Below are positions 1 through 64,000 of a stretch of DNA of 64,000 nt, in pieces (within the stretch, counting starts at the first letter, position 1; each line of letters opens with the position of its first letter). A model generated the notes under the pieces. It searched no databases, was not told the DNA's origin, and saw nothing but the letters and a program-made list of their open reading frames with translations. The translations under genes and the position numbers were made by a program. This stretch comes from Aquisalimonas lutea (lineage in GTDB: Bacteria > Pseudomonadota > Gammaproteobacteria > Nitrococcales > Aquisalimonadaceae): NCBI RefSeq assembly GCF_030409225.1, contig NZ_JAUFPK010000001.1, positions 1,648,733 through 1,712,732 on the forward strand, in the 5' to 3' direction.

Positions 1-952
1 GGGTATGGTAGACGTTCTGGATGTCCACGGGCAGGGCGAACAGCGAGAAGTCCAGCACCCGCGAGCCCATGTGCTCGGCGCGCTGCTGGGCGACCTGGAC
101 CACCGCCCGGAAGGTGCGCGACGCGGAGAAGCCGATGTCGGCGACGCGGCCGCCGCTGACCTCCACCAGGGGCGCTTCGCCCCGGTACCAGACCAGCATC
201 TCCTCGTCGTAGCCGCGCTGGCCCGTCTGCGGGTCGAACGGGATCCAGGACGAGCCGTCGTGGACCTCCAGGTAGGGCTCCAGCTCGCCCCGGCGCATGC
301 CGTCCTGGAGGTGCAGGACGTGCGCGGTGCGGGCGGGTATGCGCGCCCCGGCGAGGATGTGGATCACGTTCTCGATGTGTGCCCGCTCGCCGTCGATGCC
401 GCTGCGCAGCACCTGCACGTGCTCGTCGGGGTTGTCGGAGTAGTAGCGCAGCAGCAGCCGCCGGGCGAACGAGGCGATGTCCGCGGACTCCTGGCGGACC
501 TCTTCCAGCACGGTGAACGCCGCGGACCCGTACGGCTCGGCGTAATCGGGCACGGGCGGGAAGGCCGGTTGCGCGCCCGCAATGGCCTCCGGGGCTTCAT
601 CCGGGGCATCGGCGACCTGGAGCCGATAGTACAGGGTCTGCTGGCCGTCCACGCGGCGTGCGGTCCACAGGGCCCGGCGGTTGACGGCGTCGCTCTCCCG
701 GGCCAGGCCGAAGCGTCCGGAGACGAAATCCTCGCCGAGCACGTTCAGCCCGGACGGGTCGCGGGGGATCATGAATGCGACCTGGGTCGGTCCGCCGTCG
801 GTCTGCAGGGCGAGCCGGGCCTCGACCGTCCAGATGCCTGTCTCTTCCTCGGGGGTCAGGGGGAGGCCCAGGTTCGCCACCTTGTGCCACATCAGCAGGC
901 CGGCGATGCCGACCAGCGTAAAGGCGACAATCTTCAGGTGCAGGTTCTTCAA
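1..952 (-). CDS. UUP1-family membrane protein, inactive-transglutaminase type (C-terminus cut by window edge)
   Basis: I translated this minus-strand frame directly. It opens MKNLHLKIVAFTLVGIAGLL, a short N-terminal membrane anchor, and continues as a periplasmic domain with the transglutaminase-like stretch (HVLHLQDGMRRGELEPYLEV, then DGSSWIPFDPQTG) typical of the 'inactive transglutaminase fused to 7 TM helices' UUP1 family. The 7-TM part would lie beyond position 1. There is no ATG at the start; I chose TTG at 952-950 because an AGGAAG ribosome site lies about 8 bases upstream and the protein begins exactly where family members do. In this family the gene is normally followed by a RimK-like ATP-grasp ligase gene, which would be outside the window. 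Family role is not well established. Confidence 0.8.
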   Translation of the reverse strand, partial: MKNLHLKIVAFTLVGIAGLLMWHKVANLGLPLTPEEETGIWTVEARLALQTDGGPTQVAFMIPRDPSGLNVLGEDFVSGRFGLARESDAVNRRALWTARRVDGQQTLYYRLQVADAPDEAPEAIAGAQPAFPPVPDYAEPYGSAAFTVLEEVRQESADIASFARRLLLRYYSDNPDEHVQVLRSGIDGERAHIENVIHILAGARIPARTAHVLHLQDGMRRGELEPYLEVHDGSSWIPFDPQTGQRGYDEEMLVWYRGEAPLVEVSGGRVADIGFSASRTFRAVVQVAQQRAEHMGSRVLDFSLFALPVDIQNVYHT

Positions 953-1208
953 CGTCTTCTTCCTGTTGTGCCGCCGGATTCAGGTCACGGCAGAGCGTGA
1001 TGCCTACACCGGGTTCCGTTCCGCTGGAACCCACGATACGGGACGCATGCTTGTCTCTACAGGCGCAACACAAGGCGGGGACACCCAACGCCCGTGGGAC
1101 TACCAACCTTCATGAAAGGTTAGTAAAGCAGCGGGAGTCTGCGGAGAGGGGGGTGGCAGGTCAAGGCGTCGCTCACAGGAGACAGCCCAGCGCCGTCGCC
1201 CGTAGCGG

Positions 1209-1238
1209 CCCGGGCCCGGGCGGCTTGCCCGGGCCCGG
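1209..1238 (-). terminator. GC-rich hairpin downstream of the small lipoprotein gene
   Basis: Perfect arms CCGGGCCCGGGC and GCCCGGGCCCGG flank a 4-5 base loop just after the lipoprotein stop codon. There is no clear T tract, so a terminator role is inferred from strength and position only. The rest of 953-1208 shows no gene I can support. Confidence 0.45.
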
Positions 1239-1252
1239 AAGGCAAGGGCGGA

Positions 1253-1423
1253 CTAGAAGTTGCTTTCGCCCCCGTTACCGCCGCTGCCGCCGAGGCCGTC
1301 CTGGTTGTTGTCGATGTTCTCCTGCATCTGCTCCATTTCCTCCTCGTCGACGGGCTCGCAGGCCGTCAGGGTGAGCATGCCGGCGGTGAGCACGATCGCG
1401 AACAATACGAACAGGCGTTTCAT
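1253..1423 (-). CDS. small predicted lipoprotein, 56 aa
   Basis: The start is the ATG at 1423, preceded by a good CAGGAGG ribosome site; the longer upstream frame has no support. The protein has a classic lipoprotein signal peptide (MKRLFVLFAIVLTAGM then lipobox LTAC, Cys22), so it should be lipidated and membrane anchored. The mature part is short and acidic (EPVDEEEMEQMQENIDNNQ) and ends in a glycine-rich low-complexity tail (GLGGSGGNGGESNF). It resembles the many small entericidin-like or unknown lipoproteins, but I do not recognise a family. It is transcribed in the same direction as the UUP1-family gene, about 300 bases upstream of it. Confidence 0.7.
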   Translation of the reverse strand: MKRLFVLFAIVLTAGMLTLTACEPVDEEEMEQMQENIDNNQDGLGGSGGNGGESNF

Positions 1424-1637
1424 GATGACCTCCTGGCTGACTGGATCGGTGGGCACTTGCCCATCAGCCAGGACGATGGCAGGAACCGTGCCAGGGGCCG
1501 CGCTGTCCTATGACACGGCCTCGGGCGGTTGGTGATGCCTTGGGCCGGGGGTGGTGTGCCGACTCGTGTGGCACAATGGCACATGTGTCCGGCTGGCATG
1601 CCGCACGAGGCAGCAACAGCACAGCGGGGAGTCAGCG

Positions 1638-2114
1638 ATGCTCGACGCGATACGCAGCTTCTTTACCGATCACCTGGCCGGCGTCGACGCCGATGGCACC
1701 GAGGCCAGCGAGGAACGCCGCCTGCAGCTCGCCACGGCGGCGCTGCTGATCGAGGTGACCCGGGTGGAGCGCCGCGAGGATCCGGACGAGGCGGCAGCCG
1801 TGGAAGAGGCGGTGCGCCGGAAGTTCGACCTGGATCCCACGGAGACCGACGAGCTCCTGCGCCTGGCCCGGGAGGAGGTGGAGCGCTCCGTTTCCTATTA
1901 CGAGTTCACCTCGCTCATCCACGAGCATTTCGACCTGGCGCGCAAGGCGCGGGTGGTCGAGCTCATGTGGCGCGTGGCCGCCGCCGACGGCGACGTGGAC
2001 AAGCACCAGGAGGCCCTGGTGCGCAAGGTCGCGGATCTCCTCTACCTGCCCCACGAGGAGTACATCAGCGCCAAGGTCCGCGGCCTGCGCGCCGAGGGCA
2101 TCGAGATCGCCTGA
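1638..2114 (+). CDS. TerB-like (tellurite resistance TerB family) cytoplasmic protein, 158 aa
   Basis: The start is the ATG at 1638 behind GGGGAG; the frame is open further upstream but has no ribosome site. The all-helical protein (MLDAIRSFFTDHLAG...) contains the acidic TerB signature: LQLATAALLIEVTRVE in the first half and LMWRVAAADGDVDKHQE in the second, with the metal-binding-type acidic D/E motifs of the family. The length of about 150 aa matches stand-alone TerB-like proteins, which are common in gammaproteobacterial genomes without a ter operon. The exact role is unknown; calcium or metal sensing has been proposed for the fold. It stands alone between the divergent lipoprotein and the convergent DsrE-like gene. 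Confidence 0.8.
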   Translation: MLDAIRSFFTDHLAGVDADGTEASEERRLQLATAALLIEVTRVERREDPDEAAAVEEAVRRKFDLDPTETDELLRLAREEVERSVSYYEFTSLIHEHFDLARKARVVELMWRVAAADGDVDKHQEALVRKVADLLYLPHEEYISAKVRGLRAEGIEIA

Positions 2115-2145
2115 GCCGCTGGGGGCTGCCCGGCGGCCCCGGAGG

Positions 2146-2601
2146 TCAGTACGTGATCACGCGCACGTCGTCCCGCGCCATGGTCTGCGCAAGCTCCTCG
2201 GGGTCGTTGACGGTGACCTCGTTGAGCAGATCCTCCTCCGTGTACTGGTGATAGCCGCTGTTGGGCAGGTACAGGTGGCAGACCTCGACGGAAGCGCCGA
2301 AGCTCATCGCCTCCTGCATGATCTCCTTGGCGGATACGTCCCGCGGGGCCAGCGCTTCCGGGATGTACTCCTGGAGCCCGAGCTGCGCCGCCTCGCCGCA
2401 GAGGACGATATCGACGGCGTGATCCTGCCGCGCCATGTGCGACGCCATGCTCATGGCCATGCCCTGCACCTGGTTGCTGCTCGTGTTCACGAGCATGAGC
2501 ACGTCGGGGGAGTCGTCCTGGGCCATGCCGCGTACCGGCATGAGCGCCAGGACCAGCACGGCCGCCAGGACGACATGGAACGAGCTACTGTGTCTGATCA
2601 T
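2146..2601 (-). CDS. exported DsrE/DsrF-like protein, 151 aa
   Basis: The start is at ATG 2601; upstream codons in the same frame are not preceded by a plausible signal. A cleavable signal peptide is evident (MIRHSSSFHVVLAAVLVLAL, cut after RGMAQ). The mature part has a DsrE-like alpha/beta fold: VLMLVNTSSNQVQGMAMSMA, then DIVLCGEAAQLGLQEY, then GASVEVCHLYLPNSG. The two cysteines, in LCGEA and EVCHL, sit where DsrE-type sulfur-handling proteins and YchN-like relatives carry theirs. Periplasmic DsrE-like proteins are found in many sulfur-oxidising and other Gammaproteobacteria; the substrate is unknown. The gene is convergent with the TerB-like gene. Confidence 0.75.
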   Translation of the reverse strand: MIRHSSSFHVVLAAVLVLALMPVRGMAQDDSPDVLMLVNTSSNQVQGMAMSMASHMARQDHAVDIVLCGEAAQLGLQEYIPEALAPRDVSAKEIMQEAMSFGASVEVCHLYLPNSGYHQYTEEDLLNEVTVNDPEELAQTMARDDVRVITY

Positions 2602-2824
2602 GGGGTGTTTTCCACGTTTTTGGGGGTGCCCGGCCGCGTGTCGGCGCACGGTGCACGTTGGTTCGTGTATAGCCGCATGCCAGGGTAACAAAACCAGCGC
2701 ACCGGTTCGTGGTCTCAATACATGATCCCGGCATGCCGTTTCCCGAAGGTTACCCACCGCGTCTGTGGTACCCGGGGCGCCGGCGATTTATGCTGTTGCG
2801 GCCCGGTATTCTGGAGACAAGACC

Positions 2825-3892
2825 TTGCAAAATCGGTTCCGCTGGCTGGGGCAGTTCCTCGGCGTCCTGGTGATCACCGGCCTGGCCCTGGGCGGCTGGT
2901 TCTGGCTCGAGGAGATCGACAGCGCCGCCGGCGGCGATGCCAGGGCTCCGGGCGCGGGCGCACGCGCAACCCCGGTGGAGGTGGCCGAGGCTGAGCGGCG
3001 GTCCGTGCAGGACGTGGTGCGTGCGGTGGGCACCACCCGCGCCCGGGAGTCCGTGGCAATCGTCGCCGAGGTGGCCGGCCGGATCATCGAGGTGCCGGTG
3101 CGCGAGGGGCAGCCCGTGGAAGCCGGCGAGCCGCTGTTCATCCTCGATCACGTGCGCCAGGAGGCGGATCTGCGCGAGGCTCGGGCCGAGCGCGACGATG
3201 CCGCGGCGAAGTACCGCCGTACGGCGGCGTTGTTCGAGAACCGCGACGTGCCGGAGTCCCAGCTGGACGAGCGCCGGGCGGCGCTGGAAGTCGCCGAGGC
3301 CCGGGTGCAGGTGGCCCGCAGCCGGCTGGAGGATCGCACCATCCGCGCGCCGTTCGACGGCGTCGCCGGCCTGCGCGAGGTCAGCCCCGGCGCCTACGTG
3401 GAGCCGGGAGCGGTGCTCACGACGCTGGACGACCTGTCCGTGGTGCGGCTGGAGTTCTCGGTGCCGGAGCGCTACCTGGGCGACCTGGCTCCCGGCCTGC
3501 CGGTGGCGGCGCACAGCCTCGGCTTCGGCGACCGCGTCTTCGAGGGCGTGGTGGCGCGGATCAGTCCCCGCGTCGACCCGGTGACCCGCAGCGTCCGCGT
3601 GCAGGCGGAGTTCGCCAACGACGACCGCCGCCTGCGCCCGGGCATGTTCATGACCGCCCGCCTGGTGCTGGCGGAGCGCGACGCGGTCATGGTGCCCGAG
3701 GAGGCGCTGCTGCGCGAGGGCGCCGACAGCTTCGTCTACGTCATCGACGACGACACCGCCCGGCGCGTGCCGGTGACCACCGGCCGGCGGATCGACGGGC
3801 GGGTGGAGGTGGCCGGCGGGGTCGGTGACGGCGACGCGGTGGTGGTGGCCGGCCTGCAGACCGTCCGCGACGGCGCCGAGGTCCGCCGATGA
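2825..3892 (+). CDS. RND efflux pump periplasmic adaptor (membrane fusion protein), 355 aa
   Basis: This is the adaptor subunit that would link the inner-membrane permease encoded next to it to an outer-membrane channel. An N-terminal membrane anchor (FLGVLVITGLALGGWFWL) has no lipobox. It is followed by a biotinyl/lipoyl half-motif (VAGRIIEVPVREGQPVEAG), a helical hairpin (ADLREARAERDDAAAKYRRT), the second lipoyl half (RTIRAPFDGVAGLREVSPGA) and beta-barrel and membrane-proximal domains. I prefer the TTG start at 2825 with GGAGACAAG upstream; an in-frame GTG at 2765 would add an unlikely 20 residues. The stop overlaps the permease start by 4 bases, indicating translational coupling. No outer-membrane factor gene follows. 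Confidence 0.9.
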   Translation: MQNRFRWLGQFLGVLVITGLALGGWFWLEEIDSAAGGDARAPGAGARATPVEVAEAERRSVQDVVRAVGTTRARESVAIVAEVAGRIIEVPVREGQPVEAGEPLFILDHVRQEADLREARAERDDAAAKYRRTAALFENRDVPESQLDERRAALEVAEARVQVARSRLEDRTIRAPFDGVAGLREVSPGAYVEPGAVLTTLDDLSVVRLEFSVPERYLGDLAPGLPVAAHSLGFGDRVFEGVVARISPRVDPVTRSVRVQAEFANDDRRLRPGMFMTARLVLAERDAVMVPEEALLREGADSFVYVIDDDTARRVPVTTGRRIDGRVEVAGGVGDGDAVVVAGLQTVRDGAEVRR

Positions 3893-6800
3893 TCCTCTCC
3901 GACTTGTCGGTGAAGCGGCCCGTGCTGGCCGCGGTGGTGAGCCTGCTCATCGTCGTGCTCGGCATCGCCTCGCTGATGCAGCTGCCCGTGCGCGAGTACC
4001 CCAACATCGACCCGCCCATCGTCTCCGTGTCCACGGAATACGTCGGCGCCGCCCCGCAGGTCATCGACACCGAGATCACGGAGCGCATCGAGGGGGCGGT
4101 GAGCCGCGTGGACGGCATCAGCTCGCTGACCTCGCAGAGCCGCAACGGCCGCGGCGAGACCACCATCGAGTTCGAGCTCAGCCGCGACATCGACAACGCC
4201 GCCAACGATGTCCGTGACGCCCTGGCGCGCATCGCCGACGACCTGCCGGAGGACGCCGAGTCGCCGGTGGTGACCAAGACCGAGGCGGACGCCCGGCCCA
4301 TGATGTGGCTGGCCATGAGCTCCGACCGGCTGGAGCCGGCGGAGATGAGCGACCTCATCGAGCGCCAGATCCAGGACCGCCTGTCGGTGCTGGAAGGCGT
4401 GGCGGACATCCGCATCGGCGGCCAGCGACGCTACGCCATGCGGGTGTGGCTGGACCGCGAGGCCATGGCGGCGCGCGGCGTCACCGTGGCCGACGTGGAG
4501 ACCGCCCTGCGCGCCAGCAACGTGGAGCTGCCCGCCGGCCGCGTGGAATCCGTCATGCGGGATCTCACCGTGCGCACGGATACCCGCCTGAGCGAGCCCG
4601 CGGCGTTCCGGCGGCTGGTCGTCCGCCAGGACGGCGACACGCCGGTGCGCCTGGGCGACGTCGCCCGGGTGGAGCGCGGCGTCGAGGACGACAGCGCCAT
4701 CCTGCGCAACAACGGCCGCACGGCCGTGGGCCTGGGCATCATCCGGCAGTCCCAGGCCAACATCATCAGCGTCTCCGACGCCGTGCAGGAGGAGCTCGAG
4801 CACATCCGCGCCACCCTGCCGGAAGGCGTCGCCCTCGAGACCAGCTACGACGAGTCGGTGTTCATCCGCGAGTCCATCCGCGAGGTGCTCACCACCCTCG
4901 CCATCGCTGTCGGCCTGGTGGTGCTGGTGATCTTCGTGTTCCTGCGCTCCGTGCGGGCGACGTTCATCCCCGCCGTGACCATCCCAGTGGCCGTGATCGG
5001 CGCGTTCACGGTCATGGCGCCGCTGGGCTTTTCCATCAACGTGCTCACCCTGCTGGCGCTGATCCTGGCCATCGGCCTGGTGGTGGACGACGCCATCGTC
5101 ATGCTGGAGAACGTCCAGCGCCGGGTGGACGACGGCGAGCCGCCGCTGCTGGCGGCCTACCGCGGCGCGCGCCAGGTGGGCTTCGCCATTGTCGCCACGA
5201 CGCTGACGCTGATCGCCGTGTTCGTGCCCATCGCCTTCATGGAGGGCAACGTCGGCCGGCTGTTCACGGAGTTCGGCCTGGTGCTGGCGGCGGCGGTGGC
5301 GTTCTCCAGCATCGTGGCCCTGACCCTGGCGCCGGTGCTGTGCTCGCGCTGGCTGCATCCGCCGGACGAGGAGGGCCGGCTCCACCGCATGACAGAGCGT
5401 GCGTTCACGGGCCTGGCGAACGGCTACCGCGCGCTTCTGTCGCGGGCCCTGGGGCTGCCGCTGGTGGTGCTGGCGGTCTGCGTGGCCGCGGGCGCCATGG
5501 CCTGGCAGCTGTTCCAGGTGCTGCCCCAGGAGCTCTCGCCCACCGAGGACCGCAGCGTCATCATCATCCCCAGCAGCGCGCCCCAGGGCGCCACCTCGGC
5601 CTATACCGACGAGCAGGTGCGCAAGATCGAGGCCATCCTCCAGGAATACGTCGACCGCGGCGAGGCCTGGCGGGTGTTCTCCATCATCGGCTTCCGCGGG
5701 CGCGAGAACAGCGCCTTCACCATCCTCGGGCTGACGCCGTGGGAGGAGCGCGAGCGCTCCCAGCAGGCCATCGCCGCCGAGCTCATGCCGCGGCTCATGG
5801 GCATTCCGGGCATCCGCGCGTTCGCCGTCAACCCGCCGGGGCTGGGCCAGAGCGGCTTCCAGCAGCCCATCCAGTTCGTCATCGGCGGCTCCAGCTACGA
5901 GCAGCTGGGCGAGTGGAGCGAGCGCATCCTCGAGCGCGCCCGGGAGAACCCCAACCTGCAGGGCCTGGACGCCGATTACGAGGAGACGCGGCCGCAGCTC
6001 AACGTCAGCGTCAACCGCGAGCTGGCGGCGGACCTGGGGGTCAGCATCCGCGACGTGGGCGGCACGCTGCAGACCATGCTCGCCTCGCGACAGGTGACCA
6101 CCTACCTGGACCGCGGGCGCGAGTACGATGTCATGCTCCAGGCCGCCGAGGCGGACCGGGCCTCACCGTCGGACCTGGAGAACATCTTCGTGCGCGCCGA
6201 CAGCAACGACCTGATCCCGCTGTCCAGCCTGCTGACCCTGGAGGAGGTGGGCTCGCCGCCGGTGCTCACCCGGGTGAACCGGCTGCCGTCGGTGACCATC
6301 GAGGGCTCCGTGGCCGAGGGCTACGACCTGGGCAGCGCCCTGGACTACCTGGACCGCATCGCCGCCGAGGAGCTCCCCGAGGAGGCACAGACCAGCTACC
6401 TGGGCGTGTCCCAAGAGTTCACCGAGACCTCCAACGCCATCTACGTCACCTTCGCGCTGGCCCTGGTGGTGGTGTTCCTGGTGCTGGCCGCCCAGTTCGA
6501 GAGCTTCATCCACCCGGGGATCATCCTGGTCTCCGTGCCCCTGGCCGTCACCGGCGCGCTGGCGGCGCTGTTCGCCACCGGCATCTCGCTGAACATCTAC
6601 AGCCAGATCGGCATGATCCTGCTCATCGGCCTCATGGCCAAGAACGGCATTCTCATGGTGGAGTTCGCCAACCAGCTCCGGGACGCCGGACACACGGTGC
6701 GCGAGGCCATCCTGGAGGGGGCGACCCTGCGCTTCCGGCCCATTCTCATGACGGCCGTGTCCACCGTGTTCGGCGCGCTGCCGCTGGTGCTCTCCGGCGG

Positions 6801-7008
6801 CGCGGGGGCGGAGAGCCGCAGCGCCATCGGCGTGGTGATCATCGGCGGCCTGAGCTTCGCTACGCTGCTGACCCTGTTCCTGACGCCGGTGCTCTATGAT
6901 CTGCTGGCCCGGTTCACCCGCTCCACCAACGCCGTGGCCCACGACCTGGACCGGCTGGAGCAGCGGGAACAACGCACGGGCACCGGCGAGCGCGTCACGG
7001 CGGAGTGA
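3889..7008 (+). CDS. RND efflux transporter permease, HAE-1/AcrB-like, 1039 aa
   Basis: This full-length inner-membrane proton/drug antiporter has the usual 12 TM helices and two large periplasmic loops. TM1 begins at residue 11 (PVLAAVVSLLIVVLGIASL). The proton-relay aspartate pair is intact in TM4 (ILAIGLVVDDAIVMLENV), and the partner lysine in TM10 is present (LIGLMAKNGILMVEFANQL). The N-terminus (MILSDLSVKRPVLA) and the length match the HAE-1 class rather than the heavy-metal CusA class. It is cotranscribed with the adaptor through an ATGA overlap. Substrates cannot be read from sequence. No local regulator gene is adjacent; the SDR gene follows 30 bases later and may be in the same transcript. 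Confidence 0.95.
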   Translation: MILSDLSVKRPVLAAVVSLLIVVLGIASLMQLPVREYPNIDPPIVSVSTEYVGAAPQVIDTEITERIEGAVSRVDGISSLTSQSRNGRGETTIEFELSRDIDNAANDVRDALARIADDLPEDAESPVVTKTEADARPMMWLAMSSDRLEPAEMSDLIERQIQDRLSVLEGVADIRIGGQRRYAMRVWLDREAMAARGVTVADVETALRASNVELPAGRVESVMRDLTVRTDTRLSEPAAFRRLVVRQDGDTPVRLGDVARVERGVEDDSAILRNNGRTAVGLGIIRQSQANIISVSDAVQEELEHIRATLPEGVALETSYDESVFIRESIREVLTTLAIAVGLVVLVIFVFLRSVRATFIPAVTIPVAVIGAFTVMAPLGFSINVLTLLALILAIGLVVDDAIVMLENVQRRVDDGEPPLLAAYRGARQVGFAIVATTLTLIAVFVPIAFMEGNVGRLFTEFGLVLAAAVAFSSIVALTLAPVLCSRWLHPPDEEGRLHRMTERAFTGLANGYRALLSRALGLPLVVLAVCVAAGAMAWQLFQVLPQELSPTEDRSVIIIPSSAPQGATSAYTDEQVRKIEAILQEYVDRGEAWRVFSIIGFRGRENSAFTILGLTPWEERERSQQAIAAELMPRLMGIPGIRAFAVNPPGLGQSGFQQPIQFVIGGSSYEQLGEWSERILERARENPNLQGLDADYEETRPQLNVSVNRELAADLGVSIRDVGGTLQTMLASRQVTTYLDRGREYDVMLQAAEADRASPSDLENIFVRADSNDLIPLSSLLTLEEVGSPPVLTRVNRLPSVTIEGSVAEGYDLGSALDYLDRIAAEELPEEAQTSYLGVSQEFTETSNAIYVTFALALVVVFLVLAAQFESFIHPGIILVSVPLAVTGALAALFATGISLNIYSQIGMILLIGLMAKNGILMVEFANQLRDAGHTVREAILEGATLRFRPILMTAVSTVFGALPLVLSGGAGAESRSAIGVVIIGGLSFATLLTLFLTPVLYDLLARFTRSTNAVAHDLDRLEQREQRTGTGERVTAE

Positions 7009-7038
7009 TACCCGAGATACAAGCAGAGGAGATAACCA

Positions 7039-7797
7039 ATGAGCGGCACGATTCTGGTTACCGGGGGAACGTCGGGCTTCGGCGCGGCCACGGCGCAGCA
7101 TTTCAGCGAGCAGGGCTGGAAGGTGGTCATCACCGGCCGGCGCCGCGAGCGCCTGGATGCCATGCAGGAGCAGCTCGGCGGCCCCGAGCGGGTGCACACC
7201 CTGGCGTTCGACATCGCCGACCGCCGGGCTACCGACGCGGCCATGGCCGGCCTGCCGGAGGCCTTCGCGGACATCGACGTGCTGGTCAACAACGCCGGCC
7301 TGGCCCTGGGCCGCGAGCCCGCCCACCAGTGCGACCTGGACGAGTGGGAGACCATGGTCGACACCAACATCAAGGGGCTGCTGCGCGTCACCCGCGCCGT
7401 CCTCCCGGGCATGGTGGAGCGCAACCGCGGCCACGTGGTGAACCTGGGCTCCGTGGCCGGCAACTGGCCGTACCCCGGCGGCAACGTCTACTGCGGTACC
7501 AAGGCCTTCGTGCAGCAGTTCAGCCGCGCCATGCGCTCGGACCTGCAGGGTACCCGGGTGCGGGTGACCAACCTGGAGCCGGGGCTGTGCGAGACCGAGT
7601 TCTCGGTGGTGCGCTTCCGCGGCGACGAGGACAAGGCGAAGAGCCTGTACGAGGGCAACGACCCGATGCTGCCCGAGGACATCGCCGAGATCATCTGGTG
7701 GGTCACCAGCCTGCCGGCCCGGGTGAACGTCAACAGCCTCGAGGTCATGCCCGTCACCCAGAGCTGGGCCCCGCTGGCGGTCAAGCCCGTGCGCTAG
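7039..7797 (+). CDS. short-chain dehydrogenase/reductase, YdfG-like, 252 aa
   Basis: This NADP-dependent SDR carries the Rossmann motif TGGTSGFG, the NNAG motif (VLVNNAGLALG) and the catalytic S-Y-K set (NLGSVAGNWPYPGGNVYCGTK). The sequence LEPGLCETEFSVVRFRGD and the overall length closely follow the YdfG/serine 3-dehydrogenase class (3-hydroxy acid dehydrogenases). An AGAGGAG ribosome site lies before the ATG. It follows the RND permease by 30 bases and could be cotranscribed, but a functional link with efflux is not obvious. Confidence 0.9.
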   Translation: MSGTILVTGGTSGFGAATAQHFSEQGWKVVITGRRRERLDAMQEQLGGPERVHTLAFDIADRRATDAAMAGLPEAFADIDVLVNNAGLALGREPAHQCDLDEWETMVDTNIKGLLRVTRAVLPGMVERNRGHVVNLGSVAGNWPYPGGNVYCGTKAFVQQFSRAMRSDLQGTRVRVTNLEPGLCETEFSVVRFRGDEDKAKSLYEGNDPMLPEDIAEIIWWVTSLPARVNVNSLEVMPVTQSWAPLAVKPVR

Positions 7798-7809
7798 CCG
7801 CAGCGGCCT

Positions 7810-7834
7810 GTCGGGGCTGAAGCCCCTCCCACAA
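7810..7834 (-). repeat. REP-like palindromic element 1
   Basis: Inverted copy of the repeated unit (GTCGGGGCTGAAGCCCCTCC...). Its core GGGGCTGAAGCCCC is itself palindromic. It lies just after the SDR stop codon. Confidence 0.75.
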
Positions 7835-7860
7835 GAGTTCCAGAGCTTGGGGGGATGCAC

Positions 7861-7886
7861 TGTGGGAGGGGCTTCAGCCCCGACAA
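7861..7886 (+). repeat. REP-like palindromic element 2
   Basis: Direct-orientation unit GTGGGAGGGGCTTCAGCCCC followed by GAC. With element 1 it forms an inverted pair separated by about 26 bases, the arrangement of a BIME. Confidence 0.8.
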
Positions 7887-7908
7887 GCCCGGCAAACCCT
7901 GGCACTTC

Positions 7909-7932
7909 TGTGGGAGGGGCTTCAGCCCCGAC
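7909..7932 (+). repeat. REP-like palindromic element 3
   Basis: Second direct copy of GTGGGAGGGGCTTCAGCCCC, identical to element 2 across the whole palindrome. Confidence 0.8.
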
Positions 7933-7960
7933 TGTTCCGCGAATCGGGCTCCCTGCAACG

Positions 7961-7984
7961 GTCGCGACTTACGTCGCTCCTACG
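7961..7984 (-). repeat. REP-like element, diverged
   Basis: GTCGCGACTTACGTCGCTCC resembles the unit in inverse orientation, but the central palindrome has diverged. Confidence 0.5.
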
Positions 7985-8018
7985 GCGGGCGATGGGAAAG
8001 GCTTTCCCAAAACCCGCC

Positions 8019-8041
8019 GTGGGAGCGGCTTCAGCCGCGAC
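8019..8041 (+). repeat. REP-like palindromic element 4, GC-swapped variant
   Basis: GTGGGAGCGGCTTCAGCCGC has compensating changes in both arms (GCGGC/GCCGC instead of GGGGC/GCCCC), so the hairpin is conserved. This argues for selection on structure. No gene is seen elsewhere in 7798-8170. Confidence 0.75.
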
Positions 8042-8174
8042 CCTCCCAGAACCCCTCCCCGCTGCCACCACGCAACCACGACGCCCCTTGTGACAAGCCC
8101 CGGCCGCCACGATACTCAGGGAAAGGAGAGGACATTCTGCCCAGGGAACGCATCATCCCGAAGGAGGACGATGC

Positions 8175-8873
8175 ATGACTCATCATCACCACCACGAACT
8201 GCTCAGCGACCCGGCGCACACGGCGCTGCTGCTGGTGGACATCCAGCCGGACTTCATGAACGACGGTCCGCTGGCCACCGCTGACGGCGACGCCATTGTG
8301 CCCGGCGTGCGGGAGCTCATGGAGTCGGTCCCCTGCGGCGTCATGGTGGCCACCCAGGACTGGCACCCGGCGGGGCACGTCTCCTTCGCCAGCTCCCATC
8401 AGGGGCGGGAGCCCTTCGAGACCATCGAGCTGCACGGCCACGAGCAGGTGCTGTGGCCGGAGCACTGCGTCCAGGGCACCCCCGGCGCCAAGCTGGCATC
8501 GGGCCTGCCCTGGGAGCGGGTGGACCTGATCCTGCGCAAGGGCTGCGATCCGCAGTCGGACTCCTACAGCGGCTTCCGCAATAACTGGGACGCCGAGGGC
8601 AAGCGGCCCGCCACCGGCCTGGCCGGCTACCTGCGTGAGCGCGACATCCATACCGTGCTGGCCTGCGGCCTGGCGCGGGACGTCTGCGTGCAGTGGACCG
8701 CCGAGGACGCCGTGGAGGCCGGCTTCCGCACCGGGTTCATCTGGGACCTGACGCGGCCGGTGACCCACGACAACGACCAGGATTGCCAGCAGGCGCTGAA
8801 GAACGCCGGCGTCCACATCGTCGAGGCCGCGGATCTGCACGCCGGAGGCGGCACAACAGGGAGAAGCGCATGA
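8175..8873 (+). CDS. pncA: nicotinamidase (isochorismatase-like hydrolase), 232 aa
   Basis: It deamidates nicotinamide to nicotinate in NAD salvage. The catalytic triad is visible: Asp in [11 protein letters not shown], Lys in DLILRKGCD and Cys in [15 protein letters not shown]. The metal site Asp/His/His is in [12 protein letters not shown]. The non-proline cis-peptide region before the catalytic Cys is normal. A strong AGGAGG precedes the ATG. The N-terminus is odd: MTHHHHHE, a natural run of five histidines. The stop overlaps the dodecin start (ATGA), so the two genes are translationally coupled. Confidence 0.93.
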
Positions 8874-9079
8874 GCGAGCACGTCTACAAGCACCTGGAGG
8901 TGACCGGGTCGTCCCCGAACGGCATGGATGCGGCCATCCGCAACGCCGTGCGCACCGCGGGCCAGACCGTGCGCAACATGCACTGGTTCGAGGTGACCGA
9001 CACGCGGGGCCATATCGTCGACGGCGACGTGGCCCACTGGCAGGTGACGGTGAAGATCGGTTTCACCCTGGAAAAGTAG
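8870..9079 (+). CDS. dodecin family flavin-binding protein, 69 aa
   Basis: The protein is small and starts [20 protein letters not shown], with the dodecin core [20 protein letters not shown] and a final VKIGFTLEK strand. Dodecins form dodecameric hollow spheres that store flavin; the Trp in MHWFEV is the flavin-stacking residue. The length is the family norm. The ATG overlaps the pncA stop, and a GGGAGAAG ribosome site is present within pncA. Coupling with NAD salvage is suggestive of redox cofactor management, but this is inference. Confidence 0.93.
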
Positions 9080-9083
9080 CGCC

Positions 9084-10310
9084 ATGGCGCGGGGGAGGAG
9101 CCGCAGCCGAGCAAGCGGCGGGGGCGAGACACCCTGCGTCGGGCTGATTCTCTCCGGCGGCGGCGCCCGGGCGGCGTACCAGGTGGGCGTGCTCAAGGGC
9201 ATCGGCGAGATGCTCCCGCGCGGCGCGCCCAGCCCGTTCCCGGTGATCTGCGGAACCTCCGCCGGGGCCATCAACGCCGCCGCCGTGGCCACCCATGCCG
9301 CGCGCTTCCGCCAGGGCGTGCGCGGCCTGGAGGCCGTCTGGCGCGACTTCCGCGCCCGGCAGGTCTACCGCACTGACGCCTGGGGCGTGTCCACCCGCGC
9401 CATGAAGTGGCTGGGGGCGCTGTTCCTGGGCGGCGTCGGCGCCTACCGGCCGGTCTCCCTGCTGGACAACCGCCCGCTCCAGGAGCTGCTGGCGCAGGTG
9501 GTCCGCTTCGAGCGCATCGACCGCGCCATCGACGCCGGGCAGCTGCGCGGGCTGAGCATCACCGCCTCGCGGTATACTGGCGGCGAGTCCGTGTCGTTCT
9601 TCCAGGGCGTCGACAGCATCCAGGAGTGGGGGCGCGCCCGGCGGCTCGGCGTGCGTACCCGGATCGGCCTGGAGCACCTGATGGCGTCCAGCGCCATCCC
9701 GGCGGTGTTCCCTGCCGTGCGCATCGGCGATCATTTCTACGGCGACGGCAGCGTGCGCCAGCTCGCGCCCATCAGCCCGGCGCTGCACATGGGCGCCAAC
9801 CGCGTGCTGGTCATCGGCGTCAGCGGTCGCACCGGGATCAAGCGCGCCCAGCGGCCCCCGGAGCGCTATCCGTCGGTGGCCGAGATCCTCGGCCACGTGC
9901 TCGACTCGGCGTTCATCGACATGCTCGAGGGCGATCTGGAGAGGCTGGAGCGCATCAACCGCACCCTGGAGCATCTCCCGGGCGACGCGAAGCGCGAGCA
10001 GGGGCCGGATCTGCGCCGCGTGGACGCGCTGCAGATCGCCCCCAGCCGGGAGCTGGACGAGATCGCCGCCGCCTGTGCCCACGAGCTGCCGCGCACCCTG
10101 CGCTTCTTCCTGCGGGGCAGCGGTGCAACCAGCGGGGCGGGTTCCACGGTGGCCAGCTACCTGCTGTTCGAGCGCGGCTTCACCCGGGCGCTCATCGACC
10201 TGGGCTACCGCGATGCGCTCACCCGCGAGCCCGAGATCCTGCGCTTCCTGGGCTACGAGTCCACGGCCCGCTACCGGCGCGCCGACGCCGTCCCCGCCGA
10301 CCTCTGGTAG
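9084..10310 (+). CDS. patatin-like phospholipase, 408 aa
   Basis: This serine lipid acyl hydrolase has a Ser-Asp dyad. The oxyanion-hole motif is LILSGGGARAAYQVGVLKG, the nucleophile elbow is CGTSAGAINA (Gly-X-Ser-X-Gly) and the catalytic Asp is probably in FYGDGSVRQLAP, where the usual DGG is DGS. The region after residue 230 is an alpha-helical C-terminal extension (YPSVAEILGHVLDSAFIDML...) seen in bacterial patatins of about 400 aa. No signal peptide is present, so it is cytoplasmic or peripheral. It begins 5 bases after the dodecin stop, in a likely three-gene operon with pncA. Confidence 0.9.
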   Translation: MARGRSRSRASGGGETPCVGLILSGGGARAAYQVGVLKGIGEMLPRGAPSPFPVICGTSAGAINAAAVATHAARFRQGVRGLEAVWRDFRARQVYRTDAWGVSTRAMKWLGALFLGGVGAYRPVSLLDNRPLQELLAQVVRFERIDRAIDAGQLRGLSITASRYTGGESVSFFQGVDSIQEWGRARRLGVRTRIGLEHLMASSAIPAVFPAVRIGDHFYGDGSVRQLAPISPALHMGANRVLVIGVSGRTGIKRAQRPPERYPSVAEILGHVLDSAFIDMLEGDLERLERINRTLEHLPGDAKREQGPDLRRVDALQIAPSRELDEIAAACAHELPRTLRFFLRGSGATSGAGSTVASYLLFERGFTRALIDLGYRDALTREPEILRFLGYESTARYRRADAVPADLW

Positions 10311-10368
10311 CGGCGCCGCCCGGCCGCACGGCCGTCGCTCGAGCCCCTGATCCACCGGAAGTCAACCG

Positions 10369-10396
10369 TTGACTTGAACACCGGATGTTCTACCAT
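10369..10396 (+). promoter_or_regulatory. putative sigma-70 promoter for nrdJab
   Basis: TTGACT (10369-10374) and TACCAT (10391-10396) are separated by 16 bases and lie directly upstream of the two NrdR-like boxes. Confidence 0.5.
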
Positions 10397-10409
10397 GAGC
10401 TGCATCCGC

Positions 10410-10425
10410 ACCCAACATATAGGGG
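10410..10425 (+). promoter_or_regulatory. NrdR box 1
   Basis: ACCCAACATATAGGGG matches the NrdR consensus core CwAtATaTwG at nearly every position. NrdR represses ribonucleotide reductase genes in response to ATP/dATP, and the nrdJa start codon lies about 105 bases downstream. Confidence 0.7.
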
Positions 10426-10440
10426 TTTCATCGGAAAACC

Positions 10441-10456
10441 TGTAGACATGTTGTGG
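10441..10456 (+). promoter_or_regulatory. NrdR box 2 (weaker)
   Basis: TGTAGACATGTTGTGG is a weaker match. Its centre is exactly 31 bases from box 1, the spacing found for paired NrdR boxes (three helical turns), which supports both. Confidence 0.6.
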
Positions 10457-10529
10457 ACCGGCCTGTGGATAATCGGGCCAAATCATTGATCTAACAAAGA
10501 CGAATCCGTACGCGAAGGAGACTCAGCGA

Positions 10530-12689
10530 ATGACCAGCACAGCCGAGGCCCGGGACTTGCCCAGGGACGTCACGGAGATCGACATCCAGAGCGCATCCTG
10601 GGACATCTGGGACAAGAAGTACCGCCTGAAGGCGAAGGACGGCCGCATCATCGACGAGACCGTCGATGACACCTACAAGCGCGTGGCCTGGTCCCTCGCG
10701 CAGGTGGAGGAGACCGAGGCCAAGCGCCAGGAGTGGTACGGCAAGTTCCTCTGGGCGCTGCGTCAGGGCGCCATCCCGGCCGGCCGCATTACCTCCAACG
10801 CGGGCGCCGAGGAGCACAAGCCGTCCACCAGCACCATCAACTGCACCGTCTCCGGCACCATCGGCGACTCCATGGACGACATCCTGCAGAAGGTGCACGA
10901 GGCGGGGCTGACGTTGAAGGCCGGCTGCGGCATCGGCTACGAGTTCTCCACCCTGCGGCACAAGGGCGCCTACGTCTCCGGCGCCGGCGCCTACACCAGC
11001 GGCGCGCTGTCGTTCATGGACATCTACGACCGCATGTGCTTCACCGTCTCCAGCGCCGGCGGCCGCCGCGGCGCGCAGATGGCCACCTTCGACGTGGGCC
11101 ACCCGGACGTCCTCGACTTCATCCGCGCCAAGCGCGAGAACGGCCGCCTGCGCCAGTTCAACCTGTCGCTGCTGATCACCGACGAGTTCATCGAGGCCGT
11201 GCGCAACGACGCCGACTGGCCCCTGGCGTTCCCGGTGAGCCCGCGCGAGGCGGAGGTGGACGAGCTGGATCTCAACGACCCGTCCACCATCATCTGGCGC
11301 TACTGGCCCACCAAGGAGGGCTACATCACCAACGACGAGGGCCTGGTCGCCTGCCGCATCGAGCGCACCGTCAAGGCGAAGCGCCTGTGGGACATGATCA
11401 TGACCTCCACCTACGACTTCGCCGAGCCGGGGTTCATCCTCATCGACCGCGTCAACGAGATGAACAACAACTGGTTCGACGAGGACATCCGCGCCACCAA
11501 CCCCTGCGGCGAGCAGCCCCTGCCGCCCTACGGCGCGTGCCTGCTGGGCTCGGTGAACCTCACCAAGTTCGTGCGCGAGCCGTTCACCGAGAACGCCCAC
11601 TTCGACTGGGACACCTACCGCGAGGTGGTGGACATCTTCACGCGCATGCTCGACAACGTGGTGGAGGTCAACGGCCTGCCGCTGCCCGAGCAGCAGAAGG
11701 AGATCATGCGCAAGCGCCGCCACGGTATGGGCTTCCTGGGCCTGGGCTCGACGGTGACCATGCTGCGTATGAAGTACGGCGACGCCGACTCCGTGGCCTT
11801 CACCGAGGAAGCCGCCAAGCAGATGTCCCTGCAGGGCTGGCGCACCGCCGTGGACCTGGCCGAGGAGAAGGGCCCGGCGCCGATCATGGACGAGGAGTTC
11901 ACCGTCACCAAGGAGATGCTGGCCAAGCGCCCGCGCATGGCCGAGGACGGCTACAAGGCCGGTGACAAGGTCAAGGGCCGCGTGCTCATGGCGCGCTACA
12001 GCCACTACATGGAGAAGGTCGCCGGCGCCGACCCGGAGACCGTGGACGCCATCGCCGACAAGGGCGCGCGCTTCACGCACCACAGCTCCATCGCGCCCAC
12101 GGGCACCATCTCCCTGTCCCTGGCCAACAACGCCAGCAACGGCATCGAGCCCAGCTTCGCGCACCACTACTACCGCAACGTCATCCGCGAAGGGCGCAAG
12201 TCCAAGGAGAAGGTGGACGTGTTCAGCTTCGAGCTGCTGGCCTACCGCTCCTTCATCGACGCCTCGGGCCTGCCCAAGGCGGCGGATGCCAACAGCGCCG
12301 GCCTGCCGGACTACTTCATCACCGCGGACGACGTCACGCCCAAGCAGCACGTGGACATCCAGGGCGCGGCCCAGAAGTGGGTGGACTCCTCCATCTCCAA
12401 GACGGCCAACGTGCCCACGGACTACCCCTACGAGGACTTCAAGGGCATCTACCTGTACGCGTACGAGCAGGGGCTGAAGGGCTGCACCACGTTCCGCTTC
12501 AACCCGGAGGCCTTCCAGGGCGTGCTGGTGAAGGAGGAAGACCTGGCCAACACCACCTACCGCTTCGAGCTGGAAGACGGCAGCGTGGTCGAGGCCCAGG
12601 GCGGCGACGAGATCGAGTACGACGGCGAGACCCACACCGCCGCCAACCTCTACGACGCCCTGAAAGAAGGCTACTACGGCAAGTTCTGA
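10530..12689 (+). CDS. nrdJa: adenosylcobalamin-dependent class II ribonucleotide reductase, catalytic subunit part a, 719 aa
   Basis: It reduces ribonucleotides independently of oxygen using vitamin B12. It lacks an N-terminal ATP cone and begins directly with the catalytic barrel region (VDDTYKRVAWSLAQVE). Visible active-site features are STSTINCTVSG (redox cysteine region) and NPCGEQPLPPYGACLLGSVN, carrying the catalytic Asn-Cys-Glu. The C-terminal end (GCTTFRFNPEAFQGVL, then QGGDEIEYDGETH) lacks the C-terminal cysteine tail, which is supplied by the next gene. This is the split NrdJa/NrdJb organisation known from Pseudomonas aeruginosa. Start ATG 10530 with AAGGAGA. Likely controlled by NrdR through the boxes upstream. 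Confidence 0.95.
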   Translation: MTSTAEARDLPRDVTEIDIQSASWDIWDKKYRLKAKDGRIIDETVDDTYKRVAWSLAQVEETEAKRQEWYGKFLWALRQGAIPAGRITSNAGAEEHKPSTSTINCTVSGTIGDSMDDILQKVHEAGLTLKAGCGIGYEFSTLRHKGAYVSGAGAYTSGALSFMDIYDRMCFTVSSAGGRRGAQMATFDVGHPDVLDFIRAKRENGRLRQFNLSLLITDEFIEAVRNDADWPLAFPVSPREAEVDELDLNDPSTIIWRYWPTKEGYITNDEGLVACRIERTVKAKRLWDMIMTSTYDFAEPGFILIDRVNEMNNNWFDEDIRATNPCGEQPLPPYGACLLGSVNLTKFVREPFTENAHFDWDTYREVVDIFTRMLDNVVEVNGLPLPEQQKEIMRKRRHGMGFLGLGSTVTMLRMKYGDADSVAFTEEAAKQMSLQGWRTAVDLAEEKGPAPIMDEEFTVTKEMLAKRPRMAEDGYKAGDKVKGRVLMARYSHYMEKVAGADPETVDAIADKGARFTHHSSIAPTGTISLSLANNASNGIEPSFAHHYYRNVIREGRKSKEKVDVFSFELLAYRSFIDASGLPKAADANSAGLPDYFITADDVTPKQHVDIQGAAQKWVDSSISKTANVPTDYPYEDFKGIYLYAYEQGLKGCTTFRFNPEAFQGVLVKEEDLANTTYRFELEDGSVVEAQGGDEIEYDGETHTAANLYDALKEGYYGKF

Positions 12690-12709
12690 GCCCACGGAGG
12701 ACGAGCAAC

Positions 12710-13432
12710 ATGGCGATCAAGATAGACAGCAAGATCGTGGGCTACGAAGTGGCCAAGCCCGAGGACGAGGCGGCGAAGAGCAACGCCTCCGCCACCCCGG
12801 CTGAGGCCGCTAACGCCCCGGACATCGAGCACATGCACGAGATGGTGCAGCGGCCCAACGAGCTCGAGGGCAGCACCTACAAGATCAAGACGCCGCTGTC
12901 GGAGCACGCGCTGTACGTCACCATCAACGACATCGTGCTCAACCCCGGCACGGATCACGAGATCCGGCGGCCGTTCGAGATCTTCATCAACTCCAAGAAC
13001 ATGGACCACTTCCAGTGGATCGTCGCGCTCACGCGGATCATCTCCTCGGTGTTCCGCAAGGGCGGCGACTGCACCTTCCTGGTGGAGGAGCTGCGCTCCG
13101 TGTTCGACCCGCGCGGCGGCTACTTCAAGAAGGGCGGGCGCTTCATGCCCTCCCTGGTGGCCGAGCTGGGCGACGTCATCGAGACCCATCTCAAGAAGAT
13201 CGGCATGATCGAGCCCGAGGAGATGGACGAGCACCAGAAGGCCTTCCTGGAGAAGAAAAAGGCCGAGGCCAAGGGCCACAACCCGGCCATGGACGCCGCC
13301 GCCGCGGAGGCCCCCGAAGAAGGCGACTTCCCGGAGAACGCCGCCCTCTGCGGCAAGTGCAACGTCAAGGCCATGGTCCAGATGGACGGCTGTATGACGT
13401 GCCTGAACTGCGGGGATTCCAAGTGCGGCTAG
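12710..13432 (+). CDS. nrdJb: class II ribonucleotide reductase, small part b with TSCPD domain and redox Cys tail, 240 aa
   Basis: This is the second half of the split enzyme. It starts at ATG 12710 (GGAGGACGAGCAAC upstream), 20 bases after nrdJa. The TSCPD domain spans roughly residues 60-165 (LYVTINDIVLNPGTDHEIRR, then FIINSKNMDHFQW-like text and GGDCTFLVEEL). The C-terminus ends in a zinc/redox cysteine cluster, ALCGKCNVKAMVQMDGCMTC followed by LNCGDSKCG, which would re-reduce the active-site disulfide of NrdJa. Residues 12-42 form a low-complexity linker rich in Ala, Glu and Asn. Both proteins are needed for activity in Pseudomonas. Confidence 0.93.
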   Translation: MAIKIDSKIVGYEVAKPEDEAAKSNASATPAEAANAPDIEHMHEMVQRPNELEGSTYKIKTPLSEHALYVTINDIVLNPGTDHEIRRPFEIFINSKNMDHFQWIVALTRIISSVFRKGGDCTFLVEELRSVFDPRGGYFKKGGRFMPSLVAELGDVIETHLKKIGMIEPEEMDEHQKAFLEKKKAEAKGHNPAMDAAAAEAPEEGDFPENAALCGKCNVKAMVQMDGCMTCLNCGDSKCG

Positions 13433-13460
13433 CGTAAGCCGCACCGTGGCAGGAAGAACG

Positions 13461-13499
13461 AACCCCGGTCATCGCAAGGTGCCGGGGTTTCGCTTTTAT
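13461..13499 (+). terminator. intrinsic terminator of nrdJab
   Basis: Arms AACCCCGG and CCGGGGTT are followed by TCGCTTTTAT, about 30 bases after the nrdJb stop. The stretch from here to 13631 has no gene I can support. Confidence 0.85.
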
Positions 13500-13631
13500 G
13501 GGAGGCCGAACGTGAAACGACCAGACCGACCGTTTGGCACGCCGCCCGATTTCCGCTACTGTCGTGACAGGACGACATGCGGGAGCCACGCCATGGATCT
13601 AGGCCACTGCACCAGCCGGAAATGCCCGCCA

Positions 13632-14147
13632 TCACGCCACGTCCAGCGGGCTTCGCACGCCTTTGCCGCCCCGGACAAGACGCCCGCAGCGGGAGAACTC
13701 AACATCCTTGATGCGCGGCCGAACGCACTCCATCAGCCGCAGCCCGGCGCCGTAAAGCAAAGATGCCATCAGCCAGCGCGTGCCATCCAGATGGGCGAGA
13801 ACAGCACGGATCTCCGCCCGTGTGAGCACGACCGGCAGCCGCGCAGGCTTCCTGGCGCGCTCAACACTCTGTATGGCGTCGAGCTACAGGCCCAGCACCT
13901 CCCGGTAAAGAAACAGGAGAGCGCTGAAGGCCTGATTCTGCGTGGACGCAGCCACGTTCTTTCGTGCCGCCAGGTGGGTCAGAAAGGCCTCAACTTCCGG
14001 GGCCCCCATATCCCGCGGATGCCGCTTGCCGTGGAAGAGAATATAGCGTCGAATCCAGTCGACGTAGCTCTTTTCCGTGCGAATGCTGTAGTGCTTGCGG
14101 CGAATCCGATCACGGACCTCGTCCAGCAGCTTCAGCGCCTGCTCCAT
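13632..14147 (-). pseudogene. intI: integron integrase intI, inactivated (in-frame stop and loss of catalytic C-terminus)
   Basis: This is a tyrosine recombinase of the IntI family, read on the minus strand, divergent from the cassette array. From ATG 14147 (GGGAG upstream) the N-terminal core-binding domain is intact ([20 protein letters not shown], then [19 protein letters not shown]). A TAG at 13886-13884 follows REVLGL. The same frame then resumes with clear IntI text: VERARKPARLPVVLTRAEIR and LLYGAGLRLMECVRPRIKDV, containing the first catalytic Arg of ARLRLMEC type. It stops at 13632 after GKGVRSPLDVA. About 140 residues, including the RxxR/H boxes and nucleophilic Tyr, are missing. A strict reading frame would give only the N-terminal domain, so no recombinase activity is expected. 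Confidence 0.85.
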
Positions 14148-14214
14148 GGCGACCTTGCTCCCTGTCAAAGTAATGTGTTCGACCACGTCAAGCCTAGCGT
14201 CGCCGCCACATCGT

Positions 14215-14290
14215 GGCAAGTGAGTGCATCTTATCCGTCACTGATGACGCGATTTAGCACGTCGATACCGATGTCTACTTTTAGTTAGGC
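14215..14290 (+). other. putative attI site and cassette insertion point
   Basis: The stretch lies between intI and the first cassette. The core site GTTAGGC at 14284-14290 marks the first cassette boundary. The extent to the left is inferred, since attI sites have little sequence conservation. Confidence 0.6.
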
Positions 14291-14298
14291 TCAAAAAG

Positions 14299-14811
14299 AT
14301 GAAGTTTCGGGACCTACTCGATCTCCCATACAACGAACGCAATGGCATCATTGAACTGGAGGCGATCATTGAAGCGCTTCCCAACACACCAATTGAGGTG
14401 GCGAAACAGGTCTATCGAGATCACGGGCGAAACGGAGAGCATCAACAAGAGTATGGGGACCTCGATATTGGTTCCCTGTCGTGGGAGAAAAGGGAGCTCG
14501 CTGCCGCAAATATTCAGTCGTGCTTCATGTCGTCTCGGTTTTCCGAATGGGCGAACAGAGTCAGTGAAAGGATTGATCAGTTCGAACGTGTTGGATGGCA
14601 GTGCATTGATGTCAGGGAAGATGTTTGGCGGAATTGGGAAAAACACCAAACTTGGGTGACTAAGCCAGTATTTGTTCGTCGTGATCTGGTCGGTGTAGAA
14701 GAGGGCCTGCATCTTGTAGAAGGGCATACAAGGGTAGGGGTTCTCCGTGGGCTGCTAAGCCGATCACTGATTTCCGGGAGTAGTGTTCACGGGGTTTGGT
14801 ATGGAGCCTAA
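14299..14811 (+). CDS. cassette 1: hypothetical protein, 170 aa
   Basis: This is the first gene of the array, starting 9 bases after the attI core site. The N-terminus (MKFRDLLDLPYNERNGIIEL) is acidic and helical. The C-terminal third contains KPVFVRRDLVG then LHLVEGHTRVGVLRGL. This pattern, a hydrophobic strand followed by a G-H-x-R motif, is reminiscent of ParB/Srx-type domains but too short for a firm call. The position next to attI usually means most recent insertion and strongest expression from Pc in active integrons. Function unknown. The stop lies within the left core of the following attC. Confidence 0.75.
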   Translation: MKFRDLLDLPYNERNGIIELEAIIEALPNTPIEVAKQVYRDHGRNGEHQQEYGDLDIGSLSWEKRELAAANIQSCFMSSRFSEWANRVSERIDQFERVGWQCIDVREDVWRNWEKHQTWVTKPVFVRRDLVGVEEGLHLVEGHTRVGVLRGLLSRSLISGSSVHGVWYGA

Positions 14812-14886
14812 CAAGGCCGTAAACACGGACGCATTTTCCGTTCGCTGTGCTCACTACAAATGCGCCGGTTACGGCTGGCGTTAGGT
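14806..14886 (+). repeat. attC of cassette 1
   Basis: Left core GCCTAAC and right core GTTAGGT bound an imperfect inverted repeat of 81 bases. Confidence 0.85.
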
Positions 14887-14919
14887 TGAATTCATCTGAG
14901 AATGGGGAGACTAGATGCA

Positions 14920-15237
14920 ATGATCAAGAGAATCTGGCACGGCTGGACAACGCACGAGAACGCCGATAAGTACGAAACTCTTCTCAAGGAAGAGATATTT
15001 CCGGGCATTGTCGCAAAGAGCATTGCCGGATATAGAGACATTCAACTGCTGCGTCGGCCACATGACGATGAAGTCGAGTTCATTACGATCATGACGTTTG
15101 ACTCATGGAATTCGGTCAAGGAGTTTGTTGGTGAGGACCTGTCAGTGTCTTACGTTCCCGCAAAGGCCAAAGAGGTTCTCTCCCGATATGATGATCGATC
15201 ACAGCACTATGAAGTGCGGGAACATTTGTCGTACTAA
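14920..15237 (+). CDS. cassette 2: antibiotic-biosynthesis-monooxygenase (ABM)-like protein, 105 aa
   Basis: I chose ATG 14920 because GGGGAG lies about 10 bases upstream and the ABM fold begins there (MIKRIWHGWTTHENADKYET). The dimeric alpha/beta barrel pattern continues through IAGYRDIQLLRRPHDDEVEF, ITIMTFDSWNSVKEF and ends YDDRSQHYEVREHL. Family members include quinol monooxygenases and many of unknown activity; the 'WHGW...LLRR...TIMxFDS' version is common among integron cassettes. It is probably cytoplasmic. Substrate unknown. Confidence 0.8.
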   Translation: MIKRIWHGWTTHENADKYETLLKEEIFPGIVAKSIAGYRDIQLLRRPHDDEVEFITIMTFDSWNSVKEFVGEDLSVSYVPAKAKEVLSRYDDRSQHYEVREHLSY

Positions 15238-15273
15238 AAGGATAGGCGTGTCCGCGGATGCAAAGGCTACGTA

Positions 15274-15349
15274 ACCTAACAAAAGCTTCAACTCGGACCG
15301 CCTTTTCCGCTGGCGCTACAAAGCCGGCCGGTTAAGATTGGCGTTAAGC
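15274..15349 (+). repeat. attC of cassette 2
   Basis: ACCTAAC to GTTAAGC, 76 bases, with internal arms around CCGGCC and the TTCCGCTGGCGCTACAAAG loop type. Confidence 0.85.
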
Positions 15350-15365
15350 GCTAGATCGGAGAACG

Positions 15366-15776
15366 ATGGATCCCGCAATTCTTTCCGCAATTATCGTGGC
15401 TGTCGCGACACTTTCTGCGGCTGTTCTCGGATCGTGGTTGCAGCATAGACGGCAGTTACCGGCATCGCGAAAAGGAGGAAACTCGTTCGAGCCGGACGAG
15501 GACGACATATATTTTCTGACCTATTTGCTCCACGACGGTTATGAGCAAGATCGGCCAATGTCGACTACCGAGCTTGCGCAGCACCATGACAGGTACGCGC
15601 CACTGGAGCTGGAGGTCAAACTGATACGGTTGGAAAGGAATGGCTTCGTGTCGAGAGCTAATAAGAAGAATTCAAGCATCGGAGATTGGCGGATACTCCC
15701 GCACGGAATCGAGTATATGATGGCAGATGGGCATCAACTTCATGATCTCGTGGAAGAAGACCGGCGTAGCGCTTAA
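15366..15776 (+). CDS. cassette 3: hypothetical single-TM protein with a wHTH-like C-terminal domain, 136 aa
   Basis: The N-terminal TM helix (MDPAILSAIIVAVATLSAAV) is followed by a short basic segment (WLQHRRQLPASRK). Then comes a soluble domain, FEPDEDDIYFLTYLLHDGYE, with a winged-helix-like arrangement: MSTTELAQHHDRYAPLELEV, then KLIRLERNGFVSRAN and a possible wing GDWRILPHGIEYMM. This is a plausible membrane-tethered sensor or regulator, but there is no named family. GGAGAACG precedes the ATG. The stop overlaps the attC left core. Confidence 0.7.
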   Translation: MDPAILSAIIVAVATLSAAVLGSWLQHRRQLPASRKGGNSFEPDEDDIYFLTYLLHDGYEQDRPMSTTELAQHHDRYAPLELEVKLIRLERNGFVSRANKKNSSIGDWRILPHGIEYMMADGHQLHDLVEEDRRSA

Positions 15777-15839
15777 CACGTCGCTCAACGTGACTGGGTT
15801 ACGCTTCGCTTCACCCAGCACGTTAGCTATGCGTTAGAC
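15771..15839 (+). repeat. attC of cassette 3
   Basis: GCTTAAC to GTTAGAC, 69 bases. Confidence 0.85.
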
Positions 15840-15851
15840 GAGGTAAGTAAA

Positions 15852-16735
15852 ATGACGAGGGAGGCATTCTTGCGGATTCGTAACAAAGGGAGGGCTTGGT
15901 TTGAGAAAACCCAGGTTCTCTGCGCTAATCTCAATCGGAGCCAGAAGTTCTTCTTTTTCGGTGCAGTTGTGGCTCTGATAGCTGCCTTTTGGTGGATGAC
16001 GCCCTTCCGGCAGCCGTTCGTATCCTTCGTCATCTTGAGTGGCCTGCTCTTTGTGTCAGGGGTGTTTCAGACATCTTGGTTGTGTATTCCAAGGTTTGGG
16101 CGACCACGCTGGGGAAGGCGCTACTCCTTCTACTATATGCGTTATCCACTACGGCTGCGTACGCACTCGCGGCGCAACTTGTAAATGAAGTGGTCGCATT
16201 TGAAACATCTATGCTAGACAATGCAGTTGTCTTCGTCGCTATTCTTCTCGTTCCTATATTTGTCTTTATTTCGACCTATGTCCTGTTTGCGCTGGTGTTC
16301 CTGTTTGGGCAACTATACCTGATTCTGGTTGCGCACGCGGATGTGCTCAAGCATGACGAATGCTTCAAATCTGTCGTGCCCAAGAACCTGGAACGCTATC
16401 CCTTTAAAACACTTGCCGCAAGAGCAATTATATACCCTGTTGCCTTAGGTTTTCTCTGGGGCTCTGCATCGCATATGCTGCCGAGGTATGGGAGCTTTAT
16501 AGAGACTTCGGCAGCATCTTTCATTTATCACCTAGAGGCGGTTAGATTCTCTAGGTGCAGCAATGTCCCCATCGGTGCGAAGGTGATCCCGGTGAATGAT
16601 ACTGAGATAATCGTCGTAAGATGGAGCGATGGCGAGTATTCGTTCGAACCAATGGCTTGCGATCCAAAGATTTCGTCTAACAATAGCTTCAACCCGACCG
16701 GCCTCTCCGCTGTCGCTCCGAGGCCGGCGCGTTAA
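15852..16735 (+). pseudogene. cassette 4: hypothetical multi-TM protein split by a frameshift
   Basis: Two overlapping frames make one sensible protein. The first, from ATG 15852 (GAGGTAAGTAAA upstream), reads KFFFFGAVVALIAAFWWM then FVSFVILSGLLFVSGV. The second continues from about 16060 as SDILVVYSKVWATTLGKALL, then ALSTTAAYALAAQLVNEV and VAILLVPIFVFISTYVLFAL. A one-base loss between about 16050 and 16080 explains the break. The joined product would have four or five TM helices and a soluble C-terminal domain (VIPVNDTEIIVVRWSDGEYS). The final residues (NNSFNPTGLSAVAPRPAR) are encoded by the attC. A sequencing error is possible; a second start at 15989 is less likely to be used. Function unknown. 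Confidence 0.65.
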
Positions 16736-16748
16736 GCTGGGCATTGGC
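16675..16748 (+). repeat. attC of cassette 4, degenerate right core
   Basis: The left core GTCTAAC and the arms GACCGGCC/GGCCGGCG are present, but the expected GTTRRRY right core reads ATTGGCG at about 16744. Confidence 0.7.
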
Positions 16749-16760
16749 GGGAAAGAGCTT

Positions 16761-16862
16761 ATGGCTAAAGGCACGGAAGCGTGGATTGGTGGGCTTCGTT
16801 CAACCGCGATCAAAAGCGGAGCGTTCGTGTTGGCAGACACGGTGAATTGGGGCGGGAATTGA
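16761..16862 (+). CDS. cassette 5: possible 33-aa peptide
   Basis: This short ORF (MAKGTEAWIGGLRSTAIKSG...) has GGGAAAGAG about 8 bases before its ATG. Nothing similar is recognised. The rest of the cassette, 16863-16991, is GC-rich and has no supported ORF. The cassette may be noncoding or a fusion of remnants. I report the peptide only because of the ribosome site. Confidence 0.3.
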   Translation: MAKGTEAWIGGLRSTAIKSGAFVLADTVNWGGN

Positions 16863-16991
16863 GCGCACTGGAATCAGGTCATCCTGTAACGCCTGCGGTC
16901 ACCATGTCGCGGCGGCCCCTGGTGCGGGGCGCGCAAGGCAAGGCCGGTGCAGTGCCGTCCGGTCAGCTCCGGGGTTGCGGAGCGTCTTTCC

Positions 16992-17079
16992 CTCCAACAA
17001 TTGGCTCGAGGCGACGCCGGCACACGTGGCTGCCTGTAATCGGGCGCTCCGGGCGGCGCGCCTCAGCCAACCGTTAGAA
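16992..17079 (+). repeat. attC of cassette 5
   Basis: CTCCAAC to GTTAGAA, 88 bases. It is nearly the same sequence as the attC at 24753-24840, including GGCGACGCCGGCACACGTGG. Confidence 0.85.
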
Positions 17080-17105
17080 GAACCTTACTTCGGTAGAACC
17101 CCAAT

Positions 17106-17390
17106 ATGTTACTCGAGATCTTTGTGATGTTAGTCATAGTAAGCACAGCGGTTTGGGTGGCGGCGACCAGATTTGTTCGTTCGCGTGGCTACCCGGGGTG
17201 GTATTTAAGCTACATCGGGGCTGGGTCGACCAACCCGACTTGGGGGTCGTTATCCGCTATCAAGCGATCGGGAAATCCGCACGATCGGCGCCTGGCGGTC
17301 TTTTACTGGCGGGCACTGATACTGACGTACATCACGTTCTTTGTTGTATTTGGTCTGCTCGCCTACCGATATCTGGGCGGAGCTAGCTGA
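17106..17390 (+). CDS. cassette 6: hypothetical protein with two TM helices, 94 aa
   Basis: The N-terminal TM is MLLEIFVMLVIVSTAVWVAA. A middle loop is rich in Gly, Ser and Arg (GYPGWYLSYIGAGSTNPTWG). The C-terminal TM is ALILTYITFFVVFGLLAY. This hairpin membrane protein, probably with both ends on the same side, resembles no family I know. It is one of the several small membrane proteins in the array. Confidence 0.65.
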   Translation: MLLEIFVMLVIVSTAVWVAATRFVRSRGYPGWYLSYIGAGSTNPTWGSLSAIKRSGNPHDRRLAVFYWRALILTYITFFVVFGLLAYRYLGGAS

Positions 17391-17442
17391 ACCTGAGTAG
17401 TGGCCACAGTAGGAGTGACGCGGTGACAACATTGGCGGCTTG

Positions 17443-17511
17443 TTCTAACACGTCACTGAAGCCGACTGGCCTACGCTTCGCTCCGCCCAGCGGCTTAGTT
17501 TTGCGTTGGGC
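17443..17511 (+). repeat. attC of cassette 6
   Basis: TTCTAAC to GTTGGGC, 69 bases, same general type as the attC of cassette 3. Confidence 0.85.
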
Positions 17512-17523
17512 AAAGGATACGTT

Positions 17524-18186
17524 TTGAATACAGATCAGCCTGTAGTGTTTCTGTGCTGTCACTGCGGAAACCGGACACCGCATACTCTCCGGTTTAGTTA
17601 TACAGCCGAACATCTTTACGAGGAGGTCGATCGGCGCTATTACGAGCCGTTCACCTATTACGCTTTCCTGTGCGGCACGTGTACTGGCCTTACACTGCTC
17701 GGTCGCTTCGACCATGAAACCTCCGAGCATGATCCCGACTACGACGGGCCGCCACGTCCGCAACTCTACCCAAACGGACCGGAAATCGAACCGGCTAGGC
17801 ATACCGTGCCTGGCGGCAACCCTGTCCCCTTGCCGGTCCGAAAGGCATTCCAAGAGGCATGGCCGTTGCGTCACACGGCGCCAGGCGCCTTCGCGAATCA
17901 GATTCGGCGGACTCTTGAGTTTATCTGCCGCGATCAAGAGGCAGTTGGCCAAAATTTGCACATGCAACTCCAGGATCTGGCAAAGCGAGGCGTTTTTCCT
18001 CCGGACCTCGCGGATATCGCTGACCTAGTGCGAGAGCTTGGAAATATTGGCTCCCATGCGTCCACGCAGGAGATAAGCATTTGGGACGGCGAGCTGCTTG
18101 ACGAGCTTTTTCGTATGATTCTTGAATATGTCTATGTCGGGCCCGCGCGCGTACAGCGTCTTAAGCAAAGGATGGGGCACGAGTAG
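17524..18186 (+). CDS. cassette 7: DUF4145-domain protein with a zinc-ribbon, 220 aa
   Basis: I prefer the TTG at 17524, with AAAGGA 7 bases upstream; an in-frame TTG at 17506 lies inside the attC core. The N-terminus holds a two-CxxC zinc ribbon: VVFLCCHCGNRTPHTL and YYAFLCGTCTGLTLLG. The C-terminal half is the helical DUF4145 domain: ANQIRRTLEFICRDQEAVGQ, then LQDLAKRGVFPPDLADIADL and ELGNIGSHA. DUF4145 occurs in restriction-linked and other anti-phage proteins as well as in isolation, so a defence role is possible but unproven. Confidence 0.75.
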   Translation: MNTDQPVVFLCCHCGNRTPHTLRFSYTAEHLYEEVDRRYYEPFTYYAFLCGTCTGLTLLGRFDHETSEHDPDYDGPPRPQLYPNGPEIEPARHTVPGGNPVPLPVRKAFQEAWPLRHTAPGAFANQIRRTLEFICRDQEAVGQNLHMQLQDLAKRGVFPPDLADIADLVRELGNIGSHASTQEISIWDGELLDELFRMILEYVYVGPARVQRLKQRMGHE

Positions 18187-18193
18187 CGATTGC

Positions 18194-18254
18194 GCTCAAC
18201 AAACTCATTGAGCCGACGCGACTGACGTCGCGCGGCTCATGAAAAACGTTAAGT
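18194..18254 (+). repeat. attC of cassette 7
   Basis: GCTCAAC to GTTAAGT, 61 bases, with arms TGAGCCG/CGGCTCA. Confidence 0.85.
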
Positions 18255-18269
18255 GGCCTAGCGATATAG

Positions 18270-18797
18270 ATGCTTGCGGAAATCCTCAATTATTTCTCGG
18301 ATGATCCGATGCGGGCCCTCTATCTCGCTGGTGGCACCGGTGGCCTGTGGTTTTGGATCCAGGAGTGGAGAAACCGGGTTCGCGTTCGCGTGTGGCTCCT
18401 GTCGGAGCAGCCGTACGTATCAACCGCGGAAATGGACGAGCGTTCGATCCTTACTTTCGAGGCGGAGAATATCGGCACCCAAGCGACATCGGTCGAGCCT
18501 TTGGTGTCAGTGAGGGCGTATACGGCCCGTCGGCAACGCATCGAGCGGGATGGAAAGGTTCTCGAATCCGAACGTGACCTACAACCGTTTCAAGCCAAGA
18601 CCCTTTCCGTCCAAGTAAAGGCGAACCCAGATCACACGATGCTGGTGTTCCGGACCTATCACTTCCGCTTCACGCGTGGCGCCTCGAGAACGGTCCGCGT
18701 CTGGTCGGCTCACCACCGGACGGTAAACTGGTTTCGATTCCAGTATGAACGCGCGCGCTTTCTTAAGCGTGGAGAGTATCGTGAACCGGGAACTTAA
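18270..18797 (+). CDS. cassette 8: hypothetical protein, 175 aa
   Basis: It starts MLAEILNYFSDDPMRALYLA with a short hydrophobic stretch (LAGGTGGLWFWI), then a beta-rich domain: VRVRVWLLSEQPYVSTAEMD, ILTFEAENIGTQATSVEPLV, DLQPFQAKTLSVQVK and TMLVFRTYHFRFTRG. The strand pattern suggests an immunoglobulin-like or C2-like sandwich held at the membrane. No family recognised. The stop falls in the left core of attC. Confidence 0.65.
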   Translation: MLAEILNYFSDDPMRALYLAGGTGGLWFWIQEWRNRVRVRVWLLSEQPYVSTAEMDERSILTFEAENIGTQATSVEPLVSVRAYTARRQRIERDGKVLESERDLQPFQAKTLSVQVKANPDHTMLVFRTYHFRFTRGASRTVRVWSAHHRTVNWFRFQYERARFLKRGEYREPGT

Positions 18798-18850
18798 CAA
18801 TGCGCTCAACCGGACGCTCGTTCCTCGCGCCGGTTAGCTACACGTTGGGC
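18792..18850 (+). repeat. attC of cassette 8
   Basis: ACTTAAC to GTTGGGC, 59 bases; belongs to the near-identical short attC group (CTCAACCGGACGCTCGT...). Confidence 0.9.
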
Positions 18851-18852
18851 CG

Positions 18853-19242
18853 ATGAAAACAATCAGGGGAATCTACATGGGTTACTACTTCTTCATTCTA
18901 TATCTGTTCCGGAGAAACGAAGTATCGTTGGAAGTGCCGATGTACATTGAGGCATCTGATTCGGCGGACGCGAAAGATAAAGCTGAGGAGTTAATGAAGG
19001 CCGTGCAATCGCACTTCGAGCTCCTTATGGAACCGCCAACGCCCCAGCGTCTCGTGGAGTCAATAAATGGCGCTCGGTTTGAACCGTTTTTTACGCGAAT
19101 CAAGAACAATGAGCACGTAGAGATCAATCTTCCGCTAGATTTCGGTGCCCGCGTATACCAGTACCAACTCAACACACCGGTGGGGACGCTTGAGGCCCAC
19201 GTCCTAATTGGAGGGCAGCATGCGCCTATCTATAGCTTGTAG
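18853..19242 (+). CDS. cassette 9: hypothetical protein, 129 aa
   Basis: The ATG lies only 2 bases after the attC core, so a cassette-internal start further in, MGYYFFILYLFRRNEVSLEV at 18877, with AGGGGAATC upstream, is a real alternative. The protein alternates strands and helices (VPMYIEASDSADAKDKAEEL, MKAVQSHFELLMEPP) and ends in LEAHVLIGGQHAPIYSL. No recognised family. Confidence 0.65.
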   Translation: MKTIRGIYMGYYFFILYLFRRNEVSLEVPMYIEASDSADAKDKAEELMKAVQSHFELLMEPPTPQRLVESINGARFEPFFTRIKNNEHVEINLPLDFGARVYQYQLNTPVGTLEAHVLIGGQHAPIYSL

Positions 19243-19301
19243 GCCCAACACGACGCTCAACCGGACGCTCGTACCTCGCGCCGGTTAGCTATGCGTTGGG
19301 C
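19243..19301 (+). repeat. attC of cassette 9
   Basis: GCCCAAC to GTTGGGC, 59 bases; almost the same as the attC sites of cassettes 8, 14 and 16. Confidence 0.9.
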
Positions 19302-19321
19302 GAACGACGTGGGGAGAGCAA

Positions 19322-19969
19322 GTGAGCTTCAATGATCTAAGCGACCGCAAGGCCGTGCTAAAAGCTATCTCTGAGTACGACTCTATGGGCAGAGAGGCAT
19401 TCTTGGGGCACTACGGCTTCGGTAAGGCGCGAATGTTCTTCCTCGTGTACCAAGGGAAGTCATATGACTCCAAGGCCATTGTTGGTGCGGCCTACGGACA
19501 TCAATTCGGAGAACCGTTAACCCCTACAGACTTTTCGGGTGGCCAGGCCACGGTGGTTCCGAAGCTCGCAGATCTTGGATTTACGGTGACGGCTCAGGAA
19601 CTAAACGAGCGATCGTCGGCTCTGCCGGAGGAGGTCCCAGAAGCAACGTGGGAGGGAGCACGTCGATCGGTGACGGTCAACTCATTCGAGCGGAGCCCGG
19701 CCGCACGCGCGGCGTGCATTGAAGAACATGGCAGCCACTGCTCCATTTGCGGTTTCGACTTTGCCGCAGAGTTCGGGCCGGAGTTCGAAGGGTACATCCA
19801 TGTTCATCATCTCGTGCCGATTGCCAATGTCCGCCAGAGATACAAGGTAGATCCCAAAAATGATCTCCTGCCCGTGTGCCCCAACTGCCATGCTGCCTTG
19901 CATTATGGCGGCAAAGATCGAACACCTGATGAAGTTCGCAAATTGCGAAAGATTGCGCGCGGAAAGTGA
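19322..19969 (+). CDS. cassette 10: HNH endonuclease with a ScoMcrA-like N-terminal domain, 215 aa
   Basis: It starts at GTG 19322 after GGGGAGAGCAA. The N-terminal 85 residues (DRKAVLKAISEYDSMGREAF, then FFLVYQGKSYDSKAIVGAAY) match the N-terminal 'head' domain found in ScoMcrA-type restriction enzymes. The C-terminal HNH nuclease is intact: CIEEHGSHCSICGFDF, YIHVHHLVPIANVRQRYKV and NDLLPVCPNCHAALHYGG, with two CxxC zinc pairs and the catalytic His-His. The central SRA or sulfur-binding domain of larger McrA proteins is missing. It probably cleaves DNA; a restriction or defence role fits the architecture, but target modification cannot be told. Confidence 0.85.
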   Translation: MSFNDLSDRKAVLKAISEYDSMGREAFLGHYGFGKARMFFLVYQGKSYDSKAIVGAAYGHQFGEPLTPTDFSGGQATVVPKLADLGFTVTAQELNERSSALPEEVPEATWEGARRSVTVNSFERSPAARAACIEEHGSHCSICGFDFAAEFGPEFEGYIHVHHLVPIANVRQRYKVDPKNDLLPVCPNCHAALHYGGKDRTPDEVRKLRKIARGK

Positions 19970-19981
19970 TCCGATAAGCGC

Positions 19982-20041
19982 GCCCAACCAAACCTTGCAG
20001 CCGACGCTCGTACCTCGCGCGGCTGAAGGTAACCGTTAGCT
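19982..20041 (+). repeat. attC of cassette 10
   Basis: GCCCAAC to GTTAGCT, 60 bases, a relative of the short attC group with GCAGCCGACGCTCGT. Confidence 0.88.
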
Positions 20042-20042
20042 T

Positions 20043-20741
20043 ATGAAGGACATTACACTCGCGATCTCTGTGACGGCGTTGGCCGCTGGATACGTCTCAC
20101 TCGCGGCGAGCCATTACTTCCGTTATCGCATCGAACTTATTCGGTGGGAGAGGACATTATTTGAGTCTGCGCTTCTTGGTGGCCTGTATTTTGTAATTGC
20201 CCGCGTTGGTATCGAAGGAGCAATTCGGGAAAATCCCAAGCTGGCTGACTACGAACCCGTCGAATTTTTTAAAGATGCGGTGCCATTCGCGTTCAGCGGA
20301 AGTCTACTGTTAACCGTTCTATTAAGCCTGTTAGTCGCACTGGTTATCAACATAGTAGTGACGAAGGAGGCGGCGCTAGTACAGATAACTCGGCGATACG
20401 CGGATAACATGCGGAATACCCTCCTCGAAGCCGCAGAGCGAAGCAAGCCGGTATTATTGAAGAAGAGCGATGGTACCGTAGTGATTGGCTTCGTCTGTGC
20501 GCTACCGATAATTGGCGCAGGGAACAATTGGGTAGGTCTGGTACCGCTAGTGTACGGAAAAGTGGACAACTTCGGTAAAGTAGTAATTGATGAGACATTG
20601 ATTCAAGAGGCAAATCCCGACGGCGGAACCGACCAACCATATGAGAGCCGCAGTCGAGCGGAAAAGGTCTATATACATATGGATGATGTCAATGAAGTTA
20701 GCCAGTTTGAGTCAAATCCATACGAGCGAATGAGCAGCTAA
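20043..20741 (+). CDS. cassette 11: hypothetical membrane protein, 232 aa
   Basis: The first three hydrophobic segments are LAISVTALAAGYVSLAAS, TLFESALLGGLYFVIARVGI and FSGSLLLTVLLSLLVALVIN. They are followed by a cytoplasmic domain of about 120 residues (ALVQITRRYADNMRNTLLEA, PVLLKKSDGTVVIGFVCALP, EKVYIHMDDVNEVSQFE) that looks beta-rich. The ATG is 2 bases past the attC core. It ends within the next attC left core. Function unknown. The membrane-plus-sensor layout is seen in defence-type proteins, but there is no direct evidence. Confidence 0.7.
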   Translation: MKDITLAISVTALAAGYVSLAASHYFRYRIELIRWERTLFESALLGGLYFVIARVGIEGAIRENPKLADYEPVEFFKDAVPFAFSGSLLLTVLLSLLVALVINIVVTKEAALVQITRRYADNMRNTLLEAAERSKPVLLKKSDGTVVIGFVCALPIIGAGNNWVGLVPLVYGKVDNFGKVVIDETLIQEANPDGGTDQPYESRSRAEKVYIHMDDVNEVSQFESNPYERMSS

Positions 20742-20808
20742 CAAGGCGCTACAGCGCGACGCCGGAACCGCTTGGCGGTTCCGGCGCGGCTGAGCGTTCG
20801 CGTTGGGC
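20736..20808 (+). repeat. attC of cassette 11
   Basis: AGCTAAC to GTTGGGC, 73 bases, arms GCCGGAACCGC/GCGGTTCCGGC. Confidence 0.88.
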
Positions 20809-20822
20809 AGAGGAGGCCGGTC

Positions 20823-21194
20823 ATGGAGCCATCGTTGTATCAGGAAGCGAAGCTTGTCCTTGTTTCGACGCTCGGTCTGTCGAAAGATGCGCTGCATGTG
20901 CACGCCGGGTTCATTGTGTTCTTCGCTGCGGTGGTTCTGCTGCGCAAACCGCTCTGTGCTATAGCGCCGCTAGCCCTCGTGGTAGTAGCCGCCATTGCGG
21001 CAGAGCTGCTGGATATGAGAGAGGATATTATTAGCCTCGGTTACTGGCGCTGGGCAGCCAGTATCGGCGATATCACGAACACCGTATTTTGGCCGACGCT
21101 CGTGTGGGGGCTCGCAGGGCTGAGTATGCTGCGAAAAGGCAAGAGGCCCAACCAAGCGCTCCAGTCGACCGCGCCGAAGCGGCGCGGAGGCTGA
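20823..21194 (+). CDS. cassette 12: small integral membrane protein, possibly VanZ-like, 123 aa
   Basis: ATG 20823 follows AGAGGAGGCC. Three or four TM helices are clear: AGFIVFFAAVVLLRK, LCAIAPLALVVVAAIAAELL and FWPTLVWGLAGLSML. The motifs LSKDALHVHAGF, AAELLDMRED and GDITNTVFWP are arranged like VanZ/YdjM-type small membrane proteins (conserved HxxxG, ELLxxxxx and DxxxNT). VanZ relatives affect glycopeptide tolerance, but most are uncharacterised. The last 15 residues (PNQALQSTAPKRRGG) come from translation into the attC. Confidence 0.6.
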   Translation: MEPSLYQEAKLVLVSTLGLSKDALHVHAGFIVFFAAVVLLRKPLCAIAPLALVVVAAIAAELLDMREDIISLGYWRWAASIGDITNTVFWPTLVWGLAGLSMLRKGKRPNQALQSTAPKRRGG

Positions 21195-21209
21195 GCTTTC
21201 TCGTTGGGC
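21146..21209 (+). repeat. attC of cassette 12
   Basis: GCCCAAC to GTTGGGC, 64 bases; the upstream ORF reads into it. Confidence 0.87.
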
Positions 21210-21227
21210 TTACTAGGGAGATGTAAG

Positions 21228-21677
21228 GTGCACAATCTCGGAGCATTCGCCGTCATTCTGGACGGAGCATCACGTGTGTTGCTCTGTCATCGAACGGATT
21301 TTGATGCGTGGAACTTGCCAGGCGGAAAAGTAGAGAGCCTAGAATCGCCGTGGAAAGCCGCAGAGCGTGAAGTCTTGGAAGAAGCGGGCCTTGTTGTGAG
21401 AGTTGAGCACTTAGTCGGTGTCTATTCTGTGCCCGAGCAGGAAACCGTAGCTTTCACCTTTCTATGCACTCAAACGGGTGGCAGTATTCGCCTTAGCGAT
21501 GAAGCCGACGATATTCAATGGTTTCAGAGAGACCATCTCCCTTCGAGCACACTGCCTCATCATGTTGAGCGCATAGAAGATGCACTCAACGAATGTGGCG
21601 ATACGTGGCTACGTGTACAAGCCCAACAAGCGCTTGCAGCGGATGGCCCGTGCGCTACGCGCTCGCGCCACCGCTGA
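21228..21677 (+). CDS. cassette 13: Nudix hydrolase, 149 aa
   Basis: It starts at GTG 21228 with AGGGAG upstream. A complete Nudix box (GX5EX7REUXEEXGU) is present: GGKVESLESPWKAAEREVLE followed by EAGL. The preceding strand HNLGAFAVILDGASRVLLCH and the later TVAFTFLCTQTGGSIRLSDE complete the fold. It hydrolyses a nucleoside diphosphate linked to another moiety; the exact substrate is unknown, perhaps a damaged or modified nucleotide. The C-terminal tail (AQQALAADGPCATRSRHR) is attC-encoded. Nudix genes are frequent integron cargo. Confidence 0.85.
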   Translation: MHNLGAFAVILDGASRVLLCHRTDFDAWNLPGGKVESLESPWKAAEREVLEEAGLVVRVEHLVGVYSVPEQETVAFTFLCTQTGGSIRLSDEADDIQWFQRDHLPSSTLPHHVERIEDALNECGDTWLRVQAQQALAADGPCATRSRHR

Positions 21678-21692
21678 AGCTGGTCGTTATAC
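21621..21692 (+). repeat. attC of cassette 13
   Basis: GCCCAAC to GTTATAC, 72 bases; contains the Nudix stop codon. Confidence 0.87.
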
Positions 21693-21723
21693 GGCACTGA
21701 AACACCACTACTGAGAGCTCGTT

Positions 21724-22101
21724 ATGGGTATCGTATCCGTTCGCTACATTGTTTCCGATGTCGATGCCGCGATTGCGTTCTACGCCGGCAGTCTGGGATT
21801 TGAGGTGGAAATGCATCCGGCTCCAGGTTTTGCGGTACTAACCAGAGGTTCGCTTCGCTTACTTCTAAATGCGCCTGGTGCGGGTGGTGCGGGCGCCTCG
21901 ATGCCTGACGGATCCGCGCCAGAGCCAGGTGGATGGAACCGAATCCAAATCGAAGTCGAAGATTTGACGGTCACCGTGAGAGAACTCGAAAGTCAAGGGG
22001 CGTCCTTCAGAAATGAAATCGTTGAGGGAAAGGGTGGAAAGCAAACACTGGTTGACGATCCGGCGGGTAATCCTGTCGAGCTATTTGAGGCAAAGAGGTA
22101 A
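21724..22101 (+). CDS. cassette 14: VOC-superfamily (glyoxalase/bleomycin-resistance fold) protein, 125 aa
   Basis: Two beta-alpha-beta-beta-beta units are visible: VSVRYIVSDVDAAIAFYAGS with LGFEVEMHPAPGFAVLTRGS, then WNRIQIEVEDLTVTVREL with TLVDDPAGNPVELFEA. The final Glu in VELFEA is the typical metal ligand. Members include glyoxalases, dioxygenases and antibiotic-binding proteins; the middle loop rich in Gly, Ala and Pro (PGAGGAGASMPDGSAPEPGG) is seen in bacterial lyase-like members. Substrate unknown. GAGCTCGTT precedes the ATG. Confidence 0.85.
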   Translation: MGIVSVRYIVSDVDAAIAFYAGSLGFEVEMHPAPGFAVLTRGSLRLLLNAPGAGGAGASMPDGSAPEPGGWNRIQIEVEDLTVTVRELESQGASFRNEIVEGKGGKQTLVDDPAGNPVELFEAKR

Positions 22102-22105
22102 TGCC

Positions 22106-22164
22106 GTATAACACGTCGCTCAACCGGACGCTCGTACCTCGCGCCGGTTAGCTATGCGTTGGGC
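22106..22164 (+). repeat. attC of cassette 14
   Basis: GTATAAC to GTTGGGC, 59 bases; short attC group. Confidence 0.9.
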
Positions 22165-22189
22165 TCCACAAGAATGAAGGAAACGTCGC

Positions 22190-22825
22190 ATGTTTAAAGG
22201 CTACGGAGACATCCGCTCGGGAAACTCGTACAAGGTCCGCTTAGCGCTCATACAGCTCGGGCTTGCCCACGAGTGGGTGCACGTCGACCTCTTCGCCAAG
22301 GAAACACGCGAGCCCTGGTTCCTGGAAAAGAACCCACACGGTAAGGTGCCCGTGCTGGAGGCTCACGGTGGCGTCTGCCTACGGGAGTCAAACGCCATCA
22401 TGTGCTACCTCGCCGAGGGAACGCCGCTTCTACCTGACGATCACCTGCTCAAGGCGCAAGTCATGCAGTGGCTGTTCTTCGAGCAGTACAGCCACGAGCC
22501 GTACATCGCGGCTTCGCACGCGATCATCTATTTCTTTGGCAGGCCGCCAGGGTCTGATGCCGAGCTCGAGGAGAAGCGGGCGCCGGGCTACAAGGCGCTG
22601 GAGTTGATGGAGCAGCACCTCGGTGCGCACGAGTTTTTTGTGGGTGAGCGCTACACCATCGCAGACATTGCGTTGTACGCATACACCCATGTCGCCGAGG
22701 AGGCGGAGTTCGAGCTGGCGCGATTTCCCGCGGTCTGTGCATGGCTTAAGCGTGTAGAGGGCCAGCCCGGGTATGTGTCCAAAGCCGAACTCAGTCAGGA
22801 ACTGCGCCAAGAGGCACAGGCGTAA
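22190..22825 (+). CDS. cassette 15: glutathione S-transferase family protein, 211 aa
   Basis: The N-terminal thioredoxin-fold domain has the catalytic region GYGDIRSGNSYKVRLALIQL (Ser13 likely activates glutathione), cis-Pro GKVPVLEAHGG and the glutathione-binding ESNAIMCYLAEG. The C-terminal all-helical domain follows (FVGERYTIADIALYAYTHVA contains the N-capping box and hydrophobic staple). The length is typical. It conjugates or reduces small electrophiles in the cytoplasm. GST cassettes are known in environmental integrons. Confidence 0.88.
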   Translation: MFKGYGDIRSGNSYKVRLALIQLGLAHEWVHVDLFAKETREPWFLEKNPHGKVPVLEAHGGVCLRESNAIMCYLAEGTPLLPDDHLLKAQVMQWLFFEQYSHEPYIAASHAIIYFFGRPPGSDAELEEKRAPGYKALELMEQHLGAHEFFVGERYTIADIALYAYTHVAEEAEFELARFPAVCAWLKRVEGQPGYVSKAELSQELRQEAQA

Positions 22826-22876
22826 GCAACCAGGACGGGCTTCTGGCCATGCGCTTTGTAGAGTACGCGAGGCTAT

Positions 22877-22951
22877 GCCCAACCACAGTTTGAACCTGAC
22901 CGGCTTCTCCGCTGGCGCTCCGAAGCCGGCGGGTTAAGCTGGGCGTTATAT
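22877..22951 (+). repeat. attC of cassette 15
   Basis: GCCCAAC to GTTATAT, 75 bases, with TTCTCCGCTGGCGCTCCGAAG loop type (one base short of the cassette 2 attC). Confidence 0.87.
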
Positions 22952-22969
22952 CGCCGGAGGGGGAGAGGC

Positions 22970-23347
22970 ATGAAACTGAACGAGTTCGCCGGGAAACTCC
23001 GAGAGGTTGTACCGATTGGAACGGTTATCGACAATCCCGGTGGCAGAACCTCGGAGGTCACGGGGTTTACAGATGATCGCATTTCGTACGTTCGCGGCTC
23101 ATCGACCATCTCCGTCAAGCTCGTAGATCTCCACTCAGCGTATGAATCGTTCCGAGGGAAGCGGGTTACTTCGAGTGAGCTCAAAGAATTGGAGCCCGCC
23201 GTTTTCGACTCAAGCGTCCGTCCGGCAGGACACTCCTGTAATTGCACGTTCCTGTTTGTGGCCCTAGAGCGGGCGGGGCTCGCGAGCAGTCTTGCGGGAT
23301 CGGGAGTTCGCGGCGATCCTTATTCGGCGGTTTTCATTGACCGCTAA
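22970..23347 (+). CDS. cassette 16: hypothetical protein, 125 aa
   Basis: GGAGGGGGAGAGGC before the ATG is a strong ribosome site. The protein is soluble: MKLNEFAGKLREVVPIGTVI, then TGFTDDRISYVRGSSTISVK, DLHSAYESFRGKRVTSSELK and CNCTFLFVALERAGLASS. The first part has the look of a small nuclease-associated or B3/EcoRII-N-like domain (IDNPGGRTSEVTGFTDDRIS), but I cannot assign a family. A role in DNA binding would be speculation. Confidence 0.65.
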   Translation: MKLNEFAGKLREVVPIGTVIDNPGGRTSEVTGFTDDRISYVRGSSTISVKLVDLHSAYESFRGKRVTSSELKELEPAVFDSSVRPAGHSCNCTFLFVALERAGLASSLAGSGVRGDPYSAVFIDR

Positions 23348-23350
23348 GCG

Positions 23351-23409
23351 ATATAACACAGCGCTCAACCGGACGCTCGTACCTCGCGCCGGTTAGCTCT
23401 GCGTTATGT
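23351..23409 (+). repeat. attC of cassette 16
   Basis: ATATAAC to GTTATGT, 59 bases; short attC group. Confidence 0.9.
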
Positions 23410-23438
23410 AGTCAGTAGTCAGATTCTGTAGACGGCAT

Positions 23439-23840
23439 ATGGGGCCAGTGGATATACGCCGCTTGGCGGCGATCGATATGCATGGTTTGAAGGGAGGGGT
23501 GATCCGCCGGAAAATCATCACAGCGGAGTATTTGCTGGGCGCGACGGTAGGACCAGCAATTGGCTTAATCGCAGTAGATAATTCAACCAGTATTGGCTGG
23601 ACTCTATTCGGGCTATGGATTGCAGGTGGCTGTTTGAATTATATACCTCTCGCCATTCATGCATTGCTTCTTCTACGGCAACGAGCCCTAGAGGTGGAAC
23701 TGAGTAATGTGAACGTAAGATGCGCACTGCGCTTTTATACTGCAGCCCAATTGTGGCTCGCGGTGCCGATTCTGTTTGTCGTTACTTCGATTCCACAAGC
23801 CTTGGGTAGGCGACCGATAGACCAGAACTCAAATTACTGA
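23439..23840 (+). CDS. cassette 17: hypothetical membrane protein, 133 aa
   Basis: Three hydrophobic stretches are seen: LLGATVGPAIGLIAVDN, GWTLFGLWIAGGCLNYIPLA and WLAVPILFVVTSIPQAL. The start is uncertain: ATG 23439 or ATG 23478 (MHGLKGGVIRRKIITAEYLL), and neither has a strong ribosome site. The basic residues RRK before the first TM would suit the second start. Function unknown. Confidence 0.6.
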   Translation: MGPVDIRRLAAIDMHGLKGGVIRRKIITAEYLLGATVGPAIGLIAVDNSTSIGWTLFGLWIAGGCLNYIPLAIHALLLLRQRALEVELSNVNVRCALRFYTAAQLWLAVPILFVVTSIPQALGRRPIDQNSNY

Positions 23841-23882
23841 AACCAAGAAGATAAGGAACCACGCGGACTTGACAGAAAAACT

Positions 23883-23954
23883 ACATAACAATGCACTGCA
23901 GCCGACCGCTCAACCGCTACGCGGCTTCGCGTCGGCTGAGCTTCATCGTTAGGG
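23883..23954 (+). repeat. attC of cassette 17
   Basis: ACATAAC to GTTAGGG, 72 bases, arms GCAGCCGAC/GTCGGCTGA. Confidence 0.85.
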
Positions 23955-23971
23955 CTTGAAGGGTCACGGCC

Positions 23972-24364
23972 ATGGCGGAACCAACGTGGAGTGAGCGGGC
24001 TACGATCTCGGAACTGCTGTGCGTGCCGTTTCTGGACTCCGGCGCACGTAACTGGCAGCTGGAGGCGGACGCGGAGCTTATCCGCCGCGGAATGTCGAGA
24101 ATGCTTATCCCAATCCTCCGAAGAGTCTGCGCGATCGGCCTTTGGACGCAGTATCTGGCCTGGGAGGAATGGCACCTCGACCTGTACGACGTGTTGTTCG
24201 GGTATGGAGTTTTGTTCCTCGGTGCTGGTGTAGCCGTGTCCGTGTTCGGTTTCATGTTCGCCCCGCTTGTCGGCTGGTTCGGGGGTGCTCTTTTTCTCAT
24301 GGGAGCATGCTTGGCGGTCGCGGGGTGGAGAGGTTACGGCAAGGGCACTCGGCATGTGCCGTAG
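23972..24364 (+). CDS. cassette 18: hypothetical membrane protein, 130 aa
   Basis: A soluble N-terminal part (MAEPTWSERATISELLCVPF, then WQLEADAELIRRGMSRMLIP) is followed by two TM helices (YDVLFGYGVLFLGAGVAVSV and FAPLVGWFGGALFLMGACLA). It ends with a basic tail, GWRGYGKGTRHVP. No recognised family. Confidence 0.6.
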   Translation: MAEPTWSERATISELLCVPFLDSGARNWQLEADAELIRRGMSRMLIPILRRVCAIGLWTQYLAWEEWHLDLYDVLFGYGVLFLGAGVAVSVFGFMFAPLVGWFGGALFLMGACLAVAGWRGYGKGTRHVP

Positions 24365-24436
24365 CCCTAACGATGCGCTTCATCTGACCGCCCAACCGCT
24401 GCGCGGTCGGGCGGCAGCTGAGCTTCATCGTTAGCC
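24365..24436 (+). repeat. attC of cassette 18
   Basis: CCCTAAC to GTTAGCC, 72 bases, CTTCATC repeated at both ends like the attC of cassette 17. Confidence 0.85.
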
Positions 24437-24449
24437 GGAGGAGGGAAAG

Positions 24450-24725
24450 ATGAAGGCTGTTGCCCGAGTCGCAGGAGGTGCAATCGCCATTGCGGTTTTC
24501 GTCGTTGCCTTTATGGCTTACTTCATGGGGTCGGTAGATCCTGCAACGGGGACCGTATATGACGGCTTGGGGCGTGTGCTGACTGAACCGCCGTGGTGGG
24601 CAAGAATGATTTTCGGCGCCGATCGGTCTTGGGCCGGTCTCGGGTGGCACGTAGTCGATTTTGTGTGGTTCTTCGGAGGTCTAGGCGTCGCGTTTGCGGT
24701 GTATGCGTGGGGTGACGAAAGCTAA
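24450..24725 (+). CDS. cassette 19: hypothetical protein with two TM helices, 91 aa
   Basis: GGAGGAGGGAAAG precedes the ATG. TM1 is AGGAIAIAVFVVAFMAYFMG and TM2 is VVDFVWFFGGLGVAFAVYAW. The loop (DPATGTVYDGLGRVLTEPPW) is probably periplasmic. No known family. Confidence 0.65.
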   Translation: MKAVARVAGGAIAIAVFVVAFMAYFMGSVDPATGTVYDGLGRVLTEPPWWARMIFGADRSWAGLGWHVVDFVWFFGGLGVAFAVYAWGDES

Positions 24726-24752
24726 TGGCGGTCACGAACGCTTTTGACGCGT

Positions 24753-24840
24753 CGCTAACAAATTGGTGGAGGCGACGCCGGCACACGTGGCTGCCAATAA
24801 TCGGCCGCTTTGGGCGGCGCGCCTCACCAAACCGTTAGCG
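24753..24840 (+). repeat. attC of cassette 19
   Basis: CGCTAAC to GTTAGCG, 88 bases, the twin of the attC of cassette 5. Confidence 0.85.
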
Positions 24841-24848
24841 GTACTGAT

Positions 24849-25259
24849 ATGAAAGTTGCCATATGCGGTGCTCTAAATGTCCTGGCGGTAGGCATCTTCT
24901 TGGTTGGCTTGCTTTCGCCACTCACGCCATCTGAGGGGATGCCATCGCCGGCTCATTTATTGCTGTTCGCAGTGTTGCCGGTTGCAATGTTGCTCGCTGC
25001 TGGTCGCACAGCAGGCGGCGTCTTTGGGTGGGGAGTATTCGGTATACAGGCGGGTGTGGTTGTGGCGCTGGTTGGGTGGCTGCTGTCCTTCCAGGCAGGG
25101 ATCGTTGCCCTTGGTCCCTCCCATACTCTCGCCGCTAACCGGTCGCTCCAGGTGATGCTGGAACCGTTACGCGTTTCCAGCGCACCTGAGCGTTCGCGTT
25201 GGGCGTCATGCTGTACAGCCTATGTCGATTTTCTGGAGCCTAGTTCGACTAGCGGGTAG
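24849..25259 (+). CDS. cassette 20: hypothetical membrane protein, 136 aa
   Basis: ATG 24849 lies 9 bases after the attC core. Three TM helices are evident: ALNVLAVGIFLVGLLSPL, PAHLLLFAVLPVAMLLAAGR and FGIQAGVVVALVGWLLSF. From about residue 95 the ORF runs through the following attC (ANRSLQVMLEPLRVSSAPER) and beyond, so the native C-terminus was probably shorter and the tail is acquired. Function unknown. Confidence 0.55.
   Translation: MKVAICGALNVLAVGIFLVGLLSPLTPSEGMPSPAHLLLFAVLPVAMLLAAGRTAGGVFGWGVFGIQAGVVVALVGWLLSFQAGIVALGPSHTLAANRSLQVMLEPLRVSSAPERSRWASCCTAYVDFLEPSSTSG
25133..25204 (+). repeat. attC of cassette 20
   Basis: CGCTAAC to GTTGGGC, 72 bases, arms GCTGGAACCG/CGTTTCCAGC; read through by the upstream ORF. 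Confidence 0.82.
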
Positions 25260-25312
25260 GGGGTAGACAGGTCGAAAGCCCCTTAGGCCCAGCTGTTATA
25301 GGTGAGAATAGT

Positions 25313-25612
25313 ATGAGTGAGGAAAAAGTGATCGTCGCGGGGTGGACTACCGTTGATCCGGAGAGAAGGGATGAAGCAGTGGAGAGTTTCAAAGACTTAG
25401 TGCTTCGTGCTCGAAACGTCCCAGGATGCTTGGATATGGCCATTACTGCCGACACGGTTGATCCGAGTCGGATCAATATTTTTGAGTTCTGGCGATCCGA
25501 GGAAGATCTAAACTCATGGCGTGCCGTTTCTGACCCTCCAAAGAAAGTTACTCCAATAATCCAAATGGGAGTGCAGAAACATATCATCCAAGAATCAGGG
25601 CCGCCGTTCTGA
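25313..25612 (+). CDS. cassette 21a: ABM-like monooxygenase family protein, 99 aa
   Basis: The ABM fold reads EEKVIVAGWTTVDPERRDEA, VLRARNVPGCLDMAITADTV, DPSRINIFEFWRSEEDLNSW and a final KHIIQE strand. The conserved Trp/Phe/Glu in FEFWRSEEDL is typical of quinol monooxygenase-like proteins (YgiN type). It is cytoplasmic and dimeric by family rule. The next gene, 30 bases downstream, encodes a paralogue, with a truncated attC in between. Confidence 0.8.
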   Translation: MSEEKVIVAGWTTVDPERRDEAVESFKDLVLRARNVPGCLDMAITADTVDPSRINIFEFWRSEEDLNSWRAVSDPPKKVTPIIQMGVQKHIIQESGPPF

Positions 25613-25618
25613 TATGAA

Positions 25619-25625
25619 GCCCAAC
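25619..25625 (+). repeat. attC remnant between the two ABM genes
   Basis: GCCCAACAAG is the left core and spacer of an attC, but no right core follows before the next ribosome site (CGGGAG), so the two cassettes are fused. Confidence 0.55.
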
Positions 25626-25642
25626 AAGTTCGGGAGTGCAGA

Positions 25643-25927
25643 ATGATTATTGTGTCAGGGCGGATTTATGTATATGAATGCACGAGAGAAGATTTTCTTG
25701 CGTTGTCTCGCGACGCGATTCTACAAGCACGAAAAGCGCCTGGTTGCCAAGATTTTATCGTTGCGGCAGATCCGATAGAGCCGGACCGCGTAAATGTATA
25801 TGAAGAATGGGAAACTGAAGAACAACTTTTGTCATTTCGAGGCAGTGGGCCTAATGACAGCATGACTTCCGTTATCAAGCATGCAGCTGTATATCGGCAT
25901 CAAGTTTCGTCATCTAGCCCTGCGTAG
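25643..25927 (+). CDS. cassette 21b: second ABM-like protein, 94 aa
   Basis: MIIVSGRIYVYECTREDFLA, LQARKAPGCQDFIVAADPIE, RVNVYEEWETEEQLLSFRGS and KHAAVYRHQV reproduce each element of the preceding ABM protein (PGCxD/PGCQD, DP...RxN(I/V)xE.W..EE.L). The two are paralogues that diverged considerably. CGGGAGTGCAG lies before the ATG. They may form a heterodimer or a two-step pair. Confidence 0.8.
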   Translation: MIIVSGRIYVYECTREDFLALSRDAILQARKAPGCQDFIVAADPIEPDRVNVYEEWETEEQLLSFRGSGPNDSMTSVIKHAAVYRHQVSSSSPA

Positions 25928-25951
25928 CATGAGTTTCTTTGGAGCTTGGTC

Positions 25952-26024
25952 GCCCAACAAAGCGCTGCACCTGACCGCTATCCCGCTGGCGCTCCATAGC
26001 GGCAGGTGAGCTCTGGCGTTGCGC
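25952..26024 (+). repeat. attC of cassette 21
   Basis: GCCCAAC to GTTGCGC, 73 bases, arms CACCTGACCGCTAT/ATAGCGGCAGGTG. Confidence 0.85.
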
Positions 26025-26148
26025 AGCGTATCGGCACAATATGCTGCGAGTTCGAAGGAATTATGTGCATCCCCCGTTCCATTTGTTGCGACTGAGTTCG
26101 GCCATTGCCACCACTCAGAGCAGAGGAACGGTTGTTAGGTCGTCAGGC

Positions 26149-26880
26149 CTACCAAGGTGTTACGCCATCCGGCTCAACAAATTGGCCGGATACTGCGTTT
26201 TCGCCGAGCAGCGCATACTCGACCGGCAGCTTCGCACCTTCTTCAACCGTCATGAAACCGTTGTGTCCGGTCAGATCCGTTTTCACGAATCCTGGGCTCA
26301 CGGAGTTCACGACGATCGGTGTGTCGCGAAGTTCTTCGGCCAGCTGCACAGTGAGCATGTTCAGCGCGGCCTTGGACGCGTTGTAGCCAATAAACCGCTG
26401 GGAGTAGAAGGTGGAGTCTGGATCTCCATTCAAAGTCAATGAGCCCAAAGAGGTGGACAGATTGACGATCCGGGCCGCAGACGATTGCCTCAGTAACGGT
26501 AGCATGGCTTGCGTCACTGCCAGCGTGCCTACGAAGTTGGTATCTAGGATACGGCGGGCCGCTTCGGGCGTGGCCGCAGTCGGTGGGCCGTCCTCGGCAT
26601 CCACGATGCCCGCATTGTTGACGAGAATATCGAGCCGGCCATGTTCCGTGCCGATCGTTTCGGCGGCCGCTGCGATACTTGCATGGTAATTGAGATCGAT
26701 TAGGGTGGACTGCACTGCCAGCCCCTGCAACGAAAGCCCTTCGACGGCGTTTCGGGCTCGCCCGGCATCGCGGGCCCCGATGATAACCAATGTACCTGTT
26801 TGTGCTAGCTGGCGGGCGATCTCCAGCCCAATGCCTTTGTTCGCGCCGGTGACAAGTGCGATGCGATTTCGGCCGTTCAT
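26149..26880 (-). CDS. cassette 22: SDR-family oxidoreductase, 243 aa, opposite to the array
   Basis: Classical SDR: TGANKGIG cofactor motif, NNAG (DILVNNAGIVDAED), catalytic Ser in NLSTSLGSL and YNASK (FIGYNASKAALNMLTVQ). The spacing and the insert DSTFYSQRF resemble carbonyl reductase-like plant/bacterial SDRs. It is transcribed against the cassette direction and divergently from a TetR gene, with a shared operator in the 70-base gap. It is therefore likely controlled by its own regulator rather than by an integron promoter. The TetR protein may sense an aldehyde or ketone substrate. Confidence 0.9.
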   Translation of the reverse strand: MNGRNRIALVTGANKGIGLEIARQLAQTGTLVIIGARDAGRARNAVEGLSLQGLAVQSTLIDLNYHASIAAAAETIGTEHGRLDILVNNAGIVDAEDGPPTAATPEAARRILDTNFVGTLAVTQAMLPLLRQSSAARIVNLSTSLGSLTLNGDPDSTFYSQRFIGYNASKAALNMLTVQLAEELRDTPIVVNSVSPGFVKTDLTGHNGFMTVEEGAKLPVEYALLGENAVSGQFVEPDGVTPW

Positions 26881-26884
26881 GAAT

Positions 26885-26930
26885 CAATCCTTCTATTGTC
26901 ATTTGGGTGCGATTATTATATGAAGGATTG
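26885..26930. promoter_or_regulatory. probable TetR operator between SDR and tetR
   Basis: Inverted repeat CAATCCTTC (26885-26893) and GAAGGATTG (26922-26930) lies in the divergent promoter region, placed so one repressor could control both genes. Confidence 0.55.
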
Positions 26931-26950
26931 TTCAGTTTAAGTATTCGCAT

Positions 26951-27619
26951 ATGCCGCAAGAACCACCGTCCCACCTGAGCGCCCGCAAGAAGCCGCGTCA
27001 AGCGCGTGCGCGGGCGACAGTGGACTTCATTTTCGAGGCCACCATTCAGGTTTTGGTGGCCGATGGGCCGAACCAGTTGACAACCACCCGGGTGGCGGAG
27101 CGGGCAGGTGTCTCGGTCGGCACGATGTATCAGTATTTTCCGCACAAACAGGCGCTGTTCTATGCCGTGAACGAGCGCTACCTGGACGCGTTGGGTGATA
27201 AGGTTGAGCGTGCCTGCCGGGAAATGCATGGCGCCTCGGCCGAGCAAATGATCAACACACTCGTGACTACCTACTGGAATGCCAAGATGGAACGGCCCGA
27301 GGTCACTCGGGCGCTATACAAGTCAGTCGTGGAACTGGACAATCAACCGTTGATCACTGCTTTCAGCCGTCGCGTCGATACAGCGTCTGCTGCCATGTTT
27401 GCCAGCGCATCCGACGCCGACTTCGAAGACCTGTCTACAGTGAATCTTACGCTTTTAACGACGATCTTCGGCACGATCCGAAACGTGTTCGAGCGCGATT
27501 TGTCCGCCGCCGAAGTCAACGCCGTGCACAGGCAGTTGATTTTGATGTGTAATACTTATTTAATGGCAGTTAGTAAATCGCCAACAAGCAGCGCATTAAA
27601 TGCACACGACACTTCGTAG
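26951..27619 (+). CDS. cassette 22: TetR-family transcriptional regulator, 222 aa
   Basis: The N-terminal HTH domain is clear: QARARATVDFIFEATIQVLV, QLTTTRVAERAGVSVGTMYQ and YFPHKQALFYAVNERYLDAL. The C-terminal ligand-binding half is variable (EQMINTLVTTYWNAKMERPE). It is divergent from the SDR gene with an inverted repeat between them, the standard repressor-target arrangement. The ATG at 26951 lies 20 bases after the operator arm, which suggests autoregulation. Confidence 0.9.
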   Translation: MPQEPPSHLSARKKPRQARARATVDFIFEATIQVLVADGPNQLTTTRVAERAGVSVGTMYQYFPHKQALFYAVNERYLDALGDKVERACREMHGASAEQMINTLVTTYWNAKMERPEVTRALYKSVVELDNQPLITAFSRRVDTASAAMFASASDADFEDLSTVNLTLLTTIFGTIRNVFERDLSAAEVNAVHRQLILMCNTYLMAVSKSPTSSALNAHDTS

Positions 27620-27663
27620 CGCGTCTCGGTTTTAGTCACGTTTCATGCAAGGTTTAACACCGA

Positions 27664-27736
27664 GCCTAACAAGGCGCTGCACCTGACCGCCGTTCCGCTC
27701 CGCTCCACGGCGGCAAGTGAGCTTCGACAGTTAGTC
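27664..27736 (+). repeat. attC of cassette 22
   Basis: GCCTAAC to GTTAGTC, 73 bases, arms CACCTGACCGCCG/CGGCGGCAAGTG. Confidence 0.88.
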
Positions 27737-27759
27737 TAATAGATGAGGGACGCATAAAT

Positions 27760-28374
27760 ATGGAAGTATGGCTTGCCTTTACAGCAATCGCATTTGTGGC
27801 CACTGTAATACCTGGTCCTGCTATGCTTCTCGTCTCCGCACATAGTGTCAAATATGGTGTCATGAATTCATTGAAAACAATTATCGGTAATATTACCGGT
27901 CTAGCTATTCTTTCAAGTTTGTCTGTTGCTGGCCTAAGCACATTAATTGTTTATTCTTCAATTGCGTTTACTATAGTAAAAATATTGGGCGCGGCGTACT
28001 TGGCATACTTGGGTATAAAGATCTGGCGAAATGGTATCCAACCAGTTCCAGTCAGCGAACGCCATTCTGGAGAAAGCGGGAATTACCTATACATTCAAGG
28101 TATTGCTGTGTCAGTTTCAAATCCGAAAGCAATAGTGTTTACTACCGCGCTATTCCCGCAATTTATCGATCCTTCTCAAAGTCTTTTATTTCAATTTACG
28201 ATTTTTCTCTGCACCTTTATGGCGCTTTCGTTTATCTGCTTATTAGGGTGTTCTTTACTTGTTAAGAAAACAACTGCGAAATTGGCCGGCAATGTTTCTC
28301 GTTATCTTGGAAGGGTCTTCGGTGGTGCGCTCGTTGGTGCTGCCGGATTGTTGCTTGCGTCGAGCCACCGCTAG
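27760..28374 (+). CDS. cassette 23: LysE/RhtB-family exporter, 204 aa
   Basis: A six-TM LysE-fold protein: MEVWLAFTAIAFVATVIPGP (the PGPxx motif of the family), SLKTIIGNITGLAILSSLSV, IAFTIVKILGAAYLAYLGIK and VSVSNPKAIVFTTALFPQFI (the NPK..F motif). It exports amino acids or related small molecules. The gene is clearly AT-richer than its neighbours and uses codons such as ATA, TTA and AAA freely, so it probably came from a distant, low-GC donor before becoming a cassette. Confidence 0.9.
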   Translation: MEVWLAFTAIAFVATVIPGPAMLLVSAHSVKYGVMNSLKTIIGNITGLAILSSLSVAGLSTLIVYSSIAFTIVKILGAAYLAYLGIKIWRNGIQPVPVSERHSGESGNYLYIQGIAVSVSNPKAIVFTTALFPQFIDPSQSLLFQFTIFLCTFMALSFICLLGCSLLVKKTTAKLAGNVSRYLGRVFGGALVGAAGLLLASSHR

Positions 28375-28470
28375 CCTCACCAATTGTTGCAGCCCGTTCC
28401 GGGCCTGAAGGCCCTCCACTGGACAGCTTTGTCGCCGCTTCGCTCTGCCAAAGCTGCCACTGAACCAAGG
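28375..28470 (+). repeat. degenerate attC after cassette 23
   Basis: The central arms (CAGCTTTG and CAAAGCTG around CGCCGCTTCGCTCTG) are attC-like, but both outer core sites are lost (CCTCACC at the left, no GTTRRRY at the right). Confidence 0.45.
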
Positions 28471-28473
28471 CCG

Positions 28474-28956
28474 ATGTGGAATAAAACTATGAATTTTGAG
28501 ATTAGCCGTGACCAAGATTTCTTGGTGGAGCATTGCTACACATGTGCAGTTCCTGGCTACCTGATCGTGTCGCCGGTCGCAGAAGCACATTCATTGGAGG
28601 AGTTGCCTCTAGCGACCGCCGAACGGCTCGGGCCGGTTTTGGCAAGGGCTGCCGCTACTGTCAAGGCGGTGTGCGATCCTCTGCATATCTACTGCGCTCA
28701 GTTCGGCGAAGAACAGTCGCGGATTCACTTTCATGTGTTCCCAAGGAGTCGGGCATTGACAGACGATTATCTCGTAGCTTTCCCCGAGCATGCTTCCCAG
28801 ATCAGAGGACCCATTATCTTGGACTGGGCGAGGGACAGGTATCGTTGCAGCTCTGAAGAGACTTTTGCCACTGTATCGGAGACTATCATTCGGCTGCGGA
28901 GATCCTGGATTAGACAACAAGGCGCTTCAGCCGACGCAGACAGGCTGCGCAGGTGA
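28474..28956 (+). CDS. cassette 24: HIT-like protein, 160 aa
   Basis: The start is uncertain between ATG 28474 and ATG 28489 (MNFEISRDQDFLVEHCYTCA). The protein has the HIT pattern: CYTCAVPGYLIVSPVAEAHS, LARAAATVKAVCDPLHIYCA, then RIHFHVFPRSRAL. The final motif is H-x-H-x-F-P rather than the full H-x-H-x-H, so catalytic hydrolysis of a nucleotide bond may be weakened or altered. The tail (RQQGASADADRLRR) is attC-encoded. The ORF looks otherwise intact. Confidence 0.7.
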   Translation: MWNKTMNFEISRDQDFLVEHCYTCAVPGYLIVSPVAEAHSLEELPLATAERLGPVLARAAATVKAVCDPLHIYCAQFGEEQSRIHFHVFPRSRALTDDYLVAFPEHASQIRGPIILDWARDRYRCSSEETFATVSETIIRLRRSWIRQQGASADADRLRR

Positions 28957-28971
28957 GCGTTATCGTTGGGC
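28912..28971 (+). repeat. attC of cassette 24
   Basis: AGACAAC to GTTGGGC, 60 bases; the left core is slightly off consensus and overlapped by the HIT ORF. Confidence 0.8.
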
Positions 28972-29000
28972 GCTGTAGTGGAATGAAGTGAGAAACAGTC

Positions 29001-29276
29001 GTGGCTCGGATCGTCGGAGTAATAGCTATTATCGTGGTGATTGCTCTAAACGTGCACCGTTTCACCCCGCTCACAGAATTTTGGCGTTCCTCGACTGAGA
29101 GTGTTTCGGAAGGGTGTCGAATAAAGGGAAATATCAGCATGAACGGAGAACGCATTTACCACGTTCCAGGCAGTGAATGGTACGACGAGACACAAATCGA
29201 CAGGTTGAAGGGAGAGCGATGGTTTTGCTCGGAAGACGAAGCACGGGCGGCAGGATGGCGTAGGGCTTATGAATGA
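29001..29276 (+). CDS. cassette 25: sunset-domain protein, single TM, 91 aa
   Basis: GTG start. An N-terminal TM or signal anchor (MARIVGVIAIIVVIALNVHR) precedes the sunset domain: CRIKGNISMNGERIYHVPGS, then WYDETQIDRLKGERWFCSED and EARAAGWRRA. The same domain occurs at the C-terminus of thermonuclease-like proteins, where the two Cys (CRIKG and WFCSE) form a small zinc or disulfide site. Here it is alone and probably exported. Function unknown. Confidence 0.8.
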   Translation: MARIVGVIAIIVVIALNVHRFTPLTEFWRSSTESVSEGCRIKGNISMNGERIYHVPGSEWYDETQIDRLKGERWFCSEDEARAAGWRRAYE

Positions 29277-29309
29277 CGGATGTTTGTTAGTGAACACGGT
29301 TCGAGTTGC

Positions 29310-29397
29310 GCCCAGCAAGGGCGCTGCAGGCCGATGCTTGACTTCGCTGGTGCTCCGGTCGGTCGCCGTCAAGCACCGCTGAGCGCCGTCGTTATAC
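29310..29397 (+). repeat. attC of cassette 25
   Basis: Left core GCCCAGC (one base off consensus) and right core GTTATAC, 88 bases. Confidence 0.8.
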
Positions 29398-29409
29398 GAA
29401 GGAAGACCC

Positions 29410-29670
29410 ATGGAAGTCCATGTAGAGGTATTTACGGACCGCATGGAGGTTTCTGGCGGCGGTAAGTCTCCAGCTATACTGCCGGCAGTGCCCTATCCCG
29501 GTAAACGGATTCTCGTCGGTGCCTTCGAGCCAGCGGTGAATTGCTCGCGACAGGCTCTAGACGAAATCGGCGCTACGGGCGCTCTCAAGAGGATGCCGGC
29601 GGTGCAGATCCACGCCATGGAGATGAATGAAGGCGGCCTGAGCGAGGTAAAAGAGCGCTGTTTGCGATAG
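29410..29670 (+). CDS. cassette 26: hypothetical protein, 86 aa
   Basis: Short soluble protein: MEVHVEVFTDRMEVSGGGKS, PAVPYPGKRILVGAFEPAVN, GALKRMPAVQIHAMEMNEGG and LSEVKERCLR. The first two strands and 'RILVGAF' are reminiscent of the tail of MreB/FtsA-fold-associated or YjaA-like small proteins, but this is too weak to use. The stop is well before the next attC, so the gene looks complete. Confidence 0.6.
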   Translation: MEVHVEVFTDRMEVSGGGKSPAILPAVPYPGKRILVGAFEPAVNCSRQALDEIGATGALKRMPAVQIHAMEMNEGGLSEVKERCLR

Positions 29671-29721
29671 GTTGGGCTGTCGGTGGGTGCCGGAAGTGTG
29701 GAGATTCGATGAAAGGGATTC

Positions 29722-29782
29722 GTATAACACGGCGCTCGAGGCGACGCTCGCAAGGCGCGCGCGCCTCAGCTCTGCGTTAGGT
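29722..29782 (+). repeat. attC of cassette 26
   Basis: GTATAAC to GTTAGGT, 61 bases, arms GAGGCGACG/CGCGCGCCTC. Confidence 0.87.
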
Positions 29783-29793
29783 GTGGAGGAACA

Positions 29794-30039
29794 ATGCCGA
29801 ACGGAAAACCGGGTGATCATCCGATAACAGATATCTGCGTTCATGGATGGGACTATTTCTCGCCCCGAGTGGACGACCTTATTCGCCAAGTCTGCAAGTT
29901 GGGTGTCTCGGCGCAGATTGAAGATCTCGTTCTGGAGAATGACCGCCTAACGAACCGGGAGCCCGATCTAGAAAGAATGGAGCGGAAGCTGATGCAGATC
30001 TTAGATAGGGTGGAGCGTGAGAAAGGCAGGCGCTCCTAA
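29794..30039 (+). CDS. cassette 27: hypothetical protein with a coiled-coil tail, 81 aa
   Basis: An N-terminal globular part (MPNGKPGDHPITDICVHGWD, SPRVDDLIRQVCKLGVS) is followed by a charged heptad-like helix, LERMERKLMQILDRVEREKG. GGAGGAAC precedes the ATG. The stop lies in the left core of the next attC. No family recognised. Confidence 0.6.
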   Translation: MPNGKPGDHPITDICVHGWDYFSPRVDDLIRQVCKLGVSAQIEDLVLENDRLTNREPDLERMERKLMQILDRVEREKGRRS

Positions 30040-30105
30040 CCATGCGTTCCATCCGGCCGATCAATCGCTACGCAGTTTCGAGCCGGCTCCGCTTCATCGT
30101 CAGGC
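30034..30105 (+). repeat. attC of cassette 27, degenerate right core
   Basis: TCCTAAC at the left; the right core reads GTCAGGC instead of GTTAGGC, 72 bases. Confidence 0.75.
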
Positions 30106-30120
30106 GGCTTCGCCAACCAG

Positions 30121-30945
30121 ATGAATCTAGCTAATCAGCCACTTGACGTCTCTTTACCGGCCGCACCCTTGCGGCCGTATATCAGTCATTACTGGTTGAG
30201 TCTGAACAACCACGACGAGATCTACTCAATCGTGCCAGATGGTGCTGTGGATGTCGTCGTTGTGAGTGGCTCAGCCGCTTACCGAGTGGATGCTTTTGGC
30301 ACGACGACGAAGAACACGGACGTACAACTCGATGTAGGCAAACACTACTTGGGTATTCGTTTCAGACCCGGCCAAAGCCGACATTTCTTGGACGCCAAGA
30401 CCTCTGAACTGACCAATACTGTGCGTTCCGCCGAGGGCGGATTCCTGCCGGACATGCTTCGGGTGGCCGAATCAGTTTCTACTGAGTCGCTTTTCGCTCG
30501 CTTGGATGCTGTTCTATTGCAGCACCTTAAGCGCCAATCGCCCGGTCGCTCCCGGATTGATGAAATCATTTGTTACATCGAAGCGACGCAAGGCCCAGTG
30601 CGCGTTTCCGAATTGTCGAATATGTACTGCAAAAGCCGTCGGCAATTTGAACGGGCGTTTCTTGATGTGGTTGGTCTTCCACCTAAGCTGTTCGCAGAGA
30701 TTATTCGGTTTCGCCGCGCTTCTGCTCTGCTTGCTGAGTCGAAGCTCCCCATTGCGGAGATAGCCGCCAACCTTGGCTATACGGACCAAAGCCATCTCGC
30801 GCATGAGTTTGCTCGCTTCTTAGGGCAGACCCCGTCACGACTGCGCGAACATGCCGCATTTTTACAAGACGGAGGCCGTTTTACCGAACACAATGGGACT
30901 CCTTTTACCGTTGATAAGGAGTCTATCCATGATGAATATCAATAG
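30121..30945 (+). CDS. cassette 28: AraC-family regulator with DUF6597-type N-terminal domain, 274 aa
   Basis: The N-terminal sensor domain reads [40 protein letters not shown] and [15 protein letters not shown] (DUF6597-type, one-component regulators). The C-terminal double HTH is intact: [19 protein letters not shown] and [20 protein letters not shown]. It overlaps the next (VOC) gene by 17 bases, so the two form a regulator-enzyme cassette. It probably activates itself and its partner in response to a small compound. Confidence 0.88.
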
Positions 30946-31387
30946 TTTCTATCCGGTTATCATGACCGAGGACGTGGCGGAATCGAAAGCCTTCTGGATT
31001 GCTCATTTCCCCTTTGAGGTTGTTTTTGATGCTGGGTGGTACGTGAGTCTGAAGGCGAATCAGCAAGTCCCGTTCGAGCTGGCTCTTCTTGACTCAGTTC
31101 ACCCGACCGTACCGGAAGAGTTCCGCGGAAAGTTCAATGGTGGGCTGCTCCTCAATATCGAGGTCGAAGATGTGGATGCCGAGTATGAGCGAATGCACAA
31201 GATCGGGCTTCCTATTCATTTACCGATACGGTCAGAGGAATTCGGCCAACGACACTTCATCACATCTGATCCGAATGGCGTGCTCATCGACGTAATCAAG
31301 GTTACACCTCCTTCGGCGGAATATGCGTCTCACTATGATGAGGAAACACTGAGGACCATGGGCGCCAATCCCAGTGCAAAAAAGTGA
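30929..31387 (+). CDS. cassette 28: VOC-family protein, 152 aa
   Basis: ATG 30929 with TAAGGAG 8 bases upstream sets the start; the ORF is open further upstream only because it overlaps araC. The VOC fold reads [60 protein letters not shown] and [17 protein letters not shown]. The D in DVIKV replaces the common metal-binding Glu. AraC plus VOC in one transcript is a typical arrangement for inducible dioxygenase or lyase-like resistance proteins. Confidence 0.85.
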
Positions 31388-31561
31388 CCCGGAGCCGCCT
31401 ATAGATCGGTTGCAGCGGCGGCGCTAACGCGCCGTCGCTGAACCACAGCGTTTGTGGCGGTGGTCTTGAGGTGCCCGTCCGCTTAGAGTGTTACAGCTGG
31501 TGTTTCCGTCGCGGAGGTGAAAGGAATCGTGAACACAAGGGGTTCTGCAAGGAAGACGCGC

Positions 31562-32452
31562 ATGGAGAGAGTTCTTGAGCACACCTTCGTCGGCGTCGTC
31601 GTCTTGGTGTTGTTCGGCGGCGGCGCATTCATGCTTGTGCTCTGGTTCTTCGCGGATGCCGATTCGTCCGCCGAAGGACGGTCCATTGCGTTGTTGATGG
31701 GCGTGGCTTTCTTGGGGATGGCCGTTTTGTTGGTCTACGGATGGAGGCGTTCGTCGACGGACTCGACAAGCGCGGTGGCGGAGCGGGTCGGTGTGCCTGA
31801 CTCAGTGCAGCGTGCGGAAGATGCTCACCCGAAGACCAACATCCCGAATGCGCTGCGCGGTCAGAATCCGCCGAGGGGTGCCGTGATCGTTGCTGGTCGG
31901 TCTATCTGGTCGTCGCGAGTCCTGCTCACGGTGGCCTTGACCATCGGCGTGGGGCTGCTCTATCTCGGCTGGAACCTCGAGAGGATCTTTCCCGAATGGC
32001 ACGTCTCTGCCGGTTACCTATTTATGGGCTTCGGCGCACTTCTGCTCATCCTTGGTCTATGGCCGGGCAACTGGCGCAAGCGTACTCTTGGTTTCATCGC
32101 GATGCAGGAGGGGATCTACGCTCACGGTCAGGGGAGCTACCCCGATGGCCACGAATGGGCCACTCCGGAGACGCGGTGGCTTTTCGTGCCTTGGACGAAC
32201 GTCGTCGACGTGCGCGAGGGACTTGTTCTCAAGGTAGCCGGCGGCCCGCCGGGCGGGGCGTGGTGGCCCTCAACCAAACTCAGCCTGCGTGTAACCCCCG
32301 ACGAAGCCCGGGAATGGTTCCCCTATGCGGACGATGAGCCAAGTGACGATGGAATGAGCCGGATCGTGTCACTGGACTATTCCGACAGCGATCCCTCGCC
32401 CAAGGAAACGGTTCCAAGACTACAGCAGCTCTGGGCGCCATCACGCGTCTGA
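31562..32452 (+). CDS. hypothetical membrane protein, 296 aa (integron array, no attC at its 5' side)
   Basis: I chose ATG 31562 because AAGGAAG lies 6 bases upstream; an in-frame GTG at 31517 has poorer support. Four TM helices are seen as two pairs: TFVGVVVLVLFGGGAFMLVL, IALLMGVAFLGMAVLLVYGW, then VLLTVALTIGVGLLYLGW and YLFMGFGALLLILGLWPG. The C-terminal cytoplasmic domain is PH-like: RTLGFIAMQEGIYAHGQG, WLFVPWTNVVDVREGLVLKV and KLSLRVTPDEAREWFPYADD. There is no clear attC between it and the upstream VOC gene, so they may share one cassette. 31388-31561 shows only an imperfect hairpin (GGCGGCGCTAACGCGCCGTCG). Confidence 0.65.
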   Translation: MERVLEHTFVGVVVLVLFGGGAFMLVLWFFADADSSAEGRSIALLMGVAFLGMAVLLVYGWRRSSTDSTSAVAERVGVPDSVQRAEDAHPKTNIPNALRGQNPPRGAVIVAGRSIWSSRVLLTVALTIGVGLLYLGWNLERIFPEWHVSAGYLFMGFGALLLILGLWPGNWRKRTLGFIAMQEGIYAHGQGSYPDGHEWATPETRWLFVPWTNVVDVREGLVLKVAGGPPGGAWWPSTKLSLRVTPDEAREWFPYADDEPSDDGMSRIVSLDYSDSDPSPKETVPRLQQLWAPSRV

Positions 32453-32618
32453 GCGTTCCGGCGCAGAGGTGTTCTGGATCAGCTGTCTTTGATCGCAGAA
32501 TCTTTAGCCACATCGGTTGCGGTGATTTCAATCACGAATCATCGACAGCAGCCAGCGCAGGGATAACGGAGTATTGGGTTGTACTTGTCGCCACGATTTG
32601 GGCTTCGGCCTAGCCCGC

Positions 32619-32715
32619 CACTAACAAGTCGTTCAGCCGAGTAAGGTCAGGGCAGCTTAAAGCGCGGTGACGGAGAAGCCGCGCTTTAAGCTTCCGGTTA
32701 ACTCCGCTGTTATGT
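32619..32715 (+). repeat. attC, long (97 bp)
   Basis: CACTAAC to GTTATGT with long arms (GGGCAGCTTAAAGCGCGG and CCGCGCTTTAAGCTTCC). Confidence 0.82.
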
Positions 32716-32803
32716 CTCTACGGAGAAATCGTGGGAGAGTAAGATCGACCTGATGGGCTAACACCCGCGGCTCACCTTCGCGCTGAACATAATAGGAAAG
32801 AAG

Positions 32804-33421
32804 ATGTCCGGCGAGCTGGATTTTTCGATCGAGGGGGAGGGCCCGGTCGCCATGGAAGTGCGGCGGCGCGGGTTCGATCGCTTTCTCGCGCTTGGCGAGC
32901 ACGTCGCCCGGTTGCCCTATGGAAGACCCGCATGTTCTAACGATGTTCTAACGGTTCTGAAGGAACAGCGGGGCACGTGTAGTTCCAAGCACAGACTGCT
33001 CGCTGCCGTGGCGCAAGAATGTGGGCATGTGGAAGTCGAGCTTGTCGTCGGCCTTTACGCAATGTGCGAGCAGAACACGCCAGGCATAGGAACCGTCCTG
33101 GAGCCTGCCGGATTCGATTATATTCCGGAGGCACACTGCTATCTCCGACTCGGCGGTCGCCGATACGACTTCACCGGCTTAAGCAGCGGCAGCACGTCGC
33201 CGTTTGAGGCTCTGCTCTCTGAGCATGTGGTATCCACGGTGCACCTCGCGGACGAAAAGGAACGGATACACAGAGACGCCGTCCAGAGGTGGGCCGACTC
33301 GCATGCGGTGTCTTTCGCGGATGCATGGGCTCTGCGGGAGGCCTGCATCCAAGCGCTAACGTCCAGTAACACGCTCAAGCCGACCGGCTCTTTCTCTGGT
33401 GCTACAGAGCCGGGGGTTTAG
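32804..33421 (+). CDS. cassette 29: hypothetical protein, transglutaminase-like pattern, 205 aa
   Basis: AGGAAAGAAG before the ATG. The core reads RFLALGEHVARLPYGRPACS, VLKEQRGTCSSKHRLLAAVA, VELVVGLYAMCEQNTPGIGT, PEAHCYLRLGGRRYDFTGLS. A Cys (GTCSSKH), a His (PEAHCYL) and an Asp (RYDFTG) line up in the order of a transglutaminase/cysteine-protease-fold triad. This family of cassette-encoded proteins is common and uncharacterised. The C-terminal tail (LTSSNTLKPTGSFSGATEPG) is translated from the attC. Possible peptidase or amidase activity is inference. Confidence 0.7.
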   Translation: MSGELDFSIEGEGPVAMEVRRRGFDRFLALGEHVARLPYGRPACSNDVLTVLKEQRGTCSSKHRLLAAVAQECGHVEVELVVGLYAMCEQNTPGIGTVLEPAGFDYIPEAHCYLRLGGRRYDFTGLSSGSTSPFEALLSEHVVSTVHLADEKERIHRDAVQRWADSHAVSFADAWALREACIQALTSSNTLKPTGSFSGATEPGV

Positions 33422-33435
33422 CGACGGGGTTCGGC
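33364..33435 (+). repeat. attC of cassette 29, degenerate right core
   Basis: CAGTAAC at the left; right core GTTCGGC (consensus GTTRRRY), 72 bases; arms CCGACCGGCTC/GAGCCGGGGG. Confidence 0.72.
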
Positions 33436-33459
33436 TGCGGGCGGACTTGGAGAGACTTT

Positions 33460-34071
33460 ATGACGCCGGAGTTTTTCGTAACCTCGCTCATCGTCGTACT
33501 GATGCCGGGCACGGGCGTCCTTTACACGCTCGCGTTTGGCATTGGCAGCGGGTGGCGCGCAAGCGTGGTTGCCGCCTTTGGCTGTACGCTTGGCATTGTT
33601 CCGCACATTCTCGCAAGTATTGCCGGCCTCGCTGCGCTGTTGCATACAAGCGCGGTGGCGTTTCAGGTCGTCAAGTACCTTGGCGTCGCGTATCTGTTTT
33701 ACATGGCATGGCGTGTTTTGCGCGAGGGCGGAGCCCTCCGGGTATCGGGAGGGAGAACGGCCGCCTCCGACGTCAAGATCATTGTCGACGGCCTGCTATT
33801 GAATATCCTGAATCCCAAACTCTCTCTGTTCTTCCTGGCGTTTCTCCCCCAGTTCGTGCCGAGCAATACGTCCGAGCCAACACACTACATGCTCGGATTG
33901 GCAGCTATATTCATGCTTCTGACATTTGCAATTTTCGTTGGCTACGGAGCGTTTGCCTCGGCTACGCGACGCTACATAATCTCGAAGCCCAGCGTGATGG
34001 CGTGGTTCAGGCGCGGTTTTGCGGGTGCGTTTGTTGCGCTCGGAATGCGGCTGGCGCTGTCCGACCGGTAA
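33460..34071 (+). CDS. cassette 30: LysE/RhtB-family exporter, 203 aa
   Basis: Six-TM LysE fold: MTPEFFVTSLIVVLMPGTGV (PGxG motif), FGIGSGWRASVVAAFGCTLG, AFQVVKYLGVAYLFYMAWRV and VDGLLLNILNPKLSLFFLAF (NPK motif). Amino-acid or small-metabolite efflux. It is GC-richer than the first LysE cassette at 27760 and belongs to a different branch, so the array carries two independent exporters. The first 40% of its sequence (33504-33553) matches a fragment at 46244-46293. Confidence 0.9.
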   Translation: MTPEFFVTSLIVVLMPGTGVLYTLAFGIGSGWRASVVAAFGCTLGIVPHILASIAGLAALLHTSAVAFQVVKYLGVAYLFYMAWRVLREGGALRVSGGRTAASDVKIIVDGLLLNILNPKLSLFFLAFLPQFVPSNTSEPTHYMLGLAAIFMLLTFAIFVGYGAFASATRRYIISKPSVMAWFRRGFAGAFVALGMRLALSDR

Positions 34072-34099
34072 TGAGGTGGCTCGTTCTCGATCAACCACC

Positions 34100-34172
34100 G
34101 CCGAACAATATGCCTGAGCCGGTAGGGAAACCGTTGGTTGGTTTCTGCATCGGCTGAGCTTCATCGTTATAT
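34100..34172 (+). repeat. attC of cassette 30
   Basis: GCCGAAC to GTTATAT, 73 bases; left core one base off consensus. Confidence 0.8.
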
Positions 34173-34233
34173 CCTTGCCAATCCCGCGCAGGATGAACAC
34201 GAACATGAAGGAACAAGAGATAGGCCCGAAGAC

Positions 34234-34452
34234 GTGAACATCGTTGAACTTCTTTTTGGAATCTTGTTTACCGGAATGGCGCTATGGGGCGTTGTCGGTG
34301 GCGAGATTTACGTGCTAGCTGGAAAAGCGAGTGCGGGTGAAGGTGGTTGGGCTTCGTTCGGTGATCACCCAGTGATTTTCTTGGTGGCATTCTTTCTGTA
34401 TCTGTTGAGCGGTGTGGTTCTGATACGGGGCGGACTGAAAGGAGACAAATAA
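34234..34452 (+). CDS. cassette 31: small membrane protein, 72 aa
   Basis: I start at GTG 34234 (MNIVELLFGILFTGMALWGV), because the upstream part of the frame crosses the attC. Two TM helices (IVELLFGILFTGMALWGVVG and PVIFLVAFFLYLLSGVVLIR) are joined by a hydrophilic loop (YVLAGKASAGEGGWASFGDH). No ribosome site is convincing. Unknown function. Confidence 0.5.
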   Translation: MNIVELLFGILFTGMALWGVVGGEIYVLAGKASAGEGGWASFGDHPVIFLVAFFLYLLSGVVLIRGGLKGDK

Positions 34453-34453
34453 C

Positions 34454-34526
34454 TATTAACAATGAGGCACGGGCCACCCGGCTTCTCCGCCTCGCTCCAA
34501 ACCGGCCGCTTAGCGATACGTTGGAG
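34454..34526 (+). repeat. attC of cassette 31
   Basis: TATTAAC to GTTGGAG, 73 bases, CCGGCTTCTCCGCCTCGCTCC loop type. Confidence 0.8.
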
Positions 34527-34543
34527 GGCAAAGGAGTGCAGTC

Positions 34544-34914
34544 ATGAAGAAGGTGCTCGCAGGCATATTCGGATTCATAGCAACTGCCGTCGTCGCGCAG
34601 GAGTCTCAGTGGCCTCCTTTACCAGAGGACGGTTTTATTTCTGGTCGTGCCGCAGAGCAACAAGACCTCGAAGCGGGTAACGCGGTTTTTGTCGCGGCTG
34701 TGGATGGAGTGTCTATTGGTGAGCCAATTGACATAATAATTCCGCAATATGCTTTCCACATCGAACAGGATGAAAAACCCCCGTCATTATTGTTCAGGCT
34801 GAATCGGCGCAGGGGCTGAAGATTGTCGGCGCCCGAAAGTTCGATGGCAATGAGCTGGTTGCTACTCTTCCAGAATTCGAGTTGCTGGGCACGGAGGGGA
34901 GGCCCCCAAAGTAG
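34544..34914 (+). pseudogene. cassette 32: exported hypothetical protein broken by a frameshift
   Basis: The first frame starts with a signal peptide (MKKVLAGIFGFIATAVVAQE) and runs to about 34780 (QYAFHIEQDEKPP). The run GAAAAACCCCCG then shifts the frame. In the alternative frame the protein continues sensibly as VIIVQAESAQGLKIVGARKF and DGNELVATLPEFELLGTEGR to a TAG at 34914. A one-base loss in the A5/C5 run explains it. The intact product would be about 122 aa and periplasmic. A sequencing error at the homopolymers is possible. Confidence 0.65.
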
Positions 34915-34989
34915 TGTTGAGCTCGAGCAAGCGCATGGAGTGGGACATTGTCCCGCTAACCACTCGCTACGCGACTTTTCCGAACCGTC

Positions 34990-35130
34990 GAGTTCAGCCT
35001 GGACAGCCAGGTCTTTGCTGCCCTGAACGGCGGGCCCCATTTCCGGTTCAGTGAAGCCGTCTCCTTCCAGGTGCTGTGTGACAGCCAGGAGGCCATGGAC
35101 TACTACTGGGAACGCCTGGGAGAGGGCGTT
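34990..35130 (+). pseudogene. VOC/PhnB-family gene fragment
   Basis: Translation gives VEFSLDSQVFAALNGGPHFR and FSEAVSFQVLCDSQEAMDYY, then WERLGEG. This is the unmistakable middle part of a PhnB-type VOC protein (3-demethylubiquinone methyltransferase-like fold; 'ALNGGPxFxFxEAVSFxV'). The start and end are missing. A second PhnB piece, the C-terminus, lies at 49345-49420 next to the intact tag gene. Confidence 0.7.
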
Positions 35131-35134
35131 GAGC

Positions 35135-35285
35135 CGCGCCGGAAAAGGGGTTGCATGGTAATGCGCGGCGAGGTGGCGCGGCTTGACCGATACGAGGGGG
35201 GATACTGGCCATGAGCAAGACCGTCCAGGGTTGGACGGTCAGTCCCGCTGCGCGTGCTGCGGCGGCGCGGGGAAGATGCTCACGC
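35135..35285 (+). pseudogene. tag: tag gene fragment (5' end and upstream region), diverged copy of 50040-50190
   Basis: The stretch matches the leader and first 25 codons of the tag gene at 50117: both contain CGATACGAGGGG, an ATG, AGCAAGACC[G/A]TCCAGGG and GCGGCGGCGCGGGG then GAGATGCTC or AAGATGCTC. A lost base after CCAGGG shifts the frame, and the similarity ends at about 35285, where the lipoprotein gene on the other strand begins. The copies differ at roughly one base in five, so this is not a recent duplication. Confidence 0.75.
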
Positions 35286-35304
35286 TTCCGCTCTGGTAAG
35301 TGTG

Positions 35305-35931
35305 TCACTGCTGTTCAGCCGGGGATCCGATGCGGGTGAACTGATCAACGATTTCCTTACGGCTTGAGTTCGCAATCCAGTCGGTTAACCAGTTGGGGTC
35401 TTCTTTGGAGGCCGCGCTCCTTGCCTTGTGCTGTTCGAGCTGATCGCTGAGTCTCGGCGAGTCTGCAAGCTTCAATGCAACAAGATAGTTCAGGTCACGC
35501 TCAATCTGTGGTGTCTCGGGCGTCTCGTAGCGCTCCACGACATCGTGGTAGCAAGACAGGGGGACCGGGTTCTCTCGTTCAACGCGCTCGATCAACATGC
35601 ATCGGTAGAGCTGGTCTGACGCCTGGCCACTGACCTCCGCGAGGCGGCGCGCGCGCCCAAGGGCCTCGCGGTCGCGTCCGGCGCGCACGAGAAGCCGAAC
35701 TTGCGAGCGTAGCGACGGCACATGGTTAGAATCTATTCGCAAGGCCTCATCGAGCAACTCCAATGCTCGCTGGTGATCTTGAGCAGTCCCGGACCGTCCT
35801 AGCGCACTCTGGGCTCGCTCGTGTAATTCATCGGCGGTGGTGGGTGATTCAGATCCTTCGGTGCATGCGACCAATATGGCCAGCATCACCACCACGGCAA
35901 TACCCGGTATCGTTCTTGGCAAGCTGATCAC
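35305..35931 (-). CDS. TPR-like lipoprotein downstream of hcp, 208 aa
   Basis: Lipoprotein signal: MISLPRTIPGIAVVVMLAIL then VAC (Cys23). The mature part has TPR-type helices: TAQDHQRALELLDEALRIDS with NHVPSLRSQVRLLVRAGRDR and EALGRARRLAEVSG. The C-terminal half (LYRCMLIERVERENPVPLSC, YHDVVERYETPETPQIERDL) is unfamiliar. Its start overlaps the stop of the upstream gene by 4 bases (ATGA). Third gene of a likely hcp operon. A periplasmic lipoprotein immunity protein would fit this place, but nothing in the sequence proves it. Confidence 0.75.
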   Translation of the reverse strand: MISLPRTIPGIAVVVMLAILVACTEGSESPTTADELHERAQSALGRSGTAQDHQRALELLDEALRIDSNHVPSLRSQVRLLVRAGRDREALGRARRLAEVSGQASDQLYRCMLIERVERENPVPLSCYHDVVERYETPETPQIERDLNYLVALKLADSPRLSDQLEQHKARSAASKEDPNWLTDWIANSSRKEIVDQFTRIGSPAEQQ

Positions 35932-36386
35932 CGGTGCCTCCGAAGCTGTACATCGGCGGTGCCGGAACCTGGCATCGGTTGCACGATCCCGGCGCCGGTG
36001 TCGTAGAAATAGCCGCCTTCTATGACTATCGAGTACGCGATGTCTGGATGCGAGTTGGGTATTTTGACGGTAGCCGACCCAATAGGGGCCATGCTGTCGT
36101 CATCCCATGCTTGAGGTCCGGGCTTTGTCTCGAGTTGCACCGTCTGGACTCTATGTCCGTTGCTCTTGAGCATTGCTGTCGCATGGAAACGGATCGATCC
36201 CCCATGCTGTCGGGCGATAACTTGTGCAGGGGTGGTGCCCTTCGCCGATATATGGACAACTCCATTGCGCCGAACGGTCACGGTTCCGGATATTTCAAAG
36301 CTTCCGTGGATACCGGCGCCTTCGACCAGTAGGTAGGCCGGTTCCCGTATGCTGTAGTCATCCTGTTGGACTACGTTCGTTGGCAT
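35928..36386 (-). CDS. hypothetical protein between hcp and the lipoprotein gene, 152 aa
   Basis: The start is the ATG at 36386 (AAGGAATTCGGC upstream); the longer frame has no support. Sequence: MPTNVVQQDDYSIREPAYLL, VEGAGIHGSFEISGTVTVRR, GVVHISAKGTTPAQVIARQH, then IVIEGGYFYDTGAGIVQPMP. It is beta-strand rich, has no TM helix and no signal peptide, and has no family I recognise. Its position, in one operon between hcp and a lipoprotein, is where T6SS cargo (effector) genes often sit. It could equally be a structural or accessory protein. Enzyme motifs are not visible. Confidence 0.7.
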   Translation of the reverse strand: MPTNVVQQDDYSIREPAYLLVEGAGIHGSFEISGTVTVRRNGVVHISAKGTTPAQVIARQHGGSIRFHATAMLKSNGHRVQTVQLETKPGPQAWDDDSMAPIGSATVKIPNSHPDIAYSIVIEGGYFYDTGAGIVQPMPGSGTADVQLRRHR

Positions 36387-36432
36387 GCCGAATTCCTTTT
36401 CGGTTGTGAAAAAGTAGTATCTCCTTTGGGAG

Positions 36433-36921
36433 CTAAAGTTTCTGATTGGTGCTTGTGTCGAAGCCGACCGAGGCGCTTGCAAGCGCCTTTCCGCGATCGT
36501 CGTACGGCGTGTAACGGAGTTCCAAGCCTGTGAAACTGATCGTCAGCTCCTCGACAGGTCTGATGGCATCGTTCTTCGTTGCGGTGACTTCGTAATCGGA
36601 AATGATGGCGTTCTTGAGTACGTATTCGGCGAAGGTCTCTGCTCCCGATCCAACGCCAGTCTTGGTGAGTCGGATTAGAATTTCCTTGCCTGAACCGCAG
36701 CAGGCTTCAAGAAATAGCCTTGGCGTCGCGCTATCCATACGTCTAATAAGAAAGAGATCGGTGATCTCCGCATTGGCCGACTCGCGGTCGAAGGAAGTAC
36801 CGGGAGGGGAGGTGATCCGGCGCGCGACACTCCATTCAAGGTAATCGATATTCAAGAACCCGACGTGGCTCATGTCGGCGGTTTCGCCTTGAATGCCGGG
36901 GAAACTCATGAAGATTGACAT
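36433..36921 (-). CDS. hcp: Hcp-family type VI secretion tube protein, 162 aa
   Basis: The start is the ATG at 36921 with a strong AAGGAGGG; an upstream Met at 37059 is not supported. The Hcp pattern is recognisable: MSIFMSFPGIQGETADMSHV (cf. 'FxxxPGIxGExxDxxH'), GFLNIDYLEWSVARRIT, EITDLFLIRRMDSATPRLFL, FAEYVLKNAIISDYEV and PVEELTISFTGLELRYTPYD. Hcp hexamers form the inner tube and carry cargo through T6SS. No other T6SS structural gene lies in this window, so it is an orphan hcp. Two genes follow it in one transcript. Confidence 0.85.
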   Translation of the reverse strand: MSIFMSFPGIQGETADMSHVGFLNIDYLEWSVARRITSPPGTSFDRESANAEITDLFLIRRMDSATPRLFLEACCGSGKEILIRLTKTGVGSGAETFAEYVLKNAIISDYEVTATKNDAIRPVEELTISFTGLELRYTPYDDRGKALASASVGFDTSTNQKL

Positions 36922-37063
36922 GATTAGCGTCCCTCCTTGGCAATCTGCTCGGCGCCGCAGACTCCTCCGGCGGCGAGATGAGTCCTTTCGTCCAGACATC
37001 CGATGTCGCGTCATGAGCCTATCGTACAGTCCTGACGTGCGGCAATCGGAACAAGGCAACTAC

Positions 37064-37205
37064 AGTGACACTGGGGCTCGCATGTGGTTTGGGCTTATCG
37101 ACCGCTGCGGCGATGGTTCTTTCGAACGTGCAGAGCGCAGACACGTAACCGGGCCATAAAGTTCGCGCACTTCGTGCGCCGGACGTCGTTTCACCGGGCT
37201 GCTTA
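37064..37205 (+). repeat. duplicated cassette end (copy of 47184-47325)
   Basis: About 140 bases match the 3' end of the 113-aa cassette gene and its degenerate attC at 47184-47325, with roughly 20 differences by eye. Shared text includes GTGACACTGGGGCTCGCATG and GCGGCGATGGTTCT. The copy has lost the reading frame and is not a gene. Confidence 0.8.
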
Positions 37206-37248
37206 CCTCTTGCGGCCTACCTGGTAGCAGTGCCAGCCCGGTGATTTG

Positions 37249-37279
37249 GCCATCGCGACCGCATGTCGGTCGCGATGGC
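37249..37279 (-). terminator. strong hairpin after the GMC gene
   Basis: Perfect 12-base arms GCCATCGCGACC and GGTCGCGATGGC with a 7-base loop, placed 25 bases after the stop of the minus-strand GMC gene. There is no T run, so termination could be Rho-assisted. Confidence 0.65.
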
Positions 37280-37303
37280 AATCCGTGTATCAGGGTTGCA
37301 CTG

Positions 37304-38962
37304 CTAGCCGCGTGCTCTCTTGATCATATCGGCACCCTTTTCGGCAATCATGATGACAGGCGCATTGGTGTTGCCCGAGGTGACGAACGGCATGATGGAG
37401 GCATCCACCACACGCAAGCCATCTACGCCTCGGACCCTCAGCTCCTCGTCCACCACGGCCATGTCGTCGTTGCCCATCTTGCAGGTGCCGCACTGATGGT
37501 GGTAAGCGATCACTGCGCTGCGGGCGTACTCCGCCAGCTCCTCGTCACTTCGCTTGTCTGCACCTGGATAGACCTCTCGCCCCTTCCATTCCGATAGTGC
37601 CGCTTGGTCGGCGATTTCACGATTCCGACGAATGGACGTTACAAGCGTGCTGACGTCATAGTCCGTGGCAAGCAGATTCGGGTCGATATGCAGCGGATCC
37701 TCCGGGTCCGGGCCGGTCAACAGGATTTCACCACGACTTGTGGGGCGAATCCCGGCGGCATTCAGCGTGAACCCATGGGGTGACGCGGGCTCCTGACCCT
37801 CGATGTAGGTGGGAACGTGGAAGAAGAGTGGCTGCATGTCCGGCCCGGGTAGCGTTTCGTCAGTCTTCATGAAGGCATGGGCGTGGAGGACCTGGATCGC
37901 CATGTTGCTGGGCGGGGGGAATTCCTTGGCGCCCTCGAAAATGACGGGTAGCAGGGTATGGTCATGGAGGTTCTGGCCGACGCCGGGCAGGTCGCGGGCC
38001 ACGTCGATGCCGTGCTCGCGCAAGTGATCCGCCGGTCCCACGCCGGAGAGCATCAGAATCCGTGGACTCTCGATGGCACCCCCTGCAAGGATGACCTCAC
38101 GTTCGGCCCGCACGGTGCGCAGCTCACCCTCCTGTCGATAGGTCACGCCGGTGGCGCGGCCATTCTCGATGACCGTTTTGTGGACTCGAGCATTGGTAAT
38201 GAGTGAAAGGTTGGGCCGGCGCAGCGCCGGATCCAGAAACGCGACGGCCGTGGAATGGCGCTCGCCGTTCTTGGTGTTGAGGTCCGTGAAGGCGACCCCC
38301 ATCTGGGTTTCCGCATTGGTGTCCTCGTTATAGGGATGCCCGGCCTGCTGCGCTGCTTCCACAATCGCCGCCGTGACGGGATGGGGCTCGAACTCCGAGG
38401 TGACGTGCAACCTGCCGCCCGCGCCGTGATACGCGTTCTCGCCCTTGTCGAAATCCTCGGACTTCTTGAAGTACGGCAGGACCGACTCGTAGTCCCAGCC
38501 GGTGTTCCCGAGATCGGCCCATCCGTCATAGTCGGTGCGGTTGCCGCGGATGTAGATCATGCCGTTGAGCGAGGACGAGCCGCCCAGGACCTTTCCCCGG
38601 GGCCAGTGGATGCGCCGGCCGTGGGCGTGCTGCTGGGGTGCCGTCCGATAGTCCCAGTCATACTCGGTGTGCCAGAGCTCAAGCAGGCGCATCGGCGTCG
38701 AGATCTTCTCGCTGTTGTCCGGCCCACCCGCCTCGATGACGAGCACGGAGTAACCATCCTCGGACAGCCGGTCGGCCAGTACGCATCCCGCCGACCCTGC
38801 GCCACAGATGATGTAGTCGAAGCGGCGTTCGCCGGCATCGGCGGGATTGATGGAAGCACCCCACAGGCCGCCGCCAAGCATCAGCGTGCCCGATGCAACA
38901 GCCGTGTAGCCGAGAAAGCGACGACGGGTTATCCCGCCGGAATGACGGTGTTGATCGCTCAT
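37304..38962 (-). CDS. GMC-family flavin-dependent oxidoreductase, Tat-exported, 552 aa
   Basis: A twin-arginine signal ([20 protein letters not shown]) precedes the FAD-binding GMC domain: [20 protein letters not shown] and the GMC signature [18 protein letters not shown]. The C-terminal part carries the catalytic His region ([20 protein letters not shown]) and [13 protein letters not shown]. It therefore acts on an alcohol in the periplasm or is membrane associated, unlike the cytoplasmic BetA-type. The substrate is unknown. The neighbouring ALDH and AraC regulator suggest an alcohol-to-acid oxidation pathway. Confidence 0.9.
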
Positions 38963-39016
38963 GGTCTCCTCCGGTTTTTCGGATATTATTGGTTATTACC
39001 GCCCGGCCAGGCGGTG

Positions 39017-39036
39017 ATCCGGGCGTCAGCCCGGAT
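39017..39036 (-). terminator. hairpin between ALDH and GMC genes
   Basis: Arms ATCCGGG/CCCGGAT around CGTCAG, 45-64 bases after the aldehyde dehydrogenase stop and 55 bases before the GMC start. It could be an attenuator or partial terminator in the operon. Confidence 0.45.
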
Positions 39037-39080
39037 GTGTGGATTGCCGGTTCAGGGACTGGTCTCTCTCCCCGGTGGGA

Positions 39081-40487
39081 TCAGGAGAGAATCACTTGAA
39101 TGTCCGTGTACTCGGCGAGCCCCTCTTCGCCGAACTCGACCCCGAGGCCTGACTGCTTGACGCCGCCGAACGGCGCGTTCGGCTGTATTGCCCCGTGCTT
39201 GTTGATCCACACGGAGCCGCACTCCATTCGCGCCGCCATGCGACGCGCTTCCTCGACATCGGCGCTCCAGATGGAGCCGCCGAGGCCATTGGGGCTGTCG
39301 TTTGCCGCGGCGATCGCTTGGTCGATATCGGTGTAGCGGATGACGGGCAGTACCGGCCCGAACTGCTCCTCGTCTACCAGCGGATCGCCCGCCCCGAGTC
39401 CCGCGATGATGGTGGGGGGGAAGAACAACCCGTCGCCCGCTTGGCCCCCGAGCAGCACCCGACCGCGCGTGCTGGCGTCCTGCACGAGACGCTGGACTTT
39501 GTCGAATTGCATCCGGTTCTGGATGGGGCCCAGGACGCTATTCTCGTCGAAGCCGTCTCCGACGGGGATGGTTCGGGCAACATCGACAAGCGCGTCGCAG
39601 ACCCGGTCATGAATGCTGTCGTGCACGTACAGCCGCTTCATCGCCGCACAGGTCTGGCCGTTGTTGATGAATGCCCCCCAGAAAAGCCCTTCGGCGATGG
39701 CTTCCGGGTCGGCGTCCGGCAGCACGATCCCGGCGTCATTCCCGCCCATCTCCAGCGTGAGGCGCTTCATGGTGTCGGCCGCATTGCGCATCACGTGCTT
39801 GCCGGTCGAGCACGAGCCGGTGAAGACGATCTTGCGGATCTCCGGATGGCTGGACATGGCGGCCCCCAGGTTGGTGGCCTGGTCATCACTGGTGACGATG
39901 TTGACGGCGCCCGCGGGTAGCACCTCGTTCATTAGCTCCACCAGCCGCATCGCCGACAGGGGGGTATAGGGCGACGGCTTGATGACCACCGTATTGCCGG
40001 TGCGCAGGGCCGGCAGGATGTGCCAGACGGCGATCAGTACCGGGAAGTTCCAAGGGGTGATGGATCCGACCACGCCGAGCGGCCGGCGATGCAGCTCCAC
40101 CCGCCCCTCGTCGTCGTCCTGGATGATGCGCGGCGGCAGCGTCAGGCCTGCGGTGTGCTCGGCCCACGCCGCTGCAGCGCCGACCTCCCATCGCGATCCC
40201 GGGCCGTTCAGCGGTTTCCCCTGTTCCGCGGTCACCAGTCGGGCAAGCTCCTCGGAATGCTCGTTGATCACGGCGGCCACCGCCTTGCAGGCCTCCTGCA
40301 ACGAAGCATCGGAACGCTGCGACCAGTTCGTGAAGGCTGCACCGGCCGCGGCGACGGCCCGGTCAAGTTCGCTGTCGGTGGTATTCGGTGCGTAACCAAC
40401 GATGCTGCCGTCCGATGGATTGGTGACAGCGAAGCGATCCGGTATCTCGACGGTAGAGCCATCGATGGTCAGGGCGGGACTGTACAT
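39081..40487 (-). CDS. aldehyde dehydrogenase family protein, 468 aa
   Basis: NAD(P)-dependent oxidation of an aldehyde to acid. The start is at ATG 40487 (MYSPALTIDGSTVEIPDRFA) with GGAGG upstream. Catalytic Glu is in LTLEMGGNDAGIVLPD, catalytic Cys in NNGQTCAAMKRL, and the cofactor binding region is FTGSCSTGKHVM. The C-terminal oligomerisation part is present. It lies in the same direction as GMC, 119 bases upstream of it. The GMC enzyme would produce the aldehyde that this enzyme uses, although one works outside and one inside the cell. Confidence 0.9.
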   Translation of the reverse strand: MYSPALTIDGSTVEIPDRFAVTNPSDGSIVGYAPNTTDSELDRAVAAAGAAFTNWSQRSDASLQEACKAVAAVINEHSEELARLVTAEQGKPLNGPGSRWEVGAAAAWAEHTAGLTLPPRIIQDDDEGRVELHRRPLGVVGSITPWNFPVLIAVWHILPALRTGNTVVIKPSPYTPLSAMRLVELMNEVLPAGAVNIVTSDDQATNLGAAMSSHPEIRKIVFTGSCSTGKHVMRNAADTMKRLTLEMGGNDAGIVLPDADPEAIAEGLFWGAFINNGQTCAAMKRLYVHDSIHDRVCDALVDVARTIPVGDGFDENSVLGPIQNRMQFDKVQRLVQDASTRGRVLLGGQAGDGLFFPPTIIAGLGAGDPLVDEEQFGPVLPVIRYTDIDQAIAAANDSPNGLGGSIWSADVEEARRMAARMECGSVWINKHGAIQPNAPFGGVKQSGLGVEFGEEGLAEYTDIQVILS

Positions 40488-40719
40488 GGCTGGTTCTCCT
40501 CCCATTGATTGGAATTGTCGGGATCATGGACTCAACCATAGGAGGGGAGAAGCGGCAGGTCTTGGCGCCGCGTGCCACCTGTTTTGGACATGGACGCCAG
40601 GGTTGGGCCGGACGCGTACCGTCGAGGAGCCTGCAACGCCGCAGCAACGCGCGTCCTTCTACGCAGGCTTGCTGCACCTACGGCGTTGTCGGGAGCCTGG
40701 TTTTCCTGTCCGTGGATTC

Positions 40720-41733
40720 TTAGCAGATGGGCGGCCGGCCGACCTTCCCGGGGGGAATCCCATACCGCTTTCGAAATGCGCGGTAAAAGTAAGACAGATC
40801 GTTGAATCCGGATGCATAGGCCACCGCGGCCACGCCGCCCGTCACGGTTGCCGCCCGTCCGGTAGCCAGGCGTGAATGGGCACGTTCGAGCCGGATGTCC
40901 AGGATCAACCGACGCGCTGTCTCTCCCAGCCGGCTCAGGTGGCGCTGCAACGTACGACGGGACGTGCCCATGACGGTAGCGAGCTGACAGAGATCGAAGT
41001 CCGGGTCATCGGCGTGTTCATGTACGACCGCGCGGACTCTGCCCAGGATGCGGTCATCCCGCCGATCGTCCGGAGAAGACTGTCGTTGACGCGCAAGGAA
41101 ATAGGCACCGAGCAGATCCATGAACGTCTCGCCCAACGGCGCCGAGGCACCGTGGCTCTGCTCCTGCATGAGCTTTTTGAGCACGGCCTGCAACGCCTGG
41201 CGCAACGGATCATCCGTGTCGATGGCGACCCCGCCCGTGCATGCCCGGCCGAAGCGGTGGACGGCCTCGTCCCTGGGAATGTGCAGGGAAAGCTGCCGCA
41301 TGCGCCGTCCAGAAGAGATGAACGCGGAGGGCCGCGCCGAGTCGACCAGGAACATGTCCCCGGGGCTCAACGGGCTAAGAGTGTCGCCCTGGCTAATGGT
41401 GGCGTGGCCTTCATCCTGGACAATCAGGAACAGGTGCTCCCCCGGGTCGCGACGGATCATCGACGCATCACGCGTGACCGATTGCGCGTCCAGCGACACC
41501 TTCGCAGCCTCAAAGCGCGATAGATACGCCCGAGATACGCCTCCCGCAATACGAGGCTGGCGCTGGTACGGCTCGACCAGGAAGCGGCCGCACACCTCCG
41601 TGAGGTCCGCGCGGAAATCCTCCACGGCCACGCTATTCCAGCAGGGCGTGCTCAGCGGAGTCCATGCATTCAGGCGCATCACCCGCAACCTCCCCGTCAT
41701 CGTCCTTGCGAAGATACTTGCCCGGGCATCCAT
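40720..41733 (-). CDS. AraC-family regulator with FeaR-like binding domain, 337 aa
   Basis: The N-terminal AraC_binding_2-type domain is visible (WNSVAVEDFRADLTEVCGRF, YLSRFEAAKVSLDAQSV, DPGEHLFLIVQDEGHATISQ). The C-terminal HTH pair is CQLATVMGTSRRTLQRHLSR with VAAVAYASGFNDLSYFYRAF. The same architecture as FeaR and related activators of amine or alcohol oxidation genes. It is upstream of and co-directional with ALDH and GMC, so it likely controls them. The start could also be at Met 41679 (MRLNAWTPLSTPCWNSVAVE). 40488-40719 has no gene. Confidence 0.88.
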   Translation of the reverse strand: MDARASIFARTMTGRLRVMRLNAWTPLSTPCWNSVAVEDFRADLTEVCGRFLVEPYQRQPRIAGGVSRAYLSRFEAAKVSLDAQSVTRDASMIRRDPGEHLFLIVQDEGHATISQGDTLSPLSPGDMFLVDSARPSAFISSGRRMRQLSLHIPRDEAVHRFGRACTGGVAIDTDDPLRQALQAVLKKLMQEQSHGASAPLGETFMDLLGAYFLARQRQSSPDDRRDDRILGRVRAVVHEHADDPDFDLCQLATVMGTSRRTLQRHLSRLGETARRLILDIRLERAHSRLATGRAATVTGGVAAVAYASGFNDLSYFYRAFRKRYGIPPGKVGRPPIC

Positions 41734-41985
41734 GCGGACGACTCATGTTTGCCCTTAAACATAGTCAGTTTCACGCTCAACGGTCAAAACCCGGGTGGGA
41801 TCGCCTGCGAGAGCAGCGTCGTATCAAGGCCGATGAGGCCATCGCCCCCGACGAGGCGTCTCACGTCCTACGGGGTGGCGTTGCACATGCCGATCACCCT
41901 GGCACGGCCTTCGTGCGGGTCTCGCAGCAAGGCGCTTGAGTGCTCGCCAGACGGGGGATGTCCAGTCTCTTGGCTCCGGCGCTCC

Positions 41986-42645
41986 TCAGGAGCCGCTGCC
42001 GGTTGCGGAATCCCGTTGGGGCCTGCGGACGACCCGCACCTTGCCGCTGTTTCCGCCTCCGCAGAAGAAGCGGTCGACGCCGTCGGACTCGAGCCCGGAA
42101 ACCCCCACGCCGGCCGGCATTTCGATGCTCTCCAGGACCTCTCCCGTTTGCGGATCGATGTGCCGCAATTCGCTTTCGTCATTCTCCCAGGTGCCGTGCC
42201 AGAGCTCTCCGTCGAGCCAGGTGACGCCGGTGACGAAGCGATTGCACTCGATGGTGCGAAGGATCTCTCCGGTTTCGGGATCGACCTGATGGATCTTCCG
42301 GTTCCGGTACTGGCCCACCCAAAGCGTCCCTTCGGCCCAGGTGAGCCCCGAGTTGCCGCCGTCGGGTGCCGTGATCGTGGCAAGCACGTCGCCGGTCTGC
42401 GGATCGATCTTCTGGATGCGATTGTCGGCGAGCTGGAACAGGTGCCGGCCGTCGTAGGCCGTTCCCGCATCGGCGGCGGCCTCGAACGAGCGCAGCGGTG
42501 TCTCCCCGCCGGCGGGATCGAGGGCGTGCAGCCGGTCTCCGGTGGAAAACCAGATGTTCTTTCCGTCGTACGTGAGGCCGTGGATGCTGTCCAGATCCGG
42601 GAAGGGGCCGTACTCGCGCTCGATTTCCGCGTTTGATTGTTTCAT
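41986..42645 (-). CDS. beta-propeller-type protein (glutamine cyclotransferase/Vgb-like repeats), 219 aa
   Basis: Start ATG 42645 after GGACGGAG. About five repeated blades: IHGLTYDGKNIWFSTGDRLH, TAYDGRHLFQLADNRIQKID, NSGLTWAEGTLWVGQYRNRK, VTGVTWLDGELWHGTWENDE, then VSGLESDGVDRFFCGGGNSG. The phrases 'DPxTGExLxTI' and 'GLxW..G.LW' are typical of YVTN/streptogramin-lyase-like and DUF5050-type propellers. No signal peptide. A propeller with five to six blades in 219 aa is short; it may work as a dimer or be a partial protein. Function unknown. 41734-41985 upstream contains no gene I can support. Confidence 0.7.
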   Translation of the reverse strand: MKQSNAEIEREYGPFPDLDSIHGLTYDGKNIWFSTGDRLHALDPAGGETPLRSFEAAADAGTAYDGRHLFQLADNRIQKIDPQTGDVLATITAPDGGNSGLTWAEGTLWVGQYRNRKIHQVDPETGEILRTIECNRFVTGVTWLDGELWHGTWENDESELRHIDPQTGEVLESIEMPAGVGVSGLESDGVDRFFCGGGNSGKVRVVRRPQRDSATGSGS

Positions 42646-42686
42646 GTCTCCGTCCTGTCGGTGGCCGATGGCTTCATGCCTGCATC

Positions 42687-43907
42687 CTAGTCGACCGGCA
42701 CGGGGCCGGGGAGTAACAAGGTTGTCGTGAACCCCGGCATAGGCGGGGTCATCCAGCGGCGCGCCCGGCCGCGGCCCCAGGATTGCACCTTGCCGTCTGC
42801 CGCCAGCGCGACGAGCGCCCGCTGCACGGTGCGCTGGCTCGTCCCGAGCGCGAGCGCGAGAGCGGAGGTGGACCACGATTCGCCGTCGGCGAGGAAGGCG
42901 AGCACTGAGGCATGCTTCTCCTCGACGGGCCGCGCCAGCACGAGTACCTCCTGCGCGTGATGCGGCGTCAGCACGAAACCCCGCCTGGTCGCGCGCACCC
43001 GGGCCAGCGGCTGCAGCGCCGTGCGCAGCCGGCCCATCTCGACGCGCAGTCGTGCGCGGTGCGATTCGTCGCTGAGCTTCAAGCGGAATGCGCGCGCGAT
43101 CAGCGTTTCCCGGGGCACGTCGTCCGGCCATGCCTCGGCCAGCGCCCGCGCAAGCGCGAACAGCACCGGGCGCCTTGCCAGGGAAACCACGTTGTTCTCT
43201 TCCCGCACGACCAGGCGGCAGGCGTCCACGATCAGTGCCTTCGACGTCAGCAACTGTTCCACCTCCTCGAGCAGGAGGGGCCGTTCCCCGCCGTTGGCAA
43301 CCAGGCGTGCGGCGGGGGTGTTCAGGACCTCGAATGCGCTTTCGACCTCGGCCGTCAGCGAAGGGATGCGCGCGTGCTGCGCCACACGCTCGGCCCGCGT
43401 GAGGGCGGCACGCGCGGCTCTCGTCCGGAGACGGCGCATGCCGATGCCCGCGGTCACCAGCTCGTGGACGGTTCGTGATGCGGGCGGCAGGGGCGCGGGG
43501 TTGAGCTCGGCGAGCCTGCGCTCGGCCGCGTCGATGTGGCCGATCAGCAGCAGGCGCCGGATCTCGAGATAGCGCGCATGCGCGGCGTTGAGCCGGTCGC
43601 CGTGCGCTTCGAGCGTTGCCTGTGCCGTGTCGAGCGCCTTCGCGGTCCAGCCCAGGTCGCGGGAGACCAGCGCGATCTCGGCCTCGGCGACGACGCAGCG
43701 CGCGCGGGCCACGGCTTCCCGCGGACCGAAGGCGCGCGCGGCGCGTCGCAGGAGGGTTCTCGCGCGATCGAGATCGCCGATCTGCGCCATCGCGATGCCG
43801 CGAAGCGCGAGCGCCGGTGCGTCGTCGCGCAGGGCGACCCGGTCCAGCGCCCGGAGGGGATCGCCGGCGGCGAGAGCCCGCGCCGCGGCGGTGATCAACG
43901 AGTCCAC
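42687..43907 (-). CDS. HTH-domain transcriptional regulator, 406 aa
   Basis: I start at GTG 43907 (MDSLITAAARALAAGDPLRA), since the upstream frame extends across the divergent promoter region. An N-terminal TPR-like helical array (ALALRGIAMAQIGDLDRART, then ARCVVAEAEIALVSRDLGWT and ARYLEIRRLLLIGHID) is followed by a wHTH-type region (DVPRETLIARAFRLKLSDES) and a C-terminal HTH (SWSTSALALALGTSQRTVQR). This family is regularly found next to DUF899 and DUF2182 genes, as here, divergent with DUF899. It probably regulates that module. Confidence 0.82.
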   Translation of the reverse strand: MDSLITAAARALAAGDPLRALDRVALRDDAPALALRGIAMAQIGDLDRARTLLRRAARAFGPREAVARARCVVAEAEIALVSRDLGWTAKALDTAQATLEAHGDRLNAAHARYLEIRRLLLIGHIDAAERRLAELNPAPLPPASRTVHELVTAGIGMRRLRTRAARAALTRAERVAQHARIPSLTAEVESAFEVLNTPAARLVANGGERPLLLEEVEQLLTSKALIVDACRLVVREENNVVSLARRPVLFALARALAEAWPDDVPRETLIARAFRLKLSDESHRARLRVEMGRLRTALQPLARVRATRRGFVLTPHHAQEVLVLARPVEEKHASVLAFLADGESWSTSALALALGTSQRTVQRALVALAADGKVQSWGRGRARRWMTPPMPGFTTTLLLPGPVPVD

Positions 43908-43995
43908 TGGAATCCCGTCACACTTGTCACTCCCACCCTGTGGCGCCCCGCGCCTAGTGTATCCCACGTCCGACAACCACCAGGAGGGAAGAGCG

Positions 43996-44763
43996 ATGAG
44001 CAAGCACATGACGGCGACACGCGAACAGTGGCTGGCAGCACGGCTCGAGCTGCTCGAGGCGGAGAAGGAGCACACGCGGCGCAGCGACGAGCTGGCGCGG
44101 CGGCGGCAGGAGCTGCCGTGGGTGCGGATCGACAAGGACTATCGTTTCGAGACCGACGAGGGGAGCGCTTCGCTGGCGGACCTCTTCCAGGGGCGCTCGC
44201 AGCTGCTCGTCTACCATTTCATGTTCGGTCCCGACTACACGGCCGGGTGTCCGGCCTGCTCCGCCATCGCGGACGGCTTTGACGGCTTCGTGGTCCACCT
44301 CGCGCATCACGACGTCACGCTCTGCGCGGTGTCGCGCGCTCCGCTGGCGAAGCTGCAGGGCTTCAAGCGGCGGATGGGCTGGAGCTTTCCCTGGGCATCG
44401 TCGCTGGACAGCGACTTCAACTTCGACTTCCAGGCGGCGTACACCGAGCAGGAGCAGCGCGCCGGACTGGAATACAACTACCGGCGCGAGGAGCCTGCCG
44501 TCCCCATGCCGTCGCGCTCGACAGCCGACGGCGCCCCCACATTCGCGGACATGTGCGGAACCGACATGGCCACCTACACCCGCGAGCGGCCGGGCATGAG
44601 CACGTTCGTGCTCGACGACGGCGTCGTCTACCACGCCTATTCCACCTATGCGCGCGGGCTGGACGCCGTCTGGGGCATGTACCAGTGGCTCGACCGCGCC
44701 CCCCTGGGGCGCAACGAGACGGGCGCCTGGTGGCGCCGCCACGACGAGTACGGCCAGGGCTGA
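43996..44763 (+). CDS. DUF899-family thioredoxin-like protein, 255 aa
   Basis: It starts at ATG 43996 with AGGAGGGAAG. The sequence KHMTATREQWLAARLELLEA is the typical DUF899 N-terminus. The thioredoxin-fold domain follows: LLVYHFMFGPDYTAGCPACS with a CPAC active site, then VVHLAHHDVTLCAVSRAPLA. The C-terminal VFxxDDGVVYHAYSTYARGL matches. A dithiol-disulfide oxidoreductase is predicted; no activity is proven. Divergent from the HTH regulator, 89 bases away, and followed after 51 bases by DUF2182. Confidence 0.9.
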   Translation: MSKHMTATREQWLAARLELLEAEKEHTRRSDELARRRQELPWVRIDKDYRFETDEGSASLADLFQGRSQLLVYHFMFGPDYTAGCPACSAIADGFDGFVVHLAHHDVTLCAVSRAPLAKLQGFKRRMGWSFPWASSLDSDFNFDFQAAYTEQEQRAGLEYNYRREEPAVPMPSRSTADGAPTFADMCGTDMATYTRERPGMSTFVLDDGVVYHAYSTYARGLDAVWGMYQWLDRAPLGRNETGAWWRRHDEYGQG

Positions 44764-44814
44764 GCCGGGTCACCGGGCATCGTTGCCGCAATTGCGGGCC
44801 GGGAGGTCGCAGGC

Positions 44815-45606
44815 ATGTCTTTCACAAGAGGTTCCGATCCGGTGTTCCTCGGTATCGCGGCGCTGCTGTTCGCCGTCAGCGTTGCGGCGACGGTCGCCTG
44901 GTGCGGGTCCATGGCGGGGATGGGCGGGATGCCGATGCCCGGCGGCTGGACCATGTCCATGACGTGGATGCGGATGCCGGGCCAGACCTGGCCCGGTGCC
45001 GCGGCGTCGTTTCTCGGCATGTGGGTCGTGATGATGGCGGCGATGATGCTGCCGTCCCTGGTCCCGATGCTGTGGCGCTACCGCCGGGCCGTCGGCAGGG
45101 CAGGCGAGGTACACCCGGGTCGATTGACCGCGCTCGCGGGCGTGGGATACTTCTTCGTGTGGACCGTGTTCGGCCTGATCGCCTTTCCGGTGGGCGTGGC
45201 GCTGGCGACGGCCGGGATGCAGTGGCCGTCGCTGGCGCGCGCTGTTCCGATGGCGGTGGGCGGGGTCGTCCTGCTCGCCGGCGCGCTGCAGTTCAGCGCG
45301 TGGAAGGCACGGCATCTTGCCCGCTGCCGGGAGGCGCCGGAGTGTGCGTGCGCGTTGCCGGCAGATGCCGCAACGGCCTGGCGACACGGGCTGCGCCTCG
45401 GCCTTCACTGCAGCTACTGCTGTTCCGGGCTGATGGCGATCCTGCTGGCCATCGGCGTCATGGATCTGCGCGCGATGGCCGTGGTGGCGGCAGCCATCAC
45501 CGTCGAGCGTCTGGCACCGGCCGGCGAGCGTGTCGCCCGAGTCACCGGGATGGTCGCTGTCGGCGCGGGGTTGTTCCTGATCGCGCGGGCAGCCGGTGTC
45601 GGATGA
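44815..45606 (+). CDS. DUF2182 integral membrane protein, 263 aa
   Basis: At least six TM helices. Methionine-rich loops (GMGGMPMPGGWTMSMTWMRM) and conserved 'MWVVMMAAMMLPSLVPMLWR' identify the family, described as predicted metal-binding membrane proteins. The LGLHCSYCCSGLM motif, with three Cys and one His, is the likely metal site. Metal or copper handling is suggested. It follows DUF899 in the same direction; the two may be a redox plus metal membrane module. Confidence 0.85.
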   Translation: MSFTRGSDPVFLGIAALLFAVSVAATVAWCGSMAGMGGMPMPGGWTMSMTWMRMPGQTWPGAAASFLGMWVVMMAAMMLPSLVPMLWRYRRAVGRAGEVHPGRLTALAGVGYFFVWTVFGLIAFPVGVALATAGMQWPSLARAVPMAVGGVVLLAGALQFSAWKARHLARCREAPECACALPADAATAWRHGLRLGLHCSYCCSGLMAILLAIGVMDLRAMAVVAAAITVERLAPAGERVARVTGMVAVGAGLFLIARAAGVG

Positions 45607-45730
45607 CGCAGGGGGCACTGGCTAGGTGGGGGAGTTTTCCGCCGCCGTCGAGATCAGCCTCGTCCGCGCGACGAATTGATGGACAGCGGCTACGGCTGCG
45701 ACTGTTCCGCCAACCCGGAGGAGGCGAACC

Positions 45731-46150
45731 ATGGCTCAAATGATCTTCGTGAACCTGCCCGTGACCGATCTGGGCGCGTCGATGGCTTTCTACGAGGCCC
45801 TCGGCTTCAGGAACAATCCGCAGTTCACCGACGACACGGCTGCGTGCATGGTCTGGAGCGAGGCGATCAACGTCATGCTGCTCACCCATGCCAAGTGGCG
45901 TACCTTCACCAGTCGGCCGATTCCGCCCGCGACGTCCAGTGAAGTGATGCTCGCCATATCCTGCGACAGCCGGAATGCCGTGGACGCCATGAACGAGGCG
46001 GCGGCCTCGAACGGCGGTACCGCGGATATCAATCCTGTCCACGACCTCGGCTTCATGTACAACCGCAACCTTGCCGATCCCGACGGCCACGTCTGGGAGG
46101 CCATGTGGATGGATCCGGCGGCCATGCCCCGTGACAACGGACAGAATTGA
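45731..46150 (+). CDS. VOC-family protein, 139 aa
   Basis: Glyoxalase-fold protein of the 'glyoxalase/bleomycin resistance' type with an extended N-terminus: AQMIFVNLPVTDLGASMAFY, EALGFRNNPQFTDDTAACMV, SSEVMLAISCDSRNAVDAM and DLGFMYNRNLADPDGHVWEA. The metal ligand Glu is in WEAMWMD. The long GGAGGCGAACC leader gives a good ribosome site. This is a separate gene from the VOC cassette at 46442. Confidence 0.88.
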   Translation: MAQMIFVNLPVTDLGASMAFYEALGFRNNPQFTDDTAACMVWSEAINVMLLTHAKWRTFTSRPIPPATSSEVMLAISCDSRNAVDAMNEAAASNGGTADINPVHDLGFMYNRNLADPDGHVWEAMWMDPAAMPRDNGQN

Positions 46151-46243
46151 TCGCCCCGCCTTGCGGACGATATTCCTGCCCCACTCCGTCTGGATCACGA
46201 TGCACGCTTCTCTTCGAGCAGGCCCTTTGCCGGGCCCGCTGGC

Positions 46244-46293
46244 GCCGGGCACGGGGGCCTTTACACGCTCGCGTTTTGGCATCGGCAGCGTGG
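46244..46293 (+). pseudogene. LysE cassette fragment (match to 33504-33553)
   Basis: GCCGGGCACGG and CCTTTACACGCTCGCG are shared with the LysE gene at 33460; about 43 of 50 bases match by eye with one small gap each. No frame is open. It marks the left limit of the second cassette patch. The rest of 46151-46440 has no gene. Confidence 0.7.
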
Positions 46294-46368
46294 GGACCGC
46301 AGGAGGAAAAGAAGGGGCGTGATTTTCTGTGGCGGCCGACGGCTACGGTGGCTGGTTATATGCAGGGC

Positions 46369-46421
46369 CTGAACGTAGCATTGTAGCCGACGGTTCCGCC
46401 GCGGCTGCGCTTGTGCGCCAT
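46369..46421 (+). repeat. degenerate attC before the distal VOC cassette
   Basis: CTGAACG then GTAGCCGACGG/CCGCGGCTGCG arms resemble the cassette 10 attC; core sites are lost. Confidence 0.45.
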
Positions 46422-46441
46422 GCATCGAATGAGGTGACGGC

Positions 46442-46858
46442 ATGAAACCACGGATCAGTATGCTGACACTGGGTGTCAGGAATCTGGATGAGTCGATTCG
46501 CTTTTATGAGCAGGGACTTGGCTTGCCGAGAATGGAGTCGCCGCCGGAGGTTGCGTTCTTCACGCTTAATGGAACCTGGCTGGGGCTGTATGGCCGCGAG
46601 TCGCTGGCTGAAGATGCGGGTATATCCGCGGACGGGACCGGATTTGCGGGTATTGCGATTGCTCACAACGTCGCCTCGGAAGAGGAGGTGGACAAGCTGA
46701 TCGAACAGGCCGTCGCGGCAGGTGCGGAGCTGGTGAAGCCGGCCCAGAAAGCATTCTGGGGCGGGTATTCAGGGTATTTCGCTGATCCAGACGGTTACCT
46801 GTGGGAGGTCGCGCACAATCCCCTGTTCTGGGTCGGGCCGAAGGATGAAGATACATAA
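46442..46858 (+). CDS. distal cassette: VOC-family protein, 138 aa
   Basis: VOC fold: MKPRISMLTLGVRNLDESIR, YEQGLGLPRMESPPEVAFFT, GFAGIAIAHNVASEEEVDKL and YSGYFADPDGYLWEVAHNPL. The Glu in LWEVA is the usual metal ligand. GAGGTGACGGC before the ATG. It is followed by a degenerate attC, so it is or was a gene cassette. Confidence 0.87.
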   Translation: MKPRISMLTLGVRNLDESIRFYEQGLGLPRMESPPEVAFFTLNGTWLGLYGRESLAEDAGISADGTGFAGIAIAHNVASEEEVDKLIEQAVAAGAELVKPAQKAFWGGYSGYFADPDGYLWEVAHNPLFWVGPKDEDT

Positions 46859-46911
46859 CGACGCCCTACGGCCGACGCTCGTACCTCGTGCGGGTGATAG
46901 CGGGCGCAATT
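46853..46911 (+). repeat. degenerate attC of the distal VOC cassette
   Basis: ACATAAC left core, CCGACGCTCGTACCTCG middle like the short attC group, but the right core (GCGGGCG) is lost. Confidence 0.65.
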
Positions 46912-46926
46912 TGTTGAGGATGTCCT

Positions 46927-47268
46927 GTGAAAACACTCTCTGAAAAAATGGCCTGGGTGGAAGAGGGCGAAACACGGCGATGGAAGCGCGTCGTAAACTG
47001 TGTGGAACTCCTCTTTTTCGCTCTAGCGCAGGCAGCGGTCGTGTCTGTCCTGTACGTCTACGGCGACGGTTCTCACCTGCAGCCCGTATTCATGTTGTTT
47101 TCCGGCTTGATGGGCGTTGTCTCGGCGGCCTTGATTCCCTCGTTCTATCGAGGCGGAAGCTTTAGCCGGTGGCACGGCTCATTGGTGACACTGGGGCTCG
47201 CATGTGGTCTGGGTCTATCGACAGCTGCGGCGATGGTTCTTTTGAATGCGCAGAGCGCAGGCACATGA
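46927..47268 (+). CDS. distal cassette: hypothetical membrane protein, 113 aa
   Basis: GTG start after GAGGATGTCC. A charged N-terminus (MKTLSEKMAWVEEGETRRWK) is followed by three TM helices: VVNCVELLFFALAQAAVVSV, PVFMLFSGLMGVVSAALIPS and LVTLGLACGLGLSTAAAMVL. A diverged copy of its 3' end and attC occurs at 37064-37205. No family. Confidence 0.65.
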   Translation: MKTLSEKMAWVEEGETRRWKRVVNCVELLFFALAQAAVVSVLYVYGDGSHLQPVFMLFSGLMGVVSAALIPSFYRGGSFSRWHGSLVTLGLACGLGLSTAAAMVLLNAQSAGT

Positions 47269-47340
47269 CCGGGCCGTAAAGTTCGCGCACGTCGCGCGCC
47301 GGACCTTGTTTCACCGGACCGCTTATGGCTGGTGTTAGGC
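47267..47340 (+). repeat. attC of the distal membrane-protein cassette, degenerate left end
   Basis: GTGTTAGGC at the right (core 47334-47340); the left core reads TGACCGGG rather than RYYYAAC. Arms CGCGCACGTCGCGCGC. Confidence 0.65.
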
Positions 47341-47356
47341 ACCTTTTCGGGAAAAC

Positions 47357-48316
47357 ATGATGAAGGCTCTTGTGTACAGGCGGTTCGGGGCGGCGGACGT
47401 GCTGGAGTGGGTCGATGATTGGCCATATCCCGAGCTTTCCGGAGACACGGTACTGGTCGAAACGGTGGCGGGCAGCGTCAACCCCAAGGATGTGTTGATG
47501 CGGACGGGGAAATTCAGGCGCACTCTTGCGAGGGACCCACTTCCTCGTGCTTCTGGACTGGACGTATCGGGCCGGGTTGTAGCGGTCGGAGAAAGGGTTT
47601 CCGGGTTTTCTGTCGGTGATGCCGTCTTCGGGATGACGAACCACTTCTCAGGCGGGGTCCATGTTGAGGTCGCGCGATTTCAGCAAGGCGAAATTCAACA
47701 TGCACCGGAAAACGTTTCACTTGAAGCGGCATCGGCCGTTCCACTCGCGGCGCAGACAGCGTTGCAGGCTCTCCGTGATTGTTGCGCCGTGACTAAAGGC
47801 CAGCGAGTACTGATTAACGGTGCCAGCGGCGGTGTTGGGCACTTTGCGGTTCAGATCGCAAGAGCTATGGGGCTGGAGACGCATGCCGTTTGTGGCCCAA
47901 GCAATGTTGATTTCGTTAAGTCTTTAGGCGCGGATGCCGTCTATGACTATACCAATACACCGGCAGTGGAAGTGAGATCACGATTTGACGCGGTGTTCGA
48001 TGTGTTCGGGAAATTCACCGGATCGATGTTTTCCGACCAGCTCGAACGGGGTGGCGTGTATGTCAGCACTGTTCCAAAAATCCCAACCCTAGGTGGGGAG
48101 CTGGTTGCTCGCTTGGGTGTAAAAACTTCCAGCCGGCTGGTCCAGGTGCAGTCCAACTCTCAGGATTTACTGCAGATAAAGACGTGGATCGAGCAAGGTT
48201 TGCTGCAACCCCATGTACAGAGATCGTTTCCCGTGGAAGATGCGGCGCAAGCCCACAGGCAGATTGAGTCGAAGCGCACCGTAGGCAAGGTTTGTATCGC
48301 CTTGGGTGCTGCGTAA
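47357..48316 (+). CDS. distal cassette: zinc-independent MDR (quinone oxidoreductase-like) protein, 319 aa
   Basis: Medium-chain dehydrogenase without the catalytic or structural zinc sites: MMKALVYRRFGAADVLEWVD, GSVNPKDVLMRTGKFRRTLA, GLDVSGRVVAVGERVSGFSV, RVLINGASGGVGHFAVQIAR. The AxxGxxG nucleotide-binding motif is intact. Reduces a quinone or an enone with NAD(P)H. Expression may come from the region before 47357, because only about 16 bases separate it from the preceding attC. Confidence 0.88.
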   Translation: MMKALVYRRFGAADVLEWVDDWPYPELSGDTVLVETVAGSVNPKDVLMRTGKFRRTLARDPLPRASGLDVSGRVVAVGERVSGFSVGDAVFGMTNHFSGGVHVEVARFQQGEIQHAPENVSLEAASAVPLAAQTALQALRDCCAVTKGQRVLINGASGGVGHFAVQIARAMGLETHAVCGPSNVDFVKSLGADAVYDYTNTPAVEVRSRFDAVFDVFGKFTGSMFSDQLERGGVYVSTVPKIPTLGGELVARLGVKTSSRLVQVQSNSQDLLQIKTWIEQGLLQPHVQRSFPVEDAAQAHRQIESKRTVGKVCIALGAA

Positions 48317-48395
48317 GAGTCCAGCGCACCACGGTGCGGTACGTGACCGTTCTTCCGCTGCGCTCCATAGCGGCAGGCAAGCTTCGTCGTTACTG
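48317..48395 (+). repeat. degenerate attC after the MDR gene
   Basis: Arms resemble the cassette 22 attC (TGACCGTTCTTCCGCTGCGCT / AGCGGCAGG); right core reads GTTACTG at 48389. Last attC-like sequence of the region. Confidence 0.55.
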
Positions 48396-48459
48396 AGGCT
48401 GTGATGCACATAGCTGGGCCGGACTGGAAAGCATTCAAGAAGATCGGAAAGAGATCCCC

Positions 48460-49281
48460 ATGCCCACACCACCTGATCTTGCCGCCCTGGCGCAGGAAAT
48501 GAAGACGGCACAGGATTCTGCGCAGCAGATCCAGCCTTTCACGGAGCGTGTGCGGGGCTTCGATCTCTCTGCCGCCTATGAGGTCGCGCACCTCGTTCAC
48601 CGTAAAAGGCAGGAAGAAGGCGCCACGCCCGTCGGCCGCAAGATCGGATTCACGAATCCCGGCATGTGGGGCAAATACGGCGTATGCGAGCCGATCTGGG
48701 GGTATATCTACGACACAACGGCCGTGCAGCTGGACGGCACGCGGGCGACCTGCGCGATCGGCGGTTACGCTGAGCCGAAGATCGAGCCCGAGATCGTTTT
48801 CCGCTTGCGGACGGCCCCTCCCGCCGATGCCCGGCTCGTCGACGTCGTGGACGCAATTGAATGGGTGGCGCACGGATTCGAAATCGTGCAGTCGCACTTC
48901 CCGGGCTGGAGATTCCAGGCGCCGGACGCGGTCTCCGACGGGTCGCTCCATGGGGCGCTGCTGATCGGTCCACTGCGGGCCGTGTCCGAGCTCGGAAGGG
49001 ATCCCGTTGCCGCGCTGGAGTCCTTCTCCCTGGCCTTGTCATGCAACGATCGAATCGTTGAAACCGGCAAGGGCACGAACGTCCTCGGCAGTCCACTCGC
49101 CGCCGTGGTTCATTTGTCGTCGGTGCTGGCCAGGCAACCGGGATACCCACCTCTGCAAGCGGGCGATATCGTGACCACCGGCACGATCACGATGGCGCAG
49201 TCGGTTCGTGCGGGAGAAACGTGGCGATCCGAGATTCAAGGCGTCGGGCTCGACGGCCTTGCGGTGGAATTCGCGCTATGA
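48460..49281 (+). CDS. FAH-superfamily hydratase/decarboxylase, 273 aa
   Basis: The fumarylacetoacetase fold with hydratase/decarboxylase-like sequence: GRKIGFTNPGMWGKYGVCEP, IGGYAEPKIEPEIVFRLR (metal-binding Glu-x-Glu), AIEWVAHGFEIVQSHFPGW (Glu then His), and GDIVTTGTITMAQSVRAGET. It resembles 2-oxopent-4-enoate hydratase and 4-oxalocrotonate decarboxylase of meta-cleavage pathways; which activity cannot be told. Other genes of such a pathway are not present nearby. Confidence 0.85.
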   Translation: MPTPPDLAALAQEMKTAQDSAQQIQPFTERVRGFDLSAAYEVAHLVHRKRQEEGATPVGRKIGFTNPGMWGKYGVCEPIWGYIYDTTAVQLDGTRATCAIGGYAEPKIEPEIVFRLRTAPPADARLVDVVDAIEWVAHGFEIVQSHFPGWRFQAPDAVSDGSLHGALLIGPLRAVSELGRDPVAALESFSLALSCNDRIVETGKGTNVLGSPLAAVVHLSSVLARQPGYPPLQAGDIVTTGTITMAQSVRAGETWRSEIQGVGLDGLAVEFAL

Positions 49282-49344
49282 AAGGAACATAGGGGTGCGG
49301 TCGCCCGCAAGGTACGTCCTGCCCCTGTCGATAGCGATTCGCAC

Positions 49345-49420
49345 CCTGCGCGGGCGGAGCGCGCCATGCACGCCGTGCTGCAGATGGAAAAGCTCGATAT
49401 CAGCGCCCTGCAGGCCGCCG
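49345..49420 (+). pseudogene. C-terminal fragment of a PhnB/VOC gene
   Basis: Translation reads RAERAMHAVLQMEKLDISAL then QAAADGA, the characteristic C-terminus of PhnB-type VOC proteins ('RVMxAMLQMxKLDIAxL'). No upstream part is in frame. It lies next to AAC(3) and tag. The central piece of the same kind of gene lies at 34990-35130. 49282-49484 holds nothing else. Confidence 0.7.
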
Positions 49421-49484
49421 CGGACGGCGCTTGGTCCCGCCTCTGCAGAGGTGTTTGCTCAGCACTCCGGGAATTGACGGAACC

Positions 49485-49961
49485 ATGGCAGTCGACATAC
49501 GGCAACTTGCTGCGGATGATGTCGTACTGATGCGGGCGCTGTTGGCGACCTTCGGCGCCGTATTTCACGACGAGAGCACGTATATCGCGAGCCAGCCCGG
49601 TGACGGCTACCTGAGCCGGCTTCTCGGCGGTGAGTCGTTCATTGCCCTGGTGGCTCTCGATGACGGCGTTGTGGTCGGCGGTATCGCGGCCTATGAGCTC
49701 AGGAAGTTCGAGCAGGAGCGCAGCGAGGTCTATATTTACGATCTGGCGGTCGCGGAGGCGCACCGGCGCCGGGGGATTGCAACGGCCCTGATCCGGAAGC
49801 TCGCGGCGCTGGCGGCGGGCCGGGGGGCGCATACGGTGTTCGTGCAGGCGGACACGGGGCCGGAGGACGCCGCGGCCCGCGCGCTCTACAGCAAGCTGGG
49901 CCGGCGGGAGCGCGTGCTCCATTTCGATATCCCGGTGGATGCGGAAGACGGCGATGCCTGA
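49485..49961 (+). CDS. AAC(3)-I-like GNAT acetyltransferase, 158 aa
   Basis: ATG 49485 after CGGGAATTGACGG. The protein has the look of aminoglycoside 3-N-acetyltransferase I: IRQLAADDVVLMRALLATFG, YIASQPGDGYLSRLLGGESF, VVVGGIAAYELRKFEQERSE, IYDLAVAEAHRRRGIATALI (acetyl-CoA site R-R-x-G-I/A) and VLHFDIPVD at the end. In known AAC(3)-I the DLAV...HRRxGIAT and LHFDI motifs are conserved. It may acetylate gentamicin-type aminoglycosides or a related polyamine-like substrate. The chromosomal location between core genes suggests an intrinsic version. Confidence 0.85.
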   Translation: MAVDIRQLAADDVVLMRALLATFGAVFHDESTYIASQPGDGYLSRLLGGESFIALVALDDGVVVGGIAAYELRKFEQERSEVYIYDLAVAEAHRRRGIATALIRKLAALAAGRGAHTVFVQADTGPEDAAARALYSKLGRRERVLHFDIPVDAEDGDA

Positions 49962-50116
49962 GCGTCTCCCCGCGGGGGGCGGCTGGCCACAGGGCCTGGG
50001 GTATCAGGGGAAGTACGGCAGGGGCCGGTGAGGGCGTGAGCCTCGCCGGAAAGGGGATTGCGTGGTCATGCGCGCGGAAGTAGTGCGGCCTGGCCGATAC
50101 GAGGGGGATGCCGACC

Positions 50117-50734
50117 ATGAGCAAGACCATCCAGGGGCCGGACGGCGAACCGCGCTGCGTGTGGTGCGGCGGCGCGGGGGAGATGCTCGATTACCACGAC
50201 AGCGAGTGGGGGTTTCCGGTCCGTGATGACCACCGCCTGTTCGAGAAGCTGAGCCTGGAGGGTTTCCAGTCCGGCCTCAGCTGGCGCACCATTCTCGCCA
50301 AACGGGAGAACTTCCGCGCCGCCTTCCATGGCTTCGATTTCGATCGGGTTGCGGGTTTCACCCAGCATGATGTCGAGCGCCTGCTGAACGACGCGGGCAT
50401 CGTGCGCCATCGCGGCAAGATCGAGGCGGTGATCAACAACGCGCAACGGGCCCGGGAGATGGTCGAGCGGGAAGGCTCACTGGCCCGTTACATGTGGCGC
50501 TACGAGCCGGACGAGGCGCAGCTCGCGGAGCCGCAGACGGCGTCCACCTCGGCGGAGTCCGTGGCGCTTTCCCGGGATCTCAAGAAGCGCGGCTGGAAGT
50601 TCGTCGGCCCCACCACCGTGTACGCCTTCATGCAGGCCATGGGGCTGATCAACGACCATGCCGAAGGCTGCGTGGTCCGAAGCCGGGTCGCGCAGGCGCG
50701 CGACGCGTTCCAGCGGCCCGGCGCCGCTGCTTGA
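50117..50734 (+). CDS. tag: DNA-3-methyladenine glycosylase I, 205 aa
   Basis: It removes 3-methyladenine from alkylated DNA. I use ATG 50117 (MSKTIQGPDGEPRCVWCGGA). The zinc and substrate features are present: RCVWCGGAGEMLDYHDSEWG, LFEKLSLEGFQSGLSWRTIL, KRENFRAAFHGFDFDRVAGF and the C-terminal FVGPTTVYAFMQAMGLINDH with AEGCVVR. The catalytic-domain Glu/Trp pocket residues are as in E. coli Tag. A diverged 5' fragment of this gene lies at 35135-35285. Confidence 0.93.
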   Translation: MSKTIQGPDGEPRCVWCGGAGEMLDYHDSEWGFPVRDDHRLFEKLSLEGFQSGLSWRTILAKRENFRAAFHGFDFDRVAGFTQHDVERLLNDAGIVRHRGKIEAVINNAQRAREMVEREGSLARYMWRYEPDEAQLAEPQTASTSAESVALSRDLKKRGWKFVGPTTVYAFMQAMGLINDHAEGCVVRSRVAQARDAFQRPGAAA

Positions 50735-50773
50735 TACCGATTTCTCGTCAGGAATGAAGCAAGGAACCCACGG

Positions 50774-51928
50774 ATGACAGACAGCACTGCCCCCGAAACG
50801 CCCGATCACGGATCCGTTCCCGTCCTCTACGGCGTCCCGCACTCCCTCTACACCGGCATCGCCCGCTGCTACCTGCGTACCCAGGGCATCGGCTACGTCG
50901 AGCGCACCACTGCCCACCCGGCGTATACGGACCGCATCATGCCGGCGATCAAGCGCGGCATCATCCCGGTGGTAGAGACGCCGGACGGGACGATCATCCA
51001 GGACAGTCTGGACATCATCGACCACTTCGAGGCGCAGGGCGTGCCGTATTCCGCCTATCCGGCGGGCCCGCTGCAGCGGGTGCTGGGGGTGATCCTCCAG
51101 TACTACGGCATGCAGGGCATGCTGCGCCACGCCATGCATTACCGCTGGAGCTATCGCGAGCAGCAGGAGGCCTTCCTGCGTAGCGCCTTTAGCAGTCGCG
51201 CCCCGGACGGGCGCGGCGAGAAGGTGATGGCGCGCATGAGCAGCTACCTGCCGCGCCTGGGCGTGACCGAGGCCACCATCCCCGCCATCGAGCAGTCCTA
51301 CGGGGAGGTGCTCGCCATCCTGAACAGGCATTTCGCCGAGCATCCGTACGTCTTCGGCGGCCGGCCCACCATCGCCGATTACGGCCTCATCGGCCCGCTG
51401 TTCGCGCACCTGGGGCGGGATCCGGTGCCCGCCGGCATCATGAAGACGAACGCGCCGTGGGTGTTCCGCTGGGTGGAGCGCATGACCGCGCCGGGGCTGG
51501 ATGCCCCCGAGTTCCCGGAGTACGACGGCGATCTCATGGCCGGGGACGCGGTGCCGGAGACGCTCGTGCCGCTGCTCGGCCACATGGCCGGGGAGATGTT
51601 CCCGGAGCTCACGGACAAGCTGGCCTTCATGGACGCGCTCATCGAGCAGCGCCAGCCCGCCGACGGCACGCCCGTGTCGGAGAAGCCGCATCAGCGCGCC
51701 GTGGGGATCGTGGACACGCACTTCCGCGGCGTGCCGGTGCAGGCCGGCGTGGAGCCGTATCTCGTCTACGTGCTCCGGCGTGCCGACCGCGCCCTGGCCG
51801 CGTGCACGGCGGAAGAGCGCGACCGGGTGCTGGCGTTTCTCGGGGAGGTCGGCCTGGAGCAGGCCCTGCCCGGCGACCGCGGCTACTCCGTGGACCGGCG
51901 GGATCACGTCGAGGTGTGGCAGCGGTAG
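50774..51928 (+). CDS. glutathione S-transferase family protein, 384 aa
   Basis: A GST-like N-terminal thioredoxin domain (VLYGVPHSLYTGIARCYLRT, GIIPVVETPDGTIIQDSLDI with the cis-Pro and Ser-Asp glutathione motif) is followed by a long helical C-terminal region (VFGGRPTIADYGLIGPLFAH). The extra 130 residues after residue 250 are unusual for a classical GST. The length fits the larger 'GST family' proteins of Gammaproteobacteria. Substrate unknown. Confidence 0.88.
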   Translation: MTDSTAPETPDHGSVPVLYGVPHSLYTGIARCYLRTQGIGYVERTTAHPAYTDRIMPAIKRGIIPVVETPDGTIIQDSLDIIDHFEAQGVPYSAYPAGPLQRVLGVILQYYGMQGMLRHAMHYRWSYREQQEAFLRSAFSSRAPDGRGEKVMARMSSYLPRLGVTEATIPAIEQSYGEVLAILNRHFAEHPYVFGGRPTIADYGLIGPLFAHLGRDPVPAGIMKTNAPWVFRWVERMTAPGLDAPEFPEYDGDLMAGDAVPETLVPLLGHMAGEMFPELTDKLAFMDALIEQRQPADGTPVSEKPHQRAVGIVDTHFRGVPVQAGVEPYLVYVLRRADRALAACTAEERDRVLAFLGEVGLEQALPGDRGYSVDRRDHVEVWQR

Positions 51929-51955
51929 GACAGCCGCTGAAGGAGCAAGCGATCG

Positions 51956-52714
51956 ATGGCTCACGAGGGGCAGACATGGGAACCGGCCCGGTATGCGCGC
52001 GAGGCCCGGTTCGTATCGGATCTCGGCAACCCGGTGGTCGAGCTGCTGGCGCCGCGCGCCGGCGAGCGGATCCTGGACCTGGGTTGCGGTGACGGCGCAC
52101 TGACCCGGGTCATTGCCGATGCCGGCTGTGGGGTGCTCGGTGTCGACGCCAGCCCGGAGATGGTCGCCGCCGCCAGGGAGCAGGGGCTTGAGGCAAGGGT
52201 GGTCGACGGCGAGGACCTGCCGTTCGACGGTGACTTCGACGCGGTTTTCTCCAACGCGGCATTGCACTGGATGACCCGGCCCGACCGGGTTCTCTCCGGT
52301 GTCCGGCACAGCCTGAGACCGGGAGGGCGCTTCGTCGGCGAGCTCGGCGGTCACGGCAATGTCGCCGCCATTGTGGATGCCCTGGCAGCAGCCCTGGACG
52401 AGCGCGGGATCGACGCCGCGGCGTTGAATCCCTGGTTCTTTCCCGATGCCGAGCAGTACCGGCTCCTGCTGGAACGCCACGGGTTCGAGGTCTCGGCCAT
52501 CGAGCTCTTCTCGCGGCCCACCCCGCTGCCCGGCGACGTCATCGGCTGGCTGGAGACGTTCGCCGATGCGTTCGTCGCGGCACTGCCTGCGCAGGACCGG
52601 CGGGAGTTCCTGGTCGATGTTGCCGAGCGCTGCCGGCCCGTTCTGTGTGACGACTCCGGGCAGTGGGTCGCGGACTATGTGCGCCTGCGTTTCGCCGCAC
52701 ACAGGAAGGAGTAG
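51956..52714 (+). CDS. class I SAM-dependent methyltransferase, 252 aa
   Basis: Motif I ERILDLGCGDGALTRVIADA, motif II VLGVDASPEMVAAAREQGLE, motif III DAVFSNAALHWM. The arrangement and W/H after the third motif resemble trans-aconitate methyltransferase (Tam)-like and other Methyltransf_11 proteins. No obvious substrate motif. It follows the GST gene by 27 bases and is probably cotranscribed. Confidence 0.9.
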   Translation: MAHEGQTWEPARYAREARFVSDLGNPVVELLAPRAGERILDLGCGDGALTRVIADAGCGVLGVDASPEMVAAAREQGLEARVVDGEDLPFDGDFDAVFSNAALHWMTRPDRVLSGVRHSLRPGGRFVGELGGHGNVAAIVDALAAALDERGIDAAALNPWFFPDAEQYRLLLERHGFEVSAIELFSRPTPLPGDVIGWLETFADAFVAALPAQDRREFLVDVAERCRPVLCDDSGQWVADYVRLRFAAHRKE

Positions 52715-52718
52715 GAGA

Positions 52719-52949
52719 TTGGCCACGTATAGCGCAGCGCGCGGTTCAGAAGCGATCGTTTGCTGGATCCTGATCGTGGCGAGCCTGGCGATCGGATTGC
52801 TGGCGGTCATCACCTGGGCGGGCCGCTCCGTCGGCGGATTTCCCTTCCTCGAAGTCCTTCTCCCGGTGCTCGCGATTGCGGGTAGCATCGCACGCCTGCG
52901 GGGGTGGGCTCCGCCGCCGAAGGGCATTGGCGGGGGCGGAGGGCCGTAG
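52719..52949 (+). CDS. small membrane protein, 76 aa
   Basis: TTG start at 52719 (GAAGGAGTAGGAGA upstream), 4 bases after the methyltransferase stop. It has two TM helices: AIVCWILIVASLAIGLLAVI and FLEVLLPVLAIAGSIARL. The last residues are glycine-rich (GIGGGGGP). Likely translated because of the ribosome site and operon position; unknown function. Confidence 0.5.
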   Translation: MATYSAARGSEAIVCWILIVASLAIGLLAVITWAGRSVGGFPFLEVLLPVLAIAGSIARLRGWAPPPKGIGGGGGP

Positions 52950-52972
52950 GTCGGCTCCACCCCCTCCCCCGA

Positions 52973-53743
52973 TCAGGTTCGAGTGATCGACACCCCGCCA
53001 TCGACGAGCAGCGCGGTGCCCGTGATGAAGCTCGACGCATCGGATGCCAGGTGGAGCGCCGATTGCGCGATCTCCTCGGGTCGTGCCAGGCGCTTCAGCC
53101 CGTGCAGGCCTTCGATGAACGCCCGGGTTCCCTCGGCCGCTCCCGGCAGGTTGGCGTGATTGGCGGGTGTATCGGTACCCCCCGGCAGGATCGCGTTGGC
53201 GCGGATGCCCTGCGCCCCGAACTCCGCGGCCAGCACCTGCGTCAGGCCGACGATGCCCGCCTTGGCGGCGGCATACGCGCCCGTGCCGGGGAAGCCGACG
53301 GTGTGGCCGACAAAGCTCGAGGTGAACACGATGGAGCCGCCGCCGTGGGCGAGCATGGCGGGTACCTGGTGCTTGGCGCCGAGGAAGGCGCTGGTCAGGT
53401 TGGTATCGATGGTGTCGTGCCAGGTGGCGAGTGACAGCTCCGGCACCGGCCCCATGTCACCGGTCGCCCCGGCGTTGTTGAAGGCGATATCGAGCCGGCC
53501 GAACCGGCTCACGGCCGTGTCGACCAGCGCTTCCGCCAGCGACTCCTCGCGGATGTCACCGGCAACCGCGACGGCCCGGCCGCCGATTTCCTCGATCTCG
53601 GCGACCAGCGTATCCAGCTCCGCCTGACGGCGCGCGGTCACGACCAGCTTCGCGCCTTCCTGCGCGAACAGCAAAGCGGCGGCCCGGCCGATGCCGGAGC
53701 TGGCCCCGGTGATGATGGCGATCTTGTCGTTCAATGCGTTCAT
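52973..53743 (-). CDS. SDR-family oxidoreductase, 256 aa
   Basis: Start ATG 53743 with AAGGAGGACGCAAC. Rossmann motif TGASSGIG, NNAG in DIAFNNAGATGD, catalytic Ser/Tyr/Lys in FTSSFVGHTVGFPGTGAYAA with AYAAAKAG. The C-terminal ALLVDGGVSITRT is the standard glucose-dehydrogenase-like SDR end. Cytoplasmic; substrate unknown. It is convergent with the small membrane protein gene. Confidence 0.9.
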   Translation of the reverse strand: MNALNDKIAIITGASSGIGRAAALLFAQEGAKLVVTARRQAELDTLVAEIEEIGGRAVAVAGDIREESLAEALVDTAVSRFGRLDIAFNNAGATGDMGPVPELSLATWHDTIDTNLTSAFLGAKHQVPAMLAHGGGSIVFTSSFVGHTVGFPGTGAYAAAKAGIVGLTQVLAAEFGAQGIRANAILPGGTDTPANHANLPGAAEGTRAFIEGLHGLKRLARPEEIAQSALHLASDASSFITGTALLVDGGVSITRT

Positions 53744-53992
53744 TGTTGCGTCCTCCTTCTCCGATGGTGTCGGAGAAAGGTAGCGACGCGGGCCGACGGG
53801 GGAACTCCGGATCTTGCTTGCCAATTTCATCGAGCGTCTCGCCGCCGCGCCGGCCTACCACCGCCGCGATGCGCTGGCACACCTCAGCGCGTGGCTGGTC
53901 GTTCACTGCAAGCTACGGCACGTGCTCCGGGGCGTTGAGGTTCTCCCGCAGGAGCTCCCGTAACACAGGAGCTCCCGTAACGGTTGTGTCGA
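53744..53992. other. gap with an unexplained open stretch
   Basis: Plus-strand reading at 53815-53963 gives a helical peptide (FIERLAAAPAYHRRDALAHL, then SAWLVVHCKLRHVLRG) without a start or ribosome site; it may be a decayed gene end. A tandem direct repeat CAGGAGCTCCCGTAAC occurs at about 53948-53980. No gene supported. Confidence 0.35.
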
Positions 53993-54604
53993 TCAATAGC
54001 CGACGGTAAAGCGCTGACGCACGTGCCTGGGGGTCTCGAGCTCATCCACCAGCGCGATGGCGTAGTCTTCAAAGGAGATGCTGGAGCCCTCGTCATGGGT
54101 TAGCAGCCTATCCTGCCCGAGACGGAACGTTCCGGTACGCTCGCCGGGCACGAATTCTGCCGAAGGCGACAGGAACGTCCAGTCGAGATCGTCGACACCG
54201 CGCAGGAAGTCCAGGAACTCACCGCCGGCGTGCGCTTCAGGCTTGTAGGCCTCGGGAAAACCCGGCTGATCGATGACTTTCTCGCCGGGCGCCACCTCGA
54301 GGCTGCCCGCCCCGCCCACCACCAGATAGCGTGCCACCCCGGCATTACGCACGGCCCCCACGAGCGTTCCAGCATCGCTTGCTGTAAAGGGCACGGCACT
54401 GATGACCGCGTCATGCCCCTTGAGCAACGCCCCCAGCGCCTGCCGGTCATTGGCGTCGGCCTGTCTCGGTGTAACCCCGGGCAGCGAGGCAATTTTGTCC
54501 GTGTGGCGTGCAATGGCGGTCACCTGGTGTCCCCGGTCGGACAGTTCGGCAAGAATACGCGAGCCTGCATTGCCCGATGCTCCGATGAGTGCAACGTTTG
54601 CCAT
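53993..54604 (-). CDS. NAD(P)-binding SDR-like protein (YwnB/NmrA type), 203 aa
   Basis: Atypical SDR with GASGNAGSRI at the N-terminus, GHDAVISAVPF, ARYLVVGGAGSLEVAPGEKV and DLDWTFLSPSAEFVPGERTG. This is the BLVRB/YwnB-like group acting as flavin reductase or oxidoreductase; the catalytic Tyr of classical SDRs is absent. Divergent from an HxlR regulator that most likely controls it. Confidence 0.88.
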   Translation of the reverse strand: MANVALIGASGNAGSRILAELSDRGHQVTAIARHTDKIASLPGVTPRQADANDRQALGALLKGHDAVISAVPFTASDAGTLVGAVRNAGVARYLVVGGAGSLEVAPGEKVIDQPGFPEAYKPEAHAGGEFLDFLRGVDDLDWTFLSPSAEFVPGERTGTFRLGQDRLLTHDEGSSISFEDYAIALVDELETPRHVRQRFTVGY

Positions 54605-54634
54605 GAGGAAATCTCCTTGAGTTCATTTTTGGCA

Positions 54635-54657
54635 CATGGTCTAAAAAGCAGACCATG
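54635..54657. promoter_or_regulatory. palindrome between NAD(P)-binding gene and hxlR
   Basis: CATGGTCT (54635-54642) and AGACCATG (54650-54657) separated by 7 bases, near the SDR-like gene start; a probable HxlR operator. Confidence 0.6.
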
Positions 54658-54756
54658 GGATAAACTTATGGGAGTTCCGCGAACGGCACAAGAAGTCATC
54701 TTTACCTGACACGGTCACACTGATGTGATCACTGGACCACGATTGATGGAGAGATC

Positions 54757-55140
54757 ATGACAACGATGTCGGATGGCGAAGAGATCGTCTTTGAGCAACC
54801 CTGCCCCATTCGTGATGTGCTCGACCGGATTGGCGATCAGTGGAGCCTGCTGATTCTGGAAGCTCTGGCTCCCGGCACGCTGCGCTTTAATGCCCTGATG
54901 CGGGAGATCGGTGATGTCTCGAAGCAGATGCTCTCCCGTACGCTCAAGCAGCTGGAGCAGGACGGTTTCATCACGCGCACGCTCTACCCCGAGGTTCCCC
55001 CGCGTGTGGAATATACCCTGACCCCGCTGGGGCGTTCCTTTCTCGAGCCGATGCGACAGCTTGTGGCCTGGGCGGATGCGCATCACGGCGCCATTGTGGC
55101 CGCTCGCGCCCGGTATCAGGCCAGACAGGAGCAAACCTGA
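54757..55140 (+). CDS. HxlR-family transcriptional regulator, 127 aa
   Basis: wHTH of the HxlR type: [20 protein letters not shown] with the conserved N-terminal Cys, [40 protein letters not shown] and [14 protein letters not shown]. These regulators respond to thiol-active or aldehyde-like stress through the N-terminal Cys. Divergently placed from a reductase-like gene with a palindrome between, the usual HxlR arrangement. 55141-55510 downstream has no gene; only a small GC hairpin (CCCGAG/CTCGGG) at 55143-55159. Confidence 0.9.
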
Positions 55141-55510
55141 TACCCGAGCCGAGCTCGGGCGAATCCATCGCTTGCGCGCAGCGTCTGAGCGTTGGCCCAA
55201 CGGTCCGAGGGGCGCACCATATATCGACGTCGACCATCGGGGTTGGATACGACCGCCGTAGCATGTCCGATCGAGATGCCACGGCCGTGAGAGCCAGATA
55301 CAGGATGAAAGTCTTCGCACTGGTCCTACCCGGCTGCGATGCGGAGCTGCCTTCTACACCGCGTTCAGCTCCGTGCAGACGAATTTTCGAAAGTCGTGCT
55401 CTCGAATGAGGACACATGGAGTGCAGATGCGGCGGGAGGCACTGCACATTTGACCGCGCGGGCCCGAGACCGGATCCTTAGCCGCCTGTCCCACGGGAGC
55501 GGTCTCGGCC

Positions 55511-56857
55511 ATGAATATCGTCTTCCTGCTGATCGTGCTGGTGGCGTTCCTGACGGCGGCCTGGCACCAGATCCAGTACGCCCCTCCACAGGGTGGTGGA
55601 GGTGATGGCGCTGCCGCGCCCATGGCGGCAGTCTCCGAGGCGGTGGTGGAGTCCGCCGGCGGCGCGGTGGAGCTGGCCATCGGGCTCATCGGCGTGATGA
55701 CCCTGTTCCTGGGGCTCATGAAGGTCGCCGAGGCCGGCGGTATGCTCACCGTGCTGGCGCGCCTGATCCGGCCGCTCATGACGCGGTTGTTCCCGGACGT
55801 GCCGCCGGATCATCCGGCCATGGGGTCCATGATTCTCAATATGTCCGCCAACGCCATGGGGCTGGGCAACGCCGCCACCCCCTTCGGCGTCCGCGCGATG
55901 CAGGAGCTGGACCGGCTCAATCCGCACAAGGGCACGGCGACCAACAGCATGGCCCTGTTCCTCGCCATCAATACCTCCAGTGTCACGTTGCTGCCCACCG
56001 GCGTGATTGCACTGCGCGCCTCGGCCGGATCGGCGGAGCCGGCGGCGATTCTGCCGTCGACGCTGTTCGCCACGGCCTGCGCCACCGTGGTTGCGGTCGT
56101 CGCCACCAAGACCTATCAGCGCTTCAGCCCTGCGCCGCTGCCGGACGCGCAGCCGGCGCCCGCGGCGGAGGACGAGCCGGCTGCGGCGACGGGCGGCCAC
56201 GGTGAGCCGGAGGATCCGCACGGGCATCTGGCGGATGCCGTCGCCGGATCGGCGACGGGCTACCCGGTGTGGGTGTCGTACACCTTCCTCGCCGGCCTGC
56301 TCGGCCTGATTCCCCTGAGCATCGCCTACGGACGTGTCATCGCGCCGTGGATCATCCCGGGGCTCATCGTGTTCTTTCTGCTCTACGGCGCCGTCCGCCG
56401 GGTGCGCGTCTACGAGGTGTTCGTCGAGGGCGCCCGCGAGGGCTTCCAGGTGGCCGTTCGCATTATTCCGTATCTGGTGGGCATTCTCGTGGCCGTGGGG
56501 ATGTTCCGGGCGAGCGGCGCCATGGAGGCCCTGGTGCAATGGGTGGGGGCGTACACCGAGCACCTGGGCATGCCGGCGGAGGCTCTGCCCATGGCGCTGT
56601 TGCGCCCCCTGTCCGGGTCCGGCGCCTACGGCGTCATGGCCTCGATCATCAATGATCCCGCCGTGGGGCCGGACAGCTACACCGGCTTGCTGGTGACCAC
56701 GCTCCAAGGGTCCACGGAGACCACGTTCTATGTCCTGGCGGTGTACTTCGGGGCGGTGCAGGTCCGGCGCATCCGGCACACCCTGGCCGGGGCGCTCACC
56801 GCGGATCTCGCCGGCATCATCGCCGCAGTGGCCGTGTGCCTGTACCTGTTCGCATGA
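55511..56857 (+). CDS. nucleoside-recognition (SpmA/SpmB-type fused) membrane protein, 448 aa
   Basis: Two Gate-type membrane halves in one chain. First half: SAGGAVELAIGLIGVMTLFL, AEAGGMLTVLARLIRPLMTR, AMGSMILNMSANAMGLGNAA and ATPFGVRAMQEL. Second half: RIIPYLVGILVAVGMFRASG, LRPLSGSGAYGVMASIINDP, then GSTETTFYVLAVYFGAVQVR. The 'LGNAATPFGVKAM' and 'STETTFY' sequences are shared with sporulation proteins SpmA and SpmB, although this host need not sporulate. Probable small-molecule transporter. A loop of about 35 Pro/Ala/Glu-rich residues joins the halves. Confidence 0.9.
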   Translation: MNIVFLLIVLVAFLTAAWHQIQYAPPQGGGGDGAAAPMAAVSEAVVESAGGAVELAIGLIGVMTLFLGLMKVAEAGGMLTVLARLIRPLMTRLFPDVPPDHPAMGSMILNMSANAMGLGNAATPFGVRAMQELDRLNPHKGTATNSMALFLAINTSSVTLLPTGVIALRASAGSAEPAAILPSTLFATACATVVAVVATKTYQRFSPAPLPDAQPAPAAEDEPAAATGGHGEPEDPHGHLADAVAGSATGYPVWVSYTFLAGLLGLIPLSIAYGRVIAPWIIPGLIVFFLLYGAVRRVRVYEVFVEGAREGFQVAVRIIPYLVGILVAVGMFRASGAMEALVQWVGAYTEHLGMPAEALPMALLRPLSGSGAYGVMASIINDPAVGPDSYTGLLVTTLQGSTETTFYVLAVYFGAVQVRRIRHTLAGALTADLAGIIAAVAVCLYLFA

Positions 56858-56890
56858 GCCACCGGCGTGCTCAGCACGGAACCCCGCCTT

Positions 56891-56921
56891 GGAGCGCCGG
56901 CCCCATCGGCGCTCCATCTCT
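56891..56921 (+). terminator. terminator after the SpmAB-like gene
   Basis: GGAGCGCCG/CGGCGCTCC, 7-base loop, followed by ATCTCTT. Confidence 0.7.
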
Positions 56922-57053
56922 TGACCACGATCCGGACAGCGGACGTTCTCGAGATGTCGGAACAAACCGAAGTCTAGGCGCTTCGTTTCGCCGGGCCGCG
57001 TCCAGTGCGGGCGTGGTCCGCGAGAAACTGGCTTTGCCTGCCCAGCGCGGCGA

Positions 57054-57233
57054 TTACTGAACGAACACCATCCAACTGACGATGAAGACTAGGACACCGA
57101 TCAAAATCGCGGCCCACATCGGTACACCCGAAGACTGTGCCAGCCATCCTTGTGGGTGCCCACAATCTGGACAGGTCTTTGCCTGAGGACTTAACGGCTT
57201 TGAACAGTTTTTGCAGGCCGCTTCGTTAGTCAC
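57054..57233 (-). CDS. small zinc-ribbon membrane protein, 59 aa
   Basis: I translated this minus-strand gene by eye; it is short. GTG start at 57233 after AAGGAGGATGA. MTNEAACKNCSKPLSPQAKT then CPDCGHPQG form a two-CxxC zinc ribbon. Then one TM helix, MWAAILIGVLVFIVSWMVFV, with the C-terminal Q outside. Small zinc-ribbon-plus-TM proteins are common and mostly uncharacterised. No partner gene is obvious. Confidence 0.65.
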   Translation of the reverse strand: MTNEAACKNCSKPLSPQAKTCPDCGHPQGWLAQSSGVPMWAAILIGVLVFIVSWMVFVQ

Positions 57234-57385
57234 TCATCCTCCTTCACTGGTCTGTCTAGGCGAGCCGAGTCTATAGATACTTCAGCATCTGAACCGTGTG
57301 ACCAACTTCGATTTTCCCCTTTGGAGATTGAAAATCGGGCGGCGAATGTCCGATGCGCAGGGCATGCCCATTCTGCTGCGCAGGC

Positions 57386-57883
57386 TTACATGCGGTCGCA
57401 TCGAACCATGGTGCGCTCTGCCGCCACGTAAAGGTCAAGTCGGCTATCGGTCACCGAGCGGATCTCGGTTGACACGGCTATCCCAGTAGTCTGATTGACC
57501 GAACGATGTATCTCCGCCTGCTCTGCGCTAGACATCTGCGATATATCTAAGGGCGTCCCGTTCGCCGCCATGCCCATGACGGAAACCCGTTGCAGTTCCT
57601 CGATGAGGTTGCCGTCCTCCACTTTCCAAGTGCCGCTCGATATCATCTCAATCGACATGGAGAGCCCCTGCTGCGGCATAGTCGCTACAGTTTGGGCCGT
57701 GGCTCGTCCATCGGGCATGTATTGCACTCTCATGTGGGCTTTGCCCGCGGGTATTGTAGCTGTCGCGGGCACCCGCATGTTGCATTCCCAAGTGCCCCTG
57801 ACGGCGTAGGCGAACTTATCGTCTGCCGAATCGCAACCGGAGAGAAATGTAATCAGGAGAACGAGTCCGGAGGCTCTGAACAT
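57386..57883 (-). CDS. predicted lipoprotein, 165 aa
   Basis: Start ATG 57883, two bases after the stop of the upstream gene. Lipobox: MFRASGLVLLITFLSGC. The mature protein is beta-rich (AYAVRGTWECNMRVPATATI, SMSIEMISSGTWKVEDGNLI) and ends in a Cys near the C-terminus (TMVRCDRM). It looks like the 'lipocalin-like/META' type of small lipoprotein (a 'GTWxC...GTWKVEDG' repeated pattern), but I cannot assign it. Cotranscribed with the next gene upstream. 57234-57385 has no gene. Confidence 0.65.
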   Translation of the reverse strand: MFRASGLVLLITFLSGCDSADDKFAYAVRGTWECNMRVPATATIPAGKAHMRVQYMPDGRATAQTVATMPQQGLSMSIEMISSGTWKVEDGNLIEELQRVSVMGMAANGTPLDISQMSSAEQAEIHRSVNQTTGIAVSTEIRSVTDSRLDLYVAAERTMVRCDRM

Positions 57884-57885
57884 TA

Positions 57886-58221
57886 TCAATCACCACAAAG
57901 CCACATATTGGCGAGGCCGACGCAGCGCCCGACATGGTGCCCTTCGAAGCTGACATCGGCGGCGTTCGCGACGAAGTAGTCCGTATACCTGACCTGAAGA
58001 CGGTCCCTGATCCGCGACTCGCAGGAATCCGCGGCCGTCCGGCACTTCAACTCTGCAATCTCGCGTGCCAGCCGGCTGTTGCCAAATTCGCCGCTCTGAC
58101 CGAAAGCCAACTCAACGGAATCTCCATATAAATCATCGAAGGTCGAATGATGAGGCTTCGATCCTACGGCCGTTCCGGCAATGATGCACGCTATTAGGAA
58201 AAAGTACTGAAAATGAGACAT
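57886..58221 (-). CDS. hypothetical secreted protein, 111 aa
   Basis: Start at ATG 58221 (MSHFQYFFLIACIIAGTAVG), a signal peptide. The mature part is short (KPHHSTFDDLYGDSVELAFG, ELKCRTAADSCESRIRDRLQ, DVSFEGHHVGRCVGLANMWL) with four cysteines likely to form disulfides in the periplasm. First gene of the pair with the lipoprotein. Unknown function. Confidence 0.6.
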   Translation of the reverse strand: MSHFQYFFLIACIIAGTAVGSKPHHSTFDDLYGDSVELAFGQSGEFGNSRLAREIAELKCRTAADSCESRIRDRLQVRYTDYFVANAADVSFEGHHVGRCVGLANMWLCGD

Positions 58222-58554
58222 GCCTGCCAAATTCAGAAAGGATAGTTTGATTGTTATTATAGCTGGGGCGGGCAAGAAAGCCAGGTGGAGCATTGTTGAG
58301 CGGGTTCACGGAAGGCGCATAGTCAGCAAGCATCGACAGTGCTAGGGCCGTCCACACTACCACTGATTCCGAAGATGTCTTCGGGATCAGATTGGGCCTT
58401 TGTCTCGACCAGAAGACTGTCAAGCAGCAGTGTACGGAAGTATGTGTAGAATCTCGGGTGAGCTAGATTTCCCCGGGGGGCAGGCAGAAAGCAGCCTGTG
58501 AGCTATGATCAAGATAGGCTATCAGTTAGCAGGGTTTTAACCCTTTTGGCAGAA

Positions 58555-58700
58555 ACTTAATGAGAGCGTCGAGGCGCTGCAAGCCGACTTCGACGATTGG
58601 CTCGTACACTACAACACCGAGCAACGGCGTCTGGGTTGCCGAAACCAGGGGTGGCCACCGTGGCAGTCTGTTCAGCAGTTCTTCAAACCATCAACCTAGG
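58555..58700 (+). pseudogene. IS481-type transposase C-terminal fragment
   Basis: Frame ESVEALQADFDDWLVHYNTE then QRRLGCRNQGWPPWQSVQQF is the end of an IS481/rve-domain transposase ('LQxxLDxWLxxYNxxRPHxGY...RTPxxxF'). The conserved RPH is RRL here. Terminal inverted repeats are not visible. Only the last 45 codons remain. 58222-58554 has no gene. Confidence 0.72.
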
Positions 58701-58824
58701 TGTCCGCCTAAGAGGTTGAGAGGACAGGTTACGGATTCGGGCTGGTCGTATTGCATGGAGGTACTTTTTCAGCGAAAGAGACCTATACTTCCCATGCTGA
58801 AGGCAAACTAAGGAACCCCTCCTC

Positions 58825-59419
58825 ATGCAACTTAGAGCCGCAGCTATCTTTGGGCTCATCATCGCTTCTGCTGTGATGCTCGGTGGATGCATCCAATCTA
58901 GGGGGGGCTGTTCTCTCTGACAATGAACTTGCAACACCGCTCCCCACAGAAGTTCGTCTAGTCGAGATCAACGCCTCTGGAAATCCACGTCGCCATATGC
59001 TCGGTGTTTACGAAAGTGGATTATCGCTTACAGGCAATGTCTACACTGGCTTAATCGAAGGCCAAGATGGCGACTATTTTGACCGCTTTGGGGCTGTCCC
59101 CTTTGGCCCTTCGGGCCAATACCTAATCCAAGTTCGAAAGAAGGAAACGGAGAATTATATTTATCTTATTGGCATCCTAGAAAGAAACGACGTATTGAAC
59201 ATCTACTACATCAAGTCGGCAACGCGATTTCGTGACCGGATGTCAGCGCTAGGTTTGCCGAGTACGGTAACGAGTCGTTCCGAACTCGAAACCGCCGTTT
59301 TGGAGGCAATCGAGAGTAATTATTATCAAATTTGGAAGCGATATCGGGTTTTTGACATGAATGGTGATCGCCGCGCTTATGCCGATTTTCGCGACTGCGT
59401 ATTAAACTGCTATCGGTAG
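58825..59419 (+). pseudogene. lipoprotein gene frameshifted in a G7 run
   Basis: The N-terminus reads MQLRAAAIFGLIIASAVMLG then GC with lipobox (Cys22), from ATG 58825 (AAGGA upstream). The run GGGGGGG at 58901-58907 then shifts the frame; with one G fewer the protein continues as AVLSDNELATPLPTEVRLVE, INASGNPRRHMLGVYESGLS and FGPSGQYLIQVRKKETENYI to a stop at 59419. The intact product would be about 197 aa. Either a true mutation, a slipped-strand (phase-variable) site or a sequencing error. Confidence 0.65.
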
Positions 59420-59671
59420 TCAGTTCACTCAAAAGAGTTCTACGTGTTGGAAACCTATACAGCACGCAGTACAACGGCGCGTGAGGACTATCATGATATG
59501 GTTGTTGAGCAATGCCAACCAATCAATCATTTCGCGGCGTGTCTTTGTAGCGTCAGGTGAAGAGCGGACGCTCCGCGATGGCAAGGCAAGGTCTGCTCCG
59601 GGCCGATCGCATTCGGGACGGATGGCGATGGCTCCGTTCGTATTCGTGCTGCGCTCTCCGGTTTGTTTTTC

Positions 59672-59930
59672 ACTAAGCTGCACTTATGGCCGCGTTCCGG
59701 TCTTTCCCGTTTCGGCTGCACCTACGCCGGCCCATGTTGGTCTTCTGAACCGCACGGCGCAGGACGCGGCGACAATGCTATCCGTTATTGTCGGCGAGGA
59801 TGACCGTGATCCTTTCTGTGTTCGAGGTCCCGTACCTGAATTTGAGAAGGCCTGTGACTCGGTCGCCAACCCGTTGCGGATAGCCTGGAGCCCTGCACTC
59901 GGCGGTAAAGCCCCGGCTTTCGAGCGCTAG
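59672..59930 (+). pseudogene. amidase gene fragment
   Basis: Frame reading TYGRVPVFPVSAAPTPAHVG, LLNRTAQDAATMLSVIVGED and PLRIAWSPALGGKAP matches the late part of amidase-signature enzymes (KPTYGRVP...HVGPLTRTVxDAAxML...LRIAxSPDLG). The Ser-Ser-Lys catalytic part is missing. The remainder of 59420-60060 has no supported gene. Confidence 0.7.
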
Positions 59931-60060
59931 AGTATTGGAGTGCCGTTGCACGCAATAGCGTATTCCGCATCGAAGCGGGACGTTCATAGATTCCGTGGGC
60001 GGTACACTACAGCATAGGTCGGAGCAGATGGAGGACGTCCACCCGTTGCAGGACTGAGGC

Positions 60061-61509
60061 TCACTCCGGACGCACGTAGGACGTCTTCAAGCTCGTATAG
60101 AACTCCACCGCGTGGCGCCCCTGCTCACGTGGTCCGTAACTGGAGTCCTTCATTCCGCCAAACGGGACATGATAGTCGAGCCCAGCCGTAGGTAGATTGA
60201 CCATGGTCAACCCGGATTGGGCATTCCGGCGAAAATCGCTCGCATACTTGAGGCTCGTCGTGCAGATGCCGGCGGTTAATCCGTACTGGGTATCATTGGC
60301 AATGTCCAGCGCTTCCGCGTAATTGGCTACACGGATGACGGCAGCGATTGGGCCAAAGATTTCCTCCCGAGCGATGCGCATCCGGCTGTTCACATCCGTG
60401 AACAATGCAGGCTGTAGGTAATGTCCGGGAGGAGTGCGTTCGATTGTCTGGCCTCCCCAGTGAAGGGTTGCGCCTTCGGACTGGCCGATCTGAATGTACT
60501 CAAAGTCTTTCTGTAGCTGGCTTTGGTCGACGACTGGACCGATATCCGTCCCTTCCTTGAGCGCGTCGTCGACGGTCAGCCCGTCGAGCCGACGGGTCAG
60601 GGCGTCGATGAACGTATCGTAGATACCGTCGGTGACGATGAGACGGGACGACGCCGTGCATCTCTGGCCTGTCGAGAAGAACGAACCGTTGACCGCGCAC
60701 TCCACGGCCGTATCAAGATCGGCATCGTCGAGCACCACCAGCGGGTTCTTGCCGCCCATTTCGAGCTGCATCTTCTTCATGGGACGGCTTGCCACGCACG
60801 CTGCTGCAACGGTCTGACCTGTAGCAACGGACCCAGTGAAAGTAATTGCCGCAATATCGGGGTGGTCCGCCATCGCGCTCCCGACCACGGAGCCCTGGCC
60901 CATGACTAGATTCAGTACACCCGCCGGGAGCCCTGCGCGGTGCAGCACCTCGGTCAGCGCCCAGGCTGATGCAGGGACGAGCTCCGCAGGTTTGAAGACC
61001 ACGGTGTTGCCGCACGCCAGGGCCGGTGCGATCTTCCATGCCGGAATGGCCGTCGGGAAGTTCCACGGTGTGATGACCCCGACTACGCCCAGAGGCTCAC
61101 GGGTCACCTCGACGGATACGCCAGGCCTTACGGAAGGGATGAGCTCACCACCGAGTCGCAGGCATTCGCCGGCGAAAAAGGACAAGACCTGCCCAGCACG
61201 CGTTACCTCGGCGATGCCCTCGGGCCGCGTCTTGCCTTCCTCGCGGGAGAGGAGGGTGCCAAGCTCGTTCTTGCGTGACACCAGTTCATCGGATGCGCGC
61301 TGAAGGATCCCGTGACGCTCGGCGGGCGTCGTCCGCGCCCATGCGGGGAACGCCTCGCGTGCGGCCGTTGCGGCGGCATCCACGTCCTGTCGCGATGCCT
61401 GGGCGAACTCCCCGATGACGTCATCGGTGTTGGACGGGTTGATGTTGGCCGTGGCCTCTTGCGAGTCCATCTTCTCGCCGCCGATCAGGTTGGGATACCG
61501 GTCCGCCAT
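60061..61509 (-). CDS. aldehyde dehydrogenase, 482 aa
   Basis: Start ATG 61509 (MADRYPNLIGGEKMDSQEAT) with GAGAGG about 9 bases upstream. Catalytic Glu QLEMGGKNPLVVLDD and Cys STGQRCTASSRL. The cofactor loop FTGSVATGQTVA is typical. Similar in sequence to alpha-ketoglutarate semialdehyde dehydrogenases (KgsaDH-type), but the substrate is not fixed. Same direction as the TRAP genes and quinone oxidoreductase, so probably part of a catabolic operon for a carboxylate taken up by TRAP. Confidence 0.9.
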   Translation of the reverse strand: MADRYPNLIGGEKMDSQEATANINPSNTDDVIGEFAQASRQDVDAAATAAREAFPAWARTTPAERHGILQRASDELVSRKNELGTLLSREEGKTRPEGIAEVTRAGQVLSFFAGECLRLGGELIPSVRPGVSVEVTREPLGVVGVITPWNFPTAIPAWKIAPALACGNTVVFKPAELVPASAWALTEVLHRAGLPAGVLNLVMGQGSVVGSAMADHPDIAAITFTGSVATGQTVAAACVASRPMKKMQLEMGGKNPLVVLDDADLDTAVECAVNGSFFSTGQRCTASSRLIVTDGIYDTFIDALTRRLDGLTVDDALKEGTDIGPVVDQSQLQKDFEYIQIGQSEGATLHWGGQTIERTPPGHYLQPALFTDVNSRMRIAREEIFGPIAAVIRVANYAEALDIANDTQYGLTAGICTTSLKYASDFRRNAQSGLTMVNLPTAGLDYHVPFGGMKDSSYGPREQGRHAVEFYTSLKTSYVRPE

Positions 61510-61572
61510 TGACTTAACCTCTCTATTGTCCACTGCCGGGGTGCGTTGTTCCGTCATCCGCCCTGGTGCCAT

Positions 61573-62544
61573 TCATACGGTCAGGATGGTGGATCCGGTC
61601 GTACGTCGGGCTTCGAGCGCTTCGTGGGCCTGTTGGGCCTTCTCCAATGGGTAGCTCTGTCCGATCTCGATGCGCAGGATCCGGCGGTCCAGTGCGTCAA
61701 ACAGCTCCGATGCCGTAGCCTCGAGCTGGCGTCGCGAGGCAATGAAGTCGGGCAGCATCGGTCGCGTGACCGTGAGCGAACCGCCTCGCGCCAGTTCGGC
61801 AAGATCCAGCGGCGGTGGGGCTCCTGACGACTGTCCGAACAAGACCAGTATGCCGCGGGGTCGCAGGCATGCGAGTGAGCCGGACAACGTCTCCCGACCC
61901 ACGGAGTCATATGCGACCGTCACCCCCTGATCGCAGGTGATCTCTCGCACGGCTTCCCGGAAGTCGTCCCTGCTGTACACGATCGGATAATGGCAACCGT
62001 TTGCCCTGGCAATGGCCGCCTTTTCGTCAGTGGATACCGTGCCGATCACTGTTGCGCCAAGCGAGGACGCCCACTGGCACACAAGTACGCCGACGCCGCC
62101 GGCGGCGGCCTGGATCAGTACCGTGTCGGAGTCGGAGACCGAGTGGACGTCACGGACCAGGCACTTCGCTGTCATGCCGCGAAGCAGACTGGCCGCTGCC
62201 GTGTGATCGTCAACGGACGGGGGCAGTTTGACCAGGCGGTCGGCGTCGATTAGGCGTGCCTGGCAGTAGCTGCCGCTTACCGATGCGTAGCCGACGCGAT
62301 CGCCGGGGACGAGATGGGTAACACCATCTCCGACCTCCTCAACGACGCCGACACCTTCCCTTCCCGGAATGAACGGAAGGGGCGTGGCATACAAGCCGCT
62401 CCGGTAGTAGACGTCCGCGAAGTTGCAGCCAATGGCCGTGTGGCGTACGAAGACTTCGCCCGCATCGGGGTGGCCCACGCGAATCGGCTCCCACTTCAGA
62501 ACATCCGGCTCGCCCGGTTGGTGTACGCGGATCGCGTAATGCAT
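61573..62544 (-). CDS. quinone oxidoreductase (zinc-free MDR), 323 aa
   Basis: MHYAIRVHQPGEPDVLKWEP, HTAIGCNFADVYYRSGLYAT, LPFIPGREGVGVVEEVGDGV, SDTVLIQAAAGGVGVLVCQW (AxxGxxG). Lacks zinc-binding Cys/His; matches Qor-type NADPH:quinone reductases. 63 bases upstream of the ALDH start. Located between TRAP dctP and ALDH. Confidence 0.92.
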   Translation of the reverse strand: MHYAIRVHQPGEPDVLKWEPIRVGHPDAGEVFVRHTAIGCNFADVYYRSGLYATPLPFIPGREGVGVVEEVGDGVTHLVPGDRVGYASVSGSYCQARLIDADRLVKLPPSVDDHTAAASLLRGMTAKCLVRDVHSVSDSDTVLIQAAAGGVGVLVCQWASSLGATVIGTVSTDEKAAIARANGCHYPIVYSRDDFREAVREITCDQGVTVAYDSVGRETLSGSLACLRPRGILVLFGQSSGAPPPLDLAELARGGSLTVTRPMLPDFIASRRQLEATASELFDALDRRILRIEIGQSYPLEKAQQAHEALEARRTTGSTILTV

Positions 62545-62576
62545 GGCGCATGGCCCTGTTTGCTCGCAAGGCGATT

Positions 62577-62609
62577 GCCCGGAGTCCAGGAAATGCCGGG
62601 ACTCCGGGC
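62577..62609 (-). terminator. hairpin between dctP and quinone oxidoreductase
   Basis: 11-base perfect arms GCCCGGAGTCC and GGACTCCGGGC, 11-base loop, immediately after the dctP stop on the minus strand; a partial terminator or mRNA-stabilising hairpin. Confidence 0.6.
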
Positions 62610-62627
62610 GTGAACGGCCGAACTGCT

Positions 62628-63629
62628 TTAGTCTTCCTGCATCCCCCGGATTTCCTCGACCAGACCCTCGCGCCAGAGGTCACCTTCGAATTCCTGGTAG
62701 ACGTCTTTCGACAGCTCCCGGAACGCCGGACGGTTCGGGATCGTGACCTGCATTCCGGCTTCGAGCATTGTGTTCAGCTGGCGCTCTTCACGATCCTGGC
62801 CTTCACGCGTGATCATCTCGCCGGCCTTCTCGACTTCATCCACGACGATGTCGCGGTGTTCCTCCGAAAGGTTCTGCCAGGTTCTTTCGGAGGCATACCA
62901 GCCGTACAGGGAGCGCACGTGATTACTGAACGCGAAGTAGTCGGTTACCTCGAAGAACTTGCTGGGAACAGTGACGTCAAGGCCGTTATCCTGGCCTTCG
63001 ACGACTCCCTGGCGCAGAGACATGTAGAGCTCGTTGAACGCGATGGGCGTGGGCTCCATGCCCCAGGCCTCGAACGTGGCGATGGATACCGGGTTGGGCA
63101 GTACCCGAATCTTGATTCCTTCGGCATCCTCCGGTCCGAAAATCGGTCCTTCGGTGGTGTTGATCGAGCGCGGTGCCCGATCACCTCGGACCGCAAGAAC
63201 GCGAATCCCCTTCTCTTCACGGAGGCGTTCGTACATCGGGGCGAACACGTCGGAGTTATAGATCCTCCGGGCAGCGTCCTGCGACTCAAAGAGGTAGGGG
63301 ACTTGACCGACGAAGAACTCTTCGTGGCCGTCGACGTAGCCGAGCAGTGAGACATCGACGAAGCTCATGTCCATGGTTCCCTGGCTCAGCTCCTGCCATG
63401 TCTGTCCGACGTCGCCCAACTGACCGGCGGGATATACTTGTACGTCGATTTCGCCGTCAGTGCGTTCCCTTACCGCGTCTGCAAACTGATTGATCGCGTC
63501 GTTCTCCAGAGAGTTCTCTGCGAACACGTGGCCGAAACGCACGGTGGTCTCGGCGCTTGCGGTGAGTGGCGTGAACACCGTCGTGGCGGTCACCAGGGCA
63601 ATGCCCAGGCTCAGATTTCGTAGATGCAT
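62628..63629 (-). CDS. dctP: TRAP transporter substrate-binding protein, DctP-type, 333 aa
   Basis: Signal peptide MHLRNLSLGIALVTATTVFT, cut after TASA. The periplasmic binding fold of DctP is clear: TTVRFGHVFAENSLENDAIN, FADAVRERTDGEIDVQVYPA, GQLGDVGQTWQELSQGTMDM, IRVLPNPVSIATFEAWGMEP and PIAFNELYMSLRQGVVEGQD. The Arg of the IRVLPNPV motif is the typical ligand carboxylate-binding residue. It binds a carboxylic acid. Downstream of the large permease gene, in an order (M then P) that is less common than P-Q-M. Confidence 0.93.
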   Translation of the reverse strand: MHLRNLSLGIALVTATTVFTPLTASAETTVRFGHVFAENSLENDAINQFADAVRERTDGEIDVQVYPAGQLGDVGQTWQELSQGTMDMSFVDVSLLGYVDGHEEFFVGQVPYLFESQDAARRIYNSDVFAPMYERLREEKGIRVLAVRGDRAPRSINTTEGPIFGPEDAEGIKIRVLPNPVSIATFEAWGMEPTPIAFNELYMSLRQGVVEGQDNGLDVTVPSKFFEVTDYFAFSNHVRSLYGWYASERTWQNLSEEHRDIVVDEVEKAGEMITREGQDREERQLNTMLEAGMQVTIPNRPAFRELSKDVYQEFEGDLWREGLVEEIRGMQED

Positions 63630-63668
63630 GGTTTCTCCTCCAATTACTCGCAGTGATGTACAGGCCGG

Positions 63669-64000
63669 CTACCGTGCGAGCTGCGGCAGCCAGAGGATGA
63701 GCTTGGGAAACACGGTGCACACGAGCAGCACGCCGACCAGTGCCAGGAAGAACGGCATGACGCGACGAATGACCTGTTCGACAGGCAGGCGTGCGACCGA
63801 CGCGGTGATGAACAGATTGAGCCCCACGGGCGGGGTCAGTAGACCGATCATCAGATTGAGCACGACGATGAGGCCGAAATGCACGAGATCGATGCCGGCG
63901 GCCTCGACAATCGGCAACAGAATCGGCATGAAGATAACCATCGCGGGCAACGGCTCGAACACGCATCCCACGATGAGCAGCACGACATTGATCACGAGCA
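63669..64000 (-). CDS. dctM: TRAP transporter large permease (DctM-type), C-terminal part cut by window edge
   Basis: Only the last about 110 residues are inside the window: NVVLLIVGCVFEPLPAMVIF, MPILLPIVEAAGIDLVHFGL, IVVLNLMIGLLTPPVGLNLF, ITASVARLPVEQVIRRVMPF. The TPPVGLNLF motif is diagnostic of DctM. It energises uptake with a sodium or proton gradient. 39 bases lie between its stop and dctP. Confidence 0.92.
   Translation of the reverse strand, partial: LVINVVLLIVGCVFEPLPAMVIFMPILLPIVEAAGIDLVHFGLIVVLNLMIGLLTPPVGLNLFITASVARLPVEQVIRRVMPFFLALVGVLLVCTVFPKLILWLPQLAR

What the first reader, a model, noticed from the sequence alone, without database searches (positions are those of the whole stretch)
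13632..34914. Large chromosomal integron array with about 30 cassettes and a dead integrase
About 27 well-formed attC sites and several degenerate ones, arranged head to tail in one direction away from a divergent intI, show a sedentary integron. Most cassettes encode unknown or barely known proteins, many of them membrane proteins. Cargo differs strikingly in GC content from the flanking core. Such arrays are best known in Vibrio and some Xanthomonas and Pseudomonas; here one sits beside nrdJab.
Basis: partly seen in the sequence, partly recalled or inferred. Interest (0 to 1): 0.85.

Follow-up and report, generated by a model that had tools for sequence, protein, structure and literature searches.

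The report
Old gene-cassette array, integrase dead
This is a real chromosomal integron, a row of about 31 captured genes whose capturing enzyme has been broken by a deletion; related species carry integrons, mostly broken too, at the same place, so it is a good new example of a known kind of system.

Summary
A covariance model finds 27 attC sites (E<0.01) between 14.8 and 34.5 kb, all in one orientation, plus 4 degenerate ones: 31 cassettes. Held-out sequence profiles recover 11 of 13 and 12 of 13 such sites of the other half; shuffles give none. The divergent intI (13632-14147, minus strand) is dead: a TAG at codon 88 and about 150 missing internal codons, both ends kept. No other IntI is seen in the genome, so the array looks frozen unless an integrase comes from outside. 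7 of 9 informative genomes, this one included, carry intI or attC there (four with internally deleted intI), and 80 named NrdJ loci, mostly of other lineages, carry none. But the integrases at this place are not one lineage, so one ancient arrival is not proven. The array continues as wreckage at 46.9-48.4 kb, and two more small dead integron loci exist in the genome. It parallels the ilvD-linked Xanthomonas integrons (PMC12444791): a new member of a known kind.

The parts
10530..12689 (+). nrdJ (719 aa), core gene that marks the shared integration place
   Evidence: best named relative 80% identical; present in 10 of 14 genomes of the family, own included
12710..13432 (+). nrdJ-associated TSCPD-domain gene (nrdJb)
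   Evidence: PF12637 TSCPD, 30.4 bits
13632..14147 (-). intI remnant: N-terminal half fused in frame to the native C-terminal end (..RGGKGVRSPLDVA*), about 150 codons missing
   Evidence: TIGR02249 positions 1-159/315, 207.8 bits; 78% identical to intact IntI of G003; C-terminal end seen by comparison with it
13884..13886 (-). in-frame TAG, codon 88 of the intI remnant
   Evidence: translation
14219..14290 (+). presumed attI; ends at the crossover box GTTAGGC (14284-14290)
   Evidence: homology with G004 runs to 14290 and stops there; alignment with G004, G002, G003, G006 (the G011 row does not align); left limit inferred
14806..14886 (-). attC 1; cassette 14285-14880, ORF 14299-14811 unknown
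   Evidence: 53.2 bits
15274..15349 (-). attC 2; ORF 14902-15237 unknown
   Evidence: 61.1 bits
15771..15839 (-). attC 3; ORF 15366-15776 unknown, one TM
   Evidence: 54.3 bits
16675..16749 (-). attC 4; membrane protein split over two frames (15852-16184 and 15989-16735), probably a frameshifted gene
   Evidence: 43.2 bits; ORFs
16992..17079 (-). attC 5; short cassette without a convincing gene
   Evidence: 45.2 bits
17443..17511 (-). attC 6; ORF 17106-17390 membrane protein
   Evidence: 55.7 bits
18194..18254 (-). attC 7; ORF 17506-18186 DUF4145
   Evidence: 43.3 bits; PF13643; missed by the held-out profile
18792..18850 (-). attC 8; ORF 18270-18797 unknown
   Evidence: 61.4 bits
19243..19301 (-). 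attC 9; ORF 18853-19242 unknown
   Evidence: 62.2 bits; folds as single-stranded DNA, z -3.8
19982..20041 (-). attC 10; ORF 19322-19969 HNH endonuclease, like type IV restriction enzymes
   Evidence: 57.3 bits; PF01844, PADLOC mREase_IV 2.8e-16
20736..20808 (-). attC 11; ORF 20043-20741 membrane protein
   Evidence: 67.4 bits; z -5.0
21146..21209 (-). attC 12; ORF 20823-21194 membrane protein
   Evidence: 50.9 bits
21621..21692 (-). attC 13; ORF 21228-21677 NUDIX hydrolase
   Evidence: 61.8 bits; PF00293
22106..22164 (-). attC 14; ORF 21724-22101 glyoxalase/VOC
   Evidence: 59.2 bits; PF00903
22877..22951 (-). attC 15; ORF 22190-22825 glutathione S-transferase, 88.8% identical DNA in another genus (G011)
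   Evidence: 50.6 bits
23351..23409 (-). attC 16; ORF 22970-23347 unknown
   Evidence: 56.4 bits
23883..23954 (-). attC 17; ORF 23439-23840 membrane protein
   Evidence: 63.9 bits
24365..24436 (-). attC 18; ORF 23972-24364 membrane protein
   Evidence: 66.3 bits
24753..24840 (-). attC 19; ORF 24450-24725 membrane protein
   Evidence: 41.4 bits
25133..25204 (-). attC 20; ORF 24849-25259 membrane protein that runs through the site
   Evidence: 57.9 bits
25952..26024 (-). attC 21; two ABM-domain genes 25313-25612 and 25643-25927, perhaps two fused cassettes
   Evidence: 67.9 bits; PF03992 twice; z -2.9
27664..27735 (-). attC 22; divergent pair SDR (26149-26880, minus) and TetR regulator (26951-27619, plus), the only recognised reversed gene
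   Evidence: 61.6 bits; PF00106, PF00440
28912..28971 (-). attC 23; LysE exporter 27760-28374 and a weak HIT-like ORF 28384-28956
   Evidence: 48.6 bits
29310..29397 (-). attC 24; ORF 29001-29276 unknown, one TM
   Evidence: 39.1 bits; missed by the held-out profile
29722..29782 (-). attC 25; ORF 29410-29670 unknown
   Evidence: 52.8 bits
30034..30105 (-). degenerate attC 26; ORF 29794-30039 unknown
   Evidence: 16.4 bits; folds no better than shuffles
31397..31456 (-). degenerate attC 27; AraC regulator 30121-30945 and glyoxalase 30851-31387
   Evidence: 16.9 bits
32619..32715 (-). degenerate attC 28; ORF 31517-32452 membrane protein
   Evidence: 16.3 bits; z -4.35
33361..33435 (-). degenerate attC 29; ORF 32804-33421 unknown
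   Evidence: 16.3 bits
34100..34172 (-). attC 30; ORF 33460-34071 LysE exporter
   Evidence: 23.9 bits, E 0.0034; PF01810
34457..34526 (-). attC 31; ORF 34234-34452 small membrane protein
   Evidence: 30.7 bits
46853..46906 (-). degenerate attC of the distal wreck, after a glyoxalase-like ORF (by eye)
   Evidence: 10.2 bits, E 0.65; held-out profile E 0.9
47263..47340 (-). degenerate attC of the distal wreck, after a small ORF (by eye)
   Evidence: 11.8 bits, E 0.3; held-out profile E 0.97
48324..48395 (-). attC of the distal wreck, after an oxidoreductase-like gene (by eye)
   Evidence: 31.9 bits, E 6e-5; not hit by the held-out profile at E<1

Best explanation
A sedentary chromosomal integron that has lost its integrase. 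It sits downstream of nrdJab with a divergent intI and an attI; while IntI worked it inserted circular cassettes at attI by recombining the folded bottom strand of attC, so new cassettes entered next to intI and older ones were pushed away (mechanism from established knowledge of integrons). In this lineage intI then lost about 150 internal codons, probably between the short RDGKG and RGGKG motifs, and has a stop, so capture and shuffling ceased. Shown here: the sites, their orientation and structure, the broken intI, no other IntI found in the genome, the place shared with relatives. Inferred: that the far attC sites are worn because those cassettes are older; that death was recent compared with the split from the relative G004; that the first cassettes are still read from a promoter near attI.
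For: 27+4 sites in one orientation, covarying stem, held-out test. intI remnant and stop. No other IntI: the other tyrosine-recombinase hits of the own genome skip the stretch 181-236 of the profile, where the IntI-specific patch lies (place of the patch recalled), or are short fragments. Shared place in 7 of 9 informative family genomes and no attC at E<=0.1 or intI at over 50 bits in 80 named NrdJ loci, 65 of which have at least 3 kb downstream. Homology with G004 ends at the crossover box, 14290. The GST cassette is 88.8% identical in another genus, while nrdJ-side DNA of that genome is 78.6% identical; the shared stretch starts at an R' box. Site score falls with distance from attI, Spearman -0.43, p 0.014, 31 sites. 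dN/dS of the window's remnant against the G004 remnant 0.18, of intact G003 against G004 0.09.
Against: The score gradient rests on a model trained on 25 of the 31 sites, mostly well-formed ones. No sigma-70 promoter was found at 13400-14400, so expression from the platform is unproven. The attI stretch is found by DNA search only in G004 (G003 matches only over the start of intI, G008 over 25 bases; 4 of 14 genomes in all, own included). IntI of G011 at the same place is not of the same lineage, which speaks against simple descent from one ancestral integron. No second strain was available. The frameshift in cassette 4, the TAG and the deletion could in principle be assembly errors.
Confidence: 0.96

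Rival explanations
1. An array brought in recently by a plasmid or transposon rather than a long-resident chromosomal integron.
For: Low GC of the cargo; the genome has two other integron loci whose intI fragments are of different lineages; the nrdJ-linked IntI of G011 is of another lineage than that of G000 and G002.
Against: Place beside nrdJab shared by 7 of 9 informative genomes; array DNA matches 3 plasmid records over 1% of the query each at about 78% identity, and 0 phages.
Confidence: 0.03
2. The integrase was inactivated because the array lies inverted to replication, which makes attC excision costly (seen in Vibrio cholerae, PMC11023631).
For: In that paper experimental evolution inactivates the integrase after inversion (abstract and passages).
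Against: dnaA is at C1:670064 (+) and the window starts at C1:1648733 (+) of a 4.2 Mb genome, so the fork should run along the + strand and the attC bottom strands lie on the leading-strand template, the usual orientation; the nrdJ locus of G002 has the same sense.
Confidence: 0.05
3. The shortened intI genes of this family are kept by selection as small DNA-binding proteins (N-terminal domain) that occupy attI or attC.
For: In all 4 nrdJ-linked remnants compared, the large internal deletion is in frame and the native stop is kept; dN/dS is below 0.2 in the nine pairs with finite dS.
Against: The window's copy has a TAG at codon 88; the G004 copy has a 2-base insertion just after the start codon that puts the rest out of frame; outside the family, of 8 large internal deletions that I judged clear among 46 loci, 3 are in frame and 5 are not, about the third expected by chance; low dN/dS fits recent death as well.
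Confidence: 0.03

Closest known systems
ilvD-linked chromosomal integrons of Xanthomonas (PMC12444791: abstract and section 11 read)
   Same: Chromosomal place beside a core gene shared by related species, intI lost or truncated in many, arrays of mostly unknown cassettes
   Different: Anchor gene is nrdJab; another gammaproteobacterial family; vertical descent of intI is supported there, not shown here
Sedentary chromosomal integron of Vibrio cholerae (PMC11023631: abstract and passages)
   Same: Long one-way array, attC bottom strands on the leading-strand template (inferred here)
   Different: About 31 cassettes, not well over a hundred (recalled); integrase dead; no toxin-antitoxin cassette recognised, but these were not searched for exhaustively
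intI pseudogenes surveyed by Nemergut et al. 2008 (PMC2426708: abstract and passages)
   Same: Broken intI, several intI genes in one genome
   Different: Here the deletion is internal and both gene ends remain; the paper speaks of stops, frameshifts and major insertions or deletions in general

Membership tests
Sedentary chromosomal integron | Gene of the integron-integrase family, divergent from the array | tested here: met
   As a remnant only: TIGR02249 207.8 bits over half the profile, below the cut-off of 265; minus strand, array on plus strand. For function see the rows on active integrons
Sedentary chromosomal integron | attI next to intI, where homology between relatives ends | tested here: met
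   Homology with G004 up to GTTAGGC at 14284-14290 and not beyond; other relatives align less well; recombination not tested
Sedentary chromosomal integron | Array of attC sites with R''/R' boxes and a structured bottom strand, head to tail | tested here: met
   27 sites at E<0.01 plus 4 degenerate, all same orientation. Of 5 bottom strands folded with DNA parameters, the 3 well-formed sites have z -2.9 to -5.0; of the 2 degenerate ones one has z 0.03 and one z -4.35
Sedentary chromosomal integron | Chromosomal place shared by related species | tested here: met
   7 of 9 informative genomes, own included; G008 by a 31-residue piece at a contig end, G005 by attC only, G004 by intI only; of the two without, G012 shows only 2 kb downstream
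Sedentary chromosomal integron | Vertical descent of the integrase with the host | tested here: inconclusive
   G000 and G002 remnants group with G003 (100/99), but IntI of G011 at the same place falls outside a group of 13 (100/98) that joins them with IntI of other families
Active integron | Full-length IntI with catalytic residues | tested here: not met
   Stop at codon 88, about 150 internal codons missing
Active integron | Cassette order varies between strains | not testable with these tools
   No second strain of the species held
Integron platform | Cassette promoter Pc | tested here: inconclusive
   No sigma-70 match in 13400-14400; shuffles expect 0.2

The most novel reading that the evidence does not exclude
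In this family nrdJab-linked integrase genes were not just lost but cut down more than once, by large in-frame deletions, to a small protein made of the N-terminal DNA-binding domain with the native end, which in G002 and G006 is still an open frame and could bind attI or attC and hold the array quiet; in the window's genome a TAG shortens it further to 87 residues, and in G004 the start is out of frame.
Probability: 0.03. Interest if true: 0.75.

Novelty: new member of a known kind. Interest (0 to 1): 0.42.

Why it matters
It adds a family near the Ectothiorhodospiraceae (placed by NrdJ similarity) to the lineages with a place-bound chromosomal integron that keeps dying and leaving its cassettes behind. 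An array with a dead integrase cannot reshuffle, so cassettes that stay intact in it are the ones a host may be keeping for use: a natural test of which unknown cassette proteins matter. The series of intact (G011), internally deleted (G000, G002, G004, G006) and intI-less (G005) copies at one address allows the decay of an integron to be followed in steps.

Tried and rejected
A strict home-made attC scan found only 3 sites and was dropped for the covariance model. A looser scan listed 38 candidates with evident false ones and was used only to help choose seed sites. Rfam gave 0 hits at gathering score. Idea that dead integrases keep their N-terminal half because it holds the cassette promoter: N-terminal and C-terminal remnants are both common in the class (judged by eye on the lists, not counted formally), and in the family the C-terminal end turned out to be kept, so rejected. 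Idea of selection for in-frame mini-integrases: 4 of 4 large deletions in the family, but 3 of 8 clear cases outside; one search examined 46 loci, and the other 38 were single pieces, ambiguous, cut by contig ends or (two) from the family itself, and were left out of that count. The G004 start frameshift also speaks against it. Inverted orientation as cause of integrase death: not supported. Shared cassettes: of the cassette ORFs compared with 25 family loci only the GST cassette has a close match; the other matches, apart from an antisense frame of the same GST gene, are 24-33% identical and look like ordinary family members. Structure prediction was not run.

Literature searches on this lineage: integron + Ectothiorhodospiraceae + attC, 0 papers; integron + nrdJ, 1 paper, a Cupriavidus genome, listing only; integron-integrase + Chromatiales + attC, 2 papers, listing only; integron + ribonucleotide reductase + cassette array, 3 papers, listing only, titles on other subjects. 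Searches were broader; of their lists I opened PMC12444791, PMC2426708 and PMC11023631. Only open-licence papers are held, so this does not show that the lineage is undescribed.

Full report
What is there. Positions 14,285-34,526 hold 31 gene cassettes read in one direction away from a broken integron integrase that lies on the other strand between nrdJab and the array. I aligned 25 candidate attC sites on their bottom strand; RNAalifold gives 11 pairs, 8 of them with at least one sequence in which both sides changed and the pair is kept. The model built from them finds 28 sites at E<0.01 in the whole window, all on the minus strand, 27 of them in the array, and four more array sites at 16-17 bits. 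Because the model was trained here, I ran a held-out test with sequence profiles: each half's seeds recover 11 of 13 (E<0.05) and 12 of 13 of the E<0.01 sites of the other half; ten Markov shuffles of the region give none with the first profile. 1.39 Mb of DNA around NrdJ in 80 named genomes gives no hit at E<=0.1; a model from this genome's sites could miss very different attC.

The integrase. The match to TIGR02249 covers positions 1-159 of 315 with one TAG. Compared with the intact IntI of the congeneric genome G003, 78% identical over the shared part, the window's gene runs from the start at 14147 to the RDGKG motif, then jumps to the RGGKG motif near the end and keeps the native last residues and the stop at 13632. 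It has 171 codons before the stop; the intact frame has 321, so about 150 are missing, and codon 88 is a TAG at 13884-13886. Most of the catalytic domain is gone (domain layout recalled), so it cannot make a recombinase. The other tyrosine-recombinase matches in the own genome skip the IntI-specific stretch of the profile or are short fragments.

Age of the death. Between the window's remnant and that of G004 dN/dS is 0.18 (130 codons), between intact G003 and the G004 remnant 0.09, between the window and G003 0.13. If drift after death is the source of the excess, death is recent compared with the split of these species. This is a rough Nei-Gojobori estimate with dS above 1 in most pairs, and a few misaligned codons at the junctions are included.

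The place. Ten of 14 genomes of the family, own included, have the NrdJ gene. In nine the contig goes on past nrdJab: intact intI and attC in G011; internally deleted intI in G000, G002, G004 and G006 (attC in G000, G006 and one weak site in G002; none found in the 10 kb of G004); a 31-residue C-terminal piece of intI at the contig end in G008; attC without intI in G005; nothing in G007 and in the 2 kb visible in G012. G003 cannot be judged because its contig ends inside nrdJb; its intact intI sits on another contig, about 6 kb from a proline dehydrogenase gene. The 80 named NrdJ loci (72-80% identical; three carry Ectothiorhodospiraceae or Spiribacter names, the rest other lineages or unplaced) show no attC and no intI at over 50 bits; 65 of them have at least 3 kb downstream and 52 at least 8 kb. 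Deletion end points differ among the four deleted genes, which suggests separate deaths, though nested deletions cannot be excluded. Homology between the window and G004 runs through the intI remnant to position 14290 and ends at the crossover box GTTAGGC, as expected if everything beyond is captured cargo.

One arrival or several? In a tree of 24 IntI sequences the remnants of G000 and G002 group with G003 (100/99). The nrdJ-linked IntI of G011 falls outside a group of 13 (100/98) that holds these three together with IntI of other families (midpoint root, G002 only 34% of columns). So the place is shared, but the integrase at it is not one lineage: either the gene was replaced in one branch or integrons reached this place more than once. 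G002 and G006, of different genera, also resemble each other closely in intI and attI. I did not test host-tree congruence.

Cargo. Of 34 ORFs examined, 14 have at least one predicted transmembrane stretch. Recognised: two LysE exporters, two glyoxalases, GST, NUDIX, two ABM proteins in one cassette, DUF4145, an HNH endonuclease that resembles type IV restriction enzymes, an AraC regulator, and a divergent SDR/TetR pair, the only cassette with a recognised gene on the minus strand. The rest reach no curated cut-off in Pfam in those calls; four short or overlapping ORFs (cassettes 5, 6 and the alternative frames) were not submitted. The GST cassette is 88.8% identical over 668 bases in an integron remnant of G011, another genus, while DNA on the nrdJ side is 78.6% identical between the two; the shared stretch starts at an R' box, and no attC was found after the G011 copy. 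That is evidence that cassettes moved between these lineages while integrases were alive. The array has no long match in plasmids (3 records, 1% of the query) or phages.

Decay. Site scores fall with distance from attI (Spearman -0.43, p 0.014, 31 sites), and three sites in the same orientation at 46.9-48.4 kb score 31.9, 11.8 and 10.2 bits, the three best of a full scan of 34.9-49.0 kb. Only the first of these is significant alone; that the three top hits share strand and spacing is the argument for the other two. The reading that the far end is older follows from the known mode of insertion at attI and is an inference; the training bias of the model works in the same direction as the gradient.

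Orientation. dnaA lies at C1:670064 and the window starts at C1:1648733 of a 4.2 Mb genome, so the array should be co-oriented with replication and the recombining strand should be on the leading-strand template, as described for such integrons (PMC11023631, passages). The terminus was not located.

Comparison. The closest published case that I found is Xanthomonas, where intI sits downstream of ilvD, was acquired early and was inactivated repeatedly (PMC12444791, abstract and section 11). Nemergut et al. found nearly a third of intI genes to be pseudogenes (PMC2426708). Integrons are common in the class at large: of 370 genomes 168 have a match at E<=1e-27 and 147 one above the curated cut-off; of 95 near and far relatives, own included, 23 are above the cut-off. 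The finding is therefore a well-preserved new member of a known kind; its value is the series of living and dead copies at one address.

Noticed in passing
G000 contig C13, about 119.3-123.2 kb (L123 7263-11230): A probable second dead integron of the same genome: a weak intI fragment (TIGR02249 positions 4-64, one TGA, E 0.16; tblastn E 6e-5) followed by three attC sites (52.1, 34.3 and 31.6 bits).
   Followed up: partly
G000 contig C1, about 2262.6-2265.1 kb (L124 7655-10061): A probable third dead integron: a weak intI fragment (positions 5-54; tblastn E 9e-10) followed by two attC sites (42.5 and 29.2 bits), then a phage-type integrase-like ORF of 443 aa.
   Followed up: partly
window 46240-46290: A short stretch that resembles the start of the LysE cassette gene at 33460, upstream of the degenerate distal sites (seen by eye).
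   Followed up: no
nrdJ of relatives: G002 at the equivalent of window 10925-10929; G003 and both G006 copies at about 11505-11540: In-frame insertions of about 1.1-1.5 kb in nrdJ at two different points (open frames of 1120-1219 aa against 719-738), possibly inteins; not tested.
   Followed up: no
window 36433-37059: An Hcp-family (T6SS) gene between the array end and a GMC oxidoreductase.
   Followed up: no
window 56287-56369 and 56799-56873: Two short stretches 91-92% identical to adjoining DNA at L124 7219-7351 near the third integron locus.
   Followed up: no
G129:C4 (L235) and G165:C11 (L227): IntI genes with large in-frame internal deletions and no stop (open frames of 237 and 216 aa) in other families of the class.
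   Followed up: partly
window 25612-25643: A lone R''-like box between the two ABM genes, as if two cassettes had fused by loss of the attC between them (seen by eye).
   Followed up: no
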